DNA of 64,000 bases. It comes from Psychrobacillus sp. FSL K6-4046 (GTDB taxonomy: Bacteria > Bacillota > Bacilli > Bacillales_A > Planococcaceae). This document shows positions 1 to 64,000 of the stretch, piece by piece. The first letter of the stretch is position 1; the number at the start of each line of letters is the position of its first letter. The notes below the pieces were generated by a model that was not told the DNA's origin, did not search any database, and was given only the letters and a program-made list of their open reading frames with translations. The position numbers and the translations under genes are program-made. The DNA is taken from the NCBI RefSeq assembly GCF_038624605.1, contig NZ_CP152020.1:2969312-3033311 (forward strand), in the 5' to 3' direction.

Positions 1-21
1 TAAACAACATATATGCATGCT

Positions 22-76
22 CAAAAAGGATTGTCATAAAACACACAACTGCTAGGTGTATTTTATGACAATCCTT
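22..76 (-). terminator. Rho-independent terminator of the pcp-pxpBAC operon
   Basis: Positions 26-44 and 58-76 form a 19-bp stem with one mismatch around a 13-base loop. Read on the minus strand the stem is followed by a run of T (complement of 22-27). It lies immediately after the stop of pxpC, so it should end that transcript. Confidence 0.85.
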
Positions 77-77
77 A

Positions 78-941
78 TCACTCTCTCCATTGAAAACGAA
101 TCTTTCCACCACTCCTCAATTGGGAGATCTTCCATAAATCTTCGTCTACTATTTTCCCCATGGTAGCATATCCACCAACCGTATGTGCATCTGCCATTAA
201 AACAACCGGCTGACCATTATTAGTAATTTGAATAGTACCAAACTGGGTTGCCTCCGATAGAATATCGCCCTTAGAGACGAACTTTAGCTCAGGGCCATCT
301 AAATAATATCCCATCCGATTCCCAGCCTTATATGTATAAATCGAATTAAAAAAAGTATCAATACTGCTCGTTTCAAATAAAGCCAAATGTGGACTTCCCC
401 AAACATTAACAGTTACATCATTTTCATAAGTAGGAATAAGAGACGGTATTAATCGAGAGCGTTTGTTTGTATACGAAGTATCCCTCCCATATAAAATCAT
501 GTTTGGCTTCAGTACATATCCAATATCTGCTCTTGGATATGCTGAACTACTGTTCATCACCTCGTCCGCACAAAATCCTCCTTGTGGAATTATGTAAGCA
601 ATACTTCCTTTACTCGGACTATTAAAGGATAGGATTTGACCTTTGATGACTAGAAATGATGTCCATAGCTCCACGGGGTTTCTTCCATCTAGCGTAGCTT
701 CCAGATTCGCCCCACTGATAACTAATTTATGAGTATCTAAAACTTCCAGTGATAAGCCACCTAAAAATAGTTCTAATGCTAAGGAGTTTGGAGAGTTGGA
801 TACAATTTTATTCCCCATTTGAAAAGCATATTTATCCATCGGTCCAGCAACAGGCATCCCAAATTTCCGATACCCTGGTCTGCCTAAATCCTGATAGGAT
901 GCGTAAACCCCCTCTTTTATAACTTTAAAAAGCGCCTTCAT
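78..941 (-). CDS. pxpC: 5-oxoprolinase subunit PxpC (KipA-like, biotin-dependent carboxyltransferase fold)
   Basis: This is the large subunit of the ATP-dependent PxpABC 5-oxoprolinase, which opens cytosolic 5-oxo-L-proline to L-glutamate. The 287-residue protein has the family N-terminus (YQDLGRPGYRKFGMPVAGPMD near residues 16-36, given here only as the family landmark) and the C-terminal block ADAHTVGGYATMGKIV near 247-262. It is somewhat shorter than the B. subtilis KipA protein (about 335 residues). The start overlaps the stop of pxpA by 4 bases, so the genes are translationally coupled; it is the last gene of the operon and is followed directly by a terminator. Older names are KipA and allophanate hydrolase subunit 2. 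The operon context with pcp supports the oxoprolinase role over a purely regulatory Kip role. Confidence 0.9.
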   Translation of the reverse strand: MKALFKVIKEGVYASYQDLGRPGYRKFGMPVAGPMDKYAFQMGNKIVSNSPNSLALELFLGGLSLEVLDTHKLVISGANLEATLDGRNPVELWTSFLVIKGQILSFNSPSKGSIAYIIPQGGFCADEVMNSSSAYPRADIGYVLKPNMILYGRDTSYTNKRSRLIPSLIPTYENDVTVNVWGSPHLALFETSSIDTFFNSIYTYKAGNRMGYYLDGPELKFVSKGDILSEATQFGTIQITNNGQPVVLMADAHTVGGYATMGKIVDEDLWKISQLRSGGKIRFQWRE

Positions 942-1705
942 ATTCCCAACTCCAAAGGTGCAATCCTCACATTGTTTTCCTCTAGGACTTTTCTAACTTT
1001 CCTAACGACTGCCGAGACATTTTTGCCATCGCCATGAAAGCACAAGGTATTAGCATGGATTCTTATACTATCCCCAGACTTGGTCTTTACTTGTCGATCT
1101 TTTACGATTCGTAAAACCTGCGTAACGATATCTTCATCAGTAGTCAAAATAGCATTTGGCTCTGTTCGGTTAACTAGCTGCCCATCCTCATCATAAAGGC
1201 GATCGGCAAAAGCCTCCTGTGCAGTTTGAAGACCTATCATTTTTCCCGCATCTATTAGTTCACTGTTGCATAACCCATATAAAATCAAGTCTGGTTCCAT
1301 ATCAAACGTCGCCTGCGCAATTGCTTTAGCAACAGAGGAATCTTTTGCAGCCATATTGTAAAGAGCACCATGTGGCTTTACATGCCTAAGTCGTACATGA
1401 TGAAGCTGACAGAAAGCCTTTAAGGCCCCAACTTGATAGATAACCATCTCATAGATTTCTTCGGGTGACATTATCATATTCCTACGTCCAAATCCTTGCA
1501 GGTCTGGAAAACCTGGGTGAGCACCAATGGATAAATTATTTTTCTTAGCTTCCTTTACTGTTCGGTTCATTACCGAAAAATCTCCCGCGTGGAATCCACA
1601 AGCAATATTAGCTGAAGTAATCACTTTAAATAATTCCTGGTCTTCCCCTACGCTAAAGGCTCCAAAGCTTTCCCCTACATCCGCATTTATATCAATTGTT
1701 ATCAT
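938..1705 (-). CDS. pxpA: 5-oxoprolinase subunit PxpA (LamB/YcsF family)
   Basis: This is the LamB/YcsF-fold subunit of the PxpABC 5-oxoprolinase. The 255-residue protein matches the usual family length. It begins with the signature DINADVGESFG (residues 5-15), followed by ANIACGFHAGD (33-43) and SIGAHPGFPD, which line the putative active site, and then HVKPHGALYN. Its ATG overlaps the stop of pxpB by 4 bases and its own stop overlaps pxpC, giving a tightly coupled operon. PxpA is established as part of the enzyme in E. coli and B. subtilis; the assignment here rests on motif identity and gene order. Confidence 0.95.
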   Translation of the reverse strand: MITIDINADVGESFGAFSVGEDQELFKVITSANIACGFHAGDFSVMNRTVKEAKKNNLSIGAHPGFPDLQGFGRRNMIMSPEEIYEMVIYQVGALKAFCQLHHVRLRHVKPHGALYNMAAKDSSVAKAIAQATFDMEPDLILYGLCNSELIDAGKMIGLQTAQEAFADRLYDEDGQLVNRTEPNAILTTDEDIVTQVLRIVKDRQVKTKSGDSIRIHANTLCFHGDGKNVSAVVRKVRKVLEENNVRIAPLELGI

Positions 1706-2445
1706 TTAGACAACTCCTCTACAAAACGTTTCATAGCAAGAGAATCTTGTTTTAACTCACTAGCTATCTCTTCATATTCATGTATTGAAATGGGAAAAAA
1801 TCTAATTAAATCTCTTGCTCTTAATAGAAAATGGTCATTTCTAAAAGCCGAATAGAGCTCCAAAGGTGTTCTTCCAATAATGTTCCATCCTCCTGGTGAT
1901 TCTAAGGGATAAATGCCTGTTTGATTTCCTCCAATTCCAACAGAGCCTTTTGGTACTATACTTCTAGGCTTGTCTAGGCGAGAAATGCAAAGGCTTTTAT
2001 GTAACTCTCCTAAATAAGGAAAACCGGGTAAAAATCCAATCATATATACGGTATATAATGGTTGTGTGTGAAGCTGAATAATCTGTTTGGAAGAAAGACC
2101 ATTTAAAGAAGCTATTCTATCCATATCTAACGAATACGGCTCCTCGTAACAAACGGGAATATGTACTAATCTAGTTGGCATTTTTTCTAAAGCTAAATTT
2201 TTATGCTGCCATTGGAATAAGAATCCCTTAATATCGACTTTGTCTAATGCCGACGAATCAATAAAAAACACCGTAATTGTATGATAGCTTGGCACCACTT
2301 CCTCTATAAGATGATTCCATTCTAATGAAACCATTTCAGCAAAGAAATGTACTTGTCTCCATACTTCTTGACTTATAGTCTCTTTAAAACTAAAACGTAA
2401 AGTCCTCTCCCCTGTTCTAAAAAAAGTTGGCATTTCAATTGTCAT
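1702..2445 (-). CDS. pxpB: 5-oxoprolinase subunit PxpB (KipI-like)
   Basis: This is the small carboxyltransferase-like subunit of PxpABC, which also includes the KipI inhibitors of the sporulation kinase KinA. The 247-residue protein has the family signatures GFLPGFPYLGEL and GIGGNQTGIYPLESPGGW in its C-terminal half. It overlaps the end of pcp by 11 bases and the start of pxpA by 4. An effect on a sporulation kinase cannot be read from the sequence; the presence of pxpA, pxpC and pcp favours the metabolic role. Confidence 0.9.
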   Translation of the reverse strand: MTIEMPTFFRTGERTLRFSFKETISQEVWRQVHFFAEMVSLEWNHLIEEVVPSYHTITVFFIDSSALDKVDIKGFLFQWQHKNLALEKMPTRLVHIPVCYEEPYSLDMDRIASLNGLSSKQIIQLHTQPLYTVYMIGFLPGFPYLGELHKSLCISRLDKPRSIVPKGSVGIGGNQTGIYPLESPGGWNIIGRTPLELYSAFRNDHFLLRARDLIRFFPISIHEYEEIASELKQDSLAMKRFVEELSK

Positions 2446-3049
2446 GATGTTCTAACGCACCAATACAAGTGATAATACTATTTTTCAAGTCCTCATGAGA
2501 CCAGCTCGGAATTTTCCCATGTGCAATCGCTAGTTCATGAGATGCCGGAATATGGATGAACCCCGAAATCAGTTTATTATTGGACTTCTGTGCATAATGT
2601 AGTGCTTCATACATGACATTATTACAAAGGTAGGTTCCTGCTGTATTAGAAATTTCAGCAGGAAAACCATTTTGGATTAGCTTTTCCACCATTTTTCGAA
2701 TTGGCAACGTAGAGAAATAACCCGGTTCTCCGTTTGCCTGGATCACTTCATCAACGGGCCTATTTCCTTTGTTGTCTACATCCCCATCTTGTACATTGAT
2801 AGCAACTCTCTCAGGAGTAATTTTATACCTGCCAGCTGCTAAGCCTAAAGATATGTGTACGTCTGGCTTTTCTGCTTCCAGTAATTGAAGTAGCTCCTTA
2901 CCAGAGGCACGAAAATCTACCGGTAGGATCTTACCAACAATCCTATGACCATTAATCTCTAAACCATTTAACTGTTCCACAATTTTCATAGTTGGATTGA
3001 CAGTAAGCTGTAAAAACGGTTCAAATCCTGTTAATAACAATGTTTTCAT
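2435..3049 (-). CDS. pcp: pyrrolidone-carboxylate peptidase (pyroglutamyl-peptidase I)
   Basis: This is a cytosolic cysteine peptidase of family C15 that removes N-terminal pyroglutamate from peptides. The catalytic triad is visible in family context: Glu in ITPERVAINVQD, Cys in TAGTYLCNNVMY and His in GFIHIPASHE. The 204 residues are slightly shorter than the common length of about 215. An AGGAGGAG ribosome binding site precedes the ATG. As first gene of the operon it would supply free 5-oxoproline directly to PxpABC, so the cluster forms a complete route from pyroglutamyl peptides to glutamate. Confidence 0.95.
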   Translation of the reverse strand: MKTLLLTGFEPFLQLTVNPTMKIVEQLNGLEINGHRIVGKILPVDFRASGKELLQLLEAEKPDVHISLGLAAGRYKITPERVAINVQDGDVDNKGNRPVDEVIQANGEPGYFSTLPIRKMVEKLIQNGFPAEISNTAGTYLCNNVMYEALHYAQKSNNKLISGFIHIPASHELAIAHGKIPSWSHEDLKNSIITCIGALEHHDN

Positions 3050-3118
3050 TCTACTCCTCCTATTGACTCTATTAATTTAATTGAATTTTCATATCATTTA
3101 GTTTAACATTCTTGGAGC

Positions 3119-3157
3119 AAAAAATAACAACCAACAAGTTTTCTCTCGTTGGTTGTT
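3119..3157 (-). terminator. terminator after the secreted SbsC-like protein gene
   Basis: A 10-bp perfect stem pairs 3126-3135 with 3148-3157. On the minus strand it is followed by TTATTTTTT. It ends the transcript of the gene at 3170-4237 and separates it from pcp. Confidence 0.8.
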
Positions 3158-3169
3158 TGAAGAAAATAG

Positions 3170-4237
3170 TTAGTAAGGAGTAAAAATATCGACAATTTTC
3201 CATTCCTTATTTTCTTTTTTCAATAGATATACATTTAAAATAGATTCCTTCTTATTTCCTGTAGTAGCAAGGTCCTCAACTTCCACATAGGCATAGCCAC
3301 TAATGATGGAGTAGACATAAACGTTTACCAGTTCGAACTTTGTATCATTTTCATTGAAGGAAGTTTGAATATCCTCTTTTAAAAATTCATAGTCAGGAAA
3401 ATCCTTACCGTATAACGAGAAAACTCCCGTTACATCTTTTTTATTGATCAGTTGGTTCATTTGACCAAAATAAATGTTGAAGTCTTTTTCTTGTGCAACA
3501 AAATTTATGTCCTTTCGCATGACCTTGCTGTATTCTTCAAATAGTCGATAATACATCGTATCATCTTTTATGGATTCTAAAGTTAAAAACAATTCGTTTA
3601 GAATGGAGTCTTGCTTGGTTTTCTTTTGGATAGCCTGGTCCAGCTTAGTTATTAAGCCTTTCGCTAGCTTTGCAGATTTTACATTAAGTAGCATCTGTTC
3701 GGCAGGACTCTTATATTGAGTAATAAAAGCGTCGCGTGTTGACTTACCATAAACTCTATATAAAAGCTTTCCTTGCTTTCTAATTTCCTCGGATAAAGCA
3801 TGATAAGCAGTTTCCGTAAGCTTAGAGCTTGGATCCTTTCTATACTCTTGTTGAAGAGTGTTAGCCAGCTTTTGAATTTTATTGCCAGACGTAATAGCAT
3901 CCACATATCCCATGGAGCGTTTATAATGAATCCCGGCTGTTTCCTCTAATTTTTTTTCTAATTCTGCCCTTTTAGCTGGATCACTTATCGAGGAAATCTC
4001 TTTTTGTGCCGTTAGATAAGCAGATTTAGTCGAATTGAATACCTTCATATCTGGAGTTTTAATAGACTGGGTATGTTCAATAGAAATTTGCCATTTTAAA
4101 GCCGTTGCTTCTTTCTCCGCTCTCTGAACTAGTGCTTCCGCTTTTGTTAATGACGCTGCCTGTACATTCGCTACGGGAGCGAGTATAACACTACTAAAAA
4201 TTCCAAGTGCAAGTGAATACGTAATTACTTTTTTCAT
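3170..4237 (-). CDS. secreted protein with SbsC-like helical region and C-terminal NTF2-like domain
   Basis: I chose the ATG at 4237 because GGAG lies 6 bases upstream; the in-frame ATG at 4249 overlaps that ribosome binding site. The 355-residue product starts with a typical signal peptide (MKKVITYSLALGIFSS, cleavage after VQA). Residues of about 28-220 are helical and charged, with the segment LLYRVYGKSTRDAFITQYK followed by PAEQM. The same pattern occurs in the N-terminal region of the 5'-nucleotidase at 18018-20333 (ILYRFTGRDARHLLLTQYK, then PANEV). This resembles the SbsC-type S-layer region. Residues of about 250-355 resemble an NTF2-like/nuclear transport factor fold. It lies 30 bases downstream of the aminotransferase and is probably co-transcribed with it. 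Function is unknown; a cell-surface role is inferred. Confidence 0.7.
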   Translation of the reverse strand: MKKVITYSLALGIFSSVILAPVANVQAASLTKAEALVQRAEKEATALKWQISIEHTQSIKTPDMKVFNSTKSAYLTAQKEISSISDPAKRAELEKKLEETAGIHYKRSMGYVDAITSGNKIQKLANTLQQEYRKDPSSKLTETAYHALSEEIRKQGKLLYRVYGKSTRDAFITQYKSPAEQMLLNVKSAKLAKGLITKLDQAIQKKTKQDSILNELFLTLESIKDDTMYYRLFEEYSKVMRKDINFVAQEKDFNIYFGQMNQLINKKDVTGVFSLYGKDFPDYEFLKEDIQTSFNENDTKFELVNVYVYSIISGYAYVEVEDLATTGNKKESILNVYLLKKENKEWKIVDIFTPY

Positions 4238-4267
4238 TGTATTCTCCATTTCGTCATGTAATAGAAT

Positions 4268-5431
4268 TCATTGGGACTGAATTTTTTCTATAAAACGTTC
4301 TAAACGATTTAAACCCTCTTCTAATACGGCCATGGAATAAGCATAGGAAATTCGAATATAGCCCTCTCCATAAGGTGTAAAGGTACTGCCAGGAACTACT
4401 GCTACTCCACCTTCATGTAGTAGCTTCGTTGCAAAATCAAAAGACTTCATACCTAAACGTTCTATGGAAGGAAAAATATAAAATGCACCATTCGGCTTAA
4501 TGACAGGAAGACCCATCTTTAACAAGCGATCATATACATAGTCACGTCTTGTTACATACTCAATATTCATTGCGCTTGGGATGTCCTTGGAATTGGTTAA
4601 TGCCTCTAGTGCACCGTACTGTGATGGCAAAGAAGCACAAATAGAATTGTAAAGATGTACTTTTAACACATGCTCCATAATTTTCTCAGGACCTAATATG
4701 AATCCAATCCTCCAGCCAGTCATCGAATGCGACTTAGAAACCCCATGGATATAAAATAATTTGTCTCGCAGCTCCGGATAGGAAGCAAACGAAACATGCT
4801 CTCCTAAAAATGTATTCTCACTATAAATTTCATCGGAGACAATATAAACCTCTTTATCCTTTAACATTTCCACTAGCTGATCCATTACCTGCTTTTCAAT
4901 AACCATGCCAGTAGGGTTTGAAGGATTATTAAACAAAATAGCCTTCGTTTTATCTGTAATAAGCTTCTCTAATTCATCTGCTGAAGGCTGTAGACCAGTA
5001 TTAGTTGTATCTAAATAAACGATCTTAGCGCCACAAAATTTAATAACAGGTTCATAGCCTGAGTATATCGGAGCCGGCAATATAACCTCGTCGCCTTCTT
5101 CTAAAATAGTTCGAAAAACTGTATCGATAGCTTCACTCGCACCGTTTGTGATGACAATTTCTTTAGTTGGGTTGTAGGAAAAACCATATTTATCTGTAAA
5201 AAAATTATTAACAGCTTCTCTTAACTCTATTAACCCAGCATTGTGAGAATAACCAGTTAAATCATTTTGAATAGCGTGTATTCCCGCATCCTTCACTGCC
5301 TGCGGAGTAGGGAAATCTGGTTGTCCTATTGTTAGATTAACTGCATTTGGGAAATTAACGAGCTGATTCGAGAACTGACGAATACCAGGTTGTTCAAGTG
5401 CTATCGCACGTGGGTTAAGTTGTAAAGACAT
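4268..5431 (-). CDS. PLP-dependent aminotransferase, class I/II (PatA/aspartate aminotransferase-like)
   Basis: This fold-type I aminotransferase has 387 residues, the usual family length. Visible PLP-site residues are NNPSNPTG (168-175), D200 in VSDEIYSEN, the Schiff-base lysine K233 in GVSKSHSMTGWRIGF, and a C-terminal arginine in EGYIRISYA. It resembles the B. subtilis PatA group, which transaminates N-acetyl-LL-diaminopimelate or aromatic/acidic substrates. No lysine-pathway genes are nearby. It follows dctM by 21 bases in a TRAP transporter operon, so it may act on the transported acid or its 2-oxo derivative. The substrate cannot be set from sequence alone. Confidence 0.85.
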   Translation of the reverse strand: MSLQLNPRAIALEQPGIRQFSNQLVNFPNAVNLTIGQPDFPTPQAVKDAGIHAIQNDLTGYSHNAGLIELREAVNNFFTDKYGFSYNPTKEIVITNGASEAIDTVFRTILEEGDEVILPAPIYSGYEPVIKFCGAKIVYLDTTNTGLQPSADELEKLITDKTKAILFNNPSNPTGMVIEKQVMDQLVEMLKDKEVYIVSDEIYSENTFLGEHVSFASYPELRDKLFYIHGVSKSHSMTGWRIGFILGPEKIMEHVLKVHLYNSICASLPSQYGALEALTNSKDIPSAMNIEYVTRRDYVYDRLLKMGLPVIKPNGAFYIFPSIERLGMKSFDFATKLLHEGGVAVVPGSTFTPYGEGYIRISYAYSMAVLEEGLNRLERFIEKIQSQ

Positions 5432-5452
5432 ATAATTATCCTTCTTTCACAA

Positions 5453-6742
5453 TTATTTATTGCTTAGAATACTTGGAAGCCATAAAGATAAACTCGGTAA
5501 GAATGTGATGAGGATTAAGCAAACAATCATGCTGAACAAAAATGGGATAATGGCCATTATGATTCTTTCAAACTTCACATTACCAACACTAGAAGCTACA
5601 AATAGGTTTACTCCAAGAGGTGGTGTGATAAAACCAATAGCTAAGTTAGTAACTAATATTACCCCAAAATGAATGGGATCGACACCGACTGCAATAACAA
5701 TCGGCAAAAGAATCGGTGTTAGAATGACTAACGCAGATATTGTATCGATAAACATTCCTACTATTAATAGTATGACATTAATAGCTAGTAAAATGACAAT
5801 TGGATTGGTAGATAATTCAGTCAAGAAAGAAGAAATATCATTGGGCACCTGTTCTAAAGTCATGAAATATGCAAAAGAAACGGAAAGACCGATAATAATC
5901 ATCGTAGTAGCATTAATAACAACCGCTTCGCGGAAGCATTCAAATACGGATTTCCATGTAAGCTCCTTATAAACAAACAAGCCGATAATTAAAGCATAGA
6001 CCACTGCTACGACAGCAGCTTCCGTTGGCGAAAAGAAGCCTCCATAAATCCCACCCAAAATAATAACTGGGATAAGCAATGCCCACTTGGCATCGTATAT
6101 AGCTTTTAACACATCCTTAAATGAAAAGCGGGCAGTTCCCTCGGACTTATAGCCTCGTTTTTTAGCAATAAAATACGCGGTGATCATCAGACCAATACCA
6201 ATGATAATACCTGGTAATATCCCTGCTAGGAACATGCTTCCTACAGATACGCTTCCTATTACCCCATACAACACAAATGGAATACTAGGTGGAATAATTA
6301 CGCCTATAGATCCTGCTGAAGCGGATACAGCCGCTGCATATCCTCCGTCATACTTTTTGTTTTTCATTTCTGGAATCATAAAACCGCCAATTGCAGCTAC
6401 AGTTGCAGGTCCTGATCCCGAAATAGCCGCAAAAAACATGGATGCTACTATGGTTACTAGAGACAATCCCCCTACTATCCAACCTACTAAAGCAGTAGCT
6501 ACGTCCAGCAATCTTTTAGAAACTCCGCCTTTACTCATTAGTACTCCAGCCAGCATAAAGAAAGGAATTGCTAATAGCGGGAATGAATCCAAGGATGTAA
6601 ATGCTTTTTGGGCTATAATACCCAGTGGAAGATTAGAACCAAAATAAATGGCAACTAGTGCGGAAACACCTAAAGAGATAGCAATAGGAACTCCAATTAA
6701 AAGGCAAATAAACAGTGTACCGAACAAAAGAGCTACTGTCAT
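5453..6742 (-). CDS. dctM: TRAP transporter large permease (DctM family)
   Basis: This is the 12-TM-class large membrane subunit of a tripartite ATP-independent periplasmic-type transporter that drives uptake of carboxylic acids with an ion gradient. The 429 residues are strongly hydrophobic throughout, with family blocks FFAAISGSGPATVAAIG (105-121), SAGSIGVIIPPSIPFVLYG and NLAIGFITPPLGVNLFVAS. The start overlaps the end of dctQ by 4 bases, as is standard for these pairs. Confidence 0.93.
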   Translation of the reverse strand: MTVALLFGTLFICLLIGVPIAISLGVSALVAIYFGSNLPLGIIAQKAFTSLDSFPLLAIPFFMLAGVLMSKGGVSKRLLDVATALVGWIVGGLSLVTIVASMFFAAISGSGPATVAAIGGFMIPEMKNKKYDGGYAAAVSASAGSIGVIIPPSIPFVLYGVIGSVSVGSMFLAGILPGIIIGIGLMITAYFIAKKRGYKSEGTARFSFKDVLKAIYDAKWALLIPVIILGGIYGGFFSPTEAAVVAVVYALIIGLFVYKELTWKSVFECFREAVVINATTMIIIGLSVSFAYFMTLEQVPNDISSFLTELSTNPIVILLAINVILLIVGMFIDTISALVILTPILLPIVIAVGVDPIHFGVILVTNLAIGFITPPLGVNLFVASSVGNVKFERIIMAIIPFLFSMIVCLILITFLPSLSLWLPSILSNK

Positions 6743-7233
6743 AGCATAATCTCCTCTTCCTTAGGTTTTTCGTAATTGCCACGTATCACTTCTTTTACTT
6801 GAATGACTAACCGAATAGCCATCCCAATCCCACCAAGTGGTATAGCTAAATACGGAATCCAAATTGGTATTTGCATAGCTGGAGCCAGTTGTCCATGATT
6901 AATACTACTTAAAACAAGCTCTGTACCAAACACAGCTAAAAACAGTGCCATTACAAACCAAATTACTATGGATAAAATCTCAAGCACCTGACGAAACACC
7001 CCGTGGAAGCGGGTGATAAATGCTTCCACGCGAATGTGCTGTCTTAATTTAACTGCATAGCTTGCCCCAATCCATACTTGGAAAATATGAATATATCTCG
7101 CCATTTCCTCTGTCCAGCTTGGTGCAGAGGAAAAAACATATCTGCCTATTACTTGACCAAAAATAAGTGCAACCATTAAACCAAGGGAAAGTACTAGCAA
7201 TATCTCTTCGAACCTTGCAAATTTCTTTAGCAT
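6739..7233 (-). CDS. dctQ: TRAP transporter small permease (DctQ family)
   Basis: This is the four-TM small subunit of the TRAP permease. The 164-residue protein has hydrophobic segments near residues 14-34, 47-67, 85-108 and 127-147, and the family motif SWTEEMARYIHIFQVWIGA (39-57). It lies 21 bases downstream of dctP and overlaps dctM, consistent with a DctP-Q-M operon. Confidence 0.92.
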   Translation of the reverse strand: MLKKFARFEEILLVLSLGLMVALIFGQVIGRYVFSSAPSWTEEMARYIHIFQVWIGASYAVKLRQHIRVEAFITRFHGVFRQVLEILSIVIWFVMALFLAVFGTELVLSSINHGQLAPAMQIPIWIPYLAIPLGGIGMAIRLVIQVKEVIRGNYEKPKEEEIML

Positions 7234-7254
7234 ATACGTTTCACCCCTGCTCTA

Positions 7255-8280
7255 TTATTGATTGTTTGCTTCTTCTGCCATATTAACTAAATCTTCTCCT
7301 ATTTCAGCCACGTATTTGTCATATACGGATTGAGTTGCGGCCTTGAACTCGTCCCGTTGCTCATCAGTCAGCTCATTTACTTGCATGCCCTCTTCTTTTA
7401 ATTTCTCAAGAAATTCTACATCTTGCTTTTGAGCAATTTCACGTTGCTCTGTTCGATACTCTTCAGATGCAGTTTGCACTAACTCCTGCAAATCGTCTGG
7501 TAAACTATTAAAGAAGTCATTGTTCATCAACAAAATAGTTGCAGCATAGACGTGGCTAGTTAAAGTTAGATATTCCTGAACCTCGTAAAACTTGTTTGTA
7601 TAATATAAAGAAATGGGTGATTCCATTGCTTCATATGTATTTTGTTGCAGTGCCGTGTATAATTCCCCAAAAGCAAAAGGTGAGGCATTGGCACCAAAAG
7701 CTTTAAATGTGTCTGTATGTACTGGGTTTTCTAATGTTCGATATTTTAAGCCCTTTAAATCTTCTATTCCCTCTATTGGTCCCTCGTTATTAGACATATG
7801 ACGGAATCCATTCTCCGCAAAAACAAGTCCCTTCATATCATTGCTCTCTAATTCAGCAAGCAGCTTATCTCCTAATTCTCCATCGAGCGCACGATATGCT
7901 GCATCATGGTCATTAAACAAAAATGGTAAGTCAAAAACCATAAACTTTTTATTGAAAGAAGCTAATGGTGCTACTGCTGGAATAGTCATTTCAATATTAC
8001 CTAACTGTACAGCTTCAATTCCTTCACGATCGGATGCATATAATTGTCCATTTGGATATAGTTCAACTTTTAAACGTCCATCCGATTCTTCCTCTAACTT
8101 TTCTTTAAAAGACTTAGCTGCTAGATGAGTAGATTGCTCTTCAGATACTAAGTATGCAATTCGAAGTGTATATTGCTCTTGTTCCTCCCCTGAGCTAGAT
8201 GTTGACGTACTTGTTGATGGCCTTCCACATGCGCTTAACGTAAGTAAAGTGATCAGTAGTATAGCTAATAATTTTTTCAT
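7255..8280 (-). CDS. dctP: TRAP transporter substrate-binding lipoprotein (DctP family)
   Basis: This is the extracytoplasmic solute receptor of the TRAP system. The 341-residue protein has a lipoprotein signal with lipobox LSAC (Cys18), a Ser/Thr-rich linker, then the family body: RIAYLVSEEQSTHLAAKSF, the ligand block GLKYRTLENPVHTDTFKAFG with the arginine that usually binds the carboxylate, and NTYEAMESPISLYYTNKF. Its ATG overlaps the stop of the GntR gene. The ligand is probably a mono- or dicarboxylate. The divergent 2-hydroxyacid dehydrogenase and the aminotransferase make a hydroxy- or 2-oxo-acid plausible, but that is inference. Confidence 0.92.
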   Translation of the reverse strand: MKKLLAILLITLLTLSACGRPSTSTSTSSSGEEQEQYTLRIAYLVSEEQSTHLAAKSFKEKLEEESDGRLKVELYPNGQLYASDREGIEAVQLGNIEMTIPAVAPLASFNKKFMVFDLPFLFNDHDAAYRALDGELGDKLLAELESNDMKGLVFAENGFRHMSNNEGPIEGIEDLKGLKYRTLENPVHTDTFKAFGANASPFAFGELYTALQQNTYEAMESPISLYYTNKFYEVQEYLTLTSHVYAATILLMNNDFFNSLPDDLQELVQTASEEYRTEQREIAQKQDVEFLEKLKEEGMQVNELTDEQRDEFKAATQSVYDKYVAEIGEDLVNMAEEANNQ

Positions 8281-8945
8281 TTCTTTTCCTCCTCATTGAA
8301 ATATAATAAAAATCTTCTTTCTACATTATCTAGGTGAATTGCCATAAGTTGTTTAGCCAAATCGTTATCTTGTACCCGCAGGGCACGTACTATCTCTTCA
8401 TGCTCATAATAAGCCTCCTCTACGCTGACCTCTAATGTATTGGAAAGAATCAGAAAAGCACGATTACTTCCAGCGTTAGCATCATTTATCAGTTCACCCA
8501 GCTTTCTGTTGGGTCCTATACTTCCAATCAGCAAATGAAACTGTTGATCTAAGTCGTTAAACGTGTTGTATCTTTCTTCTTTAATGGAAGTTAATTGCTC
8601 CACAAGATTTTCTTCTAGTGCACACAATACTTCCTCGGAAATATAATTTGCATTTTGGTCAATATTATATATTTCTAATAATCTACGTATTTCCATATAG
8701 TGTAGCCCGTCTTCTTTTGTAAAAGTTGCTACAATTGCCGGTTTAGCCTTATTTACTTCAACTAGACCCTCAGCTGCTAATCTTTTTAAAGCTTCACGCA
8801 GGGGAGTTCGACTAATCCCTAAATCTAACGCTAGCTTTTCTTCCGGTAATTCTTCCTGCTGTGCTAGTTTTCCACTAATGATAGCGTCCTTTAAAGCATT
8901 AAACGCTTGATCAGCTAAAGATTCTTTTGGAGAAAGCTTTTTCAA
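8277..8945 (-). CDS. GntR-family regulator, FadR/FCD type
   Basis: The 222-residue protein has an N-terminal winged helix (about residues 8-72, with EEKLALDLGISRTPLREAL and KRLAAEGLVEV) and a C-terminal FCD ligand-binding domain (about 80-215) with histidines typical of metal-assisted acid binding. It starts with TTG at 8945, preceded by AAGGAG at 8 bases. It is the first gene of the TRAP operon (4-base overlap with dctP) and is divergent from the dehydrogenase at 9051. A perfect palindrome at 8962-8976 is a good candidate for its operator, so it probably controls both directions and itself. Confidence 0.9.
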   Translation of the reverse strand: MKKLSPKESLADQAFNALKDAIISGKLAQQEELPEEKLALDLGISRTPLREALKRLAAEGLVEVNKAKPAIVATFTKEDGLHYMEIRRLLEIYNIDQNANYISEEVLCALEENLVEQLTSIKEERYNTFNDLDQQFHLLIGSIGPNRKLGELINDANAGSNRAFLILSNTLEVSVEEAYYEHEEIVRALRVQDNDLAKQLMAIHLDNVERRFLLYFNEEEKK

Positions 8946-8961
8946 AATAATTTCTCCTTCC

Positions 8962-8976
8962 TGTATACTGTATACA
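8962..8976. promoter_or_regulatory. palindromic operator between the GntR-TRAP operon and the dehydrogenase gene
   Basis: The sequence is TGTATAC-T-GTATACA, a perfect 15-base palindrome with a single central base, 17 bases upstream of the regulator's TTG start. Operators of FadR/FCD-type GntR proteins are short palindromes of this kind with T-G-T-A-type half sites. The site is placed so that one dimer could repress both divergent transcripts. No binding data are available from sequence. Confidence 0.65.
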
Positions 8977-9050
8977 TGAATAATATATTATGTTAATATT
9001 ATTGTAAATAAATATTTTGAATTTTTAGATATACAGGAGGATTGTCATTT

Positions 9051-10415
9051 ATGGAAGCACATCTATTTGACCAATTTGAAGAAGTACTAGGAAAAGAGAA
9101 AATAAGTAAAAGTGAATCAGAATTATATAGACATAGTCGAGATGAATCCTCCCACCCTTTTGTGGAGCCAGATTTTGTATTGTTCCCGGATAGTGTAGAG
9201 GACATTGTGACCGTTCTTAAAATAGCTAATGAACATAAAGTACCTGTTACTCCATATGGCGCTGGTTCTGGCCTTGAAGGTCAAGCTATTCCAATTCACA
9301 AGGGGATTTCTATTAGTTTTGATAATATGAAAAAAATAATAGAATTTAATCCTGAGGATATGATGGTTACTGTGGAGCCAGGTATCACTCGTCTACAGCT
9401 AAACCATTTTGTTAATAAGCACGGTCTATACTTTCCAATTGATCCTGGTGCTGATGCCTCCATTGGAGGAATGGTTGCAAATAATGCAAGTGGAACGACC
9501 GCTGTACGATACGGCTCAATGAGAGATCAAATTTTAGATTTAGAAGTTGTTTTAGCAAACGGTACCGTTATCCATACAGGATCCAAGGCAAAAAAATCTT
9601 CCTCGGGCTATAACTTGAATGGAATTATGGCTGGATCAGAAGGAACGTTAGGAGTAATTACAAAGGTTACTTTAAAGCTTCATGGCATTCCAGAAAAAGT
9701 GATAGCTGCTCGTTGTACGTTTGAGTCACCTGGAAAATGTGCTGAAGCTGCTCAAGCAGTTTTATCGTGTGGGATTCCGGTACTTAGAATGGAATTAGTA
9801 GATGCTGAAAGTATAAAACAAGTAAATGTATATGGGGATTATGGATTCCCAGAAGAGCACTCTCTATTCTTTGAATTTGCAGGTACTCCGAATATCGTGG
9901 AAGAAGAAGCAACAGTAGTTGAAGAGTTAATGAAGGATTTAGGATGCAGCAATTGGGAGCGCGCCAATTCCCCAAAAGACCGAGCTGACATTTGGAAGGC
10001 TCGTCATGAGCTCTCTTATGCCTATAAGCATATTAAAGGAAAAGATAACACTGGAGCTGACGCATGTGTGCCTATCTCTAAGCTAGCAGAAATGGTCGTA
10101 TTTGGTCGCACGCTAATAGAAGAAAGTGGTCTCCTAGGTGGCGTCTTCGGACATGTTGGTGATGGTAATTTCCACACGATGGTCATGTACGACCCTAACG
10201 ATCCAACAGAAGTAGCAAAAGCCAAGTATACAAATGATCAGATTGCTTTAAAAGCAATAGACTTAGGTGGCAGTTGTACAGGGGAGCACGGAGTTGGAGT
10301 CGGTAAAATGAAATACCAGCTTAAGGAGCATGGTGAGGCAGTGGAACTAATGAAGTCTATTAAATTATTATTTGATCCAAATGGAATTTTAAACCCTGGG
10401 AAAATATTTATTTAG
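9051..10415 (+). CDS. FAD-binding 2-hydroxyacid dehydrogenase (GlcD/D-lactate dehydrogenase family)
   Basis: This flavoprotein oxidises a D-2-hydroxyacid such as glycolate or D-lactate. I place the start at ATG 9051 because AGGAGG at 9035-9040 is 10 bases upstream; an in-frame TTG at 9042 is too close to it. The 454-residue protein has an N-terminal PCMH-type FAD domain (TPYGAGSGLEGQAIP, ADASIGGMVANNASG, AVRYGSMRDQILD) and a C-terminal FAD-oxidase domain (GVFGHVGDGNFHTMV and CTGEHGVGVGKMKYQ, with the histidines typical of the active site). It is divergent from the GntR-TRAP operon, which suggests it metabolises the imported acid. No iron-sulfur partner (GlcF/LutA type) is next to it. Confidence 0.88.
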   Translation: MEAHLFDQFEEVLGKEKISKSESELYRHSRDESSHPFVEPDFVLFPDSVEDIVTVLKIANEHKVPVTPYGAGSGLEGQAIPIHKGISISFDNMKKIIEFNPEDMMVTVEPGITRLQLNHFVNKHGLYFPIDPGADASIGGMVANNASGTTAVRYGSMRDQILDLEVVLANGTVIHTGSKAKKSSSGYNLNGIMAGSEGTLGVITKVTLKLHGIPEKVIAARCTFESPGKCAEAAQAVLSCGIPVLRMELVDAESIKQVNVYGDYGFPEEHSLFFEFAGTPNIVEEEATVVEELMKDLGCSNWERANSPKDRADIWKARHELSYAYKHIKGKDNTGADACVPISKLAEMVVFGRTLIEESGLLGGVFGHVGDGNFHTMVMYDPNDPTEVAKAKYTNDQIALKAIDLGGSCTGEHGVGVGKMKYQLKEHGEAVELMKSIKLLFDPNGILNPGKIFI

Positions 10416-10485
10416 TTCTTCGTATTTTTATGTAATAACACGAATAATTAGTAGAAAGTAGTAATATATGCTTTCGAGAAAATTT

Positions 10486-10527
10486 AAAAGGACTGCTCAG
10501 TTTAATTCACTGTGCAGTCCTTTTTTT
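10486..10527. terminator. bidirectional terminator between the dehydrogenase and guaC
   Basis: An 11-bp perfect stem (10486-10496 with 10514-10524, containing AAGGACTGC) is followed by seven T on the plus strand, with AAAA on the other side. It lies between two converging genes and can serve both. Confidence 0.85.
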
Positions 10528-10531
10528 AAAA

Positions 10532-11515
10532 TTAATATACCTTATCTCCATTAAAAATGGAGTTTTTCACAACGACATAATCTACATTACGAATAGCGTC
10601 CAATTTGTTTCCGCCTGCATACGAAATGGAAGATTGTAAATCCTGCTCCATTTCTCTTAAAGTATCCTCAAGATGTCCTTTATGCTCGACGAACATTTTT
10701 TTACCTTCGACGTTTTTCTTCTCGCCTTTTTGAAATTCAGAAGCAGATCCGAAGTATTCTTTAAAACGTTTTCCATCTTTTTCAATCGTAACTCCAGGAG
10801 ATTCCTCATGACCAGCAAAAAGTGAACCGACCATTACCATGGATGCACCAAATCGAACAGATTTAGCTATATCGCCATGTGTACGAATACCGCCATCCGC
10901 TATGATTGGTTTACTAGCAGCTTTTGCACACCAGCGTAATGCAGCTAACTGCCATCCACCAGTTCCAAAGCCTGTTTTAATCTTTGTAATACAAACCTTA
11001 CCTGGTCCAATCCCAACTTTAGTAGCGTCTGCTCCAGCATTTTCTAACTCCCGTACAGCCTCTGGAGTTCCTACATTTCCTGCAATCACAAAGCTTTTTG
11101 GCAAATATCTTTTAATATGCTTAATCATATTAATCACGGCATTAGAATGACCATGTGCAATATCTATTGTAATAAATTCAGGCACTAATGACTTGTTCGC
11201 TAATTCCTCTATGAAATGATATTCTTCCTCTTTGACACCGACACTTATCGAAGCAATCAAGCCTTTAGATTGCATATCCTTAATAAAATCTATACGCTTT
11301 TCTGGCTGAAATCGGTGCATGATATAAAAGTATCCTTTTTCAGCTAAATACAAAGCTATTTTTTCGTCTATAATTGTTTGCATGTTTGCAGGGACTACCG
11401 GTAATTTAAATTTATACCCACCTAACGAAACTGTCGTATCACATTCCGAACGACTGTTAACCACACATTTCGCAGGAATTAATTGAATATCCTCATAATC
11501 AAATACGTTTTCCAC
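10532..11515 (-). CDS. guaC: GMP reductase
   Basis: This IMPDH/GMPR-family TIM barrel enzyme converts GMP to IMP with NADPH, salvaging guanine nucleotides. At 327 residues it has the length of the Firmicutes GuaC type and no CBS domains. The catalytic cysteine is C175 in [20 protein letters not shown]; phosphate-binding blocks are [14 protein letters not shown] and [15 protein letters not shown]. It stands alone. In B. subtilis guaC belongs to the PurR regulon. A CGAACAATT element (complement of 11561-11569) lies about 50 bases upstream of the start and could be half of a PurBox, but I do not see a convincing partner half. Confidence 0.93.
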
Positions 11516-11838
11516 GCCTCAACACTCCCAAACACGAATATTTATATTAAAAACTAAGGTAATTGTTCGCCCATTTGATAATTTACATGATTTCTCCACT
11601 CTTGTCAAAGACTTTTAGAGAAAAACATGAATATTAGGAACGAAGACATAGGAGCATTTGTATGAAAGGGCATGAAAATAACGTGAAGGAGCGATATATA
11701 GTAAATAAAAAGGTTTATAACTAACCCGTAAATCAAATAGTGCCTACTCGTGTGAATTAAGAAATTATTTTGTAGACAGGCACGAGCGGAATCCATTACT
11801 AATCTATTTCATATGTTAAGAGAGAGGAGGTTTTTATT
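11516..11838. other. intergenic region between guaC and a small membrane protein gene
   Basis: This 323-base stretch holds the upstream region of guaC (with a possible PurBox-like half site at 11561-11569) and the leader of the small protein at 11839. A minus-strand open frame at 11605-11796 has no ribosome binding site or recognisable product, so I do not call it. I see no riboswitch-like pairing. Confidence 0.5.
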
Positions 11839-12015
11839 ATGTTGCCAGCTATACTATTACAGTTTGCTTACCTATTTATTTTTATATGGTCAGTAGCTAT
11901 GCTAGTACAAGACTTTCAAGGGACACAAAAAAACTGGTTAACGGTTTTATTGCACATATCTGTAGCAATCGTTTCCCTCAACTATTTACTTGTGTCACTC
12001 GGCGTAAGTATTTAG
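11839..12015 (+). CDS. small two-TM membrane protein, function unknown
   Basis: This 58-codon frame has an excellent ribosome binding site (GAGAGGAGG at 11822-11830, 8 bases before the ATG) and is followed at once by a strong terminator, so it is a complete small gene. The product has two hydrophobic segments, about residues 3-23 (AILLQFAYLFIFIWSVAM) and 35-57 (VLLHISVAIVSLNYLLVS), joined by a short polar loop DFQGTQKNW. I do not recognise a family. Such short integral proteins often act as membrane-complex accessory subunits, but no partner is evident here. Confidence 0.7.
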   Translation: MLPAILLQFAYLFIFIWSVAMLVQDFQGTQKNWLTVLLHISVAIVSLNYLLVSLGVSI

Positions 12016-12022
12016 CAATTGT

Positions 12023-12064
12023 AAAGAATCCTGTTTACCTAAGCGTAAACAGGATTCTTTTTTT
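12023..12064 (+). terminator. terminator after the 58-residue membrane protein
   Basis: A perfect 16-bp stem (12023-12038 with 12045-12060, arm AAAGAATCCTGTTTAC) closes a 6-base loop and is followed by a T run, just 8 bases after the stop codon. The remaining bases up to 12278 are the AT-rich upstream region of the next gene. Confidence 0.9.
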
Positions 12065-12278
12065 CTTCATCAATAAAACTTAGCTCCTGTGTGTTATTAA
12101 AAGAACTTTAGTCATTTTATTTTCTATTAAAGTTTCGCTTTATTTACATAGAAAAATCATGAAAGTGATGCCACTAAAATTCAGCTATACTAGAGATATT
12201 TTCAAGAAATAAAGAGTAACTAATTAGCAGTAAGGGTAAAGTGTTTAATAACATTTAAAGACAGAAAGTGGGATGTTC

Positions 12279-14270
12279 ATGTCGTCACAATGTCACAATA
12301 GATTATCCAAAGAAAAATCTCCCTATTTACTTCAGCATGCCAATAATCCTGTTGATTGGTTTCCATGGGGAGAGGAAGCTTTTGAAAAAGCACACAAGGA
12401 AAACAAACCTCTGTTTGTAAGCATTGGCTATAGTACATGCCACTGGTGTCACGTAATGGAAAGAGAATCGTTCGAGGATCAAGAGGTCGCTAACATATTA
12501 AATAAGCATTTCATATCGATTAAAGTAGATCGTGAAGAAAGACCGGATATTGACTCGATATATATGACTATTTGTCAAATGCTAACTGGAGAAAGCGGCT
12601 GGCCACTCCATGTTTTTCTAACGCCTGACCAAAAACCTTTTTACGCGGGAACCTATTTTCCAAAGGAACAAAAATATGGGAAACCTGGACTGTTAGATTT
12701 ATTGCCTCGCTTACATAAAGCATATGAAAATGAATTTGATCAACTAGAAGAAGTAAGTGAAAAATTAATAGAAGCCTTTCAAGTAACTACTACAACTAAC
12801 AACCATACAGCTATAGAGCCAAATATAATAGAAACTGCCTTTCATCAGTTAGCTGGTATGTTCGATTCTCAGCACGGAGGCTTCGGTAAAGAACCTAAGT
12901 TTCCCTCCCCTCTACAGTTGCTCTTTTTAATGAGGTATTATCATGAAACTAATGAGGATGATGCCCTTCATATGGTTGAAATTACATTAGACGGTATTGC
13001 TCGTGGTGGAATTTCAGATCATCTTGGTGGTGGATTTGCTAGATACTCAACGGATGAAATGTGGCTTACTCCACATTTTGAGAAAATGCTCTATGACCAG
13101 GCATTACTTTTAATGGCATATACGGAGGCTTATCAAATTACTAGAATCCCTCAGTATGAAGAAGTTGTATACAACACTGTTAAATTTGTTGAACGAGAAA
13201 TGACTCATCCCGAAGGTCCATTCTATTCAGCAATTGATGCGGACAGTGAAGGTGAAGAAGGAACTTATTATGTTTGGTCTTTTCAGGAAGTAATACAAGT
13301 CTTGGGTGAGGATGAGGGTACACTTTTTGCAAGATCCTATGATATTACAGAAGAAGGTAATTTTGATGGAAGAAATATACCTAATTTAATCTATACTGAT
13401 ATTGCTTCTATTCTAGAGGAATTTAATATATCGGAGGATGAATTGGAAGAACGATTAGATGCTTCTAAAGCTATTCTATTAGAGCATCGTCAGAATAGGG
13501 CTTACCCACATATTGACGACAAAATAATTACCTCATGGAATGCTTTAATGATTGCCGCTCTTGCCAAAGCTGGAGCCGCTTTTACGAATCCTCACTTTAT
13601 AAGCTCTGCAAAAAGAGCTGTGCAATTTATTGAAAATCATCTTATTAAGGAAAATGTTTTATACGCAACTTATAGAGATGGTGAAGCGAAGAACGTTGCT
13701 TATTTGGATGATTATGCAAATTTGTTGTGGGCATTTGTTGAGCTTTATGAAGCAACGGATGAGGAAGAGTATTTAGAGAAGGCAAAACAGATAGCCTCAG
13801 AGATCATGGACAACTTTAAAGATGAAGTAAATGGTGGATTTTATTTTACGAGTACACGTGGAGAAAAACTAATTGTTCGAGAAAAAATAATTATGGATCA
13901 AATTATTCCTGCTGGGAACGGGACAATCGCTTGGCAGTTTTGGAGGTTAGCTAAAATTACCGACAATCCAGATATGCTTCAACTAGCTGAAAATACTATT
14001 TCCACTTTTGCTGAGGAAATTACACTTTATCCTACCTCTCTATTGTCTTCGCTAATGGCATTCCAATCGTTAAATAGCAAAGGAAGAGAAATTAAGTTAA
14101 TTGGTAACCCAATAAGCGATATCTTAAAGGTGCTTCAGACAACATATAGACCGTTTGATATTTGGTCAACCACAGCGCCTTTAGAAGCCTTGTCGGTAGA
14201 AATTTGTCAAAATAATAGTTGCCATGCACCACTTAAAGATATAGAAAAAGTCATTAAAGAAATAACTTAA
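12279..14270 (+). CDS. thioredoxin-fold and glycosidase-like protein (YyaL / SPATA20 family)
   Basis: The 663-residue protein matches the YyaL/spermatogenesis-associated 20 family. It has an N-terminal thioredoxin-like domain (about 1-165, [20 protein letters not shown] and the CxxC of [11 protein letters not shown]54 and C57), then a six-hairpin (alpha/alpha)6-barrel region (about 180-600; [41 protein letters not shown]). I choose ATG 12279 over 12273 because the AAAGTGGG sequence directly abuts the first. The family is widespread; its biochemical role is not established, although a redox-linked or sugar-isomerase-like function has been suggested by fold. It is monocistronic. Confidence 0.9.
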
Positions 14271-14284
14271 ATAAATTCCATGGA

Positions 14285-14313
14285 GAAGACATCAAGAGTG
14301 GTCTTCTTTTTTT
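14285..14313 (+). terminator. terminator after the YyaL-like gene
   Basis: A 6-bp GAAGAC/GTCTTC stem around a 10-base loop is followed by seven T on the plus strand. It overlaps the end of the converging small gene at 14292-14489. Confidence 0.7.
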
Positions 14314-14489
14314 GGTATGTGAATATACATCTCAATCAGCTTTACTTTTTCACTCAATTCAATTAAAGCTCGCATTATTTGTTGCTGGTCGATTTTTGTC
14401 ATGCTAGTTTGATGCACCATTTGTTCTACTGACTTTTCCACATGAATTATACTTTTATTCATTCCATCTACAAAATGTTGAACCGACAT
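14292..14489 (-). CDS. small amphipathic helical protein, function unknown
   Basis: The 65-residue frame is preceded by a strong AAGGAGG ribosome binding site 8-9 bases upstream of the ATG, which supports it as real. The product is polar and predicted helical across almost its whole length, with a heptad-like spacing of hydrophobic residues (MNKSIIHVEKSVEQMV, ALIELSEKVKLIEMYI), suggesting a coiled coil. It has no signal peptide or TM segment. It converges on the YyaL-like gene. I do not recognise a family. Confidence 0.6.
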   Translation of the reverse strand: MSVQHFVDGMNKSIIHVEKSVEQMVHQTSMTKIDQQQIMRALIELSEKVKLIEMYIHIPKKEDHS

Positions 14490-14699
14490 TAATAGACCTC
14501 CTTCTTTTTTATTATTTTACTCTATCTACTTTTTTCTGCAATTTTCAGAATTAAATATATATCGTGATTATGACATAATGCGATGATATACGCATAAATA
14601 ATAGAATTTTAGCCTCAATTTACAGAACGAAATTTTTTTTTTGGACTTTTTTCTTTTCCGCTAGAATATATTGAAGTAAAAGTTGAGAGGGGATATTGG

Positions 14700-14849
14700 T
14701 TGAGCTCAAATTCAAATCCTGTTGATTCTAATGAAATGAAAAGAAGGCAAGATCTAGATGAAATTGCCTCCCTTAATATGATTGGAGAAGGCTGTCCATT
14801 TTTTGACGAAGAAGAAAAAATAGTTCAGGAGAAAAAAGAGAATAAATAA
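14700..14849 (+). CDS. 49-residue acidic small protein, function unknown
   Basis: This frame begins with TTG at 14700, preceded by GAGAGGGG at 14685-14692, and ends 6 bases before a terminator, so promoter-distal signals fit a real small gene. The product is highly charged (DEEEKIVQEKKENK tail) with the segment IGEGCPFFDEEE. It is divergent from the helical protein at 14292-14489. I cannot assign a family; it was too short for ordinary gene finders to keep. Confidence 0.5.
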   Translation: MSSNSNPVDSNEMKRRQDLDEIASLNMIGEGCPFFDEEEKIVQEKKENK

Positions 14850-14854
14850 CTATC

Positions 14855-14877
14855 CCCCACCATACGTGGGGTTTTTT
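14855..14877 (+). terminator. terminator after the 49-residue small protein
   Basis: A CCCCAC/GTGGGG stem (14855-14860 with 14866-14871) with a 5-base loop is followed by TTTTTT. It sits directly downstream of the small gene's stop codon. Confidence 0.75.
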
Positions 14878-15185
14878 ATTGGGTTGCGCGAAAATGCAGT
14901 TATGAAATTTTTATGAACTTGATTGGATTAGCTAAAACCGTTGACCTAAAACATAAATCAATTAACTTTCACCTATAAATAAGAACATTCTGTACCTTAT
15001 TGTTTGTGTCCTTTATAAAAAAAGGATTTTATATATATACATTGATATATACTATTTAAAACCCCTATCTAAAAAAAGTAATTGTAATGAATGGAATATT
15101 ATGATAAATTAAGCATTATCAGAAATTGAAGCTTAACCTTCAAACGACATAAAAAATAACGCCTTAACTTCAAAAGGAGAACCCC
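14878..15185. other. AT-rich upstream region of the RpiR regulator gene
   Basis: There is no gene here. Near the 3' end two related segments (CTTAACCTTCAAA at 15132-15144 and CTTAACTTCAAA at 15164-15175) form an imperfect direct repeat with a spacing of about 32 bases, or three helical turns. They overlap the probable leader of the RpiR gene and could be an autoregulatory site, which is a guess. Confidence 0.35.
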
Positions 15186-16046
15186 GTGCAATTACAAAAT
15201 CTTATTCGTGAAAATTTTGTTACTATGTCTAAAAGCCAAAAAAAAATGGCTACTTATGTATTAGATCATCCTCGGGATATAGCGCTTTGTTCAGCTGCCG
15301 AATTAGGAGGAAGAATAGGAATTAGTGAATCCACTGTTATTCGATTTTCCTATACACTTGGCTTTTCCGGCTATGTAGAACTTCAAAAGCTTATGCGTGA
15401 ACATTATTTTATCAACGAATCCTCAACAAGTCCTTACCAATACACAGAAATTGAATTATCTAAGGAAGAAAGCTTTCATAGACAAGTCATGGAAAAAGAT
15501 ATTCAATCTATTCAAGCTACTATGGATCAAATCGATGCCGCATCTTATTACGCAGCCGTACAAAGACTTTCAAAGGCAAAATCAATATATGTATTAGGCC
15601 TTCGTACCTCCTACCCTGCCGCCAATTGGCTTTCCTTTTCAATTGGTTTAGTAAAAGAAAATGTTCACTTTATAAGACCGGACACAGAAGATGTGATTAG
15701 GACCATTGCTAGCATGAATTCAAATTCGGTAGTAATTATTATATCGTTTCACCGTTATTTGAAAGAAACGCTTCAAATTGCAGAATTAGTTAGAAAACAA
15801 AAGGCTTATATTATTGGCATAAGTGATTCTATGCTTGCCCCTATACATGAATATAGCGACGTGTTATTCCCTGTATCTACACAAAACAAGTCAACCTTTG
15901 ATGCCGTTGCACCTTTGTTTTCTTTTATGAATGCCATTGTTTCAGGGTTAATAGTGGAACAAAAGGATGCCTTTAAAAATAGACAGCTGATGTATCAAAG
16001 TATCCCAAGTCATTTTCTTTTTGAAGGTGCCGATGAAAATTCTTAA
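15186..16046 (+). CDS. MurR/RpiR-family transcriptional regulator
   Basis: The 286-residue protein starts with GTG at 15186, preceded by AAGGAGA. Residues of about 1-77 form the RpiR helix-turn-helix domain (SKSQKKMATYVLDHP, ELGGRIGISESTVIRFSYTLG). Residues of about 125-260 form a SIS phosphosugar-binding domain (KSIYVLGLRTSYPAANWLSF and VVIIISFHRYLKETLQIAEL). Most members sense phosphosugars; here the downstream genes are a racemase-like enolase enzyme and a GNAT-like fragment, so an amino-sugar or amino-acid derivative is possible. Confidence 0.88.
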   Translation: MQLQNLIRENFVTMSKSQKKMATYVLDHPRDIALCSAAELGGRIGISESTVIRFSYTLGFSGYVELQKLMREHYFINESSTSPYQYTEIELSKEESFHRQVMEKDIQSIQATMDQIDAASYYAAVQRLSKAKSIYVLGLRTSYPAANWLSFSIGLVKENVHFIRPDTEDVIRTIASMNSNSVVIIISFHRYLKETLQIAELVRKQKAYIIGISDSMLAPIHEYSDVLFPVSTQNKSTFDAVAPLFSFMNAIVSGLIVEQKDAFKNRQLMYQSIPSHFLFEGADENS

Positions 16047-16117
16047 TTTTAGTAGGATATCAATGAAATTAAGTATAAAAAGTGGTAGATTAAGAGTAAG
16101 AAAGCGGAGGATAATCG

Positions 16118-16408
16118 ATGCCGGAGAATACAAAGTTTACACAGCCTTTTCACATTGACTTTACAGAAAATAATTATCCTGTCTTAATCGAGCCACGCAT
16201 ATTTGTACCGACTGAGGAAGCTTATGAAGTGCCAATTCCTCAACTGATTCAAGAAATGCGGGTCACAGAGCCTGATTTAGCATTAAAATGGGACCTTCAG
16301 ATTAGAAAAATCATACAAACTCTATTCATTGAAAATTATTCCATAATTGCTGTTCGTAAAACTAAGGAACCGGTGAATTATTATCAGTTTATAAAAAAGA
16401 TGAAATAA
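16118..16408 (+). CDS. small protein resembling the C-terminal part of a GNAT-type (COG3375-like) protein
   Basis: The 96-residue protein has its own ribosome binding site (GCGGAGG at 16105-16111, 6 bases before the ATG). The block VPIPQLIQEMRVTEPDLALKWDLQIRKII followed by TLFIENYSIIAV (described by landmarks VPIPQLIQEM, EPDLALKW and IRKIIQTLF) resembles the C-terminal region of the GNAT-superfamily proteins usually encoded next to N-acylamino-acid racemases (pattern: E-I-P-x-D-F-Q, D-x-x-L-A-x-x-W-R, R-E-x-F). The acetyl-CoA-binding N-terminal domain of about 170 residues is missing. It may be a standalone minimal form or a remnant. This identification is from memory of the family and is tentative. 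It is followed by the racemase after 26 bases. Confidence 0.5.
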   Translation: MPENTKFTQPFHIDFTENNYPVLIEPRIFVPTEEAYEVPIPQLIQEMRVTEPDLALKWDLQIRKIIQTLFIENYSIIAVRKTKEPVNYYQFIKKMK

Positions 16409-16434
16409 CCTCCCAATTAAGGAGCTCTATAAAA

Positions 16435-17544
16435 ATGATTATTAAAAAAGTAAAATTACATCATCTAAATATGACGATGAAAAATTCGTTTGTAACAAGC
16501 TTTGGCAGTGTACAGGAGAAGCCTTTTTTATTAGTCGAAGTTATGGACGAAAGTGGAAATACCGGCTGGGGTGAGTCTACCGCCTTTCATGCCCCTTGGT
16601 ATAACGAGGAAACCTTTCAAACTAATTTACATATTATAAAGGATTTCTTAATCCCGTTACTATTAAATAGGAATATAAATCACCCAGATGAAGTGTCTGC
16701 TATATTTTCCCCTATTCGTAAAAACAATATGGCTAAGGCTGCGATAGAAGGTGCTGTTTGGGATCTTTACGCAAAAAGAAATAGTCTTCCTTTATCTCAA
16801 GCACTTGGTGGGACCTTCAAAAATATCGAAGTGGGAGTCAGCATTGGCTTACAAAAGAGTTCTGATGAACTTATAAGTGTCGTAAAGAATTACGTACAGG
16901 AAGGGTATAAACGTATTAAAGTGAAAATCAAACCCGGTAGCGATATTTCTTTAATCTCTGCTCTAAGAGAAACGTTTCCCGAATTACCTTTAATGGCAGA
17001 TGCTAATTCAGCCTATACCTTAGATGACATAGAAATATTTAGGCAGCTTGATCAATATAATCTTTTAATGATTGAGCAGCCTTTAGGTTACGATGATATA
17101 GTTGACCACTCAAAACTTCAACGAGAAATTAAAACACCTATTTGCTTAGATGAAAGTATCCTGTCACTTGAAGATGTAAAAAAAGCCATAGAATTAGGTA
17201 GCGCTAAAGTTATTAATATAAAAATAAGTCGCGTCGGGGGACTTACAGTAGCAAAAAAAATTCATGACTATTGCTTAGAAAAAAATATACCAGTTTGGTG
17301 TGGTGGAATGCTGGAGGCTGGTATTGGCCGTGCACATAATATTGCACTTGCCTCGTTACCTAACTTTACGTTTCCGGGAGACACATCAAGTTCATCCCGA
17401 TATTGGGAGGAGGATATTATTACTCCTGAAGTCGTTGCCAAGGATGGATATATTACAGTGCCGACAGGCTATGGGATAGGCTATGAGCCGAATTTAGAAT
17501 CAATTAAAAAATTCACGGAGAATCTGTGGGAATTTAAAGCCTAG
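16435..17544 (+). CDS. N-acylamino-acid racemase / o-succinylbenzoate synthase-family enzyme
   Basis: This enolase-superfamily enzyme of the OSBS/NSAR group has 369 residues and a complete active site: the KxK pair K162-x-K164, metal ligands D189, E214 and D239, and the opposite general base K263 in NIKISRVGG. The C-terminal GGMLEAGIGRAHNIALASL and the TSSSSRYW block are typical of the NSAR/OSBS proteins of Firmicutes. No other menaquinone genes are nearby, and the neighbours are an RpiR regulator and a GNAT-like fragment, so racemisation of N-acylated (for example N-succinyl) amino acids is more likely than menaquinone synthesis. Many members do both reactions. Confidence 0.85.
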   Translation: MIIKKVKLHHLNMTMKNSFVTSFGSVQEKPFLLVEVMDESGNTGWGESTAFHAPWYNEETFQTNLHIIKDFLIPLLLNRNINHPDEVSAIFSPIRKNNMAKAAIEGAVWDLYAKRNSLPLSQALGGTFKNIEVGVSIGLQKSSDELISVVKNYVQEGYKRIKVKIKPGSDISLISALRETFPELPLMADANSAYTLDDIEIFRQLDQYNLLMIEQPLGYDDIVDHSKLQREIKTPICLDESILSLEDVKKAIELGSAKVINIKISRVGGLTVAKKIHDYCLEKNIPVWCGGMLEAGIGRAHNIALASLPNFTFPGDTSSSSRYWEEDIITPEVVAKDGYITVPTGYGIGYEPNLESIKKFTENLWEFKA

Positions 17545-17565
17545 AAAATATCTTCATTTAAAAAA

Positions 17566-17600
17566 GGGCTGTAAGTGCAAACTACACTTACAGCCCTATT
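17566..17600. terminator. strong hairpin after the racemase gene
   Basis: A perfect 12-bp stem (GGGCTGTAAGTG at 17566-17577 with 17584-17595) with a 6-base loop lies 21 bases after the racemase stop. The T run is weak on the plus strand (TATTGTC) and better on the minus strand (complement of TTTAAAAAA), so it may act in both directions. Confidence 0.65.
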
Positions 17601-17669
17601 GTCATGTGTCAATCCTTTTTAAAGAATATTACGTATACTTGTTCCCTCCTACTTATTCTCATCTAAAAA

Positions 17670-18001
17670 GAGGGTGGGACAAAACTCTACTCAAAAATAA
17701 AAAGCCTCGAAAATTTTACGACCTTGTAAATTTTTCGAGGCTTCTATTCAAATATACCTGTAGTTGTTTTCCGTTACAGTGGACGCTTTCCGGGGGCACG
17801 GCTTCAATCTCCTCGTCGCTTCGCTCCTGCAGGGCTTTCAGCTCGTGCTGTTCCCCCAGGAGTCGCCACCTCCACTTCAAACAACTAAAATTGAAAGGTT
17901 TCTTACAAGAAATTGTGCGGACCTTTAAAATGAAGTAAAAACATGAAATCGAGTTTCCGTTTCATGTTTTTTAATTTATAGACTAGTTACGTCCCAGCCT
18001 C
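17670..18001. repeat. compound intergenic repeat bounded by 17-bp inverted repeats
   Basis: The ends GAGGGTGGGACAAAACT (17670-17686) and the reverse complement of 17985-18001 (GAGGCTGGGACGTAACT) match at 14 of 17 positions. Inside are three fold-back units: AGCCTCG... at about 17702-17742, a GC-rich unit from GTGGACGCTTTCC (about 17780) to GGAGTCGCCACCTCC (about 17859-17873), and AAAACATGAAA/TTTCATGTTTT at about 17938-17971. There is no open frame of merit. The GC-rich unit recurs in opposite orientation at 21731-21850. I interpret it as a non-coding, MITE-like intergenic repeat; similar GGACGCTTTCC...GAGTCGCC segments are common in Bacillaceae genomes as I recall them. Confidence 0.6.
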
Positions 18002-18017
18002 CTGAAAAAAGTTAAGA

Positions 18018-20333
18018 CTATTTTTTTACATCTACAATTCTACCTTCTATTTCTGTAGGTATTTTATCAAGGGATTCAAACTGTTCTCTTAAATTCTCCC
18101 AATCAGAAAGACCTAAGTCAGTTACTTTACCAGCTTTATAAATTTTCTCGAAAACATCGTAGCTGTCTCCACCCTTAGCTGTAAACGCATTGGTAGCAAT
18201 TACATAAGTCTCTGTATCCTTCACGTCTACTAATTTACCATCAGCACCAAAGTATTTAATAGAAACAACTCTTTCACCCGCTGGCTTCGATGAGTCAAAT
18301 TCTACCTTACCTCCAGCAACGTGTAAGAATCCTCCATTTTCCTTTGGATATGATTTAAAGCTAATCTCAAATGCAGCCTTCAGGTCAGCACCACTGATTT
18401 CCATTGTCGCTAATGTATTACCGAAAGGAAGTACCGTAATTACGTCACCAACCGTGATTGGTCCTGCTTTAATATCTGAACGAATTCCTCCACCATTTTG
18501 AAGTGCCATGATTACTTTGGCATCATACTTTTTAGCTTTTGCTAACATTCCATCTGTAATTATATTGCCGAGGATCGTTTCATTTTTACGTACGCTTGAC
18601 TGTGAATCATCACCACTTAGGCGAGGATTTTCTAAATCTTTATCTGTAGTTACTCCAATTTCTTTTGATTCAACTTCTTTAACTTTCGTGGAGTACTTTT
18701 CGATAAGCTTAAGGGCTTCCTCATCATCTTTTTGATCTTTTATCGGTATTAAAGCACCTTCATGAGCTATTACTTTACCATCTTTATCGAAGTCTACCTC
18801 TAAAGTGCCTAGGAATTCGCTATATTGATATGCTTGCACAATCACGGTAGGATCTTTCTCAACACCCTTACTGTCTTTATTAACAATCACAGGCTTGTCC
18901 AGCTGTGTATGACTGTGTCCACCAACAATTACATCGATTCCTGTGACAGCGGCTGCTAGCATCAAATCATTATCTACTGCGGGGTTGTCATCGTAACCAA
19001 TATGAGTAACTGCCATTACTTTGTTAATTCCTTGTTTTTCAAACTCATCTACCATCGTTTGAGCTGCTTTAATGTAGTCTGTAAATTTCACTTTTTCTGG
19101 ACTTGAAATTCCTTCTGTTTCAGCAGTCGTTAAACCAAAGATACCAACTTTTTGACCGTTAATTTCCTTTACGATACCGCTGTAGATTTGTCCATTTTTA
19201 GGGTCCGATGATACTTTTACATTAAATAGCCCATTGAATAAATCATCTTGAGAGAAGTCTACGTTGGAGCTAACAAATGGGAAATTGGATTTCTCGATAA
19301 ACTCTTTTAAAGCTTTATGTCCCTCAGGAGAAGACCCTAAATCAAATTCGTGGTTACCAAACGTCATCACATCATAGTTCATGAGATTCATCATTTCTAC
19401 GTCTGCTTGTCCCTTGAATTCGTTAAAGTACAGTGTACCAGTCAATACATCTCCTGCATCTACAAGTAGGGCATCTGGATGCAACGTTCTATATTCTTTC
19501 ACTGCCGTGACACGTTTTGGCCCTTTTTCTACGTGGCCATGTGTATCATTGACATGCATAACAGATAGAGTGAAGTCTGCATCTACATGATCAGCTAATG
19601 CATGAACCATCTCTAAAAGCTGTTTAACTGCAGGAAGATCCTTGTCACTTGGTAGTCTGTCAAGAAGTGGCTGGATTGTTTCAATTACTTTATTTGCTTC
19701 CTCTGTTTTATCTGCAGTCAGTAATGCCTGCGCTTGCTTAACCTTCATATAAACGGTCACCGGAACCATCAATTCGTTTCTTACTTCATTAGCTGGATCC
19801 TTGTATTGAGTTAGCAATAGATGACGAGCATCTCTTCCAGTAAAACGATAAAGTATTGCAGTTCTTGTTTTTAATTGGGCAGAAAGCTTATGATAGCCTT
19901 TCTCAATTTTTTCCCAGTCGTTACCCGCTTCAGCAGCTTCAATTTCTTTCATAATTGGTGTTAAATATTTGTCTGCATAGTTATAAGCATCGATATAAGG
20001 AATAAGTCCTTTTGTCACTCGTTCAGCATATAATTCATCTAAGCTTTTTAAAAGGGCAGATTTATTTTTTACATTCGATTTATTAATTTCATTTCTTGCT
20101 TTTTGATAATTGGCTTTAGCTTTGTTTAAAATAGGATACAACTCTTTGCTCGTTGCCAGTTTTCCAGCTTGAGCAGGTGTGTTATAAGAATAGGATGCTT
20201 GTTTGATGTCTTTTCTGGCATTATCTACTACCTGTTGAAAAGATGTACTTGCGAAGGAAATGCTTGAAGCTGAGAATAATGATGTAGCTACGATTGCGGC
20301 TACTGCAGTCTGTTTAATTTTTTTGTTTCTCAT
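18018..20333 (-). CDS. secreted 5'-nucleotidase / 2',3'-cyclic phosphodiesterase with SbsC-like N-terminal region
   Basis: The 771-residue exoenzyme releases phosphate or nucleosides from nucleotides outside the cell. It has a signal peptide (cleavage near SFA-ST, residue 28), a helical region of about 30-250 that shares the ILYRFTGRDARHLLLTQYK-type motif with the secreted protein at 3170-4237, a metallophosphatase domain (about 258-510: VNDTHGH, DAGDVLTGT, TFGNHEFDLG, VTHIGYDDN, GGHSHTQLD) and a C-terminal 5'-nucleotidase substrate domain (about 555-740: LGNIITDGM, QNGGGIRSDI, LPFGNTLATMEISG). No LPXTG anchor or SLH domain is visible, so the N-terminal region may tether it to the wall. AGGAGGT precedes the ATG. 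Confidence 0.92.
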   Translation of the reverse strand: MRNKKIKQTAVAAIVATSLFSASSISFASTSFQQVVDNARKDIKQASYSYNTPAQAGKLATSKELYPILNKAKANYQKARNEINKSNVKNKSALLKSLDELYAERVTKGLIPYIDAYNYADKYLTPIMKEIEAAEAGNDWEKIEKGYHKLSAQLKTRTAILYRFTGRDARHLLLTQYKDPANEVRNELMVPVTVYMKVKQAQALLTADKTEEANKVIETIQPLLDRLPSDKDLPAVKQLLEMVHALADHVDADFTLSVMHVNDTHGHVEKGPKRVTAVKEYRTLHPDALLVDAGDVLTGTLYFNEFKGQADVEMMNLMNYDVMTFGNHEFDLGSSPEGHKALKEFIEKSNFPFVSSNVDFSQDDLFNGLFNVKVSSDPKNGQIYSGIVKEINGQKVGIFGLTTAETEGISSPEKVKFTDYIKAAQTMVDEFEKQGINKVMAVTHIGYDDNPAVDNDLMLAAAVTGIDVIVGGHSHTQLDKPVIVNKDSKGVEKDPTVIVQAYQYSEFLGTLEVDFDKDGKVIAHEGALIPIKDQKDDEEALKLIEKYSTKVKEVESKEIGVTTDKDLENPRLSGDDSQSSVRKNETILGNIITDGMLAKAKKYDAKVIMALQNGGGIRSDIKAGPITVGDVITVLPFGNTLATMEISGADLKAAFEISFKSYPKENGGFLHVAGGKVEFDSSKPAGERVVSIKYFGADGKLVDVKDTETYVIATNAFTAKGGDSYDVFEKIYKAGKVTDLGLSDWENLREQFESLDKIPTEIEGRIVDVKK

Positions 20334-20497
20334 GTCTTACCTCCTAATATGATATGTATAAATGCCCCTACTAATAGATTCATATACTACTAAAAGTTAT
20401 CTCAATTCGACTATTTACGCAAGACATTTTCTAATTATTTAAAAAAAGGTAAAAATAGTGATTATTTGCATTCTGTGTATGAGGTTATTTGTCCTAC

Positions 20498-20528
20498 TTG
20501 CACGAAAAAAGATGTTATATGCTATAAT
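20498..20528 (+). promoter_or_regulatory. possible sigma-A promoter of the proline dehydrogenase gene
   Basis: TTGCAC at 20498-20503 and TATAAT at 20523-20528 are separated by 19 bases, longer than the optimum of 17. The extended -10 context is ATGCTATAAT. It ends 32 bases upstream of the chosen start codon. Confidence 0.45.
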
Positions 20529-20559
20529 TAATTATCACAATAGAGATAGGAGTATCATC

Positions 20560-21531
20560 ATGTTAAAAGATATTTTTATGACATTATCAGAAAACCAAGT
20601 ATTAAATGGGGCCGCTAAAAAGTATGGTTTAAAAATGGGTGCCCAACATGTTGTAGCTGGGACTAATATCGAAGAAACGATGGAAAGTATTAAAAAGCTT
20701 AATGCTCAAGGTATCTCTTGTACGGTAGATAATTTAGGGGAATTTGTCTTTGAAAAAGAAGAGGCTTTAGAAGCCAAAGCTCAAATTATCGCAGTGATTG
20801 AAGCAATAGAGGAACATCAGGTTGATGCTCATATCTCATTAAAACCATCCCAATTAGGATTGGATATAGATTATGATTTTGCTTTACAAAATTTAAAAGA
20901 TATTATTGCAGTCGCAAAAAAATATAATACATTCATTAATATTGATATGGAATCTAACAAACATTTACAGCCTTCCTTTGACATATTGGACGAGCTATCT
21001 AAGGAATACGACCAAGTTGGAACAGTTATCCAAGCATACTTCTTTAGAGCAGCTGAAGATATTCAAAAGTATAAAAACTTCCGTCTACGTATTGTAAAAG
21101 GAGCTTACAAAGAACCTGCAGACGTAGCTTATCAAACAAAAGAGGAAATTGACCAAAATTATATAGAGCTAATTGAATGGCACTTATTAAATGGTAAATT
21201 TACTTCTATCGCAACACATGATCATAATGTCATCAATCATATCAAGCAATTTATAATTGATAATAATATTTCACATGATAAATTTGAATTCCAAATGCTA
21301 TATGGTTTCCGTACTGATATGCAGTTACAGCTAGCAAAAGAAGGCTTTAACTTCTGCACATATGTACCATTCGGAAAAGACTGGTACGGTTACTTCATGA
21401 GACGTCTTGCTGAACGCCCTGCAAACATGAATCTTGTCGTAAAACAAGTGTTTAACAAAAAAACGAACACTATGATCGGTCTTGCAGCAGGTGCATTTGC
21501 CCTAGGAAGATTGACAAAAAGAAAGAAATAA
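20560..21531 (+). CDS. proline dehydrogenase
   Basis: This FAD-dependent enzyme oxidises L-proline to 1-pyrroline-5-carboxylate. I choose ATG 20560 (GATAGGAG ribosome binding site 7 bases upstream) over a GTG 34 codons earlier, because the upstream segment contains the likely promoter and lacks family similarity. The 323-residue barrel matches the short monofunctional Bacillus PutB/FadM type: VDNLGEF, HISLKPSQLGLDID, INIDMES, RIVKGAYKEP, THDHNVI, and FQMLYGFRTDMQ, with the C-terminal YVPFGKDWYGYFMRRLAERP that binds substrate through its two arginines. The partner P5C dehydrogenase is not in the window. It ends in a short hydrophobic and basic tail. Confidence 0.92.
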   Translation: MLKDIFMTLSENQVLNGAAKKYGLKMGAQHVVAGTNIEETMESIKKLNAQGISCTVDNLGEFVFEKEEALEAKAQIIAVIEAIEEHQVDAHISLKPSQLGLDIDYDFALQNLKDIIAVAKKYNTFINIDMESNKHLQPSFDILDELSKEYDQVGTVIQAYFFRAAEDIQKYKNFRLRIVKGAYKEPADVAYQTKEEIDQNYIELIEWHLLNGKFTSIATHDHNVINHIKQFIIDNNISHDKFEFQMLYGFRTDMQLQLAKEGFNFCTYVPFGKDWYGYFMRRLAERPANMNLVVKQVFNKKTNTMIGLAAGAFALGRLTKRKK

Positions 21532-21730
21532 TACTGCATAAGGCATACTATTCAATGAATAAAAGCTTTGTTGTAGTGACTATAAACATAAACAAAGGAA
21601 CTTTCGAATGGCTATTAAGAACATAAATAGATGACGAAATTGGGTTGGTGTCATTTTTTAGCTTTGTTTATGCGAGTAAATGTTTTTAATGCTTTATCGA
21701 TGCTAAAGCAGTTTCATTTATTGATTAGAG

Positions 21731-21850
21731 CACCAGACGGCGACTCCTACGGGATGAGTGAGACAGATCAGACATCACAACCACGCGCGTAAGCGATGGG
21801 TGATGGCTTATCGCTCACCCCGAGGAAAGCGTCTGGCTGGGGCGAAAATC
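21731..21850. repeat. second copy of the GC-rich intergenic repeat unit (inverted relative to 17.8 kb)
   Basis: This GC-rich island in an otherwise AT-rich spacer starts with GACGGCGACTCCTACGGG and ends with CCCCGAGGAAAGCGTCTGG. Its ends match, in reverse complement, those of the unit at 17780-17873 (GGACGCTTTCC ... GGAGTCGCC); the interior has diverged and is itself partly self-complementary (GCGTAAGCGATGGGTGATGG / TTATCGCTCACCCC). The 432-base spacer 21532-21963 contains no gene. Confidence 0.55.
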
Positions 21851-21912
21851 AATTCTACTCTCTGATCTTTGCATCATAAATCAACCCTACCCTTCAACAT
21901 AGCCTAAATAAT

Positions 21913-21951
21913 AAACCGTGAAATCAGTAACTTGATTTCACGGTTTTTTAT
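21913..21951. terminator. terminator between proline dehydrogenase and the PfkB kinase
   Basis: A perfect 14-bp stem (AAACCGTGAAATCA at 21913-21926 with its complement at 21933-21946) with a 6-base loop is followed by TTTTTTA on the plus strand. It lies just after the end of the minus-strand kinase gene and can serve both transcripts. Confidence 0.8.
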
Positions 21952-21963
21952 TCATAGCCACTA

Positions 21964-22932
21964 TTAGACTTCGTTACGGCTGTCCTCCTGCAATTGACAA
22001 ATACCCTTTAATGTAGGAAGAGCAGGTATTCCGCCTCTTTTTGTAGCAGCTAATGCTCCTGCCGCATTAGCAAAGAGCACACTAGATTTTAGCTTGTCTA
22101 TATTCAAATTCTCCATATTAGACTCTGCTAAAATTTTGAATAGTAAAGCCCCACAGAAAGCATCTCCTGATCCGGTTGTATCAATTGCTTCTACTACATA
22201 TGGTGGAATCATTTCTGTTTTATCCTTATATCTAAAAAAGCATCCTTTCTCGCCCAAAGTCACCAAAATCAATGGAATTCCATAGTTTCTACTTAATAGT
22301 TCAGTTCCATTTTCATAGTCCATTGTGGTAGTTAAAAAGTGAAGCTCTTCTTCAGATACCTTTAGTATGTCTGCAAAGTGCATGCTATCAGAGATGACTT
22401 TCTTCGCTTCACTTAGATCGTCCCATAGACTTTCACGCAAATTTGGGTCGAAAGAAATAAGCAAGCCCTTTTCTTTAGCATATTTCAGTGCACTAATAGT
22501 AGCTTGTCTCGAAGGTTCACTAGTCATGGAAACGGAGCCAAAATGAAATAACTTTGCATTGTCAATTAATTCATAGTTCACTTCTTTTTCCTCTAAAGTA
22601 ATATCAGCACCTGGTTTACGGTAAAAACTAAAAGAACGGTCTCCATCCGGATGGAGATGAATAAAGGCCAAGGTCGTGTTGACTTGTCCAGTTGTCACTA
22701 CACCAGTCGTATCTACATGATTAGATATTAAAGTTTCCTTAAGAAACGTCCCAAAGTCATCTGCCCCTATTTTACCGATAAAGGATGTTTTCATCCCTAG
22801 TTTACTAAGCATAACCAATACGTTCGCTGGGGCTCCACCCGGATTTCTTTCAAATAATGTATTTTTATTGTCGGATTGCCCATAGGGTGTAAAGTCGATT
22901 AATATCTCACCTAATGCTACCACGTCATACAT
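21964..22932 (-). CDS. PfkB-family carbohydrate kinase (fructokinase-like)
   Basis: The 322-residue ribokinase-fold enzyme phosphorylates a sugar with ATP. I choose ATG 22932 (MYDVVALGEILIDF) because GAGGTGA lies 9 bases upstream; an in-frame GTG at 22944 abuts that site. Family landmarks are ERNPGGAPANVLVMLSKLG (sugar binding), ISFDPNLRESLW and the anion-hole/catalytic block AIDTTGSGDAFCGALL with the catalytic aspartate. The pattern fits bacterial fructokinases (ScrK/FrlD-like). No sugar transporter lies next to it, so the substrate is open. Confidence 0.88.
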   Translation of the reverse strand: MYDVVALGEILIDFTPYGQSDNKNTLFERNPGGAPANVLVMLSKLGMKTSFIGKIGADDFGTFLKETLISNHVDTTGVVTTGQVNTTLAFIHLHPDGDRSFSFYRKPGADITLEEKEVNYELIDNAKLFHFGSVSMTSEPSRQATISALKYAKEKGLLISFDPNLRESLWDDLSEAKKVISDSMHFADILKVSEEELHFLTTTMDYENGTELLSRNYGIPLILVTLGEKGCFFRYKDKTEMIPPYVVEAIDTTGSGDAFCGALLFKILAESNMENLNIDKLKSSVLFANAAGALAATKRGGIPALPTLKGICQLQEDSRNEV

Positions 22933-23036
22933 ATGTGTAATCACCTCTATTAGAGTATTGTAAACTATGAAATATAGCTCTGTTTCATCGATTAAATAAA
23001 GGATATACTATTTTCCAAAAAAGTTAAAATGTAAAT

Positions 23037-23082
23037 AAAAACACCTCATTCTACGGGGATGGTAGAATGAGGTGTTTTTTCC
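23037..23082. terminator. bidirectional hairpin terminator upstream of the PfkB kinase
   Basis: A long stem (AACACCTCATTCTAC at about 23040-23054 with its complement at 23062-23076) closes a 7-base loop with A run on one side and T run on the other. The spacer 22933-23305 has no other feature; the 220 bases after the hairpin look like degenerate non-coding sequence. Confidence 0.75.
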
Positions 23083-23305
23083 TTGTTATCGCTCAAGGTA
23101 TATTTAATACGCCGTAAATTTTTTGCCTTCGTACTTCCACATCGTTTTATCGCTCGTGTGTTAGATATCCCCGATTATACTAAGTTGGAGAAAGAGCTCC
23201 TTCAAAACTCGTTCAACAACATTAAAGATAATTTTTCTATATATTCATCATATCTGAACTAAATGAGAATACACAGAGAGTTTTATTAGAAATTGATGAG
23301 AATTT

Positions 23306-24505
23306 TTATTCCCATGTTACTGATAATATTTTTCCAGAGATTGCATGTACCTGGATCGTCGCTTTTGTTTTTTTATCCTTACTATCCTTCGAGTTACCAT
23401 CTGCGGTTTGCATCACTATTAAATAGTAGCCACCTTCATTTGTTTTTATAAAGGAATTACTATCTACGGTTCCCTTGTATTGTTGTTGGGCTATTTTAGT
23501 TGCTTGCTCCGGAGTAATTAACACGGTAGCAGTACTTTCCTGCTTTGCTTCTTCAGGTTTTTTGGTTTCAGTTTGTGTTTTATTGGTACTAGTAGAGCTA
23601 GCGTCTGGCTCTTCCTTTTTAGCTTCCTCTTTTTTCGGTTCTTCTGTCTTGCTAGTCTCTACCTTAGTAGATTCTACCTTTACAGACTCCACTTTGGAGG
23701 TTTCATTTTTAGTAGTTTCCGTCTTGCTTATATCTGTTTTGGTTGGTTCTGTTTTAGAAGAGTCTGTTTTAATACCTTCTATAGAATCAGTTGCAGCCTC
23801 TGCCTTAGCATCAGCCTTGCCCTCATCGGACTTGGCAACCTCCACTTTGACTGGTTCCTTTTTAACTTCCTCTGTTTTCACAGGCTCAGTTTTCAAGACA
23901 TCCTTTATTGCATTTTTAATTACTTCTGTAATTGGCTTGTCTACTTTAGAATCACTTAACTTTTCTTGGATTGAAGAAGTGGCTGAAATACTAGACTTAA
24001 TCAACTTCATTTCAGTCGCTTGAGCGGTTTCTACTTTATTAACCATGCTCATTGTGTCCTCTTTTACCTGTATTTGCGTAATGGGACTCATTTCTACTAC
24101 AATGTTATTGTTTGTTTCTTTCTTACGTATATTACTAGTTAATGGATATTCCCTAACTTCAAAAGTATCACTATATGTGGCGAATTCCGATTGCTCAACA
24201 GGCTGAGAAATACCTGTTAACATATATTCATTCGTCTGCTCCATTGTGTAAATATCTCCATTTGTAGAGTTAACCTCTACTAAATAAACAGAGCCACCTT
24301 TTGTAATAACAGCCTTGTATACATTTTCTTTTAACGTTATATCAGTTACTTCTGCATCATACAATTGCTCTAGCTGGGAACGAACATCATTCTCTGACAT
24401 AAATTGCCTGTTCGTTTGGGTAACATTAAACAAAAACCCAGTGCCTACAATGACGATCACTGACACAAAAATCAATGTATATTTTTTGATTTTAGTAAAT
24501 TTCAT
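23306..24505 (-). CDS. membrane-anchored protein with two PepSY-like domains joined by a Lys/Glu/Thr-rich repeat linker
   Basis: The 399-residue protein has an N-terminal TM anchor (about 9-27), a first PepSY-like domain (about 33-95, ENDVRSQLEQLYDAEVTDI and YLVEVNSTNGDIY), a long low-complexity linker of about 200-325 made of repeats such as KTEPTKTDISKTETTKNET and KVESTKVETSKTEEPKKEE, and a C-terminal PepSY domain (about 328-399, ITPEQATKIAQQQYKGTVD and IQVHAISGKILSVTWE). The ATG follows GGGAGGG. It lies 40 bases downstream of a histidine kinase, the same arrangement as ykoGH-ykoI in B. subtilis, where a PepSY protein accompanies the pair. It probably acts outside the membrane, possibly as a sensor partner or inhibitor; the linker may span the wall. 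Confidence 0.8.
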   Translation of the reverse strand: MKFTKIKKYTLIFVSVIVIVGTGFLFNVTQTNRQFMSENDVRSQLEQLYDAEVTDITLKENVYKAVITKGGSVYLVEVNSTNGDIYTMEQTNEYMLTGISQPVEQSEFATYSDTFEVREYPLTSNIRKKETNNNIVVEMSPITQIQVKEDTMSMVNKVETAQATEMKLIKSSISATSSIQEKLSDSKVDKPITEVIKNAIKDVLKTEPVKTEEVKKEPVKVEVAKSDEGKADAKAEAATDSIEGIKTDSSKTEPTKTDISKTETTKNETSKVESVKVESTKVETSKTEEPKKEEAKKEEPDASSTSTNKTQTETKKPEEAKQESTATVLITPEQATKIAQQQYKGTVDSNSFIKTNEGGYYLIVMQTADGNSKDSKDKKTKATIQVHAISGKILSVTWE

Positions 24506-24545
24506 TCATGCTTCCCTCCCCCAATTCTATTTTAAAAGATAAACA

Positions 24546-25907
24546 TTAAAAATTGATGAGAATTGGAGTTTTTGGAATAAAAATATAAATAGTAGTACCA
24601 AACCCAATTGTGCTATCTATTTCCATTTCGAGAGATAAACGGTTGGCAATCTCTTTTGCAATGGACAATCCAAGACCAGTTCCACCTGTTTTCCTATTTC
24701 GATCCTCGTCGACACGATAAAATCGGTCAAAGATATGATCAATATCTTTTTTAGGAATACCGTTCCCATAGTCTAAAATTGCGACTACTGTATGATTTTC
24801 TTCCTCGGTAATCGTCGTCTTAATTTCTTTTTCGCTGTATTTCCTCGCATTATCTAGAATAATAAAAAGAAGCTGTGTTAGCTGCTCCATATCTGTATTC
24901 ACGTAGACAGGGCCATCACCTTTTAATATAAATTTACGATTATAAGCAGTGCGCATAGATTGCAAGGTATTTTCCACCAGCTCATACAATTCAATTGTTT
25001 CCGACTTTTGAGTGTGCTGTCCATTCCCTTTGGCCAGTAACAACATTTGAGAAATCATCTCTTTCATTCTTGCCGTCTCATGAATGATTGCATTTACTGA
25101 TTCCTCTGCTATTGCTTTATCTTTGAAGCCATGACGAGACAATAGCTTTGCATAGCTTTCGATGACAGTGAGTGGCGTTTTTAATTCATGTGAAGCATCA
25201 GAAACAAACTGTTCCTGCTTATTGTAGTTTTCCTCTAGCTGCTCCATCATTTCATTAAACGCTATTCCCATCTGAGTCATTTCATCTTTACGATTTTTAC
25301 TTAACTCTATTTTTTGATATTTTCCTGACATCCTGCTTTGGGACATGGTTTTAATTAATTTATTTATAGGTTTAGTAATGATATTACCTAAAGTGACACT
25401 TGAAATTGTCATAAGGAGCATCCCTATTATAGTTACCCCTATTAAGGTCCAACGAAGGAATTTTAAATTTTTATCTACCTCAACAAGCTGTTTAAGCGTA
25501 TGGATTTCAACAACTTCGCCATTTTGCCATATGACTGGCTTTGTTATAGTTAGGACGGGGACACCTCGAAAATAACCTGAGGTATATCGCTCTCCATTCT
25601 CTAACTCCGGTTTATAATCTTTCATCTCTTCGATTGACTCTACAAAGACGATAGATTCACCCTTGGCGTTGATCACTCTAATTCCTCCATTAGGAGGGAT
25701 AAAAGCACGTAAAATAGTAGCTGGATCGTCATCCGCTCCCATTTTACTGAGAGCGCCAACCAGCTCATCCACTTCATTATTCAACTGATTATACTCGGTA
25801 TCGAAAGCCATTGACTCAAATATAAAATAGATACCTATATTCATTAACCCTAAAATTACTAGCGTTAAAAATGTAGAGAAAAGATGAATTTTTGCTTTAA
25901 GCTTCAT
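24546..25907 (-). CDS. sensor histidine kinase (YkoH-like, HAMP)
   Basis: The 453-residue kinase has TM1 (about 9-31), an extracellular domain of about 32-150, TM2 (about 152-173), a HAMP domain (about 175-228), the dimerisation/phosphoacceptor helix with H240 in SDASHELKTPLTVIE, and an ATPase domain with G1 LDYGNGIPKKD, F box FDRFYRVDEDRN and G2 GGTGLGLSIAKEIANRL. Its start overlaps the response regulator's stop by 11 bases. It should phosphorylate that regulator; the signal is unknown, but a PepSY protein is encoded just downstream. Confidence 0.93.
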   Translation of the reverse strand: MKLKAKIHLFSTFLTLVILGLMNIGIYFIFESMAFDTEYNQLNNEVDELVGALSKMGADDDPATILRAFIPPNGGIRVINAKGESIVFVESIEEMKDYKPELENGERYTSGYFRGVPVLTITKPVIWQNGEVVEIHTLKQLVEVDKNLKFLRWTLIGVTIIGMLLMTISSVTLGNIITKPINKLIKTMSQSRMSGKYQKIELSKNRKDEMTQMGIAFNEMMEQLEENYNKQEQFVSDASHELKTPLTVIESYAKLLSRHGFKDKAIAEESVNAIIHETARMKEMISQMLLLAKGNGQHTQKSETIELYELVENTLQSMRTAYNRKFILKGDGPVYVNTDMEQLTQLLFIILDNARKYSEKEIKTTITEEENHTVVAILDYGNGIPKKDIDHIFDRFYRVDEDRNRKTGGTGLGLSIAKEIANRLSLEMEIDSTIGFGTTIYIFIPKTPILINF

Positions 25908-26610
25908 TTTTTAGCTCCTTCAAAACATATCCAACGCCTCTTACGGTTTGAATGAAAGAAGAACAATTTTTCTCCTCTAATTTTTTTCGTACATATCTTA
26001 TGTAAACGTCCACAATATTTGTATCCCCATAATAATCAAAGCCCCACACAGCGTCTAAAAGTTGTTCCCTTGATAACACTTGGTTAGGATGCTTTATTAA
26101 GTAAAGTAGTAAATCATACTCTCGTGGCGTCAAATTGACTTGTTCCCCATCATTAGTAATCTCTCTCGTTTGCTCATTTAAAGTAATAGAATGGAAAACA
26201 TGAACATGAATATTGTCTACTTGATCTGGTGCAGAAGCAGAGGATTTATTGAAACGAATGGCTGAACGTACACGAGCAAGAAGCTCTTCAATTTCAAACG
26301 GCTTCGTCACATAATCGTTTGCCCCTAAATCCAAACCCTTCACCTTATCCTCCAGCCCGCTCTTTGCAGTCAATAAAATAACTGGAGTTTTAGCCTCTGT
26401 TGCTCTAATTCTCCTTAATACATCTAACCCATTTAACCCTGGCAGCATCAAATCTAGCAGCACCAGATCCCAGGGCTTTTCTCTATATTTAATAAGGCCA
26501 TCTGTACCTGTATAAGCAATCTCGACAGAATACCCCTCGAATTCCAGCTCTAATTGTAGAACACGAGCAATATTTTCCTCATCCTCTATAATTAATATCT
26601 GCTCTTTCAT
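25897..26610 (-). CDS. OmpR/PhoB-family response regulator (YkoG-like)
   Basis: The 237-residue protein has a receiver domain (1-120) with the acidic pocket E9/D10, phosphoacceptor D53 in LLDLMLPG, T in LLTAK and K in VTKPFEIEELLARV, and a C-terminal winged-helix DNA-binding domain (about 135-233: LTPREYDLLLYLIKHPNQ, VDVYIRYVRKKLEEK, TVRGVGYVLK). It is the first gene of a three-gene operon with the kinase and the PepSY protein. Confidence 0.94.
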   Translation of the reverse strand: MKEQILIIEDEENIARVLQLELEFEGYSVEIAYTGTDGLIKYREKPWDLVLLDLMLPGLNGLDVLRRIRATEAKTPVILLTAKSGLEDKVKGLDLGANDYVTKPFEIEELLARVRSAIRFNKSSASAPDQVDNIHVHVFHSITLNEQTREITNDGEQVNLTPREYDLLLYLIKHPNQVLSREQLLDAVWGFDYYGDTNIVDVYIRYVRKKLEEKNCSSFIQTVRGVGYVLKELKNEA

Positions 26611-26675
26611 ACGGAATCCCCCTCTTTATGGCTATTTTAACACAATATACCGACCAAATTATACACATTACAGAA

Positions 26676-26704
26676 TCATTACAGGTGCCTGGCACCTGTA
26701 ATGA
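26676..26704. repeat. REP-like palindrome, copy 1 (next to the RAYT gene)
   Basis: This is a perfect 29-base palindrome: arm TCATTACAGGTGCC (26676-26689), central T, then its reverse complement. It shares the core TTACAGGTGCC-N-GGCACCTGTAA with six other intergenic loci in the window. It lies 177 bases upstream of the RAYT start and about 65 bases upstream of the response regulator start, in the divergent spacer. Confidence 0.9.
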
Positions 26705-26880
26705 ACCGATAACAAAGCGCTATAATTTTATTTCCGATACGATTTTAAGCGATAAAACAAGAATTTAATCGAATATTATCTATAAAAATCAAATTATTGT
26801 GAATATTGCATAATTTCCATTATTGTACATTTTATAGGTTTATAGTATGTTTGTTAAAAGAATAGATGGAGGTTAGAAAA

Positions 26881-27480
26881 ATGGGGAGAATGCGGAGGAT
26901 TTGGCAGCCAGAGATTTATTATCACGTGACAATGAGAGGCAATAATCGACAGAATATTTTCTTGAACGAAGGAGATGTTTCTCTCTTTTTCCGTGCTTTA
27001 CAACGTACATATAAAAAATCGAATTTCATAATTATTGCTTACTGTATTATGAATAATCATTACCACCTTTTGATCCGCTCCCCTGAGACACCACTTTCGG
27101 AAGTGATGTTATCCATCAACAAGACTTACTCAGAATACTTCAAACGTAAATATAATTATTTTGGACAACTCTATGAAACCAGATTTTTTTCCAGTATGGT
27201 TTCCGACCCTATAGGCTTATTAAATGTCAGTAGTTACATTCATCAAAACCCTTTAACGACTTCCAAGGCTATGACCAATAAAATGGAATACTATCCTTAT
27301 AGTTCGTTTCAATATTATTTTTTTGATAAGAAATGTGACTATCCTTTTGTAAACACCGAGCTACTTCCCAATTTAATAAAAAACTACCCTGATATTAAAG
27401 AAAGAACCTACGTAGCTTATTGTGAAAATTTTCGGATTAAACAAGATTTACATTTTGACTACGAGATTCCTACTAATTAA
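26881..27480 (+). CDS. REP-associated tyrosine transposase (RAYT; Y1_Tnp HUH family)
   Basis: I choose ATG 26881 because TGGAGG lies 8 bases upstream; an ATG at 26866 overlaps that site. The 199-residue protein has the Y1/IS200-like fold: N-terminal HVTMRGNNRQNIF, the HUH metal motif H60-Y-H62 in CIMNNHYHLLI, the helix region GQLYETRFFSS, and the nucleophile Y119 in SSYIHQNPL, the pattern of RAYT rather than the shorter IS200 TnpA. No TnpB, second copy or IS ends flank it. A 29-bp palindrome of a dispersed family is 177 bases upstream. RAYTs of proteobacteria nick REP sequences; a corresponding role here is inference. Confidence 0.9.
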   Translation: MGRMRRIWQPEIYYHVTMRGNNRQNIFLNEGDVSLFFRALQRTYKKSNFIIIAYCIMNNHYHLLIRSPETPLSEVMLSINKTYSEYFKRKYNYFGQLYETRFFSSMVSDPIGLLNVSSYIHQNPLTTSKAMTNKMEYYPYSSFQYYFFDKKCDYPFVNTELLPNLIKNYPDIKERTYVAYCENFRIKQDLHFDYEIPTN

Positions 27481-27629
27481 ATTAATTGGATGTACAACAT
27501 GTGAATAATGGAGACAGTGGTACCAACCTGCAAAGACATGCTTTCCTACCAGAACCATCTCATGTCCTTCATTAAACGAGCTGTAAATTGCAACAAATTT
27601 ATAACATCAGTTCATTTTTCAAAGAAAAG

Positions 27630-27660
27630 AATCGCTCCTATTCTTAGCCTAGGAGCGATT
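27630..27660 (-). terminator. terminator of ilvE
   Basis: A perfect 12-bp stem (GAATCGCTCCTA with TAGGAGCGATTC) around a 9-base loop is followed on the minus strand by TTTTCTTTG. It lies just after the ilvE stop codon. Confidence 0.8.
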
Positions 27661-27667
27661 CACACTT

Positions 27668-28741
27668 TTATTTTAGTTCTGTAACCCAGCCAAAAGGATC
27701 TTCCACTGTGCCACTTTGGATGCCAGTCAATGTATCATATAATTTCTTAGATAACTCACCAGTTTCTCCGTTATTTACATAGAATAGCTCGCCTTTCCAG
27801 CGAAGCTCACCAATTGGAGAAATAACTGCAGCAGTCCCTGTTCCAAACGCTTCTTCTAGCTTACCGTTTAAATAAGCTTCTCTAACTTCCTCCATTGACA
27901 CCTTGCGTTCCGCTACCGGCACACCCCAATATTTTAATAGCTCGATAATGGATTTTCTAGTAATGCCATCTAGAATAGAACCGTTTAAGGCTGGAGTAAC
28001 AACCTCTCCATCTATTTTAAAGAAAACATTCATGCTTCCTACTTCTTCAATATACTTTCGTTCAATTCCATCTAGCCATAATACTTGCGAGTAACCCTCT
28101 CTATCAGCCACTTCCTGTGCCTTTAAGCTAGAAGCATAATTACCAGCTGTTTTAGCCATTCCTGTACCACCCGCCACTGCACGAACGTATTCACTTTCTA
28201 CTAATATTTTCACAGGATGGATACCTTCTTTATAATAAGAGCCAACGGGCGACATAATAATCATAAAGCTATAAGTCTTAGATGGAGAAACACCTAAATG
28301 TGCTTCAGTCCCAATCATAAATGGTCGGATATATAGAGATGTTCCTGGTTCATTTGGAATCCATTCCTTATCAATCTCAAGCAGCTCTTTTAATGCTTCC
28401 ATAGCAAACTCTTCATCTATTTGAGGCATACTAAGTCGATCGCAGGAAATATTCATACGTTTCATGTTTTGTTCTGGTCGAAATAAACGAACTACACCAT
28501 CCTTAGACAAATACGCTTTCATGCCTTCAAATACCGTTTGCCCATAATGTAATATAGTTGCAGAAGGGTCTAACGTAATCGGTTGATAAGGGACAATCCG
28601 ATGATCATGCCATCCAATGCCTGTTGTATAGTCTGCAATAAACATATGATCTGTAAATTTAGTACCAAAGGCAAGTTGGCCGGCAGGTGTTTTCTCATTT
28701 TTTATTTCATTTTCTGTAAACTTGATTTTTACACTGTTCAT
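27668..28741 (-). CDS. ilvE: branched-chain-amino-acid aminotransferase
   Basis: This fold-type IV PLP enzyme carries out the last step of leucine, isoleucine and valine synthesis and the first of their breakdown. The 357 residues match the BCAT-II length. Landmarks are GQTVFEGMKAY, SLYIRPFMIGTEAHLG, the Schiff-base lysine K197 in GTGMAKTAGNYASS, and the cofactor block IEEVGSMNVFF. ATAGGGGT precedes the ATG. It is monocistronic, with no other ilv/leu genes nearby and no T-box leader that I can see. Confidence 0.95.
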   Translation of the reverse strand: MNSVKIKFTENEIKNEKTPAGQLAFGTKFTDHMFIADYTTGIGWHDHRIVPYQPITLDPSATILHYGQTVFEGMKAYLSKDGVVRLFRPEQNMKRMNISCDRLSMPQIDEEFAMEALKELLEIDKEWIPNEPGTSLYIRPFMIGTEAHLGVSPSKTYSFMIIMSPVGSYYKEGIHPVKILVESEYVRAVAGGTGMAKTAGNYASSLKAQEVADREGYSQVLWLDGIERKYIEEVGSMNVFFKIDGEVVTPALNGSILDGITRKSIIELLKYWGVPVAERKVSMEEVREAYLNGKLEEAFGTGTAAVISPIGELRWKGELFYVNNGETGELSKKLYDTLTGIQSGTVEDPFGWVTELK

Positions 28742-28989
28742 GTTGTATTACCCCTATCAATTTAATTATTTAGTAAATTGCAACTTTTATAACTGTGCAA
28801 TATATTATATGCAATTATACTCCTTTTCTCAAAATTGAAAACACCTTTTTTAGAAAATTTTCTAAAAATTTTGTGTATTTTTAACTCTACTTTTCATTTT
28901 TGTAAATTTAAAGGAATTATATCTTAATATCCCTTTAAATAAACCGATAAATAAGTATAGTAAAATACCAAAAGATAGGAGGTTTATAT

Positions 28990-30626
28990 GTGTTTAGAAA
29001 CGCTCTATACATATTAAGCTTATTACTAATCATAAGCACCATTTTTTCTTCTGTTCCTGCGAATGCTTCTTCCACGGTTAACGGACTTTTCTTAAAACCA
29101 TATATGAAGAAGTAACCCTTGAGGACAAGACAACCGAGAAAAGACTCTCACAAGTAATATTAATCAATGAACAAGGAAAAGAAGTAAGGCTAACCATTGA
29201 TAAATATACCCCTTTGTACATCAACTCGACGCCTACTACAATTGGTGCATTTAAGGAAGGCTTGTGGGTGGAAGCGATTGTGGATGGCCAATCAGTTCAA
29301 GAGCTTAACGGATTCACATACATCGAGCAAGGATCTCTTGAGAACAATAAATCTGAAGCAATCGGACAAAGCCTTACAGGAACTGTCAATGAAATTGATA
29401 AAGGTGCTAAGTATATCGCTATCAATCTCAAAGATAAAAAATCAACGAGATTTTATTTAGACGAGGACACAGAAATATATAAAGATAATAAAATCGTAGA
29501 CTTAAGCGTTTTATATGTGGGAGACCGCATAAAACTGAAAACATCAGAGCATGACACGAATACTTTGTCCTCCATCGAAATAACTACAGACGGTATCAAA
29601 GTAGAAAATATATACAAAGGTGTTATTCAGCAAATTGATTCAAAACAAAATAAGTTAGTTATTAAAAATGAAAAGGCATTTATTAATTGGAACTGGAGAA
29701 ACTCAACTAATACTGCCATGAATTCCAAGAGCTTTACAGATAAGACACCTATTTTCCTCGGCACTAAAAAGATTGATAAAAGTCAGCTTCGTAATTATCG
29801 AAACAACGAGATTTACTACGTAACGGTAAAGCAGTCTGGGAAAGAAATCATTCAGAAAATGATTATAAAAAAGACAAATGAACGGACGCTACATGAAAGC
29901 CTATACGGTCTAGATACAAAGAATAAAAATATCAAATTAACTAATTACGGAACCATTCCATATCATAGCGGAACTATTATTATTAGAAACGGACGATTAG
30001 TAGATCCGACAGCACTTCAGCAGAGCGGTAAAGCATTTGTTATTGCAAACGGTGCTTCGTCTAACCAATATGCAAATGTCATCCATATTACTAACGATGG
30101 ATTTCAAAGCGCTAACTTAGCTGATTATCAATTATACTTTGGTCAAATAAATTACACGAATCAGTATCAGCTTTCACTATCCATTCCTCAGGTTTTGTCT
30201 AATAACTATTGGTACTCCACTGGGAATGCTAGCTTCAGCTTTAGCAATGATACGGTAGTTACAGAGGATTATAATAACTTAACAAAGGATTTCACTTATA
30301 GTAATGGAAAATATGGTTACTTCTATGTAAAAGATAACCACATAATTGCATCTAAAATAGTCGGCTATTCCACACCGGACTATTCTGTTTCCATCGGTCG
30401 ATATAATCCAATCCATTGGAATCCTAATACATTAAGTATAAAAGACGTTAGTGAGCACTATAATAGCGACTGGCTAGCAGCTTATCAGCGTAACTATGTA
30501 GATTTATCGAATACAATGCTCATCAAAGAAGGAAGAATAATTAAATCCAGCGATTTGAAGAAGAACGATCGACTCTACATGATTCATAATGGTTACTATC
30601 AAGCAAAAATAATTTTAGTAGATTAA
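28990..30626 (+). pseudogene. secreted surface protein gene with an apparent frameshift after the signal peptide
   Basis: AGGAGG at 28977-28982 precedes a GTG at 28990 that encodes a clear signal peptide (MFRNALYILSLLLIISTIF, then SSVPANA) but stops at 29113-29115. From about 29094 the -1 frame is open to 30626 and gives a product of about 510 residues that continues sensibly (TIYEEVTLEDKTTEKRL, then VILINEQGKEVRL). A missing base in the A run TTAAAACC at about 29089-29096 would explain it. The mature part is all-beta in appearance, with repeated modules such as GTVNEIDKGAKYIAI and GVIQQIDSKQNKLVI (OB-like, DUF5666-type spacing). It precedes the SLH protein by about 60 bases. No family is assigned with confidence. 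It may be a recent pseudogene or an assembly error. Confidence 0.7.
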
Positions 30627-30688
30627 CTGCTCAGGGTATGTACATGCATACCCTCCATTACATAGAGAAAGAGGTAAATAGGATACAT

Positions 30689-32143
30689 ATGAAAAATCAA
30701 CTTATGAAAAAGCCGATTGTTACCCTGATGGCTTTATTCCTTATACTAAGCTTAGGGACAAATGAAGCTAGCGCGAAGGTTCCAGATTTTAATGGTGGCA
30801 TTTTAGACGAGTATTCTTATGAAGAGGTATTTTTTCTAAGCGGCTCACCAATTACATTCACAGGGAAAGCAACTGTCACTGAAAAAGAAAGTAAAAACCA
30901 ATTAACTTCTACTTATAAATTCAATTTAAGTAATCAATATGGAGATAAATTAACAAGAAGCGTGGTCTATATCACTGATTTGACAACTCATGTTAAGAAA
31001 AATCAAACTACGGCTCAAACTACAGTTAAAAGCTACTCCGAAAAAGTAACTTTAGCTGATAAAACGACATTTACCTTGGATGATTATCAGTTTTCTCAAG
31101 GTTCGGTTATTGATAACCGCCCAGCAACTGATTATTATTCGGGGAATATAATTGCAAGAAAGATTTATAAGCGTAGTCAAAAAATCGGAAGAGAAACAAT
31201 TAATGATTTAATTACTGTTTATATGGAAGGAAATAATGTTGGCTACAAAAATTTCTGGGGCTCCACTGACACTCAGTTGATTGACTATGAAATAGATTCC
31301 CCGCAAGGGACTTCATTTGTATCTAGCAAGGTTTCTGACAGTAAATCTAGAGTATTAGAATACGAAAAGCATATTCCCTCTCTATCAAGCTTTGTAGGTG
31401 GACACTCAGTTGTAAGCAAGTCAAACATGGTAGCAGAATATGATTATCAGATTCCATTTAATCCATACAACACAACAGGGACTGCATACATTAATAAAGA
31501 TAAAACACCAACAATTGAAAGACTTATCGTCCCTAAGTTTCGTGATATTGAAAAGCATTGGTCCAAGCCAAATATTGAAAAACTATATTCTTTAGGTATT
31601 TTTGATGAAACAAGTAACTTCTTCTCTCCTGATGCAGCAATGAAAAAAGACCTTTTCACTGTAGCTGTGGCTAAAGCTGTAGACTTGCGTGTACTAGAAG
31701 AAAAACCAAAAAACAAGAAGAATATACGAAAAGCATTATTTTCAGATTTAGATATTAATGATCCGAACTATGTATATATTGAAAGCGCACTAAATAAAGA
31801 AATTGTAACTCCAGTGAATGCTGACATATTTGGAGCAAATAAATCTATCACTAGAGCAGAGGCAGTAACTATTATTATTCGCTCTCTTGGATTAGAGGGA
31901 CGTGCACCAACCCCTGGTTACACCACGAAGTTTATTGACGACAACAAAATACCAAAATCAGCTAAGGATAGTATCTATGTCGCAAGTGAACTAGGTCTAA
32001 TTGATCCAGATAGAAAAAATCGCATCAACCCTAACGAAGTCCTTACAAGAGGAAAAGCATCACAGCTACTTGTTAGATATATGAACTTCCTTGAATCTGA
32101 CCTAAAACAAAACTATCGCGATGACATGATTAATTTCAACTAA
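30689..32143 (+). CDS. S-layer-homology (SLH) domain surface protein
   Basis: I place the start at ATG 30689 (MKNQLMKKPIVTLMAL), preceded by AAAGAGG; a second ATG at 30704 is also possible. The 484-residue protein has a signal peptide cleaved near NEASA, a beta-rich body of about 30-275 of unknown type, and three C-terminal SLH domains (about 280-335 RDIEKHWSKPNIEKLYSLG; 345-410 with TRAEAVTIIIRSLGL; 415-475 with TRGKASQLLVRYM). SLH domains bind pyruvylated secondary wall polymers, so it is held at the cell surface. It follows the frameshifted secreted protein gene and may work with it. Confidence 0.88.
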   Translation: MKNQLMKKPIVTLMALFLILSLGTNEASAKVPDFNGGILDEYSYEEVFFLSGSPITFTGKATVTEKESKNQLTSTYKFNLSNQYGDKLTRSVVYITDLTTHVKKNQTTAQTTVKSYSEKVTLADKTTFTLDDYQFSQGSVIDNRPATDYYSGNIIARKIYKRSQKIGRETINDLITVYMEGNNVGYKNFWGSTDTQLIDYEIDSPQGTSFVSSKVSDSKSRVLEYEKHIPSLSSFVGGHSVVSKSNMVAEYDYQIPFNPYNTTGTAYINKDKTPTIERLIVPKFRDIEKHWSKPNIEKLYSLGIFDETSNFFSPDAAMKKDLFTVAVAKAVDLRVLEEKPKNKKNIRKALFSDLDINDPNYVYIESALNKEIVTPVNADIFGANKSITRAEAVTIIIRSLGLEGRAPTPGYTTKFIDDNKIPKSAKDSIYVASELGLIDPDRKNRINPNEVLTRGKASQLLVRYMNFLESDLKQNYRDDMINFN

Positions 32144-32148
32144 ACTCA

Positions 32149-32197
32149 AAACCCCATCTAAACACCGGCGAATGCACCGGTTCTAGATGGGGTTTTT
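32149..32197 (+). terminator. terminator after the SLH protein gene
   Basis: The stem AAACCCCATCTA (about 32149-32160) pairs with TAGATGGGGTTT (about 32184-32195), with an inner CACCGG/CCGGTT extension, and is followed by TTTTTC. It starts 6 bases after the stop codon. Confidence 0.85.
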
Positions 32198-32213
32198 CAC
32201 TTGATTGCAGATA

Positions 32214-32242
32214 ATGTTACAGGTGCCTGGCACCTGTAACAT
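32214..32242. repeat. REP-like palindrome, copy 2, with a degenerate tail copy
   Basis: This is a perfect 29-base palindrome: arm ATGTTACAGGTGCC, central T, reverse complement. It is followed at 32243-32270 by a decayed partial copy ending in ATACCTGTAACATA. It lies between the converging SLH gene and glycerate permease gene, downstream of the SLH terminator. Confidence 0.9.
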
Positions 32243-32269
32243 AGGTGGCCTAGACATACCTGTAACATA

Positions 32270-33613
32270 TTATACAAATATAAACCAAAGGATTGCTGTA
32301 ACGATGATTGTTGTAATACCTTGGAGTAGAGTTGCCATTGTTTGTGCTTTGTACGCATCGGTAACCTTCATGCCGCTAAATTGGGTCACTACCCAGAAAT
32401 AGCTGTCATTTACATGGCTCACTGTCATCGCTCCTGCTCCTACCGCCATAACAACTAGCGCTAACGGTAATGCACCCTCTATACCTAGAGTTGGTAACAT
32501 TGGTGCTACTAGTGATGAAGTAATAACTAGAGCAGCTGTTGAGGAGCCTTGTGCTGTTTTGAGAGCTGCCGCAATAAGGAATGGCACTAGTAGGAATAAT
32601 GCTCCATTAGCCAATACCCCTAAATCCATTTCCTGTAGAAGCTCTGCTACACCAGAGTTTTTAATAACTGTCCCAAACGCGCCTCCAGCACCGGTGATTA
32701 ATAAAATTGGTGCTGCTTCCTTAAGGCTTTCACCAATCCAACCAGACAGCGTTTTTTCACTAATTTCAGGTAGCAATAAGAAGGAAGCTAATACACCGAA
32801 CAATAGTGCCACAGTTGGAGAACCAAGGAATCTCAAGAAATTCGTTAATCCTGATTCATCGCCAACTAACGCTGCAACTGAGCCCGTGCCGATTAATAAA
32901 ATTGGTAGTACGATTGGTAAAAAAGCTTTAAAGGTAGATGGCATTTTCCCAAAAGATTTAATAACCTCTTCGTAATCCAGTGCATCTTCCTGATCCGCTG
33001 GGACGTCGATTTTCGTCCCAACCTTCACGGCCCATAAATAACCTACGATAGTGGCAGGAATTGCTACAAACAAACCGACCAAAATTATAGTACCAAGATA
33101 ATCTGTTGCCCCAATATTCCCTGCTGCTGCGATTGGTCCAGGAGTTGGAGGCACTAATGTGTGCGTTGCATAAAGCCCTGTAGACAAAGCTACTGCCATA
33201 GATGCTACCTTGACCTTCGCACGTTTTGCTAATGACTTTTGTAAACTTGATAAAATAATAAATCCAGAATCACAAAATACAGGTATTGATACGATAAACC
33301 CTATGATGGACATGGCAAGCTGCGGTCTTTTTTCACCTAGAATACGAAGGACAACCTCTGCCATTCGGTAAGCTGCACCAGACTTCTCAAGAATAACCCC
33401 TATGATTGTTCCCGCAACAATTACAATTCCGATACTCGCCATTAAACCGCCAAAACCAGAGTTAACATTCTCTACAACAGTAAGCAGCGGCATACCAGAA
33501 GCAATACCTACAAAGAAGGCACTGATTAATAGAGCCAAAAAGGGATGTAGCTTGAACACTGCAGTTGCCACTACAACAAAAACAACTCCTAACAAAATAA
33601 CTAAAAACAACAT
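32270..33613 (-). CDS. GntP-family permease, probably for glycerate
   Basis: The 447-residue polytopic protein of the gluconate:H+ symporter (GntP) family has about 12-14 hydrophobic segments. Landmarks are FGGLMASIGIVIVAGTIIG, AMSIIGFIVSIPVFCDSGF, THTLVPPTPGPIAAAGN and VNDSYFWVVTQFSG. It is encoded 4 bases downstream of a glycerate kinase gene and opposite a CdaR-type regulator, so D-glycerate (or a related sugar acid) is the likely substrate. Its stop lies 28 bases from a REP-like palindrome. Confidence 0.88.
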   Translation of the reverse strand: MLFLVILLGVVFVVVATAVFKLHPFLALLISAFFVGIASGMPLLTVVENVNSGFGGLMASIGIVIVAGTIIGVILEKSGAAYRMAEVVLRILGEKRPQLAMSIIGFIVSIPVFCDSGFIILSSLQKSLAKRAKVKVASMAVALSTGLYATHTLVPPTPGPIAAAGNIGATDYLGTIILVGLFVAIPATIVGYLWAVKVGTKIDVPADQEDALDYEEVIKSFGKMPSTFKAFLPIVLPILLIGTGSVAALVGDESGLTNFLRFLGSPTVALLFGVLASFLLLPEISEKTLSGWIGESLKEAAPILLITGAGGAFGTVIKNSGVAELLQEMDLGVLANGALFLLVPFLIAAALKTAQGSSTAALVITSSLVAPMLPTLGIEGALPLALVVMAVGAGAMTVSHVNDSYFWVVTQFSGMKVTDAYKAQTMATLLQGITTIIVTAILWFIFV

Positions 33614-33617
33614 GACC

Positions 33618-34754
33618 TCACACCTCTTCCTTTAGAATGGCTTGCATTGTTTCCTTAGTCCTTACAGTTAAATAATGAACCGGGTCTTTCAAGGATTCTT
33701 CCATACTCACTGAATGATCTACTATACTAACAAGCTTAGAGAAATAGGTAGACAAGTCTACTTTACTTTCTTTCTCTATAAAGCCAGAGAGCAATATAAC
33801 GGGAATCCCTCTTTTATTTGCAGCAACAGCAACTCCCATCGGAGCCTTACCAGAGAGAGTTTGTCTGTCCGTTTTACCTTCTCCTGTAATGACGAGGTCT
33901 GTATCCTCTAAGTGCTTTTCAAATTGAATGGCCTCCATGACAACTTCTATACCTGGCTTTAATTGGACAGGAAATAAAGCAAGAAAAGCACCTCCAAGTC
34001 CTCCAGCTGCACCCGCACCTGGCATCTGATGCACCCTAATACCTTTCACTTCTGCTATTTTATTTGCAAGGTTCTTTAAACCATTCTCTAGCTGGTCCTC
34101 CATTTGTGGAGTTACCCCTTTTTGTGGACCAAACACAGCCGTAGCTCCATTTTTGCCTAATAAAGGATTATCCACATCACAAGCTAGTATGAACTGTGAA
34201 CGTTGAATTCGCTTATCCATTTGACTAATATCTATCTCTTCCAGATTTACAAGAGAGCCTCCCCCAGCTTGTATTTCTTCTTTTACTTTATTCCTAAATT
34301 CAACCCCTAATGCACGTAGCATCCCTGCCCCGCCATCATTCGTTGCACTCCCCCCTATTCCAACAATAAACTTCCGGAATCCTTGATCGAGCGCGTGACG
34401 AATCAGTTCACCTGTTCCAAACGTTGATGTCTTTAGCGGATTTCTTTCATCTTGCGACAATAGAGTCAAACCAGAAGCTCTCGCCATCTCAATGACACAA
34501 GTCTCTTTGTCTCCTAACACCCCATAAACCGCCTCTATTTGTTTTCCTAACGGGTCTTGAACGGTTGCAGTTACAAATGTTCCACCAGTTGCAATGACAA
34601 GGGGTTCCAACGTTCCTTCCCCACCATCTGCTACAGGTAGTAATACAGTTTCAATAGATGGATCAACCTCATGAATCGCGTTGGAAACAGCCCTAGCAAC
34701 CTCAGTTGCTGACAATGAACCCTTGTAAGAGTCAGGACTAATAACAATTTTCAT
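33618..34754 (-). CDS. glycerate kinase (GarK/GlxK type)
   Basis: I start the gene at ATG 34754 (MKIVISPDSYKGSLSA), preceded by GGAGGAG; the 15 codons upstream span the cre-like site and are not coding. The 378-residue protein has the type I glycerate kinase signatures SPDSYKGSLSATEVA, VGIGGSATNDGGAGMLRALG, GAGAAGGLGGAFLA and ITGEGKTDRQTLSGKAP. It phosphorylates D-glycerate to 2- or 3-phosphoglycerate, feeding glycolysis. It is co-transcribed with the GntP permease and divergent from the CdaR regulator. Confidence 0.94.
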   Translation of the reverse strand: MKIVISPDSYKGSLSATEVARAVSNAIHEVDPSIETVLLPVADGGEGTLEPLVIATGGTFVTATVQDPLGKQIEAVYGVLGDKETCVIEMARASGLTLLSQDERNPLKTSTFGTGELIRHALDQGFRKFIVGIGGSATNDGGAGMLRALGVEFRNKVKEEIQAGGGSLVNLEEIDISQMDKRIQRSQFILACDVDNPLLGKNGATAVFGPQKGVTPQMEDQLENGLKNLANKIAEVKGIRVHQMPGAGAAGGLGGAFLALFPVQLKPGIEVVMEAIQFEKHLEDTDLVITGEGKTDRQTLSGKAPMGVAVAANKRGIPVILLSGFIEKESKVDLSTYFSKLVSIVDHSVSMEESLKDPVHYLTVRTKETMQAILKEEV

Positions 34755-34770
34755 ATATTCTCTCCTCCGA

Positions 34771-34784
34771 TTAAAGCGCTTACA
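34771..34784 (-). promoter_or_regulatory. cre-like catabolite-response element upstream of glycerate kinase
   Basis: On the minus strand the sequence is TGTAAGCGCTTTAA, which fits the CcpA cre consensus TGNAANCGNTNNCA at all fixed positions except the penultimate C. It lies 17-30 bases upstream of the start codon, between the likely promoter and the GGAGGAG ribosome binding site, a repressing position. This suggests the glycerate genes are shut off by preferred sugars. Confidence 0.6.
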
Positions 34785-34880
34785 AAGATTATATTGCAAA
34801 GAAAAAACGATTACATTATACTAAATGTATAATTCAACTGTATTATAACAGCTAGTTTTTTATACATTGAGGTGATTCAA

Positions 34881-35996
34881 TTGATAACCAAGCAATTAGC
34901 CGAACAAATAGTACAGCAAACTATGCTTCGTCTTCATCGAAATATTAACGTTATGCAGACAAACGGAGTCATACTTGCCTCTGGCGACGAGCTAAGAGTA
35001 AATCATATACATGAAGGTGCTATTGAAGTAGCTAAAACTAAGTCCCCACTAAGGATTACAAAGGATAATAATCACCTTTTTCCCCGAACAAAGTGTGGCA
35101 TTAATTTACCTATATTCTATCAAAATGAAATAGTCGGGATCATTGGAGTAACGGGAGAACCTGCCGACTTGGAGGAGATAGCAACACTTCTCCAGTTAAC
35201 AACTGAAATGATGGTCCATCAAGCATTAATAGTCTCTGAGAGAGAATGGAAGCGGAAAATACAAGAGCTCGTCTTCGAAGAATTAATGAGTGGACAGCCA
35301 ATCCAGAAATATTTACAGGAAAGGCTCCACAAAATAGGCTTTCAAAACAAAGCCCCATTTTATGCAATGATGCTTGAGGTAGATCCAGAGTCTTCCTCTT
35401 ATCAAAATATTATTCAGGAAATAGAATACTATCTAGAAACAGATTCTATATTAGTCGGTCATTACCAAGCAAGCGAGCATTTTATTTTAATTTCTGGCTT
35501 GGATAAAACAACATTCACTCGCAAAGTTACCTTATTAGCAGAAAAACTAAAGAAATATTATTCTCTTTCCATTGGGCTAGGGAGAGAAGTGCAATTATTA
35601 GAGCAAGTCCATTATGCCTACCGAACAGCCAAGCTCGCGCTTCAATACGGGAATCCTAACAAGCCAGTCATTTCCTTCGAGGAGGTAGAAATTTACTCTC
35701 TGTTTAAAAACAAAGATTCCTTTGAGGTTCAAACCTATACAAAAAAAATGCTAGAGCCACTGGATATTAAACTACAAAATACCTTGCAGAAATATTTTGA
35801 TTGCAGTCTTCAGCTCTCTATTTGTGCTGAGGAACTCGGGATTCATCGCCATACCCTCACCTACCGTTTAAACAAAATAGCACAAGTAACAGGTTATAAT
35901 CCTACTAACTTTCAGGATGCATTAGCACTTCAGTTAGCTTTGTTATTAAAAAATAGAAATTTACATTTCAACGAAAAAACCGTTTCAGCTCATTAG
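34881..35996 (+). CDS. CdaR-family sugar-diacid/glycerate regulator
   Basis: I choose TTG 34881 because TGAGGTGA ends 6-7 bases upstream; a GTG at 34872 lies inside that site. The 371-residue protein has an N-terminal diacid-recognition domain (about 1-135: LAEQIVQQTMLRLHRNINVM, GIIGVTGEPADLEEI), a middle GGDEF-like region and a C-terminal PucR-type helix-turn-helix (about 305-360: LSICAEELGIHRHTLTYRLNKI). CdaR in E. coli activates glycerate and glucarate genes, and this gene is divergent from the permease/kinase pair, so it is the likely local activator. Confidence 0.9.
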   Translation: MITKQLAEQIVQQTMLRLHRNINVMQTNGVILASGDELRVNHIHEGAIEVAKTKSPLRITKDNNHLFPRTKCGINLPIFYQNEIVGIIGVTGEPADLEEIATLLQLTTEMMVHQALIVSEREWKRKIQELVFEELMSGQPIQKYLQERLHKIGFQNKAPFYAMMLEVDPESSSYQNIIQEIEYYLETDSILVGHYQASEHFILISGLDKTTFTRKVTLLAEKLKKYYSLSIGLGREVQLLEQVHYAYRTAKLALQYGNPNKPVISFEEVEIYSLFKNKDSFEVQTYTKKMLEPLDIKLQNTLQKYFDCSLQLSICAEELGIHRHTLTYRLNKIAQVTGYNPTNFQDALALQLALLLKNRNLHFNEKTVSAH

Positions 35997-36006
35997 CCGA
36001 AACGGT
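35978..36006 (-). terminator. terminator of the NlpC/P60 gene, overlapping the end of the CdaR gene
   Basis: The arms AACCGTTTCAGC and GCCGAAACGGTT pair at 11 of 12 positions around a short loop. On the minus strand the stem is followed by TTTTTTC. It uses the last codons of the converging CdaR gene. Confidence 0.75.
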
Positions 36007-36024
36007 TACATTATTTATATTTTA

Positions 36025-36510
36025 TTATTTTTTAGCTACTTGAACGTTAGCAACTTTTTTAGCGCCTACGTATTTTTTACCCCAGTAATAAGGATCATTA
36101 ATTTTATCGATTCTTACACCTTTTGATGATGAAGCATGAATGAATTGGCCATTCCCGATAAACATTCCAACATGTGAAACACCTTTTCCAGTCGTATTGA
36201 AGAATACTAAATCCCCAACTGCTAGTTTAGCTTTTTTTACTGGCGTTCCTTTACTGTACATTCCAGCAGCAGTTCTCGGAAGAGAGACACCTTTACCTTT
36301 GTACACGTACCCAATAAATCCAGAGCAATCAAATCCTGCCTTCGTTGTGCCACCATAACGATATTTAGTTCCAATTAGACTTTTCGCACTTGATACTATT
36401 TCGTTGGATTTTACAGAGCTAGCTGCTTCTGTATTTCCCGCAAATGTTCCCATGGCTAAAACTAGAGTTAGTGTTAAGATCGTGATTAGTTTTTTAAACA
36501 AAGAAGTCAA
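36025..36510 (-). CDS. secreted NlpC/P60 peptidoglycan endopeptidase
   Basis: I prefer TTG 36510 as start: GGGGGA lies about 10 bases upstream and a standard signal peptide follows (MTSLFKKLITILTLTLVLAM, cleavage near TEA-AS). The upstream ATG at 36582 has no ribosome binding site. The 161-residue protein is almost only the catalytic domain, with C62 in GFDCSGFIGYVY, H113 in VSHVGMFIGNG and H125 in FIHASSSKGVRI. It cleaves peptide cross-links of the wall. No LysM or SH3 wall-binding module is present, which is unusual but known for small members. Confidence 0.85.
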   Translation of the reverse strand: MTSLFKKLITILTLTLVLAMGTFAGNTEAASSVKSNEIVSSAKSLIGTKYRYGGTTKAGFDCSGFIGYVYKGKGVSLPRTAAGMYSKGTPVKKAKLAVGDLVFFNTTGKGVSHVGMFIGNGQFIHASSSKGVRIDKINDPYYWGKKYVGAKKVANVQVAKK

Positions 36511-36818
36511 TTTTGATGTTCCCCCAAAGAAGTATTGAAAAATTTCTCTATTTTTTCTCGTTAAAAATTTCTCTATACCCATACTAACACGGTTTAAACA
36601 TTAGTGATTTTACAGTTGTGTAACAATAAGATTACAAGCCGAAAAATATACTAAGACTCTCCTCCCGTTTTAAATTTGAATAAATAAGTACAATATGCCT
36701 AATTTATTAGCATGAATTATAATATTTTTATTATTTTCCTCTATCTATCCATAGGATATATGTGTTATAAATAGAGGGTTAACTATTATTTGCCAAAAAA
36801 GAATAGGAGATTACTATT
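36511..36818. other. divergent spacer between the NlpC/P60 and chemoreceptor genes
   Basis: This AT-rich stretch of 308 bases has no gene I can support. It contains GCCGAAAA near 36637, similar to the sigma-D -10 element used for motility genes, but the upstream TAAC is only 13 bases away rather than 15-16 from a TAAA box, so I do not call a promoter. The chemoreceptor's ribosome binding site ATAGGAGA is at about 36803-36810. Confidence 0.4.
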
Positions 36819-38531
36819 GTGAAACTGAAATGGAAAAATACACTTACTCTACATCTCGGGACAATTATCGTCGGGGTAATGATTGTTATGCTTACGATTA
36901 CTTCTGTAGCTACTTATAAAACTGCCTATGGCGAACTTTACAAAGCAGCTGGGATTGAAGCATATGGTTGTGCTAATATTACTACTGGTTTAATTACACC
37001 TGAAGATATTAATAAAATACTTGCTGGAGACACTGCTGCCGTTAAAAGCGTAGGTGAGCAGCTAAACTGGACTACTGCTCATAAAGATATTTTTGAGACA
37101 CAATATATAATTGACTTAGAAGGAAACCTATTAGCTACTGATGATAACTTAAAAGAAACTGGTTTTAATGCAGGAGATCAATTTTACATAGATCAAGAAG
37201 CGATTGATATGCTTGTCAAGATGGGACACCCTACCTACTCAGAAAGCTATGAGTACGCTGGGATGAATCGTTTGTCTGGCTATGCTCCAATTTTCGAGGA
37301 TCATGACCCCTCGAAAAAAATTGTTGCTATTAGTGTAATAGATTTTAATGCGGACATCGTCTCTGAAAGAACATGGGATGTAGTTAGTAAAGGATTACTA
37401 TTAAGTATTATTCCTTTATTGTTAGCATCTATAGTTACTCTTCTTTTAATTAGAAGAAAAACAAAGCCTTTATCTGTTTTGATTGCTCATGCTGAAGAGA
37501 TTGCTAAAGGAAACTTATCCGTTAAAGACACAAATTTTTCAAGCAAGGATGAGGTTGGAAACTTAAGTAGGACGCTTGATACACTTGCTGGTAACTTACG
37601 TACGATGATTGGAACGATTCAAAACACTTCCTCCCAATTAATGAAAAATGCAGAAGAAACTACAGCCTCTTTGATTGAAATGAAGGAAGCAGCGCATCAG
37701 ATCGCCAATAATATGAGCGAAAATGTTGCATCTATATCAACGGGTACTGCATCTGCTGAAAGCTCAACCGTTATCTTAAACAATTTAGCTACCGGCTTAC
37801 AACATTCAAAGGAAACTGCGGACCAGTGCTCGGTACAATCGATGACCACTATGCAGATTGCTCAAGAAGGCCTCAAGAAAGCCGAAGAAACTAGTCGAGA
37901 CATGAACAAAATAAGAAACGCTTCCATTGAAACTAGCGCAATGATTGTGAAGCTTGATGAAGCAACTAATAAAATACAGCAAATTACTGGGTCCATCGCG
38001 GGCATAGCAGCTCAAACAAATCTACTGGCACTTAATGCCTCTATAGAAGCAGCTCGTGCTGGTGAGCATGGTAAAGGATTTGCAGTTGTAGCAGAAGAAG
38101 TTCGCAAGCTAGCAGAACAGTCTAACCTAGAGGTTAAACAAGTAGAAGAAATCGTAAAAGAGATAACAGAAAACATCTCACACGTAGTAACCTCTACGGA
38201 CACCAGCACCAAACTAATCGAAACTGGAAATGCAACCGTTCAGCAAACTTCTCAATCCTTGCAGAATATCTCTACAGCTGTCGGTAAGACAGTAGAGGAA
38301 ATCTCAAGGATATCTAAGATGACAACCGAGGAAGCTGCTAACTCGAAGCAAGTAGTAGATCTTATCGAAAATCTAACTGAATCTATAAGAGAAATTGAAC
38401 AAGTGACTACAACCATTTCAGCCGTAACAGAAGAAACCTCTGCCTCTATAGACGAGATTTCACAGCATTCCGCTGAAACATCCGAAGTAGCACAACAACT
38501 TCACAACCTCATAAACAAATTTAAACTCTAA
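36819..38531 (+). CDS. methyl-accepting chemotaxis protein
   Basis: The 570-residue transmembrane receptor starts with GTG. TM1 is at about 10-32, an extracellular Cache-like sensor at about 33-190 ([31 protein letters not shown]), TM2 at about 193-214, HAMP at about 216-268, and a long cytoplasmic signalling coiled coil with the conserved hairpin tip near 405-440 ([35 protein letters not shown]). It signals to CheA/CheW. The ligand is not predictable. It is monocistronic and its natural terminator is at 38593-38631. Confidence 0.94.
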
Positions 38532-38549
38532 CGATTACTTACATTATAT

Positions 38550-38576
38550 TATTACAAGTGCCTGGCACCTGTAATA
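38550..38576. repeat. REP-like palindrome, copy 3 (one mismatch)
   Basis: The arm TATTACAAGTGCC (38550-38562), central T, and GGCACCTGTAATA (38564-38576) pair except at one position (A opposite C). It lies between the chemoreceptor stop and its terminator, upstream of the group II intron. Confidence 0.85.
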
Positions 38577-38592
38577 TATTTCAAGAAGACAC

Positions 38593-38631
38593 AAAAATAG
38601 ACGCCCACGTTAGAGGGGGCGTCTATTTTTT
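38593..38631. terminator. strong terminator of the chemoreceptor gene; target of the group II intron
   Basis: A perfect 14-bp stem (AAAAATAGACGCCC at 38593-38606 with 38617-38630) with a 10-base loop ends in a T run. The intron starts three bases later at GTGCG. Before insertion this hairpin would also have been the terminator of the converging M20 peptidase gene, because its A-rich side gives T on the minus strand. Confidence 0.9.
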
Positions 38632-38633
38632 AT

Positions 38634-40514
38634 GTGCGCCCGGCATGCGCATGAACTATAGGGTGCAAGTCCCGAACCCCGAAGACAGAAGTAGAGGTTA
38701 GCCGAGAGCAAGGGTGTCCGTGGTGACGCGGAATCTGAAGGAAGCTGGAGGCAAATCACCGGTCCGAGGAACACGAATCTCATAGAAGGCTAGGTATGAT
38801 TGAGTGAGTTTGCATAACAAAACAAAGCTCTTTCTGTCGAAGGTCATACCAAGTAAATGAGGCGGATAGATGGTGTGAAAGTGCATGCGCTTACCCGGGG
38901 AGGTCTGATGGAAACGTGAAGTACCCTTCATAACCCACTCCATGAGGAGTGGCTGAACCATCAGAAGTCAGCAGAGGTCATAGTACGAATGGGTCTAGAA
39001 CCACTCGGAAGGACCGAACAATTAAGAGAGAATAGCCCTTGGCTTTCCAACTTGGATGTTTGAACACAGAAAACTAGTGCCTCACGCTTAGAAAGTAGTG
39101 GTGAATCCCACGAGGGTATTTGCGGAGGGTGTAGTCCAGTTGGGCAAAAGAAGATAAGCTATTCACGGAAAGGAACGAAATGGTGATGTTGAATCAGATA
39201 CTTGAACGGAAAAACATGATGCAAGCGTTAAAGCGAGTGGAAGCGAATAAAGGAAGCCATGGAGTAGACATGATGCCCGTACAAACCTTACGACAGCACA
39301 TCCTCGAAAATTGGAAAACTATTAAATCGCAGATTTTAAATGGAACCTATGAACCACAGCCAGTACGTCGAATCGAAATCCCGAAACCAGACGGTGGTGT
39401 GCGTCTATTAGGTATTCCAACCGTGACAGATCGTTTGATTCAACAAGCTATATCGCAGATACTATCTGAGGAATATGATAAAACATTTTCGGATTACAGT
39501 TATGGATTCCGACCAAATCGGAGTGCCCATGATGCCATTCGAAAAGCAAAGGGTTATATAAAAGAGGGTTATCGATGGGTTGTGGATATGGATTTAGAGA
39601 AATTCTTTGATAAGGTCAATCATGACCGACTAATGGCAACGTTAGCGAAACGAATTTCAGATAAACCTTTACTAAAACTCATTCGTAAATATCTCCAATC
39701 CGGTGTCATGATAAATGGCGTAGTTTCCAGTACAGAAGAAGGAACCCCGCAAGGTGGACCTCTAAGTCCACTCTTATCAAACATCGTATTAGACGAACTT
39801 GATAAAGAGTTAGAGAAACGTGGACATAAATTCGTACGGTACGCAGATGATTGCAATATCTATGTGAAGAGTGAACGGGCAGGGGTACGAACAATGGCGA
39901 GTGTACAACGATTTATTGAAGGAAAACTTCGACTGAAAGTTAACGAAAAGAAATCGGCAGTGGACCGCCCTTGGAATCGGAAATTCTTGGCGTTTAGCTT
40001 TACTGCTCATAAAGAACCGAAGGTTCGTATTGCAAAAACAAGCCTACAACGAATGAAGAAGAAAATACGAGAAATTACCTCTAGAAAGATGCCATATTCC
40101 ATGGAATATAGAATCGAAAAGTTGAACCAATATCTAGTGGGATGGTGTGGATATTTCGCCTTAGCAGATACACCTACCACATTTAAAACACTGGATAGCT
40201 GGATTAAACGAAGGTTACGTATGTGCCTGTGGAAGGATTGGAAGAAACCTCGAACAAGAGTTAGAAATCTTACTCGATTAAAAGTTCCTTATGGGAAAGC
40301 TTACGAGTGGGGAAATACTCGAAAAGGGTACTGGCGCATTTCTAAAAGCCCCATATTACACAGAACCCTCGGCAAATCCTTTTGGGAAAGCCAAGGGCTG
40401 AAAAGTCTGCAAGTTCGTTACGAAACTTTGCGTTATTCATCTTAATTGAACCGCCGTATACGGAACCGTACGTACGGTGGTGTGAGAGGTCGGGAGTTAA
40501 TCACTCCCTCCTAC
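38634..40514 (+). mobile_element. group II intron (group IIC-like, bacterial class C)
   Basis: The 5' end GTGCGCCCGGCATGCGC at 38634 fits the GUGYG start of group II introns. The 3' end has a domain V-like hairpin at about 40448-40478 (CCGCCGTATACGG ... CCGTACGTACGGTGG), then a domain VI stem (AGGTCGGGAGT / ACTCCCTCCT) with an internal A, closing with AC at 40513-40514. The intron of 1881 bases carries one RT gene in domain IV. It sits immediately after a Rho-independent terminator, the hallmark target of group IIC introns, and its protein lacks an endonuclease domain. All parts look intact, so it may still splice. Confidence 0.88.
39180..40445 (+). CDS. ltrA: group II intron reverse transcriptase/maturase
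   Basis: The 421-residue intron-encoded protein has the RT domain (about 15-290) with the blocks SYGFRPNRSAHDAI, WVVDMDLEKFFDKVNHD, GTPQGGPLSPLLSNI and the catalytic YADD at 221-224, followed by the thumb/maturase X domain (about 300-400: YLVGWCGYFALADTP, RRLRMCLWKDWKKP). It stops there, with no HNH endonuclease domain, as in class C introns, which integrate without second-strand cleavage. It helps the intron RNA fold and splice and copies it at new sites. An ATG at 39186 is an alternative start. Confidence 0.93.
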   Translation: MVMLNQILERKNMMQALKRVEANKGSHGVDMMPVQTLRQHILENWKTIKSQILNGTYEPQPVRRIEIPKPDGGVRLLGIPTVTDRLIQQAISQILSEEYDKTFSDYSYGFRPNRSAHDAIRKAKGYIKEGYRWVVDMDLEKFFDKVNHDRLMATLAKRISDKPLLKLIRKYLQSGVMINGVVSSTEEGTPQGGPLSPLLSNIVLDELDKELEKRGHKFVRYADDCNIYVKSERAGVRTMASVQRFIEGKLRLKVNEKKSAVDRPWNRKFLAFSFTAHKEPKVRIAKTSLQRMKKKIREITSRKMPYSMEYRIEKLNQYLVGWCGYFALADTPTTFKTLDSWIKRRLRMCLWKDWKKPRTRVRNLTRLKVPYGKAYEWGNTRKGYWRISKSPILHRTLGKSFWESQGLKSLQVRYETLRYSS

Positions 40515-42117
40515 TCGATTTGTATAAGCTTTTAATAAGGGTTTCTAGCATTACTGGCATTTCAACAAAAGCACTGTCTATATGTAGTCTTTCTGTTTTT
40601 TGATGAGCATCCTTGCCGAATGGTCCTACGTTCAGTACAGGTCCCTTTAATTTAGCCATATCATCAAATGGGATATCATAGGTATCTCCCCATACTGGTG
40701 TATTGCTTTCAAATGCTGTCCAGCCGTTTCCATCGTCTTCATAATTTACATAGCTCAAATCGCATATCCCATTAAAATAATGTATTTGTTTTACTGTATT
40801 ATTAAAGGATTGTGCAGATTGCTTCATTAACTCAACCGCTTCTATAATCAGTGGATCCTTGGATGTGTTAACCGCTGGATAATATGGTGGAGCAAAGAGC
40901 AACACGGTAGCTGGTGAAAGCTCCTGGCATTGAATCATGAGATTATCTACTATTCGAAGTGATTTTTCACGATCGTCCCATTCCTCTTCCGCAAGTACTT
41001 CTTGCTTAAGTCTTTGAACTTCCTCTATGCCTAATTTTTTATTCGCATACGCAAGCAGCTCGTCATATTTCAAAACTCTGACCTGTCCAATTCCTTGGAC
41101 CTGCTCTCTATCACAAATTTGTTGATAGGTTTTATTCAAAGCGTCCATTGCCTCATTCGCAACCTGTTCAAACAGTTCCATAATGTCAGAAGCAGTTCTT
41201 CTTAATAAAAACACGTTGTACAAAGCAACTGCTCGGTACGGTGTCTGCGTTGAATAAGACATTTTCAAATCCTTTTGCTGTAAAGAAACTGGCAACGGAG
41301 TACTTTCTCCAAGGTCATGCTCTGTAAATATAGGATTATATTCCATTCGCTGTGTTAAGAAAGAAGCAATATAGTTAGCCGTCATCCCTTTCATCGGCTC
41401 TCCTACATGAGTTTCCTTTCCGTAAAACAGCGCAGCGGGCATAATTTTACCGATCGTACCAGAGTAGATATACTCGTCAATATCCTTTGGCACCTGTGAA
41501 AACGAAGGTTCACTATTTAAAAATAGCTTATATGATAAATTAAACTCTTCACGTATTCGAACTAGCTGAGTAACAGCCGCACGCATACCAGCAGAATTTA
41601 CCTCTTCATCAGGTACACTTGTGAGAATTAAATTAATTGGCCATTCTTCCACAGTAGCTTTTTCAATCAACTGCATATGTAAGGCTAATCCCATCTTCAT
41701 ATCCATCGTTCCACGACCAAACAAATACTTCCCGGTTGCCAAATCTTCTTGAGCATCCTCCGGTAGCTCACTAGGATTTTCCATTAACTTTCTAGTTAAC
41801 TCCTCCGGAAAATAAGCTAAAGGCTCCAAAGTACCATATTCTTCTGTCTGCACAGTATCGAAATGACTAATAAGCACAACTGTTTCTGTTGCAGAAGGAT
41901 GCTTATATAATGCCGTCACTACCTGTCTTCCCAAGCCTGCATCGTGAAGCTGGAGCTGACTCGGATGAGTTTGAAAATACTCAAGCTCTCGAATCTTTTC
42001 TATTAACTTAGGAGCAAACTCCCTTTCTCCATCCGTTAACGTAATACTGTTCCAGCTCACAAGCTCACACAATAATTCACGCAGTCGATCTGGCGTATCC
42101 CATAAAAGCTTATTCAT
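40501..42117 (-). CDS. M20-family peptidase, RocB-like; last codons supplied by the group II intron
   Basis: The 538-residue cytosolic metallopeptidase resembles B. subtilis RocB of the arginine-degradation regulon. Metal-site residues are visible: H85 in ISHFDTVQ, D139 in GRGTMDMKMG, and E171/E172 in SVPDEEVNSAG. AGGAGGA precedes the ATG. The intron ends at 40514, so the final codons (end of SSRRE and the TGA) lie in intron DNA on its antisense strand. Joining 38633 to 40515 restores a frame ending SNKK-stop within the terminator stem, so the insertion replaced only the last few residues. Activity is probably kept, but the gene's own terminator is now 1.9 kb away. Confidence 0.88.
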   Translation of the reverse strand: MNKLLWDTPDRLRELLCELVSWNSITLTDGEREFAPKLIEKIRELEYFQTHPSQLQLHDAGLGRQVVTALYKHPSATETVVLISHFDTVQTEEYGTLEPLAYFPEELTRKLMENPSELPEDAQEDLATGKYLFGRGTMDMKMGLALHMQLIEKATVEEWPINLILTSVPDEEVNSAGMRAAVTQLVRIREEFNLSYKLFLNSEPSFSQVPKDIDEYIYSGTIGKIMPAALFYGKETHVGEPMKGMTANYIASFLTQRMEYNPIFTEHDLGESTPLPVSLQQKDLKMSYSTQTPYRAVALYNVFLLRRTASDIMELFEQVANEAMDALNKTYQQICDREQVQGIGQVRVLKYDELLAYANKKLGIEEVQRLKQEVLAEEEWDDREKSLRIVDNLMIQCQELSPATVLLFAPPYYPAVNTSKDPLIIEAVELMKQSAQSFNNTVKQIHYFNGICDLSYVNYEDDGNGWTAFESNTPVWGDTYDIPFDDMAKLKGPVLNVGPFGKDAHQKTERLHIDSAFVEMPVMLETLIKSLYKSSRRE

Positions 42118-42169
42118 ACTAATCCTCCTAACAAAATATTTTTTATATTTATATAGTTTATTTTACATT

Positions 42170-42194
42170 ATTTCAAGTGCCTAGCACCTGTAAT
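42170..42194. repeat. REP-like palindrome, copy 4 (degenerate)
   Basis: The arms ATTTCAAGTGCC and AGCACCTGTAAT around a central T pair at 9 of 12 positions. It lies between the M20 peptidase start and the terminator of the HEAT-repeat gene, and is the most decayed full-length copy. Confidence 0.75.
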
Positions 42195-42213
42195 ATTTCA
42201 TCCATAAATATAC

Positions 42214-42240
42214 AAAAAAAGGTCAATGCAAATTGACCTT
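42214..42240 (-). terminator. terminator of the HEAT-repeat gene
   Basis: AAGGTCAA (42219-42226) pairs with TTGACCTT (42233-42240), followed on the minus strand by a run of seven T. It lies 12 bases after the stop codon. Confidence 0.8.
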
Positions 42241-42252
42241 TTCCAGAATTCC

Positions 42253-42678
42253 TTATAATTTTTTCCATTCTTCTTCTAGCCATTCTAAGCCTTTTTCGCC
42301 TTCATATGCATCATATACATCGATACGCATTCTTTTTAGCTTAGTTAAGTAGTCGTCAATCGTATGATCTTTTGGTAAGCTCTTTTTCACACGAACAAAT
42401 ACTTTATTTGCTCCTTTTACCAATTCGAATTTTTTACGCTTTGGTAATACGACATCTTCCCCTAACTCAAGCAATGAGCGATATGCTTCTTCTTGAATTT
42501 GAAAAACTGGGTCATGGTCTAATCTTACTTTTAGTATATCAATCACTTGGCTTGTATTATAATTTCCCAACTCTTCAACAGCACTTAAACGAGTTCTCCA
42601 GCTTCCAGTACGGTTAGCTGCTTTTTTAAGATCCTCATAGTTTTCTGGTAACTCATTTTTTATAGACTTTTTACTCAA
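42253..42678 (-). CDS. HEAT-repeat domain protein
   Basis: The 141-residue soluble protein has at least one clear HEAT/PBS-lyase-like repeat (about 25-75: TRLSAVEELGNYNTSQVIDI and DPVFQIQEEAYRSLLELG), followed by a basic stretch (LPKRKKFELVKGANKVFVRV) and a charged C-terminus. Proteins of this type act as small helical scaffolds; no partner is evident. It is monocistronic and is a conserved-hypothetical type protein in Bacillales. Confidence 0.75.
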   Translation of the reverse strand: MSKKSIKNELPENYEDLKKAANRTGSWRTRLSAVEELGNYNTSQVIDILKVRLDHDPVFQIQEEAYRSLLELGEDVVLPKRKKFELVKGANKVFVRVKKSLPKDHTIDDYLTKLKRMRIDVYDAYEGEKGLEWLEEEWKKL

Positions 42679-42865
42679 TCAATTCATACTCCTTTAAATT
42701 TCATCTTAAACACATTATGTTTGTCCATTAATTATATACTATGTGCTCATTAAAACCTATTTTTTATATTTCCCTTAAAAAAGCAATTAAATAATACTGT
42801 ATAATTCCCAATTATATTGTAATTAATACATATAAATGATACAATTTACAAAAGGAGGTGATTGG

Positions 42866-43066
42866 TTGAAAAACGTCGATGAAATAAAAAAATATAAATT
42901 TTTATTGTCCTTTCACGATGGCCATCAACTATTATTTGAAACAAACACAGACATTAGAACAGCAGAGCGCGAATACATAAATGGTGGAATGTTCGTGGAA
43001 ACTGAAAATAAATACACTATCAATTTAAACCAAGTAGCAAGAATTCAAGTCAAAAAACAACGATAA
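42866..43066 (+). CDS. small hypothetical protein with a near-perfect Shine-Dalgarno
   Basis: The start is TTG 42866, set by AAAGGAGGTGAT at 42849-42860; an in-frame ATG 10 codons earlier lies before that site and is not used. The 66-residue product is beta-rich and soluble (YKFLLSFHDGHQLLFETNTD, KYTINLNQVARIQVKKQR). I recognise no family with confidence; the layout suggests a small sheet protein similar to phage or YqgX-type DUFs. A terminator follows. Confidence 0.65.
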   Translation: MKNVDEIKKYKFLLSFHDGHQLLFETNTDIRTAEREYINGGMFVETENKYTINLNQVARIQVKKQR

Positions 43067-43145
43067 TGAAGCACCGTTCCTCTGTCCTAATAATTATGAG
43101 TTTTTAAAATCAACCCTCAAAATAAAATACATTTCCCTTAAAAGC

Positions 43146-43182
43146 AAAACGCACCCCTATTTAAAAACGGATGCGTTTTTTA
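43146..43182 (+). terminator. terminator after the 66-residue protein
   Basis: AAAACGCA (43146-43153) pairs with TGCGTTTT (43172-43179), with an extra CC/GG inside, followed by TTT. The A-rich 5' flank would also let it work for minus-strand transcripts from the membrane-protein array. Confidence 0.75.
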
Positions 43183-43198
43183 TATGCTTTTTTATGAT

Positions 43199-43227
43199 AT
43201 GTTACAGGTGCCAGGCACCTGTAACAT
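43199..43227. repeat. REP-like palindrome, copy 5
   Basis: This is a perfect 29-base palindrome with arm ATGTTACAGGTGCC and central A, so relative to copies 1-4 it is inverted. It lies 5 bases beyond the end of the last membrane protein of the putative immunity array. Confidence 0.92.
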
Positions 43228-43231
43228 AGTG

Positions 43232-44041
43232 TTATGCCTCTATCCTTGGTTTTCTTCTTCGCTCAGTTTTTTGTTCTCCTATGGAGTAAAGGTAACCTCG
43301 CTCACTAAAGTTAAAACTCTTATACTTACACTTACAATATAAAATGATTAGCTGCTCCGGTAAGACTGCTATCATTGCGTAAAATACAATCATGCCCAAA
43401 ACAAGGATACCCGGAGTACTGCTGTCGTAGTAATTAGAGTTATGAGAGATCCACTTCGTTATAAGTAAAAATAGAGCTCCCCCTATTAATACGACTTTTG
43501 GAACAAACGACATATTTGCTAGTTCGTTTCTTTGCTCTTCTTTTTTGGAGCCTTTTCGATAGTGCCCTTTTTTAAGCAAGATATAATAACGGACCATTAT
43601 GATAATAAATAATAAGAGTGCTACAGCTAAAATAACGTAGGCAATTTGCATTAAGGTATCCGCATCATTTGTCATGCCCTCATCCTCTAAACCTATTGTA
43701 AATAGGGAAATAATCAGGAATGAAATGGAACCGACATTATGGGAAACCAAAATGGAAAGTGCGTACTGTATCCTTTCACTTCTTTTATAAACAAACGGGA
43801 TAGAATACACAATACTCAACCCTATTAAACCAACAGTAAGCCAAAAATGTATGTTAATTATCTCCTCTTTAAACGGAAAAAGAGAGTAAGGTGCTGCTAA
43901 ATAATAATTTAAGGCAAACATTAATGCTTGTAAAAAAATACCTAGTATTAATACAACACTAATACTTTCTCTACTTTGGCGACCAGATTCTAACGGTTCC
44001 CTTAATACTTCAAAATCTTCCTCCCTTAATTGGCCCCTCAT
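43232..44041 (-). CDS. six-TM membrane protein, putative T7SS toxin immunity paralog 4
   Basis: This 269-residue protein is the most distal of four tandem paralogs downstream of the LXG toxin. All share an N-terminal cytosolic motif (here LREEDFEVLREPLESGRQS), about six hydrophobic segments, a basic loop KKGHYRKGSKKEEQR between TM4 and TM5, and a C-terminal tail (EQLIILYCKCKYKSFNF, then ERGYLYSIGEQ). It departs from the shared RGPLESGRQSP pattern (REPLESGRQSR). The gene is followed by a REP-like palindrome. Function is inferred from location only; I do not recognise a named family. Confidence 0.75.
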   Translation of the reverse strand: MRGQLREEDFEVLREPLESGRQSRESISVVLILGIFLQALMFALNYYLAAPYSLFPFKEEIINIHFWLTVGLIGLSIVYSIPFVYKRSERIQYALSILVSHNVGSISFLIISLFTIGLEDEGMTNDADTLMQIAYVILAVALLLFIIIMVRYYILLKKGHYRKGSKKEEQRNELANMSFVPKVVLIGGALFLLITKWISHNSNYYDSSTPGILVLGMIVFYAMIAVLPEQLIILYCKCKYKSFNFSERGYLYSIGEQKTERRRKPRIEA

Positions 44042-44048
44042 TTACTAG

Positions 44049-44870
44049 TCAACTCCTAATCTCTTTGCTAAGCTTCTTCCCTCGTTTTCTCTTAAGCATT
44101 TGATCTCCTACAGAATACAAGTAGCCTCGCTCATTAAAATTGAAGCTTTTGTATTTATACTTACAATATAAGATGACTAACTGCTCAGGTAGGACAAACA
44201 GCATGACAAAAAAGAGACCGATACCAATCGTAATGATTAAAACAGAGTCTATATTAAACTCAGGCATTACTCTTACAACATATTGCATAATGAGCACTAT
44301 AATTAAACCAAAGACAACAGCAGGAAAAATTAGAAGAGTAGTATTTTTTTCTAGTTGACCTCTAATCTGATCCTTCTTGCTTCCCTTTCTATAATGTCCT
44401 TTTTTCAATAAAATATAAAATCTTATACATGTAGCGAAGAAGACCAAGAAACCACAGCTAAGGATAAGATATGTAACCTTGAGCAATTTCTCTGCACTTA
44501 CCACTTCTCCCCCTGTATCCTCTCCAATTAAAAATAGGGCACAGATAAACAAAGAGAAGGATAATAAATTTTGCGAAACTAATATAGAGACTAAATACTG
44601 AATTCTATCAAACTTTCTATAAACTATTGGTATAGCAAAAACAAGCGACAGTATAATTAAAGCAACTGTAAAATATAAATGAATCTCTATAATTTTCTCT
44701 TTATAAGGAAACACTGTATTTGGACCAACCATGAAATATTCTAATAAAAATACTAAGGCTTGTAGAAAAACTGTTATAAATAATATTGCCCCTAAACTTC
44801 CTGGACTTTGTCTACCAGATTCTAACGGTCCCCTTAATACTTCAAAATCTTCCTCCCTTAATCTACCCAT
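44049..44870 (-). CDS. six-TM membrane protein, putative T7SS toxin immunity paralog 3
   Basis: I align the start with the paralogs at ATG 44870 (MGRLREEDFEVLRGPLESG); an upstream ATG at 44891 adds seven residues (MGSLERL) and its codons overlap the probable GGGGAG ribosome binding site. The 273-residue product has six hydrophobic segments and the array's basic loop (KKGHYRKGSKKDQIRGQL) and tail (KYKYKSFNFNERGYLYSVGD). It is the most diverged in TM5-TM6 (VVFGLIIVLIMQYVVRVM). It is 7 bases from the next paralog, so the four genes form one operon. Confidence 0.72.
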   Translation of the reverse strand: MGRLREEDFEVLRGPLESGRQSPGSLGAILFITVFLQALVFLLEYFMVGPNTVFPYKEKIIEIHLYFTVALIILSLVFAIPIVYRKFDRIQYLVSILVSQNLLSFSLFICALFLIGEDTGGEVVSAEKLLKVTYLILSCGFLVFFATCIRFYILLKKGHYRKGSKKDQIRGQLEKNTTLLIFPAVVFGLIIVLIMQYVVRVMPEFNIDSVLIITIGIGLFFVMLFVLPEQLVILYCKYKYKSFNFNERGYLYSVGDQMLKRKRGKKLSKEIRS

Positions 44871-44897
44871 TAGTCTTTCTAAACTCCCCATTCATTT

Positions 44898-45695
44898 TTA
44901 AGCCTCTATCCCTCGTTTTCTTTTAACCTTTTGATCCTCACTAGAATACAAATAGCCTCGTTCATTAAAATTAAAGCTCTTATATTTATACTTACAATAT
45001 AAGATGACTAGCTGCTCGGGTAATATGAACATCATTACGAAAAATGCAAGGATTCCCCCAATAATGATAGCAATAGTGTTACTGTCATCGTAATTGGAGT
45101 TTTTGGAGATGTACTGAATTACAAATACTAGTCCAATTCCACCTACTATTGCGCCTGGAAGAAAGGACATAGATTCTAATTTACTTCTTTGTTCATCTTT
45201 TTTAGAGCCTTTTCGATAATGACCTTTCTTTAGCAAAATATAAAAACGGATAAACGTAACTATAAATATTAAAATTCCTATAGCCAAAATAATATAGGTG
45301 ATTTGCAATAAAGAGTCTTTATTCGTGTTTATGCCCCCATTTTCCATCCCTATTAAAAACAAGGATACAAGTAAAAAAGGAATGGATGACATATTTTGTG
45401 TAACAATAATTGAAATTAGATATTGTATTCTTCCGCTTCTGTTATAAACATAGGGAATGGAATAAAGCACACATAATCCAATTAAGACGGCAGTAAGCCA
45501 AAAATAAAAATTCATTATCTCTTCCTTATTTGGAAATGTGGTAACGTCCTTCACCATAAAATAGAGTAAAGCAAACATTAATGCTTGTATAAAAATACCT
45601 AGTATTAATGCAAATCCAAGACTTCCTGGACTCTGTCTGCCAGATTCTAACGGTCCTCTTAAAACTGCAAAATCTTCCTCCCTTAATCTACCCAT
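44898..45695 (-). CDS. six-TM membrane protein, putative T7SS toxin immunity paralog 2
   Basis: This 265-residue product has hydrophobic segments near 27-47, 64-83, 92-115, 128-154, 178-196 and 207-231. With paralog 1 it shares long near-identical stretches in the C-terminal third (GSKKDEQRSKLESMSFLPGA, then the MMFILPEQLVILYCKY block and SSEDQKVKRKRGIEA), pointing to recent duplication or gene conversion. The N-terminal half is more divergent, particularly in the extracytoplasmic loops, the pattern expected if those loops decide which toxin is recognised. Confidence 0.75.
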   Translation of the reverse strand: MGRLREEDFAVLRGPLESGRQSPGSLGFALILGIFIQALMFALLYFMVKDVTTFPNKEEIMNFYFWLTAVLIGLCVLYSIPYVYNRSGRIQYLISIIVTQNMSSIPFLLVSLFLIGMENGGINTNKDSLLQITYIILAIGILIFIVTFIRFYILLKKGHYRKGSKKDEQRSKLESMSFLPGAIVGGIGLVFVIQYISKNSNYDDSNTIAIIIGGILAFFVMMFILPEQLVILYCKYKYKSFNFNERGYLYSSEDQKVKRKRGIEA

Positions 45696-45724
45696 TATTT
45701 TAATGAGTCAACTCCATTCATTTA

Positions 45725-46519
45725 TTAAGCTTCTATCCCTCGTTTTCTTTTAACCTTTTGATCCTCACTGGAATACAAATAGCCTCGCTCATTAAAATTA
45801 AAACTCTTATATCTATACTTACAATATAAGATGACTAGTTGTTCTGGTAAAATGAACATCATCACAAAAAAGGTGAGGATGCCCCCTACAATGAGAATAG
45901 CAAAATTAGAATCATCGAAAGCTGAATTTTTAGCAAGATACTGTATAACAAATACTACTCCAACTCCACCTGCAATAGCACCTGGAAGAAATGACATAGA
46001 TTCTAATTTACTTCTTTGTTCATCCTTTTTAGAGCCCTTACGATATTGGCCTTTTTTAAGCAAAATATAAAAACGTATAAATGTGGAGATTAGAATAAAT
46101 AAACCTAGGGATAAAATAACATACGTAACCATTAACAAAGATTTTGTACTAGTTATTGCCCCCCCGTATGTAGACCCTAATAAAAACAGGGACAATAGTA
46201 AAAAAGGGAATGTAGACATATTATGCGTAACAAGGATACTCAGTAAATATTGGATTCTACTACTTTTTCTATATACTGCAGGTATGGAGTAAATAATAGA
46301 AAATACACTTAGAATTATAGTCAACCATAAATGAACACTTAAAATTTTCTCATGATTAGGGAATAAAGTCTCTCCCTTTGTCAAATATGAGAGGACTCCA
46401 TACAGTAGTGATTGTAAAAATATACTTATTATTAAAACAAAACTAATATTGCTTGGACTCTGTCTGCCCGATTCCAACGGTCCCCTCAATACTGAAAAAT
46501 CTTCTTCTACTAATCTCAT
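45725..46519 (-). CDS. six-TM membrane protein, putative T7SS toxin immunity paralog 1 (toxin-proximal)
   Basis: The 264-residue product is the first gene after the LXG toxin (18 bases downstream), the position normally held by the cognate immunity gene. It starts MRLVEEDFSVLRGPLESG and has the same six-segment layout, basic loop KKGQYRKGSKKDEQR and C-terminal tail as its three paralogs. Multi-TM immunity proteins are known for membrane-acting LXG toxins; in S. aureus the TspA toxin is followed by several copies of the DUF443 membrane protein. I cannot show homology to DUF443; the comparison is one of architecture. Confidence 0.75.
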   Translation of the reverse strand: MRLVEEDFSVLRGPLESGRQSPSNISFVLIISIFLQSLLYGVLSYLTKGETLFPNHEKILSVHLWLTIILSVFSIIYSIPAVYRKSSRIQYLLSILVTHNMSTFPFLLLSLFLLGSTYGGAITSTKSLLMVTYVILSLGLFILISTFIRFYILLKKGQYRKGSKKDEQRSKLESMSFLPGAIAGGVGVVFVIQYLAKNSAFDDSNFAILIVGGILTFFVMMFILPEQLVILYCKYRYKSFNFNERGYLYSSEDQKVKRKRGIEA

Positions 46520-46537
46520 CTTAAACCCACACTTTCT

Positions 46538-48103
46538 TTAGCGGAACCATCCTTTAATATGATCCATAGCAGATTTTCCGCCCTCTTTCTTACTAGTCAA
46601 TGCTATATTAGCAAGTATCCCTAAACCTACACCAATAGCAGTTCCAACACCTGGAATAGGAATCGCAACTGTGAAACCTACGGTAAATGCAGTCTGGACT
46701 GCTCCACCAACCGCAGTCTCTACAGCTGTGTCAACTGTTGCTCTGGCGGCTGCTTTCCCACCACTAAGCCCTTCACTTTTAGCTGTATTATAATTACTAA
46801 AATAATTGGCTGCTGCTCCTATTGGTCCTAATGCTTTGGTTACGCCTTTAAGTCCAGGTTGAGCCATTCCTTTAATGTCTACAATATCCTTAAAAGACTT
46901 TCCTATTCCTTTTGCTGTAGCGGTACCAACAGTTTTAGCTTTTTCAACGCTAGTAGCCTTGTCATTCCAATATGCAAGATTAGGATGTTTTTTTAATACC
47001 TCATCCCCGGTAGTTGACCACCCACTAGAATTTGGTTTTTGTGTGGCATACTTTAAATCCGTAGTATTATTTATTGCTTTTTCGTGATGTTTTTTACTCC
47101 ATTTTTTATCTCCCTTAGGAAGACCTTTGTTAAAGTCTCTAAGTGCTTCAGCATCAGGAACTACTTTTAAATGCTTCAATGCTTCACCGTTTGCCTGAAT
47201 CTTATGTGTATACTTTCCTGTTTTCGAGTCATATACACGTGAAGTTCTTAACACTCCTTTTTTACCGGCTTGATACATACCATAACTTGATACTAGACCA
47301 GTAGTAGCAGTATTAATACGTTTTAGGAGCCCTACTTCCTCTTTAATCTTATCCACATCACTTTTGGTATTAGCCACGTCATTTGGGTCACTGGACTGAT
47401 CCTTATCCTCTACATGTTCTAAGGATGGGTCTTGGGTATCTAGTTCGGTTTTAAGGGGGTGTTCCGCCGTATAGTCCTTCCATACATCCGCCTGGAAATC
47501 TATGTCTGATAGTCCATCATTCATCATGCCCTCAATGTCTAATAACCATTGTTCCATACTTAATAAATCCTTTTCAACAAAAAGGAGATTATTCGTTTGA
47601 GTCATATCAAATTCACATAAATCCGAAACCGTTAGATCTCTCTTTTTTCGAGAATCATTAACGCCTTGCTGTACTTCACTATCGTTTAAATGTGGGAGCG
47701 CAACAATATCAGATACCTGATCCATAATAGAATTAGACTCGTCTGTAAGTGATTCTGTAATTTTAGAAATGGCGGTTAGTCCCTCTTCCACTTCTCCCTC
47801 TAAAAATGTTTGCTTAATATAACCATTTGGATCTGGCTCTAACCCCTCTAAAGCTAGCTTCATCTGAGAAAGCCTTTCCTTAAATCCTGTTTGAAATATC
47901 GTAAAAAACTGAAGGAAAGGGATGTGACAATCGTTGTAAAATGCACGAATGGTATTTCCACCTTGACCCTTTAAATGATCCTCCATTGCGACGAGACCGC
48001 TGATTGTCTTTTGAATTTGCTGCATTTCCTGTTCTACCCGTGTGAGCATATCTGTGTTTCGCTGTATACCGTCTTGAAAAGGACGAACATCAAGGACTTT
48101 CAT
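46538..48103 (-). CDS. LXG-domain T7SS effector with hydrophobic glycine-rich C-terminus
   Basis: I choose ATG 48103 (GGAGGT 7 bases upstream); the 15 upstream codons are not coding. The 521-residue protein has an N-terminal helical LXG secretion domain (about 1-210) with the name-giving L-K-G at 44-46 followed by IRAFY, an acidic linker (about 215-255), then a variable C-terminal region. Its last 60 residues contain a hydrophobic stretch (about 462-502) rich in Gly/Ala (GGAVQTAF, IPGVGTAIGVGLGILANIA), close to glycine-zipper or pore-forming elements. No nuclease or NADase motif is visible. The cluster of multi-TM proteins downstream fits a membrane-targeting toxin. The mechanism is inferred. 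Confidence 0.85.
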   Translation of the reverse strand: MKVLDVRPFQDGIQRNTDMLTRVEQEMQQIQKTISGLVAMEDHLKGQGGNTIRAFYNDCHIPFLQFFTIFQTGFKERLSQMKLALEGLEPDPNGYIKQTFLEGEVEEGLTAISKITESLTDESNSIMDQVSDIVALPHLNDSEVQQGVNDSRKKRDLTVSDLCEFDMTQTNNLLFVEKDLLSMEQWLLDIEGMMNDGLSDIDFQADVWKDYTAEHPLKTELDTQDPSLEHVEDKDQSSDPNDVANTKSDVDKIKEEVGLLKRINTATTGLVSSYGMYQAGKKGVLRTSRVYDSKTGKYTHKIQANGEALKHLKVVPDAEALRDFNKGLPKGDKKWSKKHHEKAINNTTDLKYATQKPNSSGWSTTGDEVLKKHPNLAYWNDKATSVEKAKTVGTATAKGIGKSFKDIVDIKGMAQPGLKGVTKALGPIGAAANYFSNYNTAKSEGLSGGKAAARATVDTAVETAVGGAVQTAFTVGFTVAIPIPGVGTAIGVGLGILANIALTSKKEGGKSAMDHIKGWFR

Positions 48104-48168
48104 AAGGATACCTCCACTAATCAGTGTTATATTTTCTATCCAAAACATCGATAGTCATTACGCTTAGA

Positions 48169-48219
48169 TTTTAGTTGGTATGTTACAGGTGCCTGGCACC
48201 TGTAACATACCAACTAAAA
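48169..48219. repeat. REP-like palindrome, copy 6 (extended arms)
   Basis: This is a perfect 51-base palindrome: the core arm ATGTTACAGGTGCC is extended outward by TTTTAGTTGGT, so each arm is 25 bases around a central T. It lies inside the T7SS effector operon, between the second DUF5085-like gene and the LXG toxin start. No T run follows on the transcribed strand, so it is not a standard terminator, though the hairpin could still affect readthrough or mRNA stability. Confidence 0.92.
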
Positions 48220-48228
48220 AAATAATGA

Positions 48229-48678
48229 TTATAGTACACCTAGACTCATTTCTACGAAGCTTTTTTCGGAGTTATGCATTTGTTTCATTTGGACAAAAAT
48301 GGGTGTTTTTTGTGTTAGCTGCTTCTGCTCTGCATAGCCAAATAGCTCCCAGTATTTTTCCTGTGATTTTATGTCGAAGTCATGCATAATTCTAGTCATT
48401 AGCAGATTGTCTACAAGAAAATAGCTGCTAAACAAGACCGCCTCTTCCTCAGGCACAGAGAAGTATTTTTCTTCAATAGGCAGGAAGATTTGTGCAGTCA
48501 TTACCTCTGCGGTAGGGTCACTAATGATTGAGAAGAACATAGTTCCTGTAGGCGTGTAATTATACTTCTCTAAAATTTGGATAAAATCGGCAATAGCTAA
48601 GTCAATTTCTTCAGGGAGAAAATTATAAAGCTTAGAAGCTACATTCCGATAGGCAATTTGATGGTTCGCTACTATCAT
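48229..48678 (-). CDS. DUF5085-like protein, T7SS effector-associated (second copy)
   Basis: The 149-residue soluble protein resembles the effector-binding/GyrI-like fold seen in DUF5085 proteins of Bacillales T7SS effector loci (IADFIQILEKYNYTPTGTMFF, TAQIFLPIEEKYFSVPEEEA). Its ATG overlaps the stop of the preceding similar-sized protein by 4 bases, with GGGGG as ribosome binding site. It lies directly upstream of the LXG toxin and is likely to help fold, target or cap the toxin before export. The family name is from memory and the function is inferred. Confidence 0.6.
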   Translation of the reverse strand: MIVANHQIAYRNVASKLYNFLPEEIDLAIADFIQILEKYNYTPTGTMFFSIISDPTAEVMTAQIFLPIEEKYFSVPEEEAVLFSSYFLVDNLLMTRIMHDFDIKSQEKYWELFGYAEQKQLTQKTPIFVQMKQMHNSEKSFVEMSLGVL

Positions 48679-49133
48679 TTTTCAGCCCCCTGCCCTATTA
48701 CAGGTACATATAAATCAATAATAAATTCACCGTAAACATCTAACAGGACACAATAATAGTTATCTTCTAGCTCTATGTCATTTTCTATTGCATAGGATTT
48801 TACTTTGTCATAGGCTGCCGTGAAATCTACTTCCTGCTCTGCTTGTCTTAATAGCAGGGCCTTTTCAACCTCTAAGTGCTCGATAAATGAAAAATGAGCA
48901 TCTTCATTTAATACGACTGCTGTACTTATTGGTAAATAGTAATTAAATAAACCAGTTTCTGCATCGTTATCGTCCTCTTTATAGGAAAAAAAGATAGGCC
49001 CATTTTTGTACACTTCATTATTTAGCGTAAAGTTTTCCAACTCGAATATTCCTTCTTGCCAATTTTCTTTTTTATCTTTTACTTGAAAGGAAAGCACATT
49101 GTCAAATAGCAAAGAACATAATTCAATTCCCAT
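48675..49133 (-). CDS. DUF5085-like protein, T7SS effector-associated (first copy)
   Basis: This 152-residue acidic soluble protein has the same length and a similar alternating layout as the next gene (VEKALLLRQAEQEVDFTAAY, ENDIELEDNYYCVLLDVYGE, ending FIIDLYVPVI), so the two may be diverged duplicates acting as a heterodimer. It is the first gene of the effector transcription unit (this gene, its neighbour, LXG toxin, four membrane proteins). The ribosome binding site is weak (AGAGTGAT). Confidence 0.55.
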   Translation of the reverse strand: MGIELCSLLFDNVLSFQVKDKKENWQEGIFELENFTLNNEVYKNGPIFFSYKEDDNDAETGLFNYYLPISTAVVLNEDAHFSFIEHLEVEKALLLRQAEQEVDFTAAYDKVKSYAIENDIELEDNYYCVLLDVYGEFIIDLYVPVIGQGAEK

Positions 49134-49317
49134 GGATGATCACTCTTTCGTCTGATTATTTTAAAGCTTTCTCGAATTTCAAACGTATATTAAGATACTA
49201 AATCTCATATTTTTTCTGGAGGTACCGTAATAATGAAATTAACTAAAATATGTAAATGTATCAAAAGAAATGAAAAATAGACTTAGCATATTTAAAATTT
49301 CTAACCGCTCTTTTTCT

Positions 49318-49356
49318 AAAAAAGAGACACTCTTCTGCTTATAGAAGAGCCTCTCC
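49318..49356 (-). terminator. terminator separating the T7SS core operon from the effector operon
   Basis: On the minus strand the stem AGAGGCTCTTCT pairs imperfectly with AGAAGAGTGTCTCT around a 6-base loop and is followed by TTTTTTA. It comes 12 bases after the stop of the YwqI-like gene, so the effector genes probably have their own promoter in 49134-49317. Confidence 0.8.
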
Positions 49357-49367
49357 TATTGTCAATG

Positions 49368-49667
49368 TTAATTCGCTAGCATCTTGTGTCCACCTGACCC
49401 ATTTATACCAGTAGAAATTGTCTCATCGGTCTCTTTCATAAACTCAACCGAACTAGTAGTAGTAAGGATATTTTCACCTAATAGCTGTTGATATTTTATT
49501 AACAAAGTTTCTAGATTTACGGAGAGCTCATTTAACTTAGTAGCCACATCTAGCACATTTCCTTCAATTGGCGCCTCTTTTGTAGGATTTAACGCTTCAT
49601 TTGAGGCTGTCATTTGCTCTAATTGGTTCTCTACATCCGCATAAACAATTTTTATTTCCTCTGACAT
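49368..49667 (-). CDS. YwqI-like small helical protein (DUF5344 type), LXG partner
   Basis: I choose ATG 49667 (MSEEIKIVYADVENQL), 7-8 bases after GGGGGTG; an earlier ATG at 49673 is too close to it. The 99-residue product is a helical hairpin protein of WXG100-like size, resembling B. subtilis YwqI (EIKIVYADVENQLEQM, NLETLLIKYQQLL). In B. subtilis ywqH-ywqI precede the LXG toxin gene ywqJ. Such small partners bind the LXG domain and form the export signal with it. Here they sit in the core operon, separated from the toxin by a terminator. Confidence 0.7.
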   Translation of the reverse strand: MSEEIKIVYADVENQLEQMTASNEALNPTKEAPIEGNVLDVATKLNELSVNLETLLIKYQQLLGENILTTTSSVEFMKETDETISTGINGSGGHKMLAN

Positions 49668-49685
49668 ATACATACACCCCCGCTA

Positions 49686-50036
49686 TTATTTCATATTGTT
49701 AGCCGCTTCCTCAGCTAAAAGCCGATCAATAGTCGCTTGGATACTAACTATCTCTGCTTGAAGTTCAGCAATTTTTGCGGCAATTGCATCAAATACAGCA
49801 CTAAATTGAGTTCCTATAATCTCTAAATACGGTTGACGTATTCCCGATTCACGAATATCATCAAAGGCTGTCGCAAGCGTCCCATGCCAAGTAGTAGGAG
49901 TAAGCTCCGGTTCCTTACATTTAGGTTCATTGGACTGGAATTCTCCCTGCTTCCCTGTGAGAGAAGCTTGACACGCATTTAACCTAGCTATCTTCGCTTT
50001 AACTTCTGCTAGCTTCATATACCAATACATAATCAA
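49686..50036 (-). CDS. YwqH-like small helical protein (DUF5082 type), LXG partner
   Basis: The 116-residue product is a helical hairpin with a central W-x-G-like turn (W50-H-G in TPTTWHGTLATAFDDI), flanked by KLAEVKAKIARLN and KIAELQAEIVSIQATIDRLL. This matches DUF5082 proteins such as YwqH. The start is TTG after GGGAGGGTGA; ATG 50030 is an alternative. It follows essA and precedes the YwqI-like gene, so the two probably make a complex with an LXG effector. Confidence 0.72.
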   Translation of the reverse strand: MIMYWYMKLAEVKAKIARLNACQASLTGKQGEFQSNEPKCKEPELTPTTWHGTLATAFDDIRESGIRQPYLEIIGTQFSAVFDAIAAKIAELQAEIVSIQATIDRLLAEEAANNMK

Positions 50037-50584
50037 ATTAATTCACCCTCCCTTATACCCTTCTTCTTTTTTGGAGTACCGTTTGACGTTTGTGCGAGCT
50101 TTGGCAAAAATACTACAAAGAGAATAATAATCCCACTGGCTATCATCAATAGGAAAACAAGTGTAAGCAGGTTGCCATTTGAACTTCCTTCTTGCTGTTG
50201 CTGTGAGAAGTTCCCTTTTGTTCTTGTCTCTTTCTCCCCAGAAGTGAAAAGCTTTAATTCTAAGGAGCGTGCTGCCACCGTACTATTCTCACCTCTTTCA
50301 TCACTTAGGAAAAGGAAAGATGAGTCAGTACGATTAGGCAGCTTCTTCCTACCATCAAAATATATATCAAACTGCTTAATAGGAATCGTGTTTTTCATTT
50401 CTGTTTTCTTCACATCATGCAGATAATCCGTATTTTTCTTAAATTCAAGCTTTTCATATAACAAAGGCTCTAATTCATCGATTGTTTTATTTTCATCTGC
50501 TAGCACTACCCCACTTTTAGGAAAACAAAGTAGCGCTGTACAGAGGACAATTAAAATGATTTTATTAGCCTTCATACGCTTCAT
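50033..50584 (-). CDS. essA: type VII secretion protein EssA (YueC-like)
   Basis: This small T7SSb membrane component has 183 residues: an N-terminal hydrophobic segment or signal (about 6-27), a polar region of about 30-135 with IKQFDIYFDGRKKLPNR, a TM helix near 140-163 (NLLTLVFLLMIASGIIILF) and a basic tail. It overlaps the end of esaA by 20 bases. Size and position match EssA/YueC, which is needed for secretion in S. aureus and B. subtilis. The ribosome binding site is not obvious, suggesting translational coupling. Confidence 0.85.
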   Translation of the reverse strand: MKRMKANKIILIVLCTALLCFPKSGVVLADENKTIDELEPLLYEKLEFKKNTDYLHDVKKTEMKNTIPIKQFDIYFDGRKKLPNRTDSSFLFLSDERGENSTVAARSLELKLFTSGEKETRTKGNFSQQQQEGSSNGNLLTLVFLLMIASGIIILFVVFLPKLAQTSNGTPKKKKGIREGELI

Positions 50585-53411
50585 CTACTGTCGTAGCGTT
50601 TTGGCCATTGTTCTTGCTTACAAAATAGGATACTACTAGCATTATGATTGCTATAACGCCTGTAATGATTACTCCCATTATAAAGTTTGTTTCCGCCTCA
50701 TATTTTATTGAAAGATACACGTTTGATAAAATATCAGGTACGTTCACATCTGGCACCGCTAAAATCAGCAGTGGAATAATGTAAATACACATAAGTACTA
50801 TTCCAGCTAGCCAGCCGGCTGCCTGACCAAACTCTAATGCTGCTCGAACAATGGATGCACTTGCTAATAGTAATAGCACCGTAAATATCGTCCATTGAAT
50901 GGCACGATCGTCGTTTAAGATGTACATATTAATACTGTATAGGCTAATAATAATCCCAACTAAAAGAGATAAGATGATGGTCATTGCTATACGAAGTCCA
51001 ACTGCCCCATCCTTTAATTGATACGTAAAGTAACCTATTAGTAGACTACTAATCAGTAGGACGATAAATAAGATAACTGGTGGAACCTTTTGGCCCTCCT
51101 CTGAGACAGCAGCTGCTCCTTTTACTCCTAGTGGATTCACAAAATGGTTAAATGCATAACCATTTTCCTGTCCATCTACATAAGTGTTTGCTAGGAAGCT
51201 TTGTATGTCCCCATCAAAATCAGACATAGCATCCACGTTTGTCTCCCATTTGTTACTAAACTCATCAGATGTAGTTTTAATGTTATCTGCTTTTGCGTGT
51301 AATTCATTTGCGTAATTTACCAAGTTATTCTGACGGTCCGATAACGTATTCATCATTTGACTAAGAGAAACTAGCTGATTACTTACATTTTGTTGACTGG
51401 ATGCAACTTCTCCCTCACCTACTGTTTGCTGAGGTTCTGCACCTAACATAGTAGCTGGGTTTTGAATTTGCTGCAGCAATAAATTCGCCTGCTTATCAAT
51501 CGTATCTAAATCATTTAGTAACGATAAATGCTGCCCTTCCACTGTTTCTCTTTGACCGGACATAATAGCAGCAAAGGTTGTGCTTAAATCGGTCATTCCT
51601 AATTGAGTTTCCGGTATACTTTCTTCTACTGCAGTCCAGCCTTCTAATTCTAATTCATTAACATCTACCACATTTTTAAGTAAGGCTGTTAAAATTTCGT
51701 CTTCTAGCAGGGCATCCTTGTTGGTGCTTTCCCCTCCTTCATTCAACGTATATTCAAACTGCTCTAAAGTTGCATAATAGGACAATAAAGAGCTTAGCTC
51801 TGTATTGGTAACTCTTTTACTAAATAACTCTTGTAATCTAGTTTTCTGTTCGGCTGTTAGATTAGCATGAGTCAATAATGCTTCTTCTTTTTGACTAATC
51901 TCCAACCCTATCCTTACCGTATCAGCCGGGTAGGTGTCTATAATTTGCTGCACGGATTGATATTCCCTGTATACGGCCTGATAATCTGTTAAAAGACTTG
52001 TATATTCCTTAGCAGCAGTAGCATAATCATTTGTTCCTTCTTGATTGGAACTGCTCCACACGTTTTCTTTTTGAGAAATAAGCGCGGTGACATTTGTCAA
52101 TTCACCTTGTAGCTGATCCAAATCAGTTAACAATGTAGACTCTGGATCTGTTTCAGCTATTTTTGTTTTTAAAGACTGTAGAGCTGTAAGGATTTCATTA
52201 ACCTTTGTACGCTCCTCCTCTAAAGTAGGAAGAAGTGTCCCTGTTTTTGCTGCAGCCTTTTGTTCCATTTCTGTACCGATTGGAACTAGTTGCTGTGGAT
52301 CAGTTCCAACATCCATTATCCCTAGTACAGCAGTACCGTTCTTTCTTGCCTCAATTCCTTTTTCTAAGCTTGCAAGCACCGAGTAGTTATAGCGATCGAT
52401 TGCAGTTTTTTGAACGACAAGTAAGTCATTAAGCTGGCGATCTACCTCACTTTTTCGGAGCTCAGACAATGCATTGAACTTCTCCTGGTTGGCATCTATA
52501 ATATTGTTCACTTTGTAAATTTCATCATTTAACTTTTCGTTGCTATCTTCTAGCTGCTGGACGGTTTTATTGAAATGCTCTGCTTGAGAAGCGGCAGCAA
52601 CCTTTATCTTTGCAAGACTGTCATCTTGGACTTGTCTTAAAATTTCTTTTTGACTATCCTGGAACGTTTTATATTGCTGGACGTAGCTGATAAATCCAGT
52701 CATTTGGTTCCCGAAGGTTTCTGCATTTTCAATCCTTGCAGCGTGAGAATTATTAGCTGAACTCATTGTTGAAAGCAATCCAGCCATCTGTTCCTTTTGT
52801 CGTTTCATTTCTTCAGCAAGTGTTTCAGATTCCGGCTTATAGTAAGCTGACATCGTCGATAGAAACTCAGTTTCCTTACCTAATATATTCGCAAATTCCT
52901 TTTTAATATGATCCATTTCCTGTGCTACGTATGTCCAATAAAGAGTAGACACCTTTTCATTTACACGATTGGTAGCTGACTCGATCTCATGCAGCACTCT
53001 CTCTTTTCGTAGCCCAGCCTTTTGTGAATGCACCTTATAAGAGAATTCTGCTCTTTCCGGATTTTGCTGATCATAAGACATTACATTGGAAGAAAAGTTA
53101 GAAGGGATATAAACGATTGCCTCATACTGATTTGACTTCAACCCATTTTCAGCTGCCCCTCGGCCGACTACCTTCCATTCATATGGTGAATCGGTAGCTA
53201 GTATCGTCACTACCTCTACCCCCATGTCAATACTTTCCTGACCTTTTGTGATTCCCTGATCCTCATTGACAATAGCAATAACTCTTTTATTTGGATTGTC
53301 TAAATCTAATATGCTGACCCCCATCAGCTGGAAGAACAAAATAGGGAGAGCTAATATTAGAACAATCCCAGCAACTATTTTCCATAATCCCGTTCCCTTT
53401 AAATTTTTCAT
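50565..53411 (-). CDS. esaA: type VII secretion protein EsaA (YueB family)
   Basis: The 948-residue membrane protein has TM1 (about 10-32), a large extracellular region of about 33-765 that is mostly helical coiled coil (MKRQKEQMAGLLSTMSS and many EQ-rich heptads), and five C-terminal TM helices (about 775-935: VILFIVLLISSLLIGYFTY, AMTIILSLLVGIIISLY, ending near FIMGVIITGVIAIIMLVV). EsaA/YueB dimers form an external arm of T7SSb; YueB is also the receptor of phage SPP1 in B. subtilis. The start overlaps the stop of essC by 4 bases. Confidence 0.93.
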   Translation of the reverse strand: MKNLKGTGLWKIVAGIVLILALPILFFQLMGVSILDLDNPNKRVIAIVNEDQGITKGQESIDMGVEVVTILATDSPYEWKVVGRGAAENGLKSNQYEAIVYIPSNFSSNVMSYDQQNPERAEFSYKVHSQKAGLRKERVLHEIESATNRVNEKVSTLYWTYVAQEMDHIKKEFANILGKETEFLSTMSAYYKPESETLAEEMKRQKEQMAGLLSTMSSANNSHAARIENAETFGNQMTGFISYVQQYKTFQDSQKEILRQVQDDSLAKIKVAAASQAEHFNKTVQQLEDSNEKLNDEIYKVNNIIDANQEKFNALSELRKSEVDRQLNDLLVVQKTAIDRYNYSVLASLEKGIEARKNGTAVLGIMDVGTDPQQLVPIGTEMEQKAAAKTGTLLPTLEEERTKVNEILTALQSLKTKIAETDPESTLLTDLDQLQGELTNVTALISQKENVWSSSNQEGTNDYATAAKEYTSLLTDYQAVYREYQSVQQIIDTYPADTVRIGLEISQKEEALLTHANLTAEQKTRLQELFSKRVTNTELSSLLSYYATLEQFEYTLNEGGESTNKDALLEDEILTALLKNVVDVNELELEGWTAVEESIPETQLGMTDLSTTFAAIMSGQRETVEGQHLSLLNDLDTIDKQANLLLQQIQNPATMLGAEPQQTVGEGEVASSQQNVSNQLVSLSQMMNTLSDRQNNLVNYANELHAKADNIKTTSDEFSNKWETNVDAMSDFDGDIQSFLANTYVDGQENGYAFNHFVNPLGVKGAAAVSEEGQKVPPVILFIVLLISSLLIGYFTYQLKDGAVGLRIAMTIILSLLVGIIISLYSINMYILNDDRAIQWTIFTVLLLLASASIVRAALEFGQAAGWLAGIVLMCIYIIPLLILAVPDVNVPDILSNVYLSIKYEAETNFIMGVIITGVIAIIMLVVSYFVSKNNGQNATTVDEAYEG

Positions 53412-56400
53412 TGGGTGATCTTCCTCTCCATCTTACATAACGGAATTAACACCTTTGTGGCGTTTCCGTTGAATACGTAATGCGCATAGCCTAACGGCAG
53501 TTCTGCCTCTTTTCTTTCATAAGGTACTGTATACAGCGTTTGCTCTGATTTTTTCATAAATACTAATCCTTGTCTTACGAGCTTCAATTCATTCGTAAAT
53601 GCATCGAAGCCTTTTGTAATTTCTGAGTTGTTAGCCGATATAATCACATTAAAGCCTAGATGAGTATATTTTTTCATTAGCTTAGATAGACGATCCTGAA
53701 TGCCTACATCTGCGAGCTGTAAAAATCTTGTATAGCCATCAATGATGAAATAGGCAGGGACGATTGTTGGTGATTGTCCGTTTTGCAAGCTTTCTAGATA
53801 GCTACTTTCCACTTCTACATAATGTTGCTCCACGTTGGTAATCCAATCTACCAATCGATCTTTCGTTTCTAAGTAGTCTACTTTTGGTTCGTCTGAGAAT
53901 GCTGCAAGACCTCGATCAAATGAATCAAAGATAGCAATAAAGCCATTCTCCATTTCTAATAATTGATGTAATAACCACTTAATCGTATTCGTTTTACCTC
54001 TTTGAACCGGACCAATCAGCATTAGATGACGATTTTTATTAAAGTTAATCGGAATCGTTCTAACTGTTTCTTCATCTAAGCCAAGCTGTACTATTCCAGG
54101 CATTACGTCATCCTCTAAATAGTTTTGGAAGTTGTCGCTGTTTAACTCAAGCGGCAGCATTGGAATTGGCTTTGGTGCAGGCATATCTGCATAAGCACTC
54201 TTCAATGCTTGCACTTTTGACTTAATAGATTCTAAAATTTCGAAATCGTCTACTCCATGTGCTGGGAGGAATAATTGTGCAAACTTCGCTTCTTCTTTTT
54301 TAATAATCGCTCTACCTGGGAAAGGCTCTAAGTCAAATGGAACTCTTCCAATTACGCCATACGACTCTGTGCTATCCATTAAATAATGGACTATTTTAGT
54401 TTTTAAATTGTTCATGAGTGATTGTCTAATGGACTGTACTCTTGTTGCAGATACAAGCAGATGAATACCTAATGATTGTCCATCTCGGCCAAACTGGATG
54501 AGCTGTGCCTCTAGCTCTTCCATTTCCTCACGTACAATATCATAGTTATCCACTACTATGTAAATAAGAGGTAATGGAGATTCTGATACTTTATTGTACA
54601 TATGGATATTACTCACTTCTGCCAATTGGAAAGCTATCTTTCTGTTGGATATCTCATCCTTTATTAGCTTTATAAGCTTATCTCGTTTTAACTCCTCATC
54701 CATCGTAAAGTAATCAGCTGTATGTGGCAGCTGCCTCATAGGAAGAAGAGATCCATTTCCATAATCTAAAATGTAAAGGTGAGCCTCGGCAGGGCTTAGA
54801 TTGTCTGCTATACCTAGTAAGAGTCTTAATAATGTATAAGATTTCCCATAACCTGAGGAACCAAAGATTCCTACATTCCCGTCCTTCTTCCATTCGTAAT
54901 AAATTGGATTTTGCGCCTGTTTTTCTGGTTCATCTATCATTCCAAGTAGGAAGGCATCCTCAATTTCTTCTATATGCTTGGACTGAGTAATCCTTAAAGC
55001 CAAAGGTGGCAGCCATGGACTTTGGAGCTTTTGGATAGCCATTTCTTCTTGAGTTTGAGCAATTTTAGCAGTCACTGCCTCAATTTCTGTCATTTTACTC
55101 TTTTTCTTACTTACCTTCGTTTCAATGCCCGTTAGTGGAATTAGCCCTAAATCAGTGACAATTGCAATGTCCTCTTCTCCTTCTAACGTTTCTTCCATGT
55201 ATGGCGCACCACTCCAAGCAGATTGGAACAGCTCGTAGACCTCATTATTTCCTACCTGCAAATATCCTCTACCTGTCACGGTAATGGAAGCTGCATCACT
55301 ATTTTTTAGGATTTCCTTACTATCGTTTGCATCCTGAACCTTCAGCGCTACTCGGAAGCGAGCATTACTCCAAATTTGTTCATCGATGATTCCGCCGGGT
55401 TTTTGAGTAGCAAGGATTAGATGTACTCCTAAGCTACGTCCAATACGAGCAGTACTTACTAGCTCCCGTATAAATTCTGGCTCCTCACTCTTTAACTCTG
55501 CGAACTCATCAGAGATAAGAAAAAGATGTGGAAGTGGTTCAAGAGAAAGACCGTTTTTATACAGCGTTGTATAGTCATCGATATGAGCAACCTCATACCG
55601 ATCAAATAAGCGCTGTCTACGTTTAAGCTCACTATTGATAGATGTTAAGGCACGCATACTAAAGTTTTTACTACCTTCAATATTCGTTATTGTTCCTAAC
55701 AGATGAGGGATTTTCTTGAACGGCTGTGCCATTCCCCCTCCTTTATAATCGATAAGTAAAAACGCAACCTCATGCGGATGAAAATGAACCGCAAGTGATA
55801 AAATATATGTTTGAAGAAATTCACTTTTCCCTGATCCAGTTGTACCAGCCAGCAATCCATGAGGGCCATGTGCTTTTTCATGTAGATTTAAGTGAACAAG
55901 CTCTTTTTTCCCTTTGAGCCCTATCGGAACTGCAAGAGATTTAGCTGATTCATTTGTCTTCCAATATTGTTGAACAGGAACGTCTTCTACGTCCTTTACC
56001 TCAAACATTTCTAAAAAGCTAACTGAATTGGGAATCGAATTTTTCATACCTATTTGGTGATTCAATGTTCGCAGCATACGAGAGAATCGCTCATTAGTTG
56101 TAGCGTCGTAGTCATCCAAATAGAAGGGTCTGTTTACAGCCTTACCTTCCTCTATTAAAATATCTCCTTCACGATCATTTACATATCGAACGAGTGTATG
56201 AACATTCTCGGTCATCCGTTCCTCAGCCGATTCAGCAAAAATTACCGAGAAACCTAATTCCTTTGTATTCTTTTTCTCTAAGTATTCCATGATGACATGT
56301 TCTGCTATTAAAGATGTATCCGAAATGATAAATACTAGATGAGGGGCAAATCTTACTTTCCCTTTCATCTCATCCACATCTCTTTCCCGAATTATTTCGT

Positions 56401-57886
56401 AAAGTGAGGACAACAACTGATCACGAGTTTCCTCATTGTGGATTAAGCCTTTCGCATGCATGTTTGGAAGTGTGGAGTGAGGGAGCCACTTCATCCATTC
56501 ATAATCCTTGTATTCTTTGTGATTAAAAATATTAATCACACGAATATCATGATAGCTATGAGCAAAGGCTAGCTGTCCAATTATTTGTTGAAGCTCCCGT
56601 TTGACCACATTTTCCTTACCAATCAATCCTAAAATACCTTGATGTAAATCGGTTGTTATTGGTGCAGATTGGATGGTTTGATATACTTTTTCCATTCTTT
56701 GCGCCTCTTCAAGTAGGTCATCCACTTCTCTGTTTGCTAAATCCCCAGAGCTAAGCTTTATTTCATAGCTTGATGGGACATCCCCAATGCCTAATCTAAA
56801 TTGCAGAAAGTCATGGCTTTCTAAACTTTTCTCCCAAATTCGTCCCGATAACTCCTCTGTCATTATCTTCATTTTTTCAAAGGATGGATAATGATACTCG
56901 AGCACAAACTTTTGCTTTTCCGATAAGCCATCCAGCTCTTCTCGTAAATTTGCCATATAGGCCGCATAAACTCTTCTTCGCTTCGCTTCGTTTTCTTTTC
57001 TCTTTTTACGTTCCTTAAAGAAATTAATCGTAGATGTAACAAGGACAGCCATGAACATCGTGATCGATATGATGACAAATACCCCTCGTGGAACAAAAAT
57101 GGTAATCGTTCCAATCGCAATTAGCATGACAAGCGGTAGTGCAATCGTCATCAATAATCCTCGACCTGCTGCATCACTTTCCTGAGCCGGAAAGGAGATA
57201 GATACTTTATCCTCTGGTAAGTCATAAATCATCCGAGGTGTTCTTCTATATTCAGGGTACATAGCATATCTTTCCGTTTTAGGTAATTCTATTTCAGGTA
57301 GCGTGCTTATATATTCCTTACTTGTCACTATTTCGATTAAATCTCTTTGAACCAGTTTAATCTCCATAAAAGCCCATTGTAGTACATCGCCGAGCTGAAT
57401 AATTTGGTTAGTACCGCAACGTTTTCCGTTTAGATATAAAGGACATGCAAAATCCTTTTTGATAATCCAGCCATCATTGATTTTATTGAAAGAGAAATGA
57501 CCAGTCTCCACTTCAGGGAACATAATATTCGTGCGATGAAAGGTTGCTTGTTCCTCATGACTGTCGAATGACACTTCGTTTGTATAATCAATAAAATAAG
57601 TTTTTGTCTGAACCGGTAAAGAAGATACGAACACTTTTAAGATCTTATCTCTCTGCTCAATTGCAAGACCACTTTCTTCTGTCAACACTCCCAATTCTTG
57701 TGCCCCGTCGTGAAGGACTAATTGATTTTCCTTATTTTCAATCCTTATTTCTCCAAAAAGAAAAGGGAAACTTTGGACGGTCACATCATGCTCTATAGCA
57801 GGGCCAATGGTTAGTGTTGTAAACTCTCTTTGTTTTATCTCTAATCGTTGATAATCTTCTCCATAAAATACCCATAGCTGTAACAA
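53408..57886 (-). CDS. essC: type VII secretion ATPase EssC (YukBA family)
   Basis: This is the hexameric motor of T7SSb. I place the start at TTG 57886 (9 bases after AAAGAGG); the GTG at 57895 abuts that site. The 1492 residues comprise two N-terminal FHA domains (about 1-200, GKRCGTNQIIQLGDVLQ), two TM helices (about 243-290), then three FtsK/SpoIIIE ATPase domains with Walker A motifs AGTTGSGKSEF (about 680), GSSGYGKSYTL (about 1010) and GPVQRGKTNTI (about 1294), and Walker B motifs FLLIDYKGGG, LYILDYGNG and FIAIFDSFD. The full-length single chain is the fused form (yukB+yukA). The C-terminal domain selects the effector repertoire in S. aureus. Confidence 0.96.
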   Translation of the reverse strand: MLQLWVFYGEDYQRLEIKQREFTTLTIGPAIEHDVTVQSFPFLFGEIRIENKENQLVLHDGAQELGVLTEESGLAIEQRDKILKVFVSSLPVQTKTYFIDYTNEVSFDSHEEQATFHRTNIMFPEVETGHFSFNKINDGWIIKKDFACPLYLNGKRCGTNQIIQLGDVLQWAFMEIKLVQRDLIEIVTSKEYISTLPEIELPKTERYAMYPEYRRTPRMIYDLPEDKVSISFPAQESDAAGRGLLMTIALPLVMLIAIGTITIFVPRGVFVIISITMFMAVLVTSTINFFKERKKRKENEAKRRRVYAAYMANLREELDGLSEKQKFVLEYHYPSFEKMKIMTEELSGRIWEKSLESHDFLQFRLGIGDVPSSYEIKLSSGDLANREVDDLLEEAQRMEKVYQTIQSAPITTDLHQGILGLIGKENVVKRELQQIIGQLAFAHSYHDIRVINIFNHKEYKDYEWMKWLPHSTLPNMHAKGLIHNEETRDQLLSSLYEIIRERDVDEMKGKVRFAPHLVFIISDTSLIAEHVIMEYLEKKNTKELGFSVIFAESAEERMTENVHTLVRYVNDREGDILIEEGKAVNRPFYLDDYDATTNERFSRMLRTLNHQIGMKNSIPNSVSFLEMFEVKDVEDVPVQQYWKTNESAKSLAVPIGLKGKKELVHLNLHEKAHGPHGLLAGTTGSGKSEFLQTYILSLAVHFHPHEVAFLLIDYKGGGMAQPFKKIPHLLGTITNIEGSKNFSMRALTSINSELKRRQRLFDRYEVAHIDDYTTLYKNGLSLEPLPHLFLISDEFAELKSEEPEFIRELVSTARIGRSLGVHLILATQKPGGIIDEQIWSNARFRVALKVQDANDSKEILKNSDAASITVTGRGYLQVGNNEVYELFQSAWSGAPYMEETLEGEEDIAIVTDLGLIPLTGIETKVSKKKSKMTEIEAVTAKIAQTQEEMAIQKLQSPWLPPLALRITQSKHIEEIEDAFLLGMIDEPEKQAQNPIYYEWKKDGNVGIFGSSGYGKSYTLLRLLLGIADNLSPAEAHLYILDYGNGSLLPMRQLPHTADYFTMDEELKRDKLIKLIKDEISNRKIAFQLAEVSNIHMYNKVSESPLPLIYIVVDNYDIVREEMEELEAQLIQFGRDGQSLGIHLLVSATRVQSIRQSLMNNLKTKIVHYLMDSTESYGVIGRVPFDLEPFPGRAIIKKEEAKFAQLFLPAHGVDDFEILESIKSKVQALKSAYADMPAPKPIPMLPLELNSDNFQNYLEDDVMPGIVQLGLDEETVRTIPINFNKNRHLMLIGPVQRGKTNTIKWLLHQLLEMENGFIAIFDSFDRGLAAFSDEPKVDYLETKDRLVDWITNVEQHYVEVESSYLESLQNGQSPTIVPAYFIIDGYTRFLQLADVGIQDRLSKLMKKYTHLGFNVIISANNSEITKGFDAFTNELKLVRQGLVFMKKSEQTLYTVPYERKEAELPLGYAHYVFNGNATKVLIPLCKMERKITQ

Positions 57887-57956
57887 CCTGAACACCCTCT
57901 TTCGTACCCTGATAGTTTATTAAAATAGCCAAATAATAAGTGAGTAGTTTCTAACA

Positions 57957-59369
57957 TCAATTAGCTGCGTTTTCTTCAGCTGCTGGTGTTTCTGGTGCAG
58001 CTGGTGGTGCTTCGGTTGCAGTTGGTGTTTCCGGAGTCGCAGGTGCTGGTGTTTCTGCTGGTGCGGTTTCTGATACTGGTGCAGCCTCCGGTTCTGCTGT
58101 TTCATTTTTTGCTTCTTTTTCTTTTTCTATTTTCTGTGCTTCTTCCTCTGCCTCTTTTTCAGCTTCCTCAGCTTCTAGCATTAGCTTTTCAAATTCCTCT
58201 ACCTCTTGGTCAATTTCATTCAGAAGAATTTGCATTTCTTCACCAGTAAGGTCTTTGTCTGCTTTAACTTCCTCGCGTCTTTTTAGTAACCCAAAGGTAA
58301 TTAGCTCTCCGTCCTCCATCGCTCTTGCTATATCCACTGCATCTTCTGCCTCACCTCGACCTAGGTGAATCCAATATTTCAAGTACTCTGCATCTGTTTG
58401 AAGGGTTATATTAGATAACACATTTTTCTTTTGTTCTTCGTCTAATCTTTCATTAGTAACCGATGCGTACGCTAACTCATACAGAACAATGTAGGGCATC
58501 CCTTTTATCGAATAAGGTTCTAATAAGGTCACTACCTGACTATAATTTTGTCCTAGAAAGTATTCATGGCTAAGTGTATAAGCTTCGTTCTTTGGCTTTT
58601 CATGTACAAAATAAATGATAGTAAAAATGATTGCAGGAAGAATTAGAATGCCAAGTCCGATTGCTAAGTATTTAGTCCACTTCCATTTCTTTCTTGGTAG
58701 CTTGATATTGCCCATTTCTACGATTTCAAGCTGTTCCATTTTTTCTGTAATATAGTCCAATAGAGCTTGGTTATCCTTCATACCCATGATGGTAGCTCCA
58801 ACTTCCTTGAGCTCTAATATTTCGGAGTACTTTAAGTACTCTTCAAAGGTGAATGAATTGTCTATGGCTGCTGCTACCACTGCTTTTGTTTCAAGCCAGA
58901 GCCTATCTTCATCTGTTTCATACGGAGGTAAACTTCCTAATACACCATAGTAAAGAAACATTGGATCCAAAGCCTTGCTAAAGATTATATTTTCCGGGCA
59001 TACTATTAGGTTTAGTCGGGGATAAGGGTGAGAGTAAACCTTTTCTACTAGCTGATAACCTAGCATCCACCTAGATTTTTCTTCTTCTCGATGAATGTCT
59101 CTAAAACGCATATGGTCTTTTGGAATCTCGGCTTGAACGATTAATTCGTCGTCAGTAATAACAATCTCCTTAGAGATCTTTGGGTTAACTTCTTTTAGGA
59201 AGATTATTTCCTCGGTACGCTTAAAAGCAACTCTTTCCTTTTGAAATACAAAGGTGGTTTTATTGGCTTCCTCATTAATTTCCGCACCCGTACGATTTTT
59301 CAAATATGTATATGGTCTATCTTTAAGTTTGGTTTTTGTTTTGCTCATATCTTTCTGTTTAGGGGCCAT
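57957..59369 (-). CDS. essB: type VII secretion protein EssB (YukC)
   Basis: I start at ATG 59369 (MAPKQKDMSKTK), 8 bases after AAGGAG and 13 bases after the esaB stop; the upstream ATG at 59396 would overlap esaB. The 470-residue protein has a cytosolic pseudokinase domain (about 20-215), one TM helix (about 226-250, YLAIGLGILILPAIIFTIIY), an extracellular helical dimerisation domain of about 255-395, and an unusual C-terminal tail of about 425-470 rich in Pro/Ala/Glu/Thr (ETPAPATPETPTATEAPP). EssB bridges EssC and EsaA. Low-complexity tails in EssB vary and are probably disordered. Confidence 0.94.
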   Translation of the reverse strand: MAPKQKDMSKTKTKLKDRPYTYLKNRTGAEINEEANKTTFVFQKERVAFKRTEEIIFLKEVNPKISKEIVITDDELIVQAEIPKDHMRFRDIHREEEKSRWMLGYQLVEKVYSHPYPRLNLIVCPENIIFSKALDPMFLYYGVLGSLPPYETDEDRLWLETKAVVAAAIDNSFTFEEYLKYSEILELKEVGATIMGMKDNQALLDYITEKMEQLEIVEMGNIKLPRKKWKWTKYLAIGLGILILPAIIFTIIYFVHEKPKNEAYTLSHEYFLGQNYSQVVTLLEPYSIKGMPYIVLYELAYASVTNERLDEEQKKNVLSNITLQTDAEYLKYWIHLGRGEAEDAVDIARAMEDGELITFGLLKRREEVKADKDLTGEEMQILLNEIDQEVEEFEKLMLEAEEAEKEAEEEAQKIEKEKEAKNETAEPEAAPVSETAPAETPAPATPETPTATEAPPAAPETPAAEENAAN

Positions 59370-59382
59370 GTCCATTTCTCCT

Positions 59383-59622
59383 TCAAATGATTTCAATTCG
59401 GTCGCCGGTCGTAATGCCGCATTCAGACATTGTTAAATGCCCAGGGAATAATTTATCCTTGTTTACCACGCGTATCCAATGACCCTCACGCTTTGGGTTG
59501 GAAATGGAAGCGGCCTGCCACGCAATATCAATCATCTTTTTCATCGTGTAGTAATCAGATAGTCGGAGGTCAATAACTTTCCCGTTATACTTTGAAAGGT
59601 CAACTGTAATTTCTATATACAA
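59383..59622 (-). CDS. esaB: ubiquitin-like T7SS protein EsaB (YukD)
   Basis: This small cytosolic T7SSb protein has the ubiquitin fold: 79 residues, the standard length, with YIEITVDLSKYNGKVIDLRL, KKMIDIAWQAA and the GITTGDRIEII end. It starts with TTG, preceded by GGAGAGGTG. It is the second gene of the operon, just before essB. It is required for secretion in B. subtilis; its exact action is not settled. Confidence 0.92.
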   Translation of the reverse strand: MYIEITVDLSKYNGKVIDLRLSDYYTMKKMIDIAWQAASISNPKREGHWIRVVNKDKLFPGHLTMSECGITTGDRIEII

Positions 59623-59738
59623 AATGTAACACCTCTCCTAAAGAGTGTAAGCTTGCTTAAAATAGTTGAAAATGAAGGAAAAGCGCCTTCCAATATGGAA
59701 TGACGCTCTATATATTGCATCCTGAACAATACTCCAAG

Positions 59739-60032
59739 TTACCCTCTGATTTGGCTTGCAATTTGTTGATCTGCATCTTGTAGAGCTTGACCAGTGCGGC
59801 TTAACTGTACGCTAACTTCGCTTAATAGCTCACGCATATCATTGAAATGTGGCTTAAGTCTTTCATATTGTTCAGCAAAGGCTGCACTAGAAGCACCTTC
59901 CCACATAGATTGCAATTCACCGATCATACCGTCCAAACGACCGATTTGAGAAGCAACCTCACTTGACTCATGACTGTAACGTGATGCCATTGCATCCAAC
60001 TCAGCTGGTGTTACGCGAATAATTCCTGACAT
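59739..60032 (-). CDS. esxA: WXG100 protein EsxA (YukE)
   Basis: The start is ATG 60032 (MSGIIRVTPAELDAMA), with GGGAG 9 bases upstream; an ATG at 60041 directly abuts that site. The product has 97 residues, exactly the size of EsxA/YukE, with a helical hairpin and the W44-E-G46 turn. It is secreted as a dimer and needed for T7SSb activity. As first gene of the operon, its promoter must lie in the AT-rich region beyond 60033. Confidence 0.96.
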   Translation of the reverse strand: MSGIIRVTPAELDAMASRYSHESSEVASQIGRLDGMIGELQSMWEGASSAAFAEQYERLKPHFNDMRELLSEVSVQLSRTGQALQDADQQIASQIRG

Positions 60033-60720
60033 TTCATACATCTCCCTTTTGTTTAGTATTTTGATGAATTTATAAAATAACTGTGAGAGCTAACTACAAG
60101 ATGAACTTGCCGTTCCTTCACAGATACTTCCAATACACTTTACTTCTTTTACCAAATACATTACAAATATTTTACAGAAAATATTTGTTAATGGATATTT
60201 TTTACTTTTAATATACTTCTAACTATTTAATTTACTAAAAAAACCATTTACTATAGCCATATCCCCCTATTTGGTAATCTCTAAACCTCTTACCTTATAT
60301 TTTTTTTAGAGATTAAAAGGAGTTTAAGTCCATTGCCTAATATAATAAATAACATTCTCAAACTAAGTAGTCAAAGCATCCAAAAAAATCAAAAAATAAC
60401 CTTAGAACTAAACGCTCATAGACTTTTGTCCCGTTAATTTAATATTTTAAATTTAATAATATATTTTTACTCTAGATAATTTATTATTCAAACTAAAATA
60501 TCAATAATTTATCATTCTTAACATAAACCAATTATTTTGACCCATTTTTTGTAACATAGCATCTATCAAATATCTTAGTTCGAAGATACTTGAACTCATA
60601 ATAACTTCCATCAAAAATTTTCTCCAACTCTCCATTCCATTACAAAAACATTACAGAAAACATTAAAAACATCATTATAAATACCATTTTTATTTGTTCA
60701 GATGCTGTGTTATATGGGCC
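60033..60720. other. long AT-rich upstream region of the T7SS operon
   Basis: This stretch of almost 700 bases has no convincing gene and is much richer in A and T than its surroundings (many runs such as TTTAATATTTTAAATTTAAT). It must hold the esxA promoter and probably regulator sites. I see no clear protein-coding remnant. A 60-codon frame at 60640-60822 is only a read through the palindrome and is not called. Confidence 0.5.
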
Positions 60721-60725
60721 CAGTT

Positions 60726-60779
60726 TGTTACAGGTGCCAAGTATGTTACAGGTGCCTGGCACCTGTAACATACTTGGCA
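60726..60779. repeat. REP-like palindrome, copy 7 (extended), with an adjoining half copy
   Basis: A perfect 45-base palindrome (arm 60735-60756, core ATGTTACAGGTGCC preceded by TGCCAAGT; central T at 60757; complement to 60779) is preceded by a half copy TGTTACAGGTGCC at 60726-60738 in direct orientation. It lies in the spacer between esxA and the DinB-like gene, about 700 bases from the T7SS start codon. Confidence 0.92.
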
Positions 60780-60939
60780 TCCGAAACATTTTTTCGCACA
60801 AAAATATAAAAACAACAATCAAAATAAGTTAAATATAACAAGATGTAATGGAGCAGAAGGAATAATATAATTTCTTGTTGAATACATTGTTATCCAACAA
60901 GAAGCGAGTAGAAAGCTTTTTACAAAAGGGGAATACGGT

Positions 60940-61413
60940 ATGAACGTTTACTGTAAAGGTGTTTTTAAAGAGATGGATTTGGCGGTTAACTCTATTATTA
61001 AGTTGATAGAGACTTTGAGCGATGAAGATTTAAATATTAAACCAACTGAAGGAAAATGGTCGATTGGAGAGCTACTATCGCACATGTCAGTTATATGTAA
61101 AGCCGACTATCTGATTGGAGCTGGAGCTTCGGAGGAGGAGATGGACCGTTTCTATGAGGAAGCTGAGCCGGAAACGAATCGGAAGGCAATAGCTGATGCT
61201 CTAATTAACAATTATAACTATCTAAAAAACGGCATAGCAGGATTACGGGAAGATGAGCTGTTACAGGAAACGACTTCATTTTTTGGAGTAGTTCATTCAC
61301 GTTATGAATGGCTATTAGATACTCAAGCTCACCTGTTTCATCACCGTGGGCAGCTGCACTCAATGATTGTTCATGTTCTAAAACAAGAACCGAATATCCA
61401 ATTGTTTGAGTAA
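60940..61413 (+). CDS. DinB-like (DinB_2/YfiT-type) four-helix protein
   Basis: The 157-residue soluble protein fits the DinB/YfiT putative metal-binding fold: LNIKPTEGKWSIGELLSHMS with His48, and a C-terminal DTQAHLFHHRGQLHSMI whose HxxxH-type histidines complete a likely Zn/Ni site. AAAAGGGG precedes the ATG. Family members are often stress-induced and some are thiol (bacillithiol) transferases; substrate unknown. It is monocistronic. Confidence 0.85.
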   Translation: MNVYCKGVFKEMDLAVNSIIKLIETLSDEDLNIKPTEGKWSIGELLSHMSVICKADYLIGAGASEEEMDRFYEEAEPETNRKAIADALINNYNYLKNGIAGLREDELLQETTSFFGVVHSRYEWLLDTQAHLFHHRGQLHSMIVHVLKQEPNIQLFE

Positions 61414-61480
61414 GCCCAAAATAGGTATTTTAAAAATTTCATTTTGTGGTGCTAACGGAGTCGCTATTTAAGGAAGGTAG

Positions 61481-61518
61481 AAAAGGCTTAGAGTTGTAAA
61501 TAACTCTAAGCCTTTTTA
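61481..61518. terminator. terminator after the DinB-like gene
   Basis: A perfect 15-bp stem (AAAAGGCTTAGAGTT at 61481-61495 with 61502-61516) with a 6-base loop, T run on the plus strand. Confidence 0.85.
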
Positions 61519-61555
61519 TCCGTGAAATATACACGGTGGATTTACGTTTTGCACA

Positions 61556-61589
61556 TAAAAAAACCACAATCCATGGTGGATGTGGTTTT
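61556..61589 (-). terminator. terminator of the 3-hydroxybutyryl-CoA dehydrogenase gene
   Basis: AAAACCACA(A)TCCA pairs with TGGATGTGGTTTT with a single bulged A; on the minus strand it is followed by TTTTATGTG. It lies just after the gene's stop codon. Confidence 0.75.
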
Positions 61590-61594
61590 GTATT

Positions 61595-62437
61595 TTAATA
61601 CGTATAGAAGCCTCTGCCCGTTTTTCGACCTAGCTTACCGGCTCTAACATATTTTCTTAATAGGGGGGCAACTCGATATTTGGTGTCTCCAGTTTCTTCA
61701 AATAATGTCTCTGCTACTGATAAAAGTGTGTCCAATCCGATAAGATCCGCTAGCGCTAGTGGACCAATTGGTTGGTTTGTTCCTAACACCATCCCTTTAT
61801 CTATATCTTCAGCAGAAGCGATGCCTTCTCCTAGAACGAAGATAGCTTCATTGATCATTGGAACTAATATACGATTTACGACGAATAACGGAGCATCTAA
61901 TATAGTAATGCTTTCTTTTCCGCTGTCTTCTACTAGTTTTTTTACGGTATCATATGTTTCATCACTAGTTTCAGAGCCTTTTATGATTTCTACTAATTTC
62001 ATGACTGGCACAGGATTAAAGAAATGCATCCCAATGACACGGTCAGGTCTCCCAGTTGCGGATCCTATTTCCGTAATACTTAAACCAGAGGTATTGGAAG
62101 CTAAAATGGTTTTTGGGTCACAAATTGCATCCAGTTCAGCAAAGACTCTTTTCTTAATATCACGATTTTCTAATATAGCCTCTATTACTATATCAAGTCC
62201 TGCTAGTTTGGTTTTATCAGTAGTGAGCGTAATTCTGCTTAGTACCCGCCCAATCTCACTAAACTCTTTATTTTCCTTTTTATAAAGCCTCCATAAATTA
62301 GCATCGATTGTAGATGCCGCTGTTCTTAGTATCTCGTTATCAATATCACAAAGCGTGACCTCATGTCCCGCTGAAGCCATTACTTGTGCAATGCCATTTC
62401 CCATGGTACCTGCACCTAATACACCAATTTTCATCAT
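61595..62437 (-). CDS. 3-hydroxybutyryl-CoA dehydrogenase
   Basis: This NAD(P)-dependent enzyme interconverts acetoacetyl-CoA and 3-hydroxybutyryl-CoA. The 280 residues match the short Hbd/MmgB type: Rossmann motif GVLGAGTMGNGIAQVMASAG (5-24), catalytic HFFNPVPVMKLVEII with its His, NTSGLSITEIG, and C-terminal TGRGFYTY. An AGGAGG site precedes tandem ATGs. It resembles MmgB of the B. subtilis mother-cell mmg operon. A terminator upstream (62717-62746) means it is transcribed separately from the thiolase. Confidence 0.93.
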   Translation of the reverse strand: MMKIGVLGAGTMGNGIAQVMASAGHEVTLCDIDNEILRTAASTIDANLWRLYKKENKEFSEIGRVLSRITLTTDKTKLAGLDIVIEAILENRDIKKRVFAELDAICDPKTILASNTSGLSITEIGSATGRPDRVIGMHFFNPVPVMKLVEIIKGSETSDETYDTVKKLVEDSGKESITILDAPLFVVNRILVPMINEAIFVLGEGIASAEDIDKGMVLGTNQPIGPLALADLIGLDTLLSVAETLFEETGDTKYRVAPLLRKYVRAGKLGRKTGRGFYTY

Positions 62438-62716
62438 GATAACCTCCTAAAAACTCTTAGATGTTCTTTGTAATCCTTATTCCCTCATTATTCTTTTTGA
62501 CACATATCTAGCTTCAATTATCAGAATATTATCTAATAATAACATTATACTTCCTATTCCATTAGTTATCTAGAGAAACATGTAAATTATGGTTTAAAAG
62601 TAAAATTGATTGCTCCCGAGTATAAATAACTACTTAAATAATAGACGAACACTATCCATCAATAAAATCATATGTAAAACGTCTACCTCTAATAATCCAA
62701 TTAAATAGCTCTAAAA

Positions 62717-62746
62717 AAGACTTCTACTTTAAAAAAAGTAAAAGTC
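62717..62746 (-). terminator. terminator of the thiolase gene
   Basis: GACTTCTACTTT pairs with AAAGTAAAAGTC (one mismatch) around a short A-rich loop; on the minus strand the stem is followed by TTTTTTAGAG. The rest of the spacer 62438-62756 (319 bases) is AT-rich and holds only the promoter region of the dehydrogenase gene as far as I can see. Confidence 0.75.
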
Positions 62747-62756
62747 CTATACTAAA

Positions 62757-63941
62757 TTAATTTACATTCTCTATAATGACGGCAATTCCCTGGCCACCAC
62801 CAATACAAAGACTTGCGACTCCATATTTTAACCCTCTTCTCTTAAGCTCATATGCTAAAGAAAGGAAGACACGAGTACCACTTGCCCCAACTGGGTGACC
62901 TAGTGCAATTGCTCCTCCATTGACATTTGTTTTGTCTCTATCTAATCCTAACTCCTTTTCTACCGCTAAATACTGAGAGGCAAAGGCTTCATTTACTTCT
63001 ATTAAATCTATTTCCTCTAACGTCATTTCTGCACGAGCAAGTGCTTGTTTAATTGCCGGTACGGGACCAATCCCCATAATGGACGGATCAACGCCCGCTA
63101 TCCCCCACGAGATAATCTTAGCTAAAGGCTTAAGCTCATGCTTCTCCACGGCCTCACCGCTTGCTATAATAACCGAAGCCGCTCCATCATTAATACCACT
63201 AGCATTACCCGCCGTCACGGTTCCATTTTGCATAAAGGAAGGCTTAAGGGATGCCAGTTTTTCCTGAGTAACTTCACCCTTAATATGCTCATCCTGATCC
63301 ACCATTATAGTTCCCTTCCTAGAAGGAACCTCTACAGCTACTATTTCCTCTGCAAATCTGCCCGATTCCTGTGCATGAGCTGCTCGTTTTTGGCTAAGTA
63401 AGGCAAACTCGTCCTGCTCTTCTCGAGATGAGCTATATTGCTCTGCTAGCTTCTCAGCAGTCATCCCCATGCCACTTCCTATATACTCATCCGTTAACGT
63501 GCTAAGCACCATATCCTCATACTTCATTGTCCCCATCTTACTACCACCAAATCTAGCAGTAAAATTTGCATAGGGAGACATCGACATATTTTCAGCACCA
63601 CCTGCGAGAACAATATTCGCTTCGCCTAACAAGATCATTTGAGCACCCGATACAATTGATTGACAGCCGGAGCCACATAAGCGATTCACATTCATCGCTG
63701 GAACCTCTACTGGTATACCCGCCTTTAATCCGATATGACGTGAAAGGAAAGCTGCGTTCGTACTAGAATGAATGACGTTTCCATATATGACATGATCGAT
63801 TTGATCCGGCCCGACTCCAGATCGTTTCATTGCTTCTCTTGCTGTTGCTGCACCTAAGTCATCTGCTTTAACTTGAGCAAAGGATCCTCCAAAGCTCGTA
63901 AATGCTGTCCTTGCTCCGTCTATTAAATAAACTGTTTTCAT
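62757..63941 (-). CDS. acetyl-CoA acetyltransferase (thiolase)
   Basis: This enzyme condenses or cleaves acetoacetyl-CoA. The 394-residue protein has all thiolase active-site elements: nucleophile C89 in NVNRLCGSGCQSI, NEAFASQYL, H in GGAIALGHPVGASGTR and the second Cys in SLCIGGGQGIAVI. AGGAGGA precedes the ATG. It resembles MmgA/AtoB. Together with the hydroxybutyryl-CoA dehydrogenase and an acyl-CoA synthetase end just upstream it forms a short-chain fatty acid or acetoacetyl-CoA module. Confidence 0.95.
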   Translation of the reverse strand: MKTVYLIDGARTAFTSFGGSFAQVKADDLGAATAREAMKRSGVGPDQIDHVIYGNVIHSSTNAAFLSRHIGLKAGIPVEVPAMNVNRLCGSGCQSIVSGAQMILLGEANIVLAGGAENMSMSPYANFTARFGGSKMGTMKYEDMVLSTLTDEYIGSGMGMTAEKLAEQYSSSREEQDEFALLSQKRAAHAQESGRFAEEIVAVEVPSRKGTIMVDQDEHIKGEVTQEKLASLKPSFMQNGTVTAGNASGINDGAASVIIASGEAVEKHELKPLAKIISWGIAGVDPSIMGIGPVPAIKQALARAEMTLEEIDLIEVNEAFASQYLAVEKELGLDRDKTNVNGGAIALGHPVGASGTRVFLSLAYELKRRGLKYGVASLCIGGGQGIAVIIENVN

Positions 63942-63953
63942 CCACTATTCCTC

Positions 63954-64000
63954 CTAACTGTTTCGAAGAGAATTCTTTAAAACCTTTCCACTCGCATTTC
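63954..64000 (-). CDS. acyl-CoA synthetase (AMP-forming), C-terminal end only
   Basis: The last 14 codons of a minus-strand gene are visible before the window edge and read NASGKVLKNSLRNS then TAG (63954-63956). The pattern (T/S)GKVLKxxLR is the conserved C-terminal motif of AMP-forming acyl-CoA synthetases, with the catalytic lysine. The stop lies 12 bases before the thiolase start, so the genes are probably co-transcribed. The call rests on a very short segment. Confidence 0.6.
   Translation of the reverse strand, partial: NASGKVLKNSLRNS

Follow-up and report, generated by a model that had tools for sequence, protein, structure and literature searches.

Intergenic palindromes of Psychrobacillus and a hairpin core that recurs near RAYT genes of Bacilli

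The window, the whole stretch of 64,000 nucleotides analyzed here, comes from a Psychrobacillus, a soil bacterium. It contains a RAYT gene, neighbored by genes for a response regulator and a class IV aminotransferase, and a family of intergenic palindromes (Table 1). All seven loci reported in the preliminary description were found where it had placed them. It had counted four perfect copies; we count five (centers 26690, 32228, 43213, 48194, and 60757), while the mismatch at 38563 and the decay at 42182 agree with it. A motif search also bore out that the first 26.6 kb hold no copy, and the center of the first copy lies 176 nt before the RAYT start, close to the 177 bases reported.

Table 1. 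Positions of the RAYT gene and the palindrome copies in the window
Feature	Position	Strand	Remarks
Palindrome copy upstream of RAYT	26676..26704		perfect over 29 nt; arms 14 nt, center 26690
RAYT, 204 aa Y1 HUH transposase (P0001)	26866..27480	+	HUH motif NHYH, tyrosine motif YIHQNP
Palindrome copy	32214..32242		perfect 29 nt; arms 14 nt, center 32228; convergent gap, ordinary terminator before it
Palindrome copy	38550..38576		center 38563; one position unpaired
Decayed palindrome copy	42168..42196		center 42182; fails palindrome filter
Palindrome copy	43198..43228		perfect 31 nt; arms 15 nt, center 43213 = A
Full-length palindrome copy	48169..48219		perfect 51 nt; arms 25 nt, center 48194
Palindrome copy	60735..60779		perfect 45 nt; arms 22 nt, center 60757

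The palindrome of 27–29 nt described earlier is real, but a longer element encloses it: at full length the palindrome, with the arm TRTTACARNNNTRTTACDGGTGCC, is near-perfect and spans about 45–51 nt. The decayed outer arms of the 26690 copy extend to about 26666–26714, and imperfect pairing around 60757 runs on to 60726–60788. A strict 27-mer search (≤3 mismatches) recovered five of the seven window copies, because the 26690 copy reads TCATTACAGG and differs from TGTTACAGG; a dinucleotide-shuffled control gave 0 matches. Among 163 copies, pooled from seven genomes, the center is A in 83 and T in 80, within a core of GTGCC-W-GGCAC, and each arm carries two RTTAC modules 11 nt apart. The single-base loop proposed earlier holds as a description of the sequence; the single strand, folded as DNA, is predicted to form a stable hairpin with a 3-nt loop. 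Classical REPs have a GT[AG]G foot; here it occurred in six of 91 full-length copies, against 6.8 in the control. As with REP elements, these are repeated intergenic palindromes of 20–50 nt: 159 of the 163 copies lie between ORFs (157 under other settings), three fall within ORFs drawn by a crude ORF caller, and one stands at a sequence edge.

P0001 combines the HUH motif with a catalytic tyrosine in the Y-x-x-x-NP context of RAYTs, and Y1_Tnp (PF01797, 58.7 bits) was the sole Pfam domain found. The curated REP-transposase model NF047646 (REP_Tyr_transpos) scored 71.4 bits (E = 6.9e-20), under its cut-off of 80. The NHYH motif is invariant across 16 relatives, and the NP varies (IP in G006, NH in the G004 type). 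An apparent internal stop in the G011 RAYT was rejected, as its TGA codon stands at the very start of the matched stretch. A sequence-profile search against solved structures gave no match. The best solved-structure match of the predicted model of P0001 was 4er8, an E. coli RAYT with a REP hairpin bound (E = 1.4e-7; TM = 0.71 by target). The HUH/Y1 fold and a hairpin substrate are also features of IS200/IS605 elements, but multiple near-identical copies and a match to the IS200 model are lacking here: the host genome has two PF01797 Y1 genes, mutually 42–44% identical, and P0001 reached 19.7 bits with NF033573 (cut-off 55).

The preliminary description had linked the palindromes to the RAYT. 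All seven palindrome-rich Psychrobacillus genomes carry a copy 176–259 nt upstream of the RAYT, on the upstream side only, so that the repeat adjoins its own RAYT gene as in REPtrons. Of 47 RAYT loci in Bacilli, 18 have the more general core GTGNC-W-GNCAC no more than 1.5 kb away, and at the remaining 29 it was not found within that distance. In comparison, the reversed string gave 0 loci, Markov controls a mean of 0.45 (maximum 3), and rpoB loci one of 19; when the 17 first-RAYT Psychrobacillus loci were left out, the core was present at 11 of 30 RAYT loci. It lies 97–285 nt upstream at 15 of the 18 positive loci and, at six, also 34–151 nt downstream; flanking on both sides was seen in G034, G051, G018, G028, G082, and at the second RAYT of G015. 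The arms vary by genus, while the core, GTGMC-W-GKCAC in other genera, and its position are constant. In a quick RAYT tree, rooted at its midpoint and with SH-aLRT values as the only support, core-bearing RAYTs are scattered among the deep branches.

The copies are also clustered. Four chromosomes were tested, and in each the 105-kb stretch richest in copies borders the RAYT on its downstream side and holds 10–16 copies against 0.66–0.86 expected, with 0 on the other side; the cluster limits were chosen after inspection of the data. Comparison across species gave 39 shared cluster sites, 10 private sites, and 42 without an alignable site. With many sites common to different species, the cluster may have been passed down and not formed anew.

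The host genome (G000) contains 32 copies (23-mer, ≤3 mismatches), seven of them inside the window; they are mostly singlets, with three pairs less than 120 nt apart, and G018 has element pairs 34 nt apart. Among REP elements, inverted doublets (REPIN/BIME) serve as the unit that spreads. The palindrome-rich genomes hold 26–38 copies each, below the more than 100 per genome given as usual for REP elements in a passage of PMC2817692. A RAYT is present in 17 Psychrobacillus genomes (49–100% identical), seven of which are palindrome-rich; three have two to five copies (G006, G012, and G013) and seven have none (G004, G005, G007, G008, G009, G014, and G016). The earlier expectation that abundance follows the RAYT therefore stands in one direction, in that every rich genome carries the gene, but not in the other, as 10 of the 17 RAYT-bearing genomes hold 0–5 copies. 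Equal abundance in RAYT-free relatives was not seen: G002, the sole Psychrobacillus genome without a RAYT match, gave no copy (≤2 mismatches), nor did any of 83 genomes outside the genus. Phylogenetically independent contrasts of RAYT and copy number provided one to two supported pairs (two to four on all branches), too few for a test. Viral contigs, searched with the exact degenerate 23-mer, and plasmids, searched with one 61-nt query, gave no match.

We propose, with a probability of roughly two in three, that the palindromes are a REP-like family of Bacilli with its own core, cognate to the RAYT of the window, which would recognize, cut, and have spread them. The enzyme would read a single-stranded hairpin through GTGCC-W-GGCAC, or GTGMC-W-GKCAC in other genera, and would cut and join it as single-stranded DNA. 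In the past it may have spread copies into intergenic DNA, with a preference for the approximately 100 kb downstream of its own gene, whereas the present copies would mostly have been inherited where they stand; template switching as the hairpin is replicated could keep the arms complementary during drift and flip the center base. The conserved upstream copy, the RAYT-side cluster, and above all the shared core in other Bacilli argue for the link; mobilization by the RAYT is inferred. The match of the enzyme model to 4er8 and the two-sided complementary arm changes described below also speak for the proposal. Counting against the proposal are the RAYT loci without the core, the RAYT-bearing genomes with few or no palindromes, the absent GT[AG]G foot, the low copy number, the species-shared cluster sites, the lack of a clean new insertion, and the sub-threshold NF047646 score.

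Alternatively, the palindromes might be RNA-level elements under selection, stabilizing 3′ ends or helping transcription termination, with the RAYT as a bystander. In keeping with such a role, 67 of 89 copies in tandem gaps lie in the half closer to the upstream stop codon, 41 copies occupy convergent gaps (32.3 expected) and 27 divergent gaps (34.9 expected), a terminator-like hairpin stands within 75 nt of 54 of the 163 copies (a raw count with no control), and the predicted hairpins, folded as DNA, are stable. However, at aligned sites the copy often stands behind a separate intact terminator, and coding-strand mismatches comprise 27 GT and 19 AC, an unconvincing G·U bias, so that we rejected this sign of RNA selection. 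The core beside RAYTs of several genera and the cluster would also be left unexplained, and we regard this alternative as unlikely.

Comparison of strains and species bears on a further alternative, in which palindromes of unknown origin owe their homogeneity to replication template switching and their movement solely to recombination, their proximity to the RAYT being historical. In 67 orthologous pairs we found 145 two-sided complementary arm changes, against about 12 expected. The center base flips between strains in five of 24 cases, one of the five matched on one flank only; a sixth was rejected as mispairing with a neighboring copy 39 nt away. An 18-bp internal duplication also differs between strains. 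Template switching is known to leave homogenized arms and inverted spacers as its marks, as a portion of PMC8604942 describes, and when it occurs during replication it suffices for the joint arm changes and center flips. RAYT genes without palindromes are, moreover, common. Yet template switching does not create copies at new places, nor does it account for finding the core, flanked by different arms, next to RAYT genes in other genera; we consider this explanation improbable as well. Orthologous sites have the palindrome in some genomes and lack it in others, and we saw no clean new insertion when strains were compared, setting aside six copies within an accessory stretch. The sole clean strain difference (G000/G101, L070, at about 7565) looks like a deletion; precise excision was rejected, as 58 nt were lost, from one foot to approximately 31 nt beyond the other, and G001 also carries a copy there. 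A G101 copy at L175 is not private, as the corresponding G000 site also holds one. A double-stranded operator or nucleoid-protein site bound by a dimer would suit the symmetry and the paired RTTAC modules but is very improbable, with syntenic sites of several relatives lacking the palindrome and a folded strand fitting better than a fixed duplex site because arm positions 14–17 vary between copies and still pair within each.

The proposed REP-like family resembles REP/RAYT systems (TnpA-REP, REPtrons) in its intergenic palindromes, in a Y1 enzyme whose gene adjoins its own repeat, and in the structural match to 4er8. It differs in the absent foot, the W-centered GTGCC core, and about 30 copies that are mostly singlets. 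According to an excerpt of PMC3116915, Pseudomonas fluorescens SBW25 has its REP doublets scattered at random through extragenic space, whereas the Psychrobacillus palindromes cluster near the RAYT. Symmetry is shared with the double-foot REPs of TnpA-Y1 subclass 2.4, symmetric because the foot is repeated in inverse at both ends; that foot is GT[AG]G, in contrast to RTTAC in the outer and inner modules here, and the subclass is abundant in Cyanobacteria and Bacteroidetes, with a scattered presence in other groups, as set out in part of PMC6006769. The NH[YF]H and Y-x-x-x-NP motifs of P0001 are also those of TIRYT (subclass 2.1) enzymes, which, compared by description, appear in that part of PMC6006769 without REPs and with a C-terminal helix-turn-helix, whereas Pfam finds only Y1_Tnp in P0001.

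The REP/RAYT literature we searched rests on GTAG-foot systems, mainly of Gram-negatives. The open literature searched yielded no paper about these repeats, and among the core-string matches listed no title concerned bacterial repeats. What is new here is the GTGNC-W-GNCAC core near RAYT loci of Bacilli, with differing arms in other genera. More tentatively, at slightly under even odds, Bacilli may have their own REP/RAYT branch with a separate recognition code, in which this hairpin would replace GTAG plus hairpin, with fast-changing arms, an enzyme working mainly in its own chromosomal neighborhood, and in-place inversion of the elements. A common hairpin core with genus-specific arms offers natural swaps for testing what the enzymes read. 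Within one genus, clustering and copy loss allow the gain, local spread, and decay of elements to be followed, and the Psychrobacillus palindromes are a clean case of joint arm change and center flips between strains. A group II intron in the window was considered as targeting the palindrome and rejected; it begins behind an ordinary terminator (38598–38632), away from the repeat.

The RAYT gene encodes a protein of 204 aa (P0001) with a Y1_Tnp domain and the motifs NHYH and YIHQNP; across an alignment of 16, NHYH was invariant and the NP of YIHQNP was not. The NCBI REP-transposase model matched with an E value of 6.9e-20, yet below its cut-off. The best structural match of the P0001 model (mean pLDDT 79.7) was 4er8, the structure of a RAYT in complex with a REP hairpin (E 1.4e-7, 16% identity, TM 0.71 by target length). 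The nearest named record, from Psychrobacillus sp. BL-248-WT-3, was 99% identical, and the gene also occurs in P. faecigallinarum, P. vulpis, and P. soli. Residue 100, before the conserved QLYET, is G in palindrome-rich genomes (26 or more copies) and in the poor (0-5 copies) G007, G005, and G013, and D in the poor G012, G006, G016, G004, G008, and G014. G004-type RAYTs have YIHQNH in place of YIHQNP.

All seven palindromes that the preliminary description had associated with the RAYT were present in the window, and none occurred in shuffled sequence. The whole genome (G000), in whose 3.886-Mb chromosome the window spans positions 2969312-3033311, holds 32 copies grouped in clusters, counted at up to three mismatches of the 23-mer, the inner palindrome string. 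We pooled 163 copies from regions of seven genomes (core with at most two mismatches, 10 or more of the 12 inner pairs), a filter that 30 of the 32 G000 copies meet. Arms reach at least 20 nt in 91 copies; the others retain 11-19 nt, and two just 6. The pooled long arm reads T-R-TTAC-A-R-N-N-N-T-R-TTAC-D-GGTGCC, followed by a single A/T and the complement, where D is T in 62%, A in 25%, and G in 13%; each arm contains two RTTAC modules 11 nt apart. The centre base of every pooled copy was either A (83) or T (80). Folding six copies as single-stranded DNA gave energies between -13.7 and -27.4 kcal/mol, with z-scores between -4.4 and -12.5. The single-base loop proposed earlier holds for the sequence, with its one central A/T, but not for the predicted fold of these six, which has a 3-nt loop. 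GT[AG]G, the foot of classical REPs, was not at the palindrome foot (6/91 long-armed copies versus 6.8 in the control).

Beside RAYTs of other Bacilli the core recurs with different arms. Of 47 RAYT loci (30 best and 17 further matches, a few short fragments left out), 18 had GTGNCWGNCAC no more than 1.5 kb away, with 39 cores in all; at the 47 loci the reversed string gave 0 and a Markov model a mean of 0.45 loci (maximum 3), and 1 of 19 rpoB loci carried the core. Among the 18 core-bearing loci, 15 have a core 97-285 nt upstream of the RAYT, and 6 also one 34-151 nt downstream; the G046 locus and that of the second G000 RAYT have it 474-792 nt upstream, and G040 has it within the matched RAYT stretch. 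G034 and G051 have cores 201 and 200 nt upstream and 119 and 113 nt downstream, G041 one 168 nt upstream and, shortly downstream, a copy carrying one mismatch, and the G018 locus eight, mostly paired at 34 nt. The second RAYT of G028 is flanked on both sides by GGTGCCWGGCACC, and that of G015 has its own variant. RAYTs of G082 and G094, from other families, also have the core, and outside the 47 loci Rummeliibacillus suwonensis has two upstream of its RAYT; 15 more distant RAYT loci (L089-L103) have none. Wider regions, in which the reversed string gave 0 throughout, contained 25 cores in 60 kb for G018, mostly paired at 34 nt around a spacer that varies, and for the others 13 in 74 kb (G041), 8 in 40 kb (G036), 7 in 110 kb (G034), 2 in 23 kb (G053), 1 in 60 kb (G054), and none in the 100 kb of G004. 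Because the AATTGTGTG-type arms of G034, G051, and G041 are often one-sided, the symmetric Psychrobacillus form may be derived.

In the four one-piece rich chromosomes, the interval from 5 kb before to 100 kb behind the RAYT holds 11 (G000), 16 (G003), 15 (G011), and 10 (G015) copies versus 0.66-0.86 expected, and the next 95 kb on the opposite side hold 0 in all four. This interval is the densest of its size in each chromosome, and random points match its count in 0.3-1.4%, with limits picked after the data were seen and genomes of common ancestry. Among 91 cluster copies from seven genomes, 39 were common with another species, 10 private, and 42 without an alignable fetched site; outside clusters the numbers were 23, 12, and 37.

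We consider it probable, at roughly two in three, that the palindromes form a REP-like family, lacking the classical foot, whose cognate enzymes are a set of Bacilli RAYTs. By anatomy, palindrome and RAYT resemble a working REP/RAYT pair, making the repeat a putative REP. Y1 proteins of the RAYT kind are classified in PMC6006769, whose main text lacks the words Firmicutes, Bacilli, and Bacillus; PMC2817692 has no Bacill- word. PMC3733652 describes the GTAG and CGTC families, together with relatives flanked by TIRs, and PMC8266576 shows some RAYTs acting on perfectly palindromic REPs, with GTAG still present. Palindromes were counted in three Bacillota among other taxa in PMC12306157, which lacks the word RAYT. 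We found no description of the GTGNC-W-GNCAC core in the REP/RAYT literature searched.

Within Psychrobacillus, 8 of 19 genomes are rich: G101 has 35 copies, counted as in G000, and by exact core G001 has 29, G003 33, G010 38, G011 33, G015 26, and G017 33. G006, G012, and G013 have 2-5 each, and eight genomes have 0 at up to two mismatches; a looser core search of these eight gave 0-5 places each versus 0-3 in the control, with 5 each in G002 and G016. The RAYT is distributed more widely, in 17 of 18 genomes searched (63-100% identity in 11, 49-55% in 6), with no match in G002. The expectation of high copy number only with a RAYT agrees with RAYT-less G002, one of the eight genomes without copies, but 10 of the 17 RAYT-bearing genomes are poor. 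A copy lies 176-259 nt upstream of the RAYT in 7/7 rich genomes tested, and G101 also carries this copy; the remaining 10 first-RAYT loci of the genus have none within 1.5 kb. In the tree, G002 joins G003 and G011 (support 90/91), and G010 is placed with G012, G006, and G016. The palindrome is absent from G012, G006, G016, and G013 at the locus that follows window 32143, where a terminator is still there; at another site it persists in G012 and G013, and G016 and G006 retain a decayed palindrome at one common site. Placement and site patterns fit palindrome loss, on independent contrasts too few for a test.

Arm positions 14-17, counted from the centre, vary, yet they are paired in 79, 76, 69, and 71% of the 163 copies, versus 33, 43, 35, and 41% predicted by the base composition of the columns. 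In 67 orthologous copy pairs, counted over the stretch paired in both copies and with sites recurring across genome pairs, two-sided changes to another complementary pair numbered 145 versus about 12 expected, besides 93 one-sided changes and 22 two-sided ones without pairing; the centre base differed in 21. Between G000 and G101, of the same species, the centre was flipped in 5 of 24 common copies (one of 25 listed left out as mispaired); around one flip the 53-nt stretch is otherwise identical, and at another an arm defect is on the opposite side. Because template switching produces arm homogenisation and spacer inversion (PMC8604942), the RAYT is not needed for these joint changes and flips. 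At orthologous sites the palindrome is present in some genomes and missing from others; copies have therefore been gained or lost. The single clean difference between strains looks more like a deletion, so spread by the RAYT is something we only infer.

Coordinates of features in the window and in compared stretches
Feature	Sequence	Coordinates	Remark
RAYT gene	window	26866-27480 (+)	
Decayed palindrome	window	42182	fails pooled-set filter
Terminator hairpin	window	38598-38632	ordinary; directly precedes intron
Group II intron	window	38635-40520	
Reverse transcriptase	window	39180-40445	in intron
Four tandem paralogous genes and the LXG-domain gene beside them	window	43232-48148	paralogues of 264-280 aa
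LXG-domain gene	window	46538-48148	adjoins paralogues
Second RAYT of G000	L074	5426-5956	G000 position 796425
Wide region of G018	L265-L267	C3:60000-119999	25 cores in 60 kb around two RAYT genes
Accessory stretch of G101	L218	C41:3000-19700	six palindromes without counterpart copy in fetched G000 parts

The second RAYT of G000 is 42-44% identical to the first, and the four CCTGTGTCAGACACAATT-type palindromes 474-792 nt upstream of it are probably a second, separate repeat family. Visual inspection of the syntenic stretch in G001 (L076:6560-8160) showed no group II intron. One of the four tandem paralogues was tested and gave no Pfam match; the set looks like an immunity-gene array beside a polymorphic toxin.
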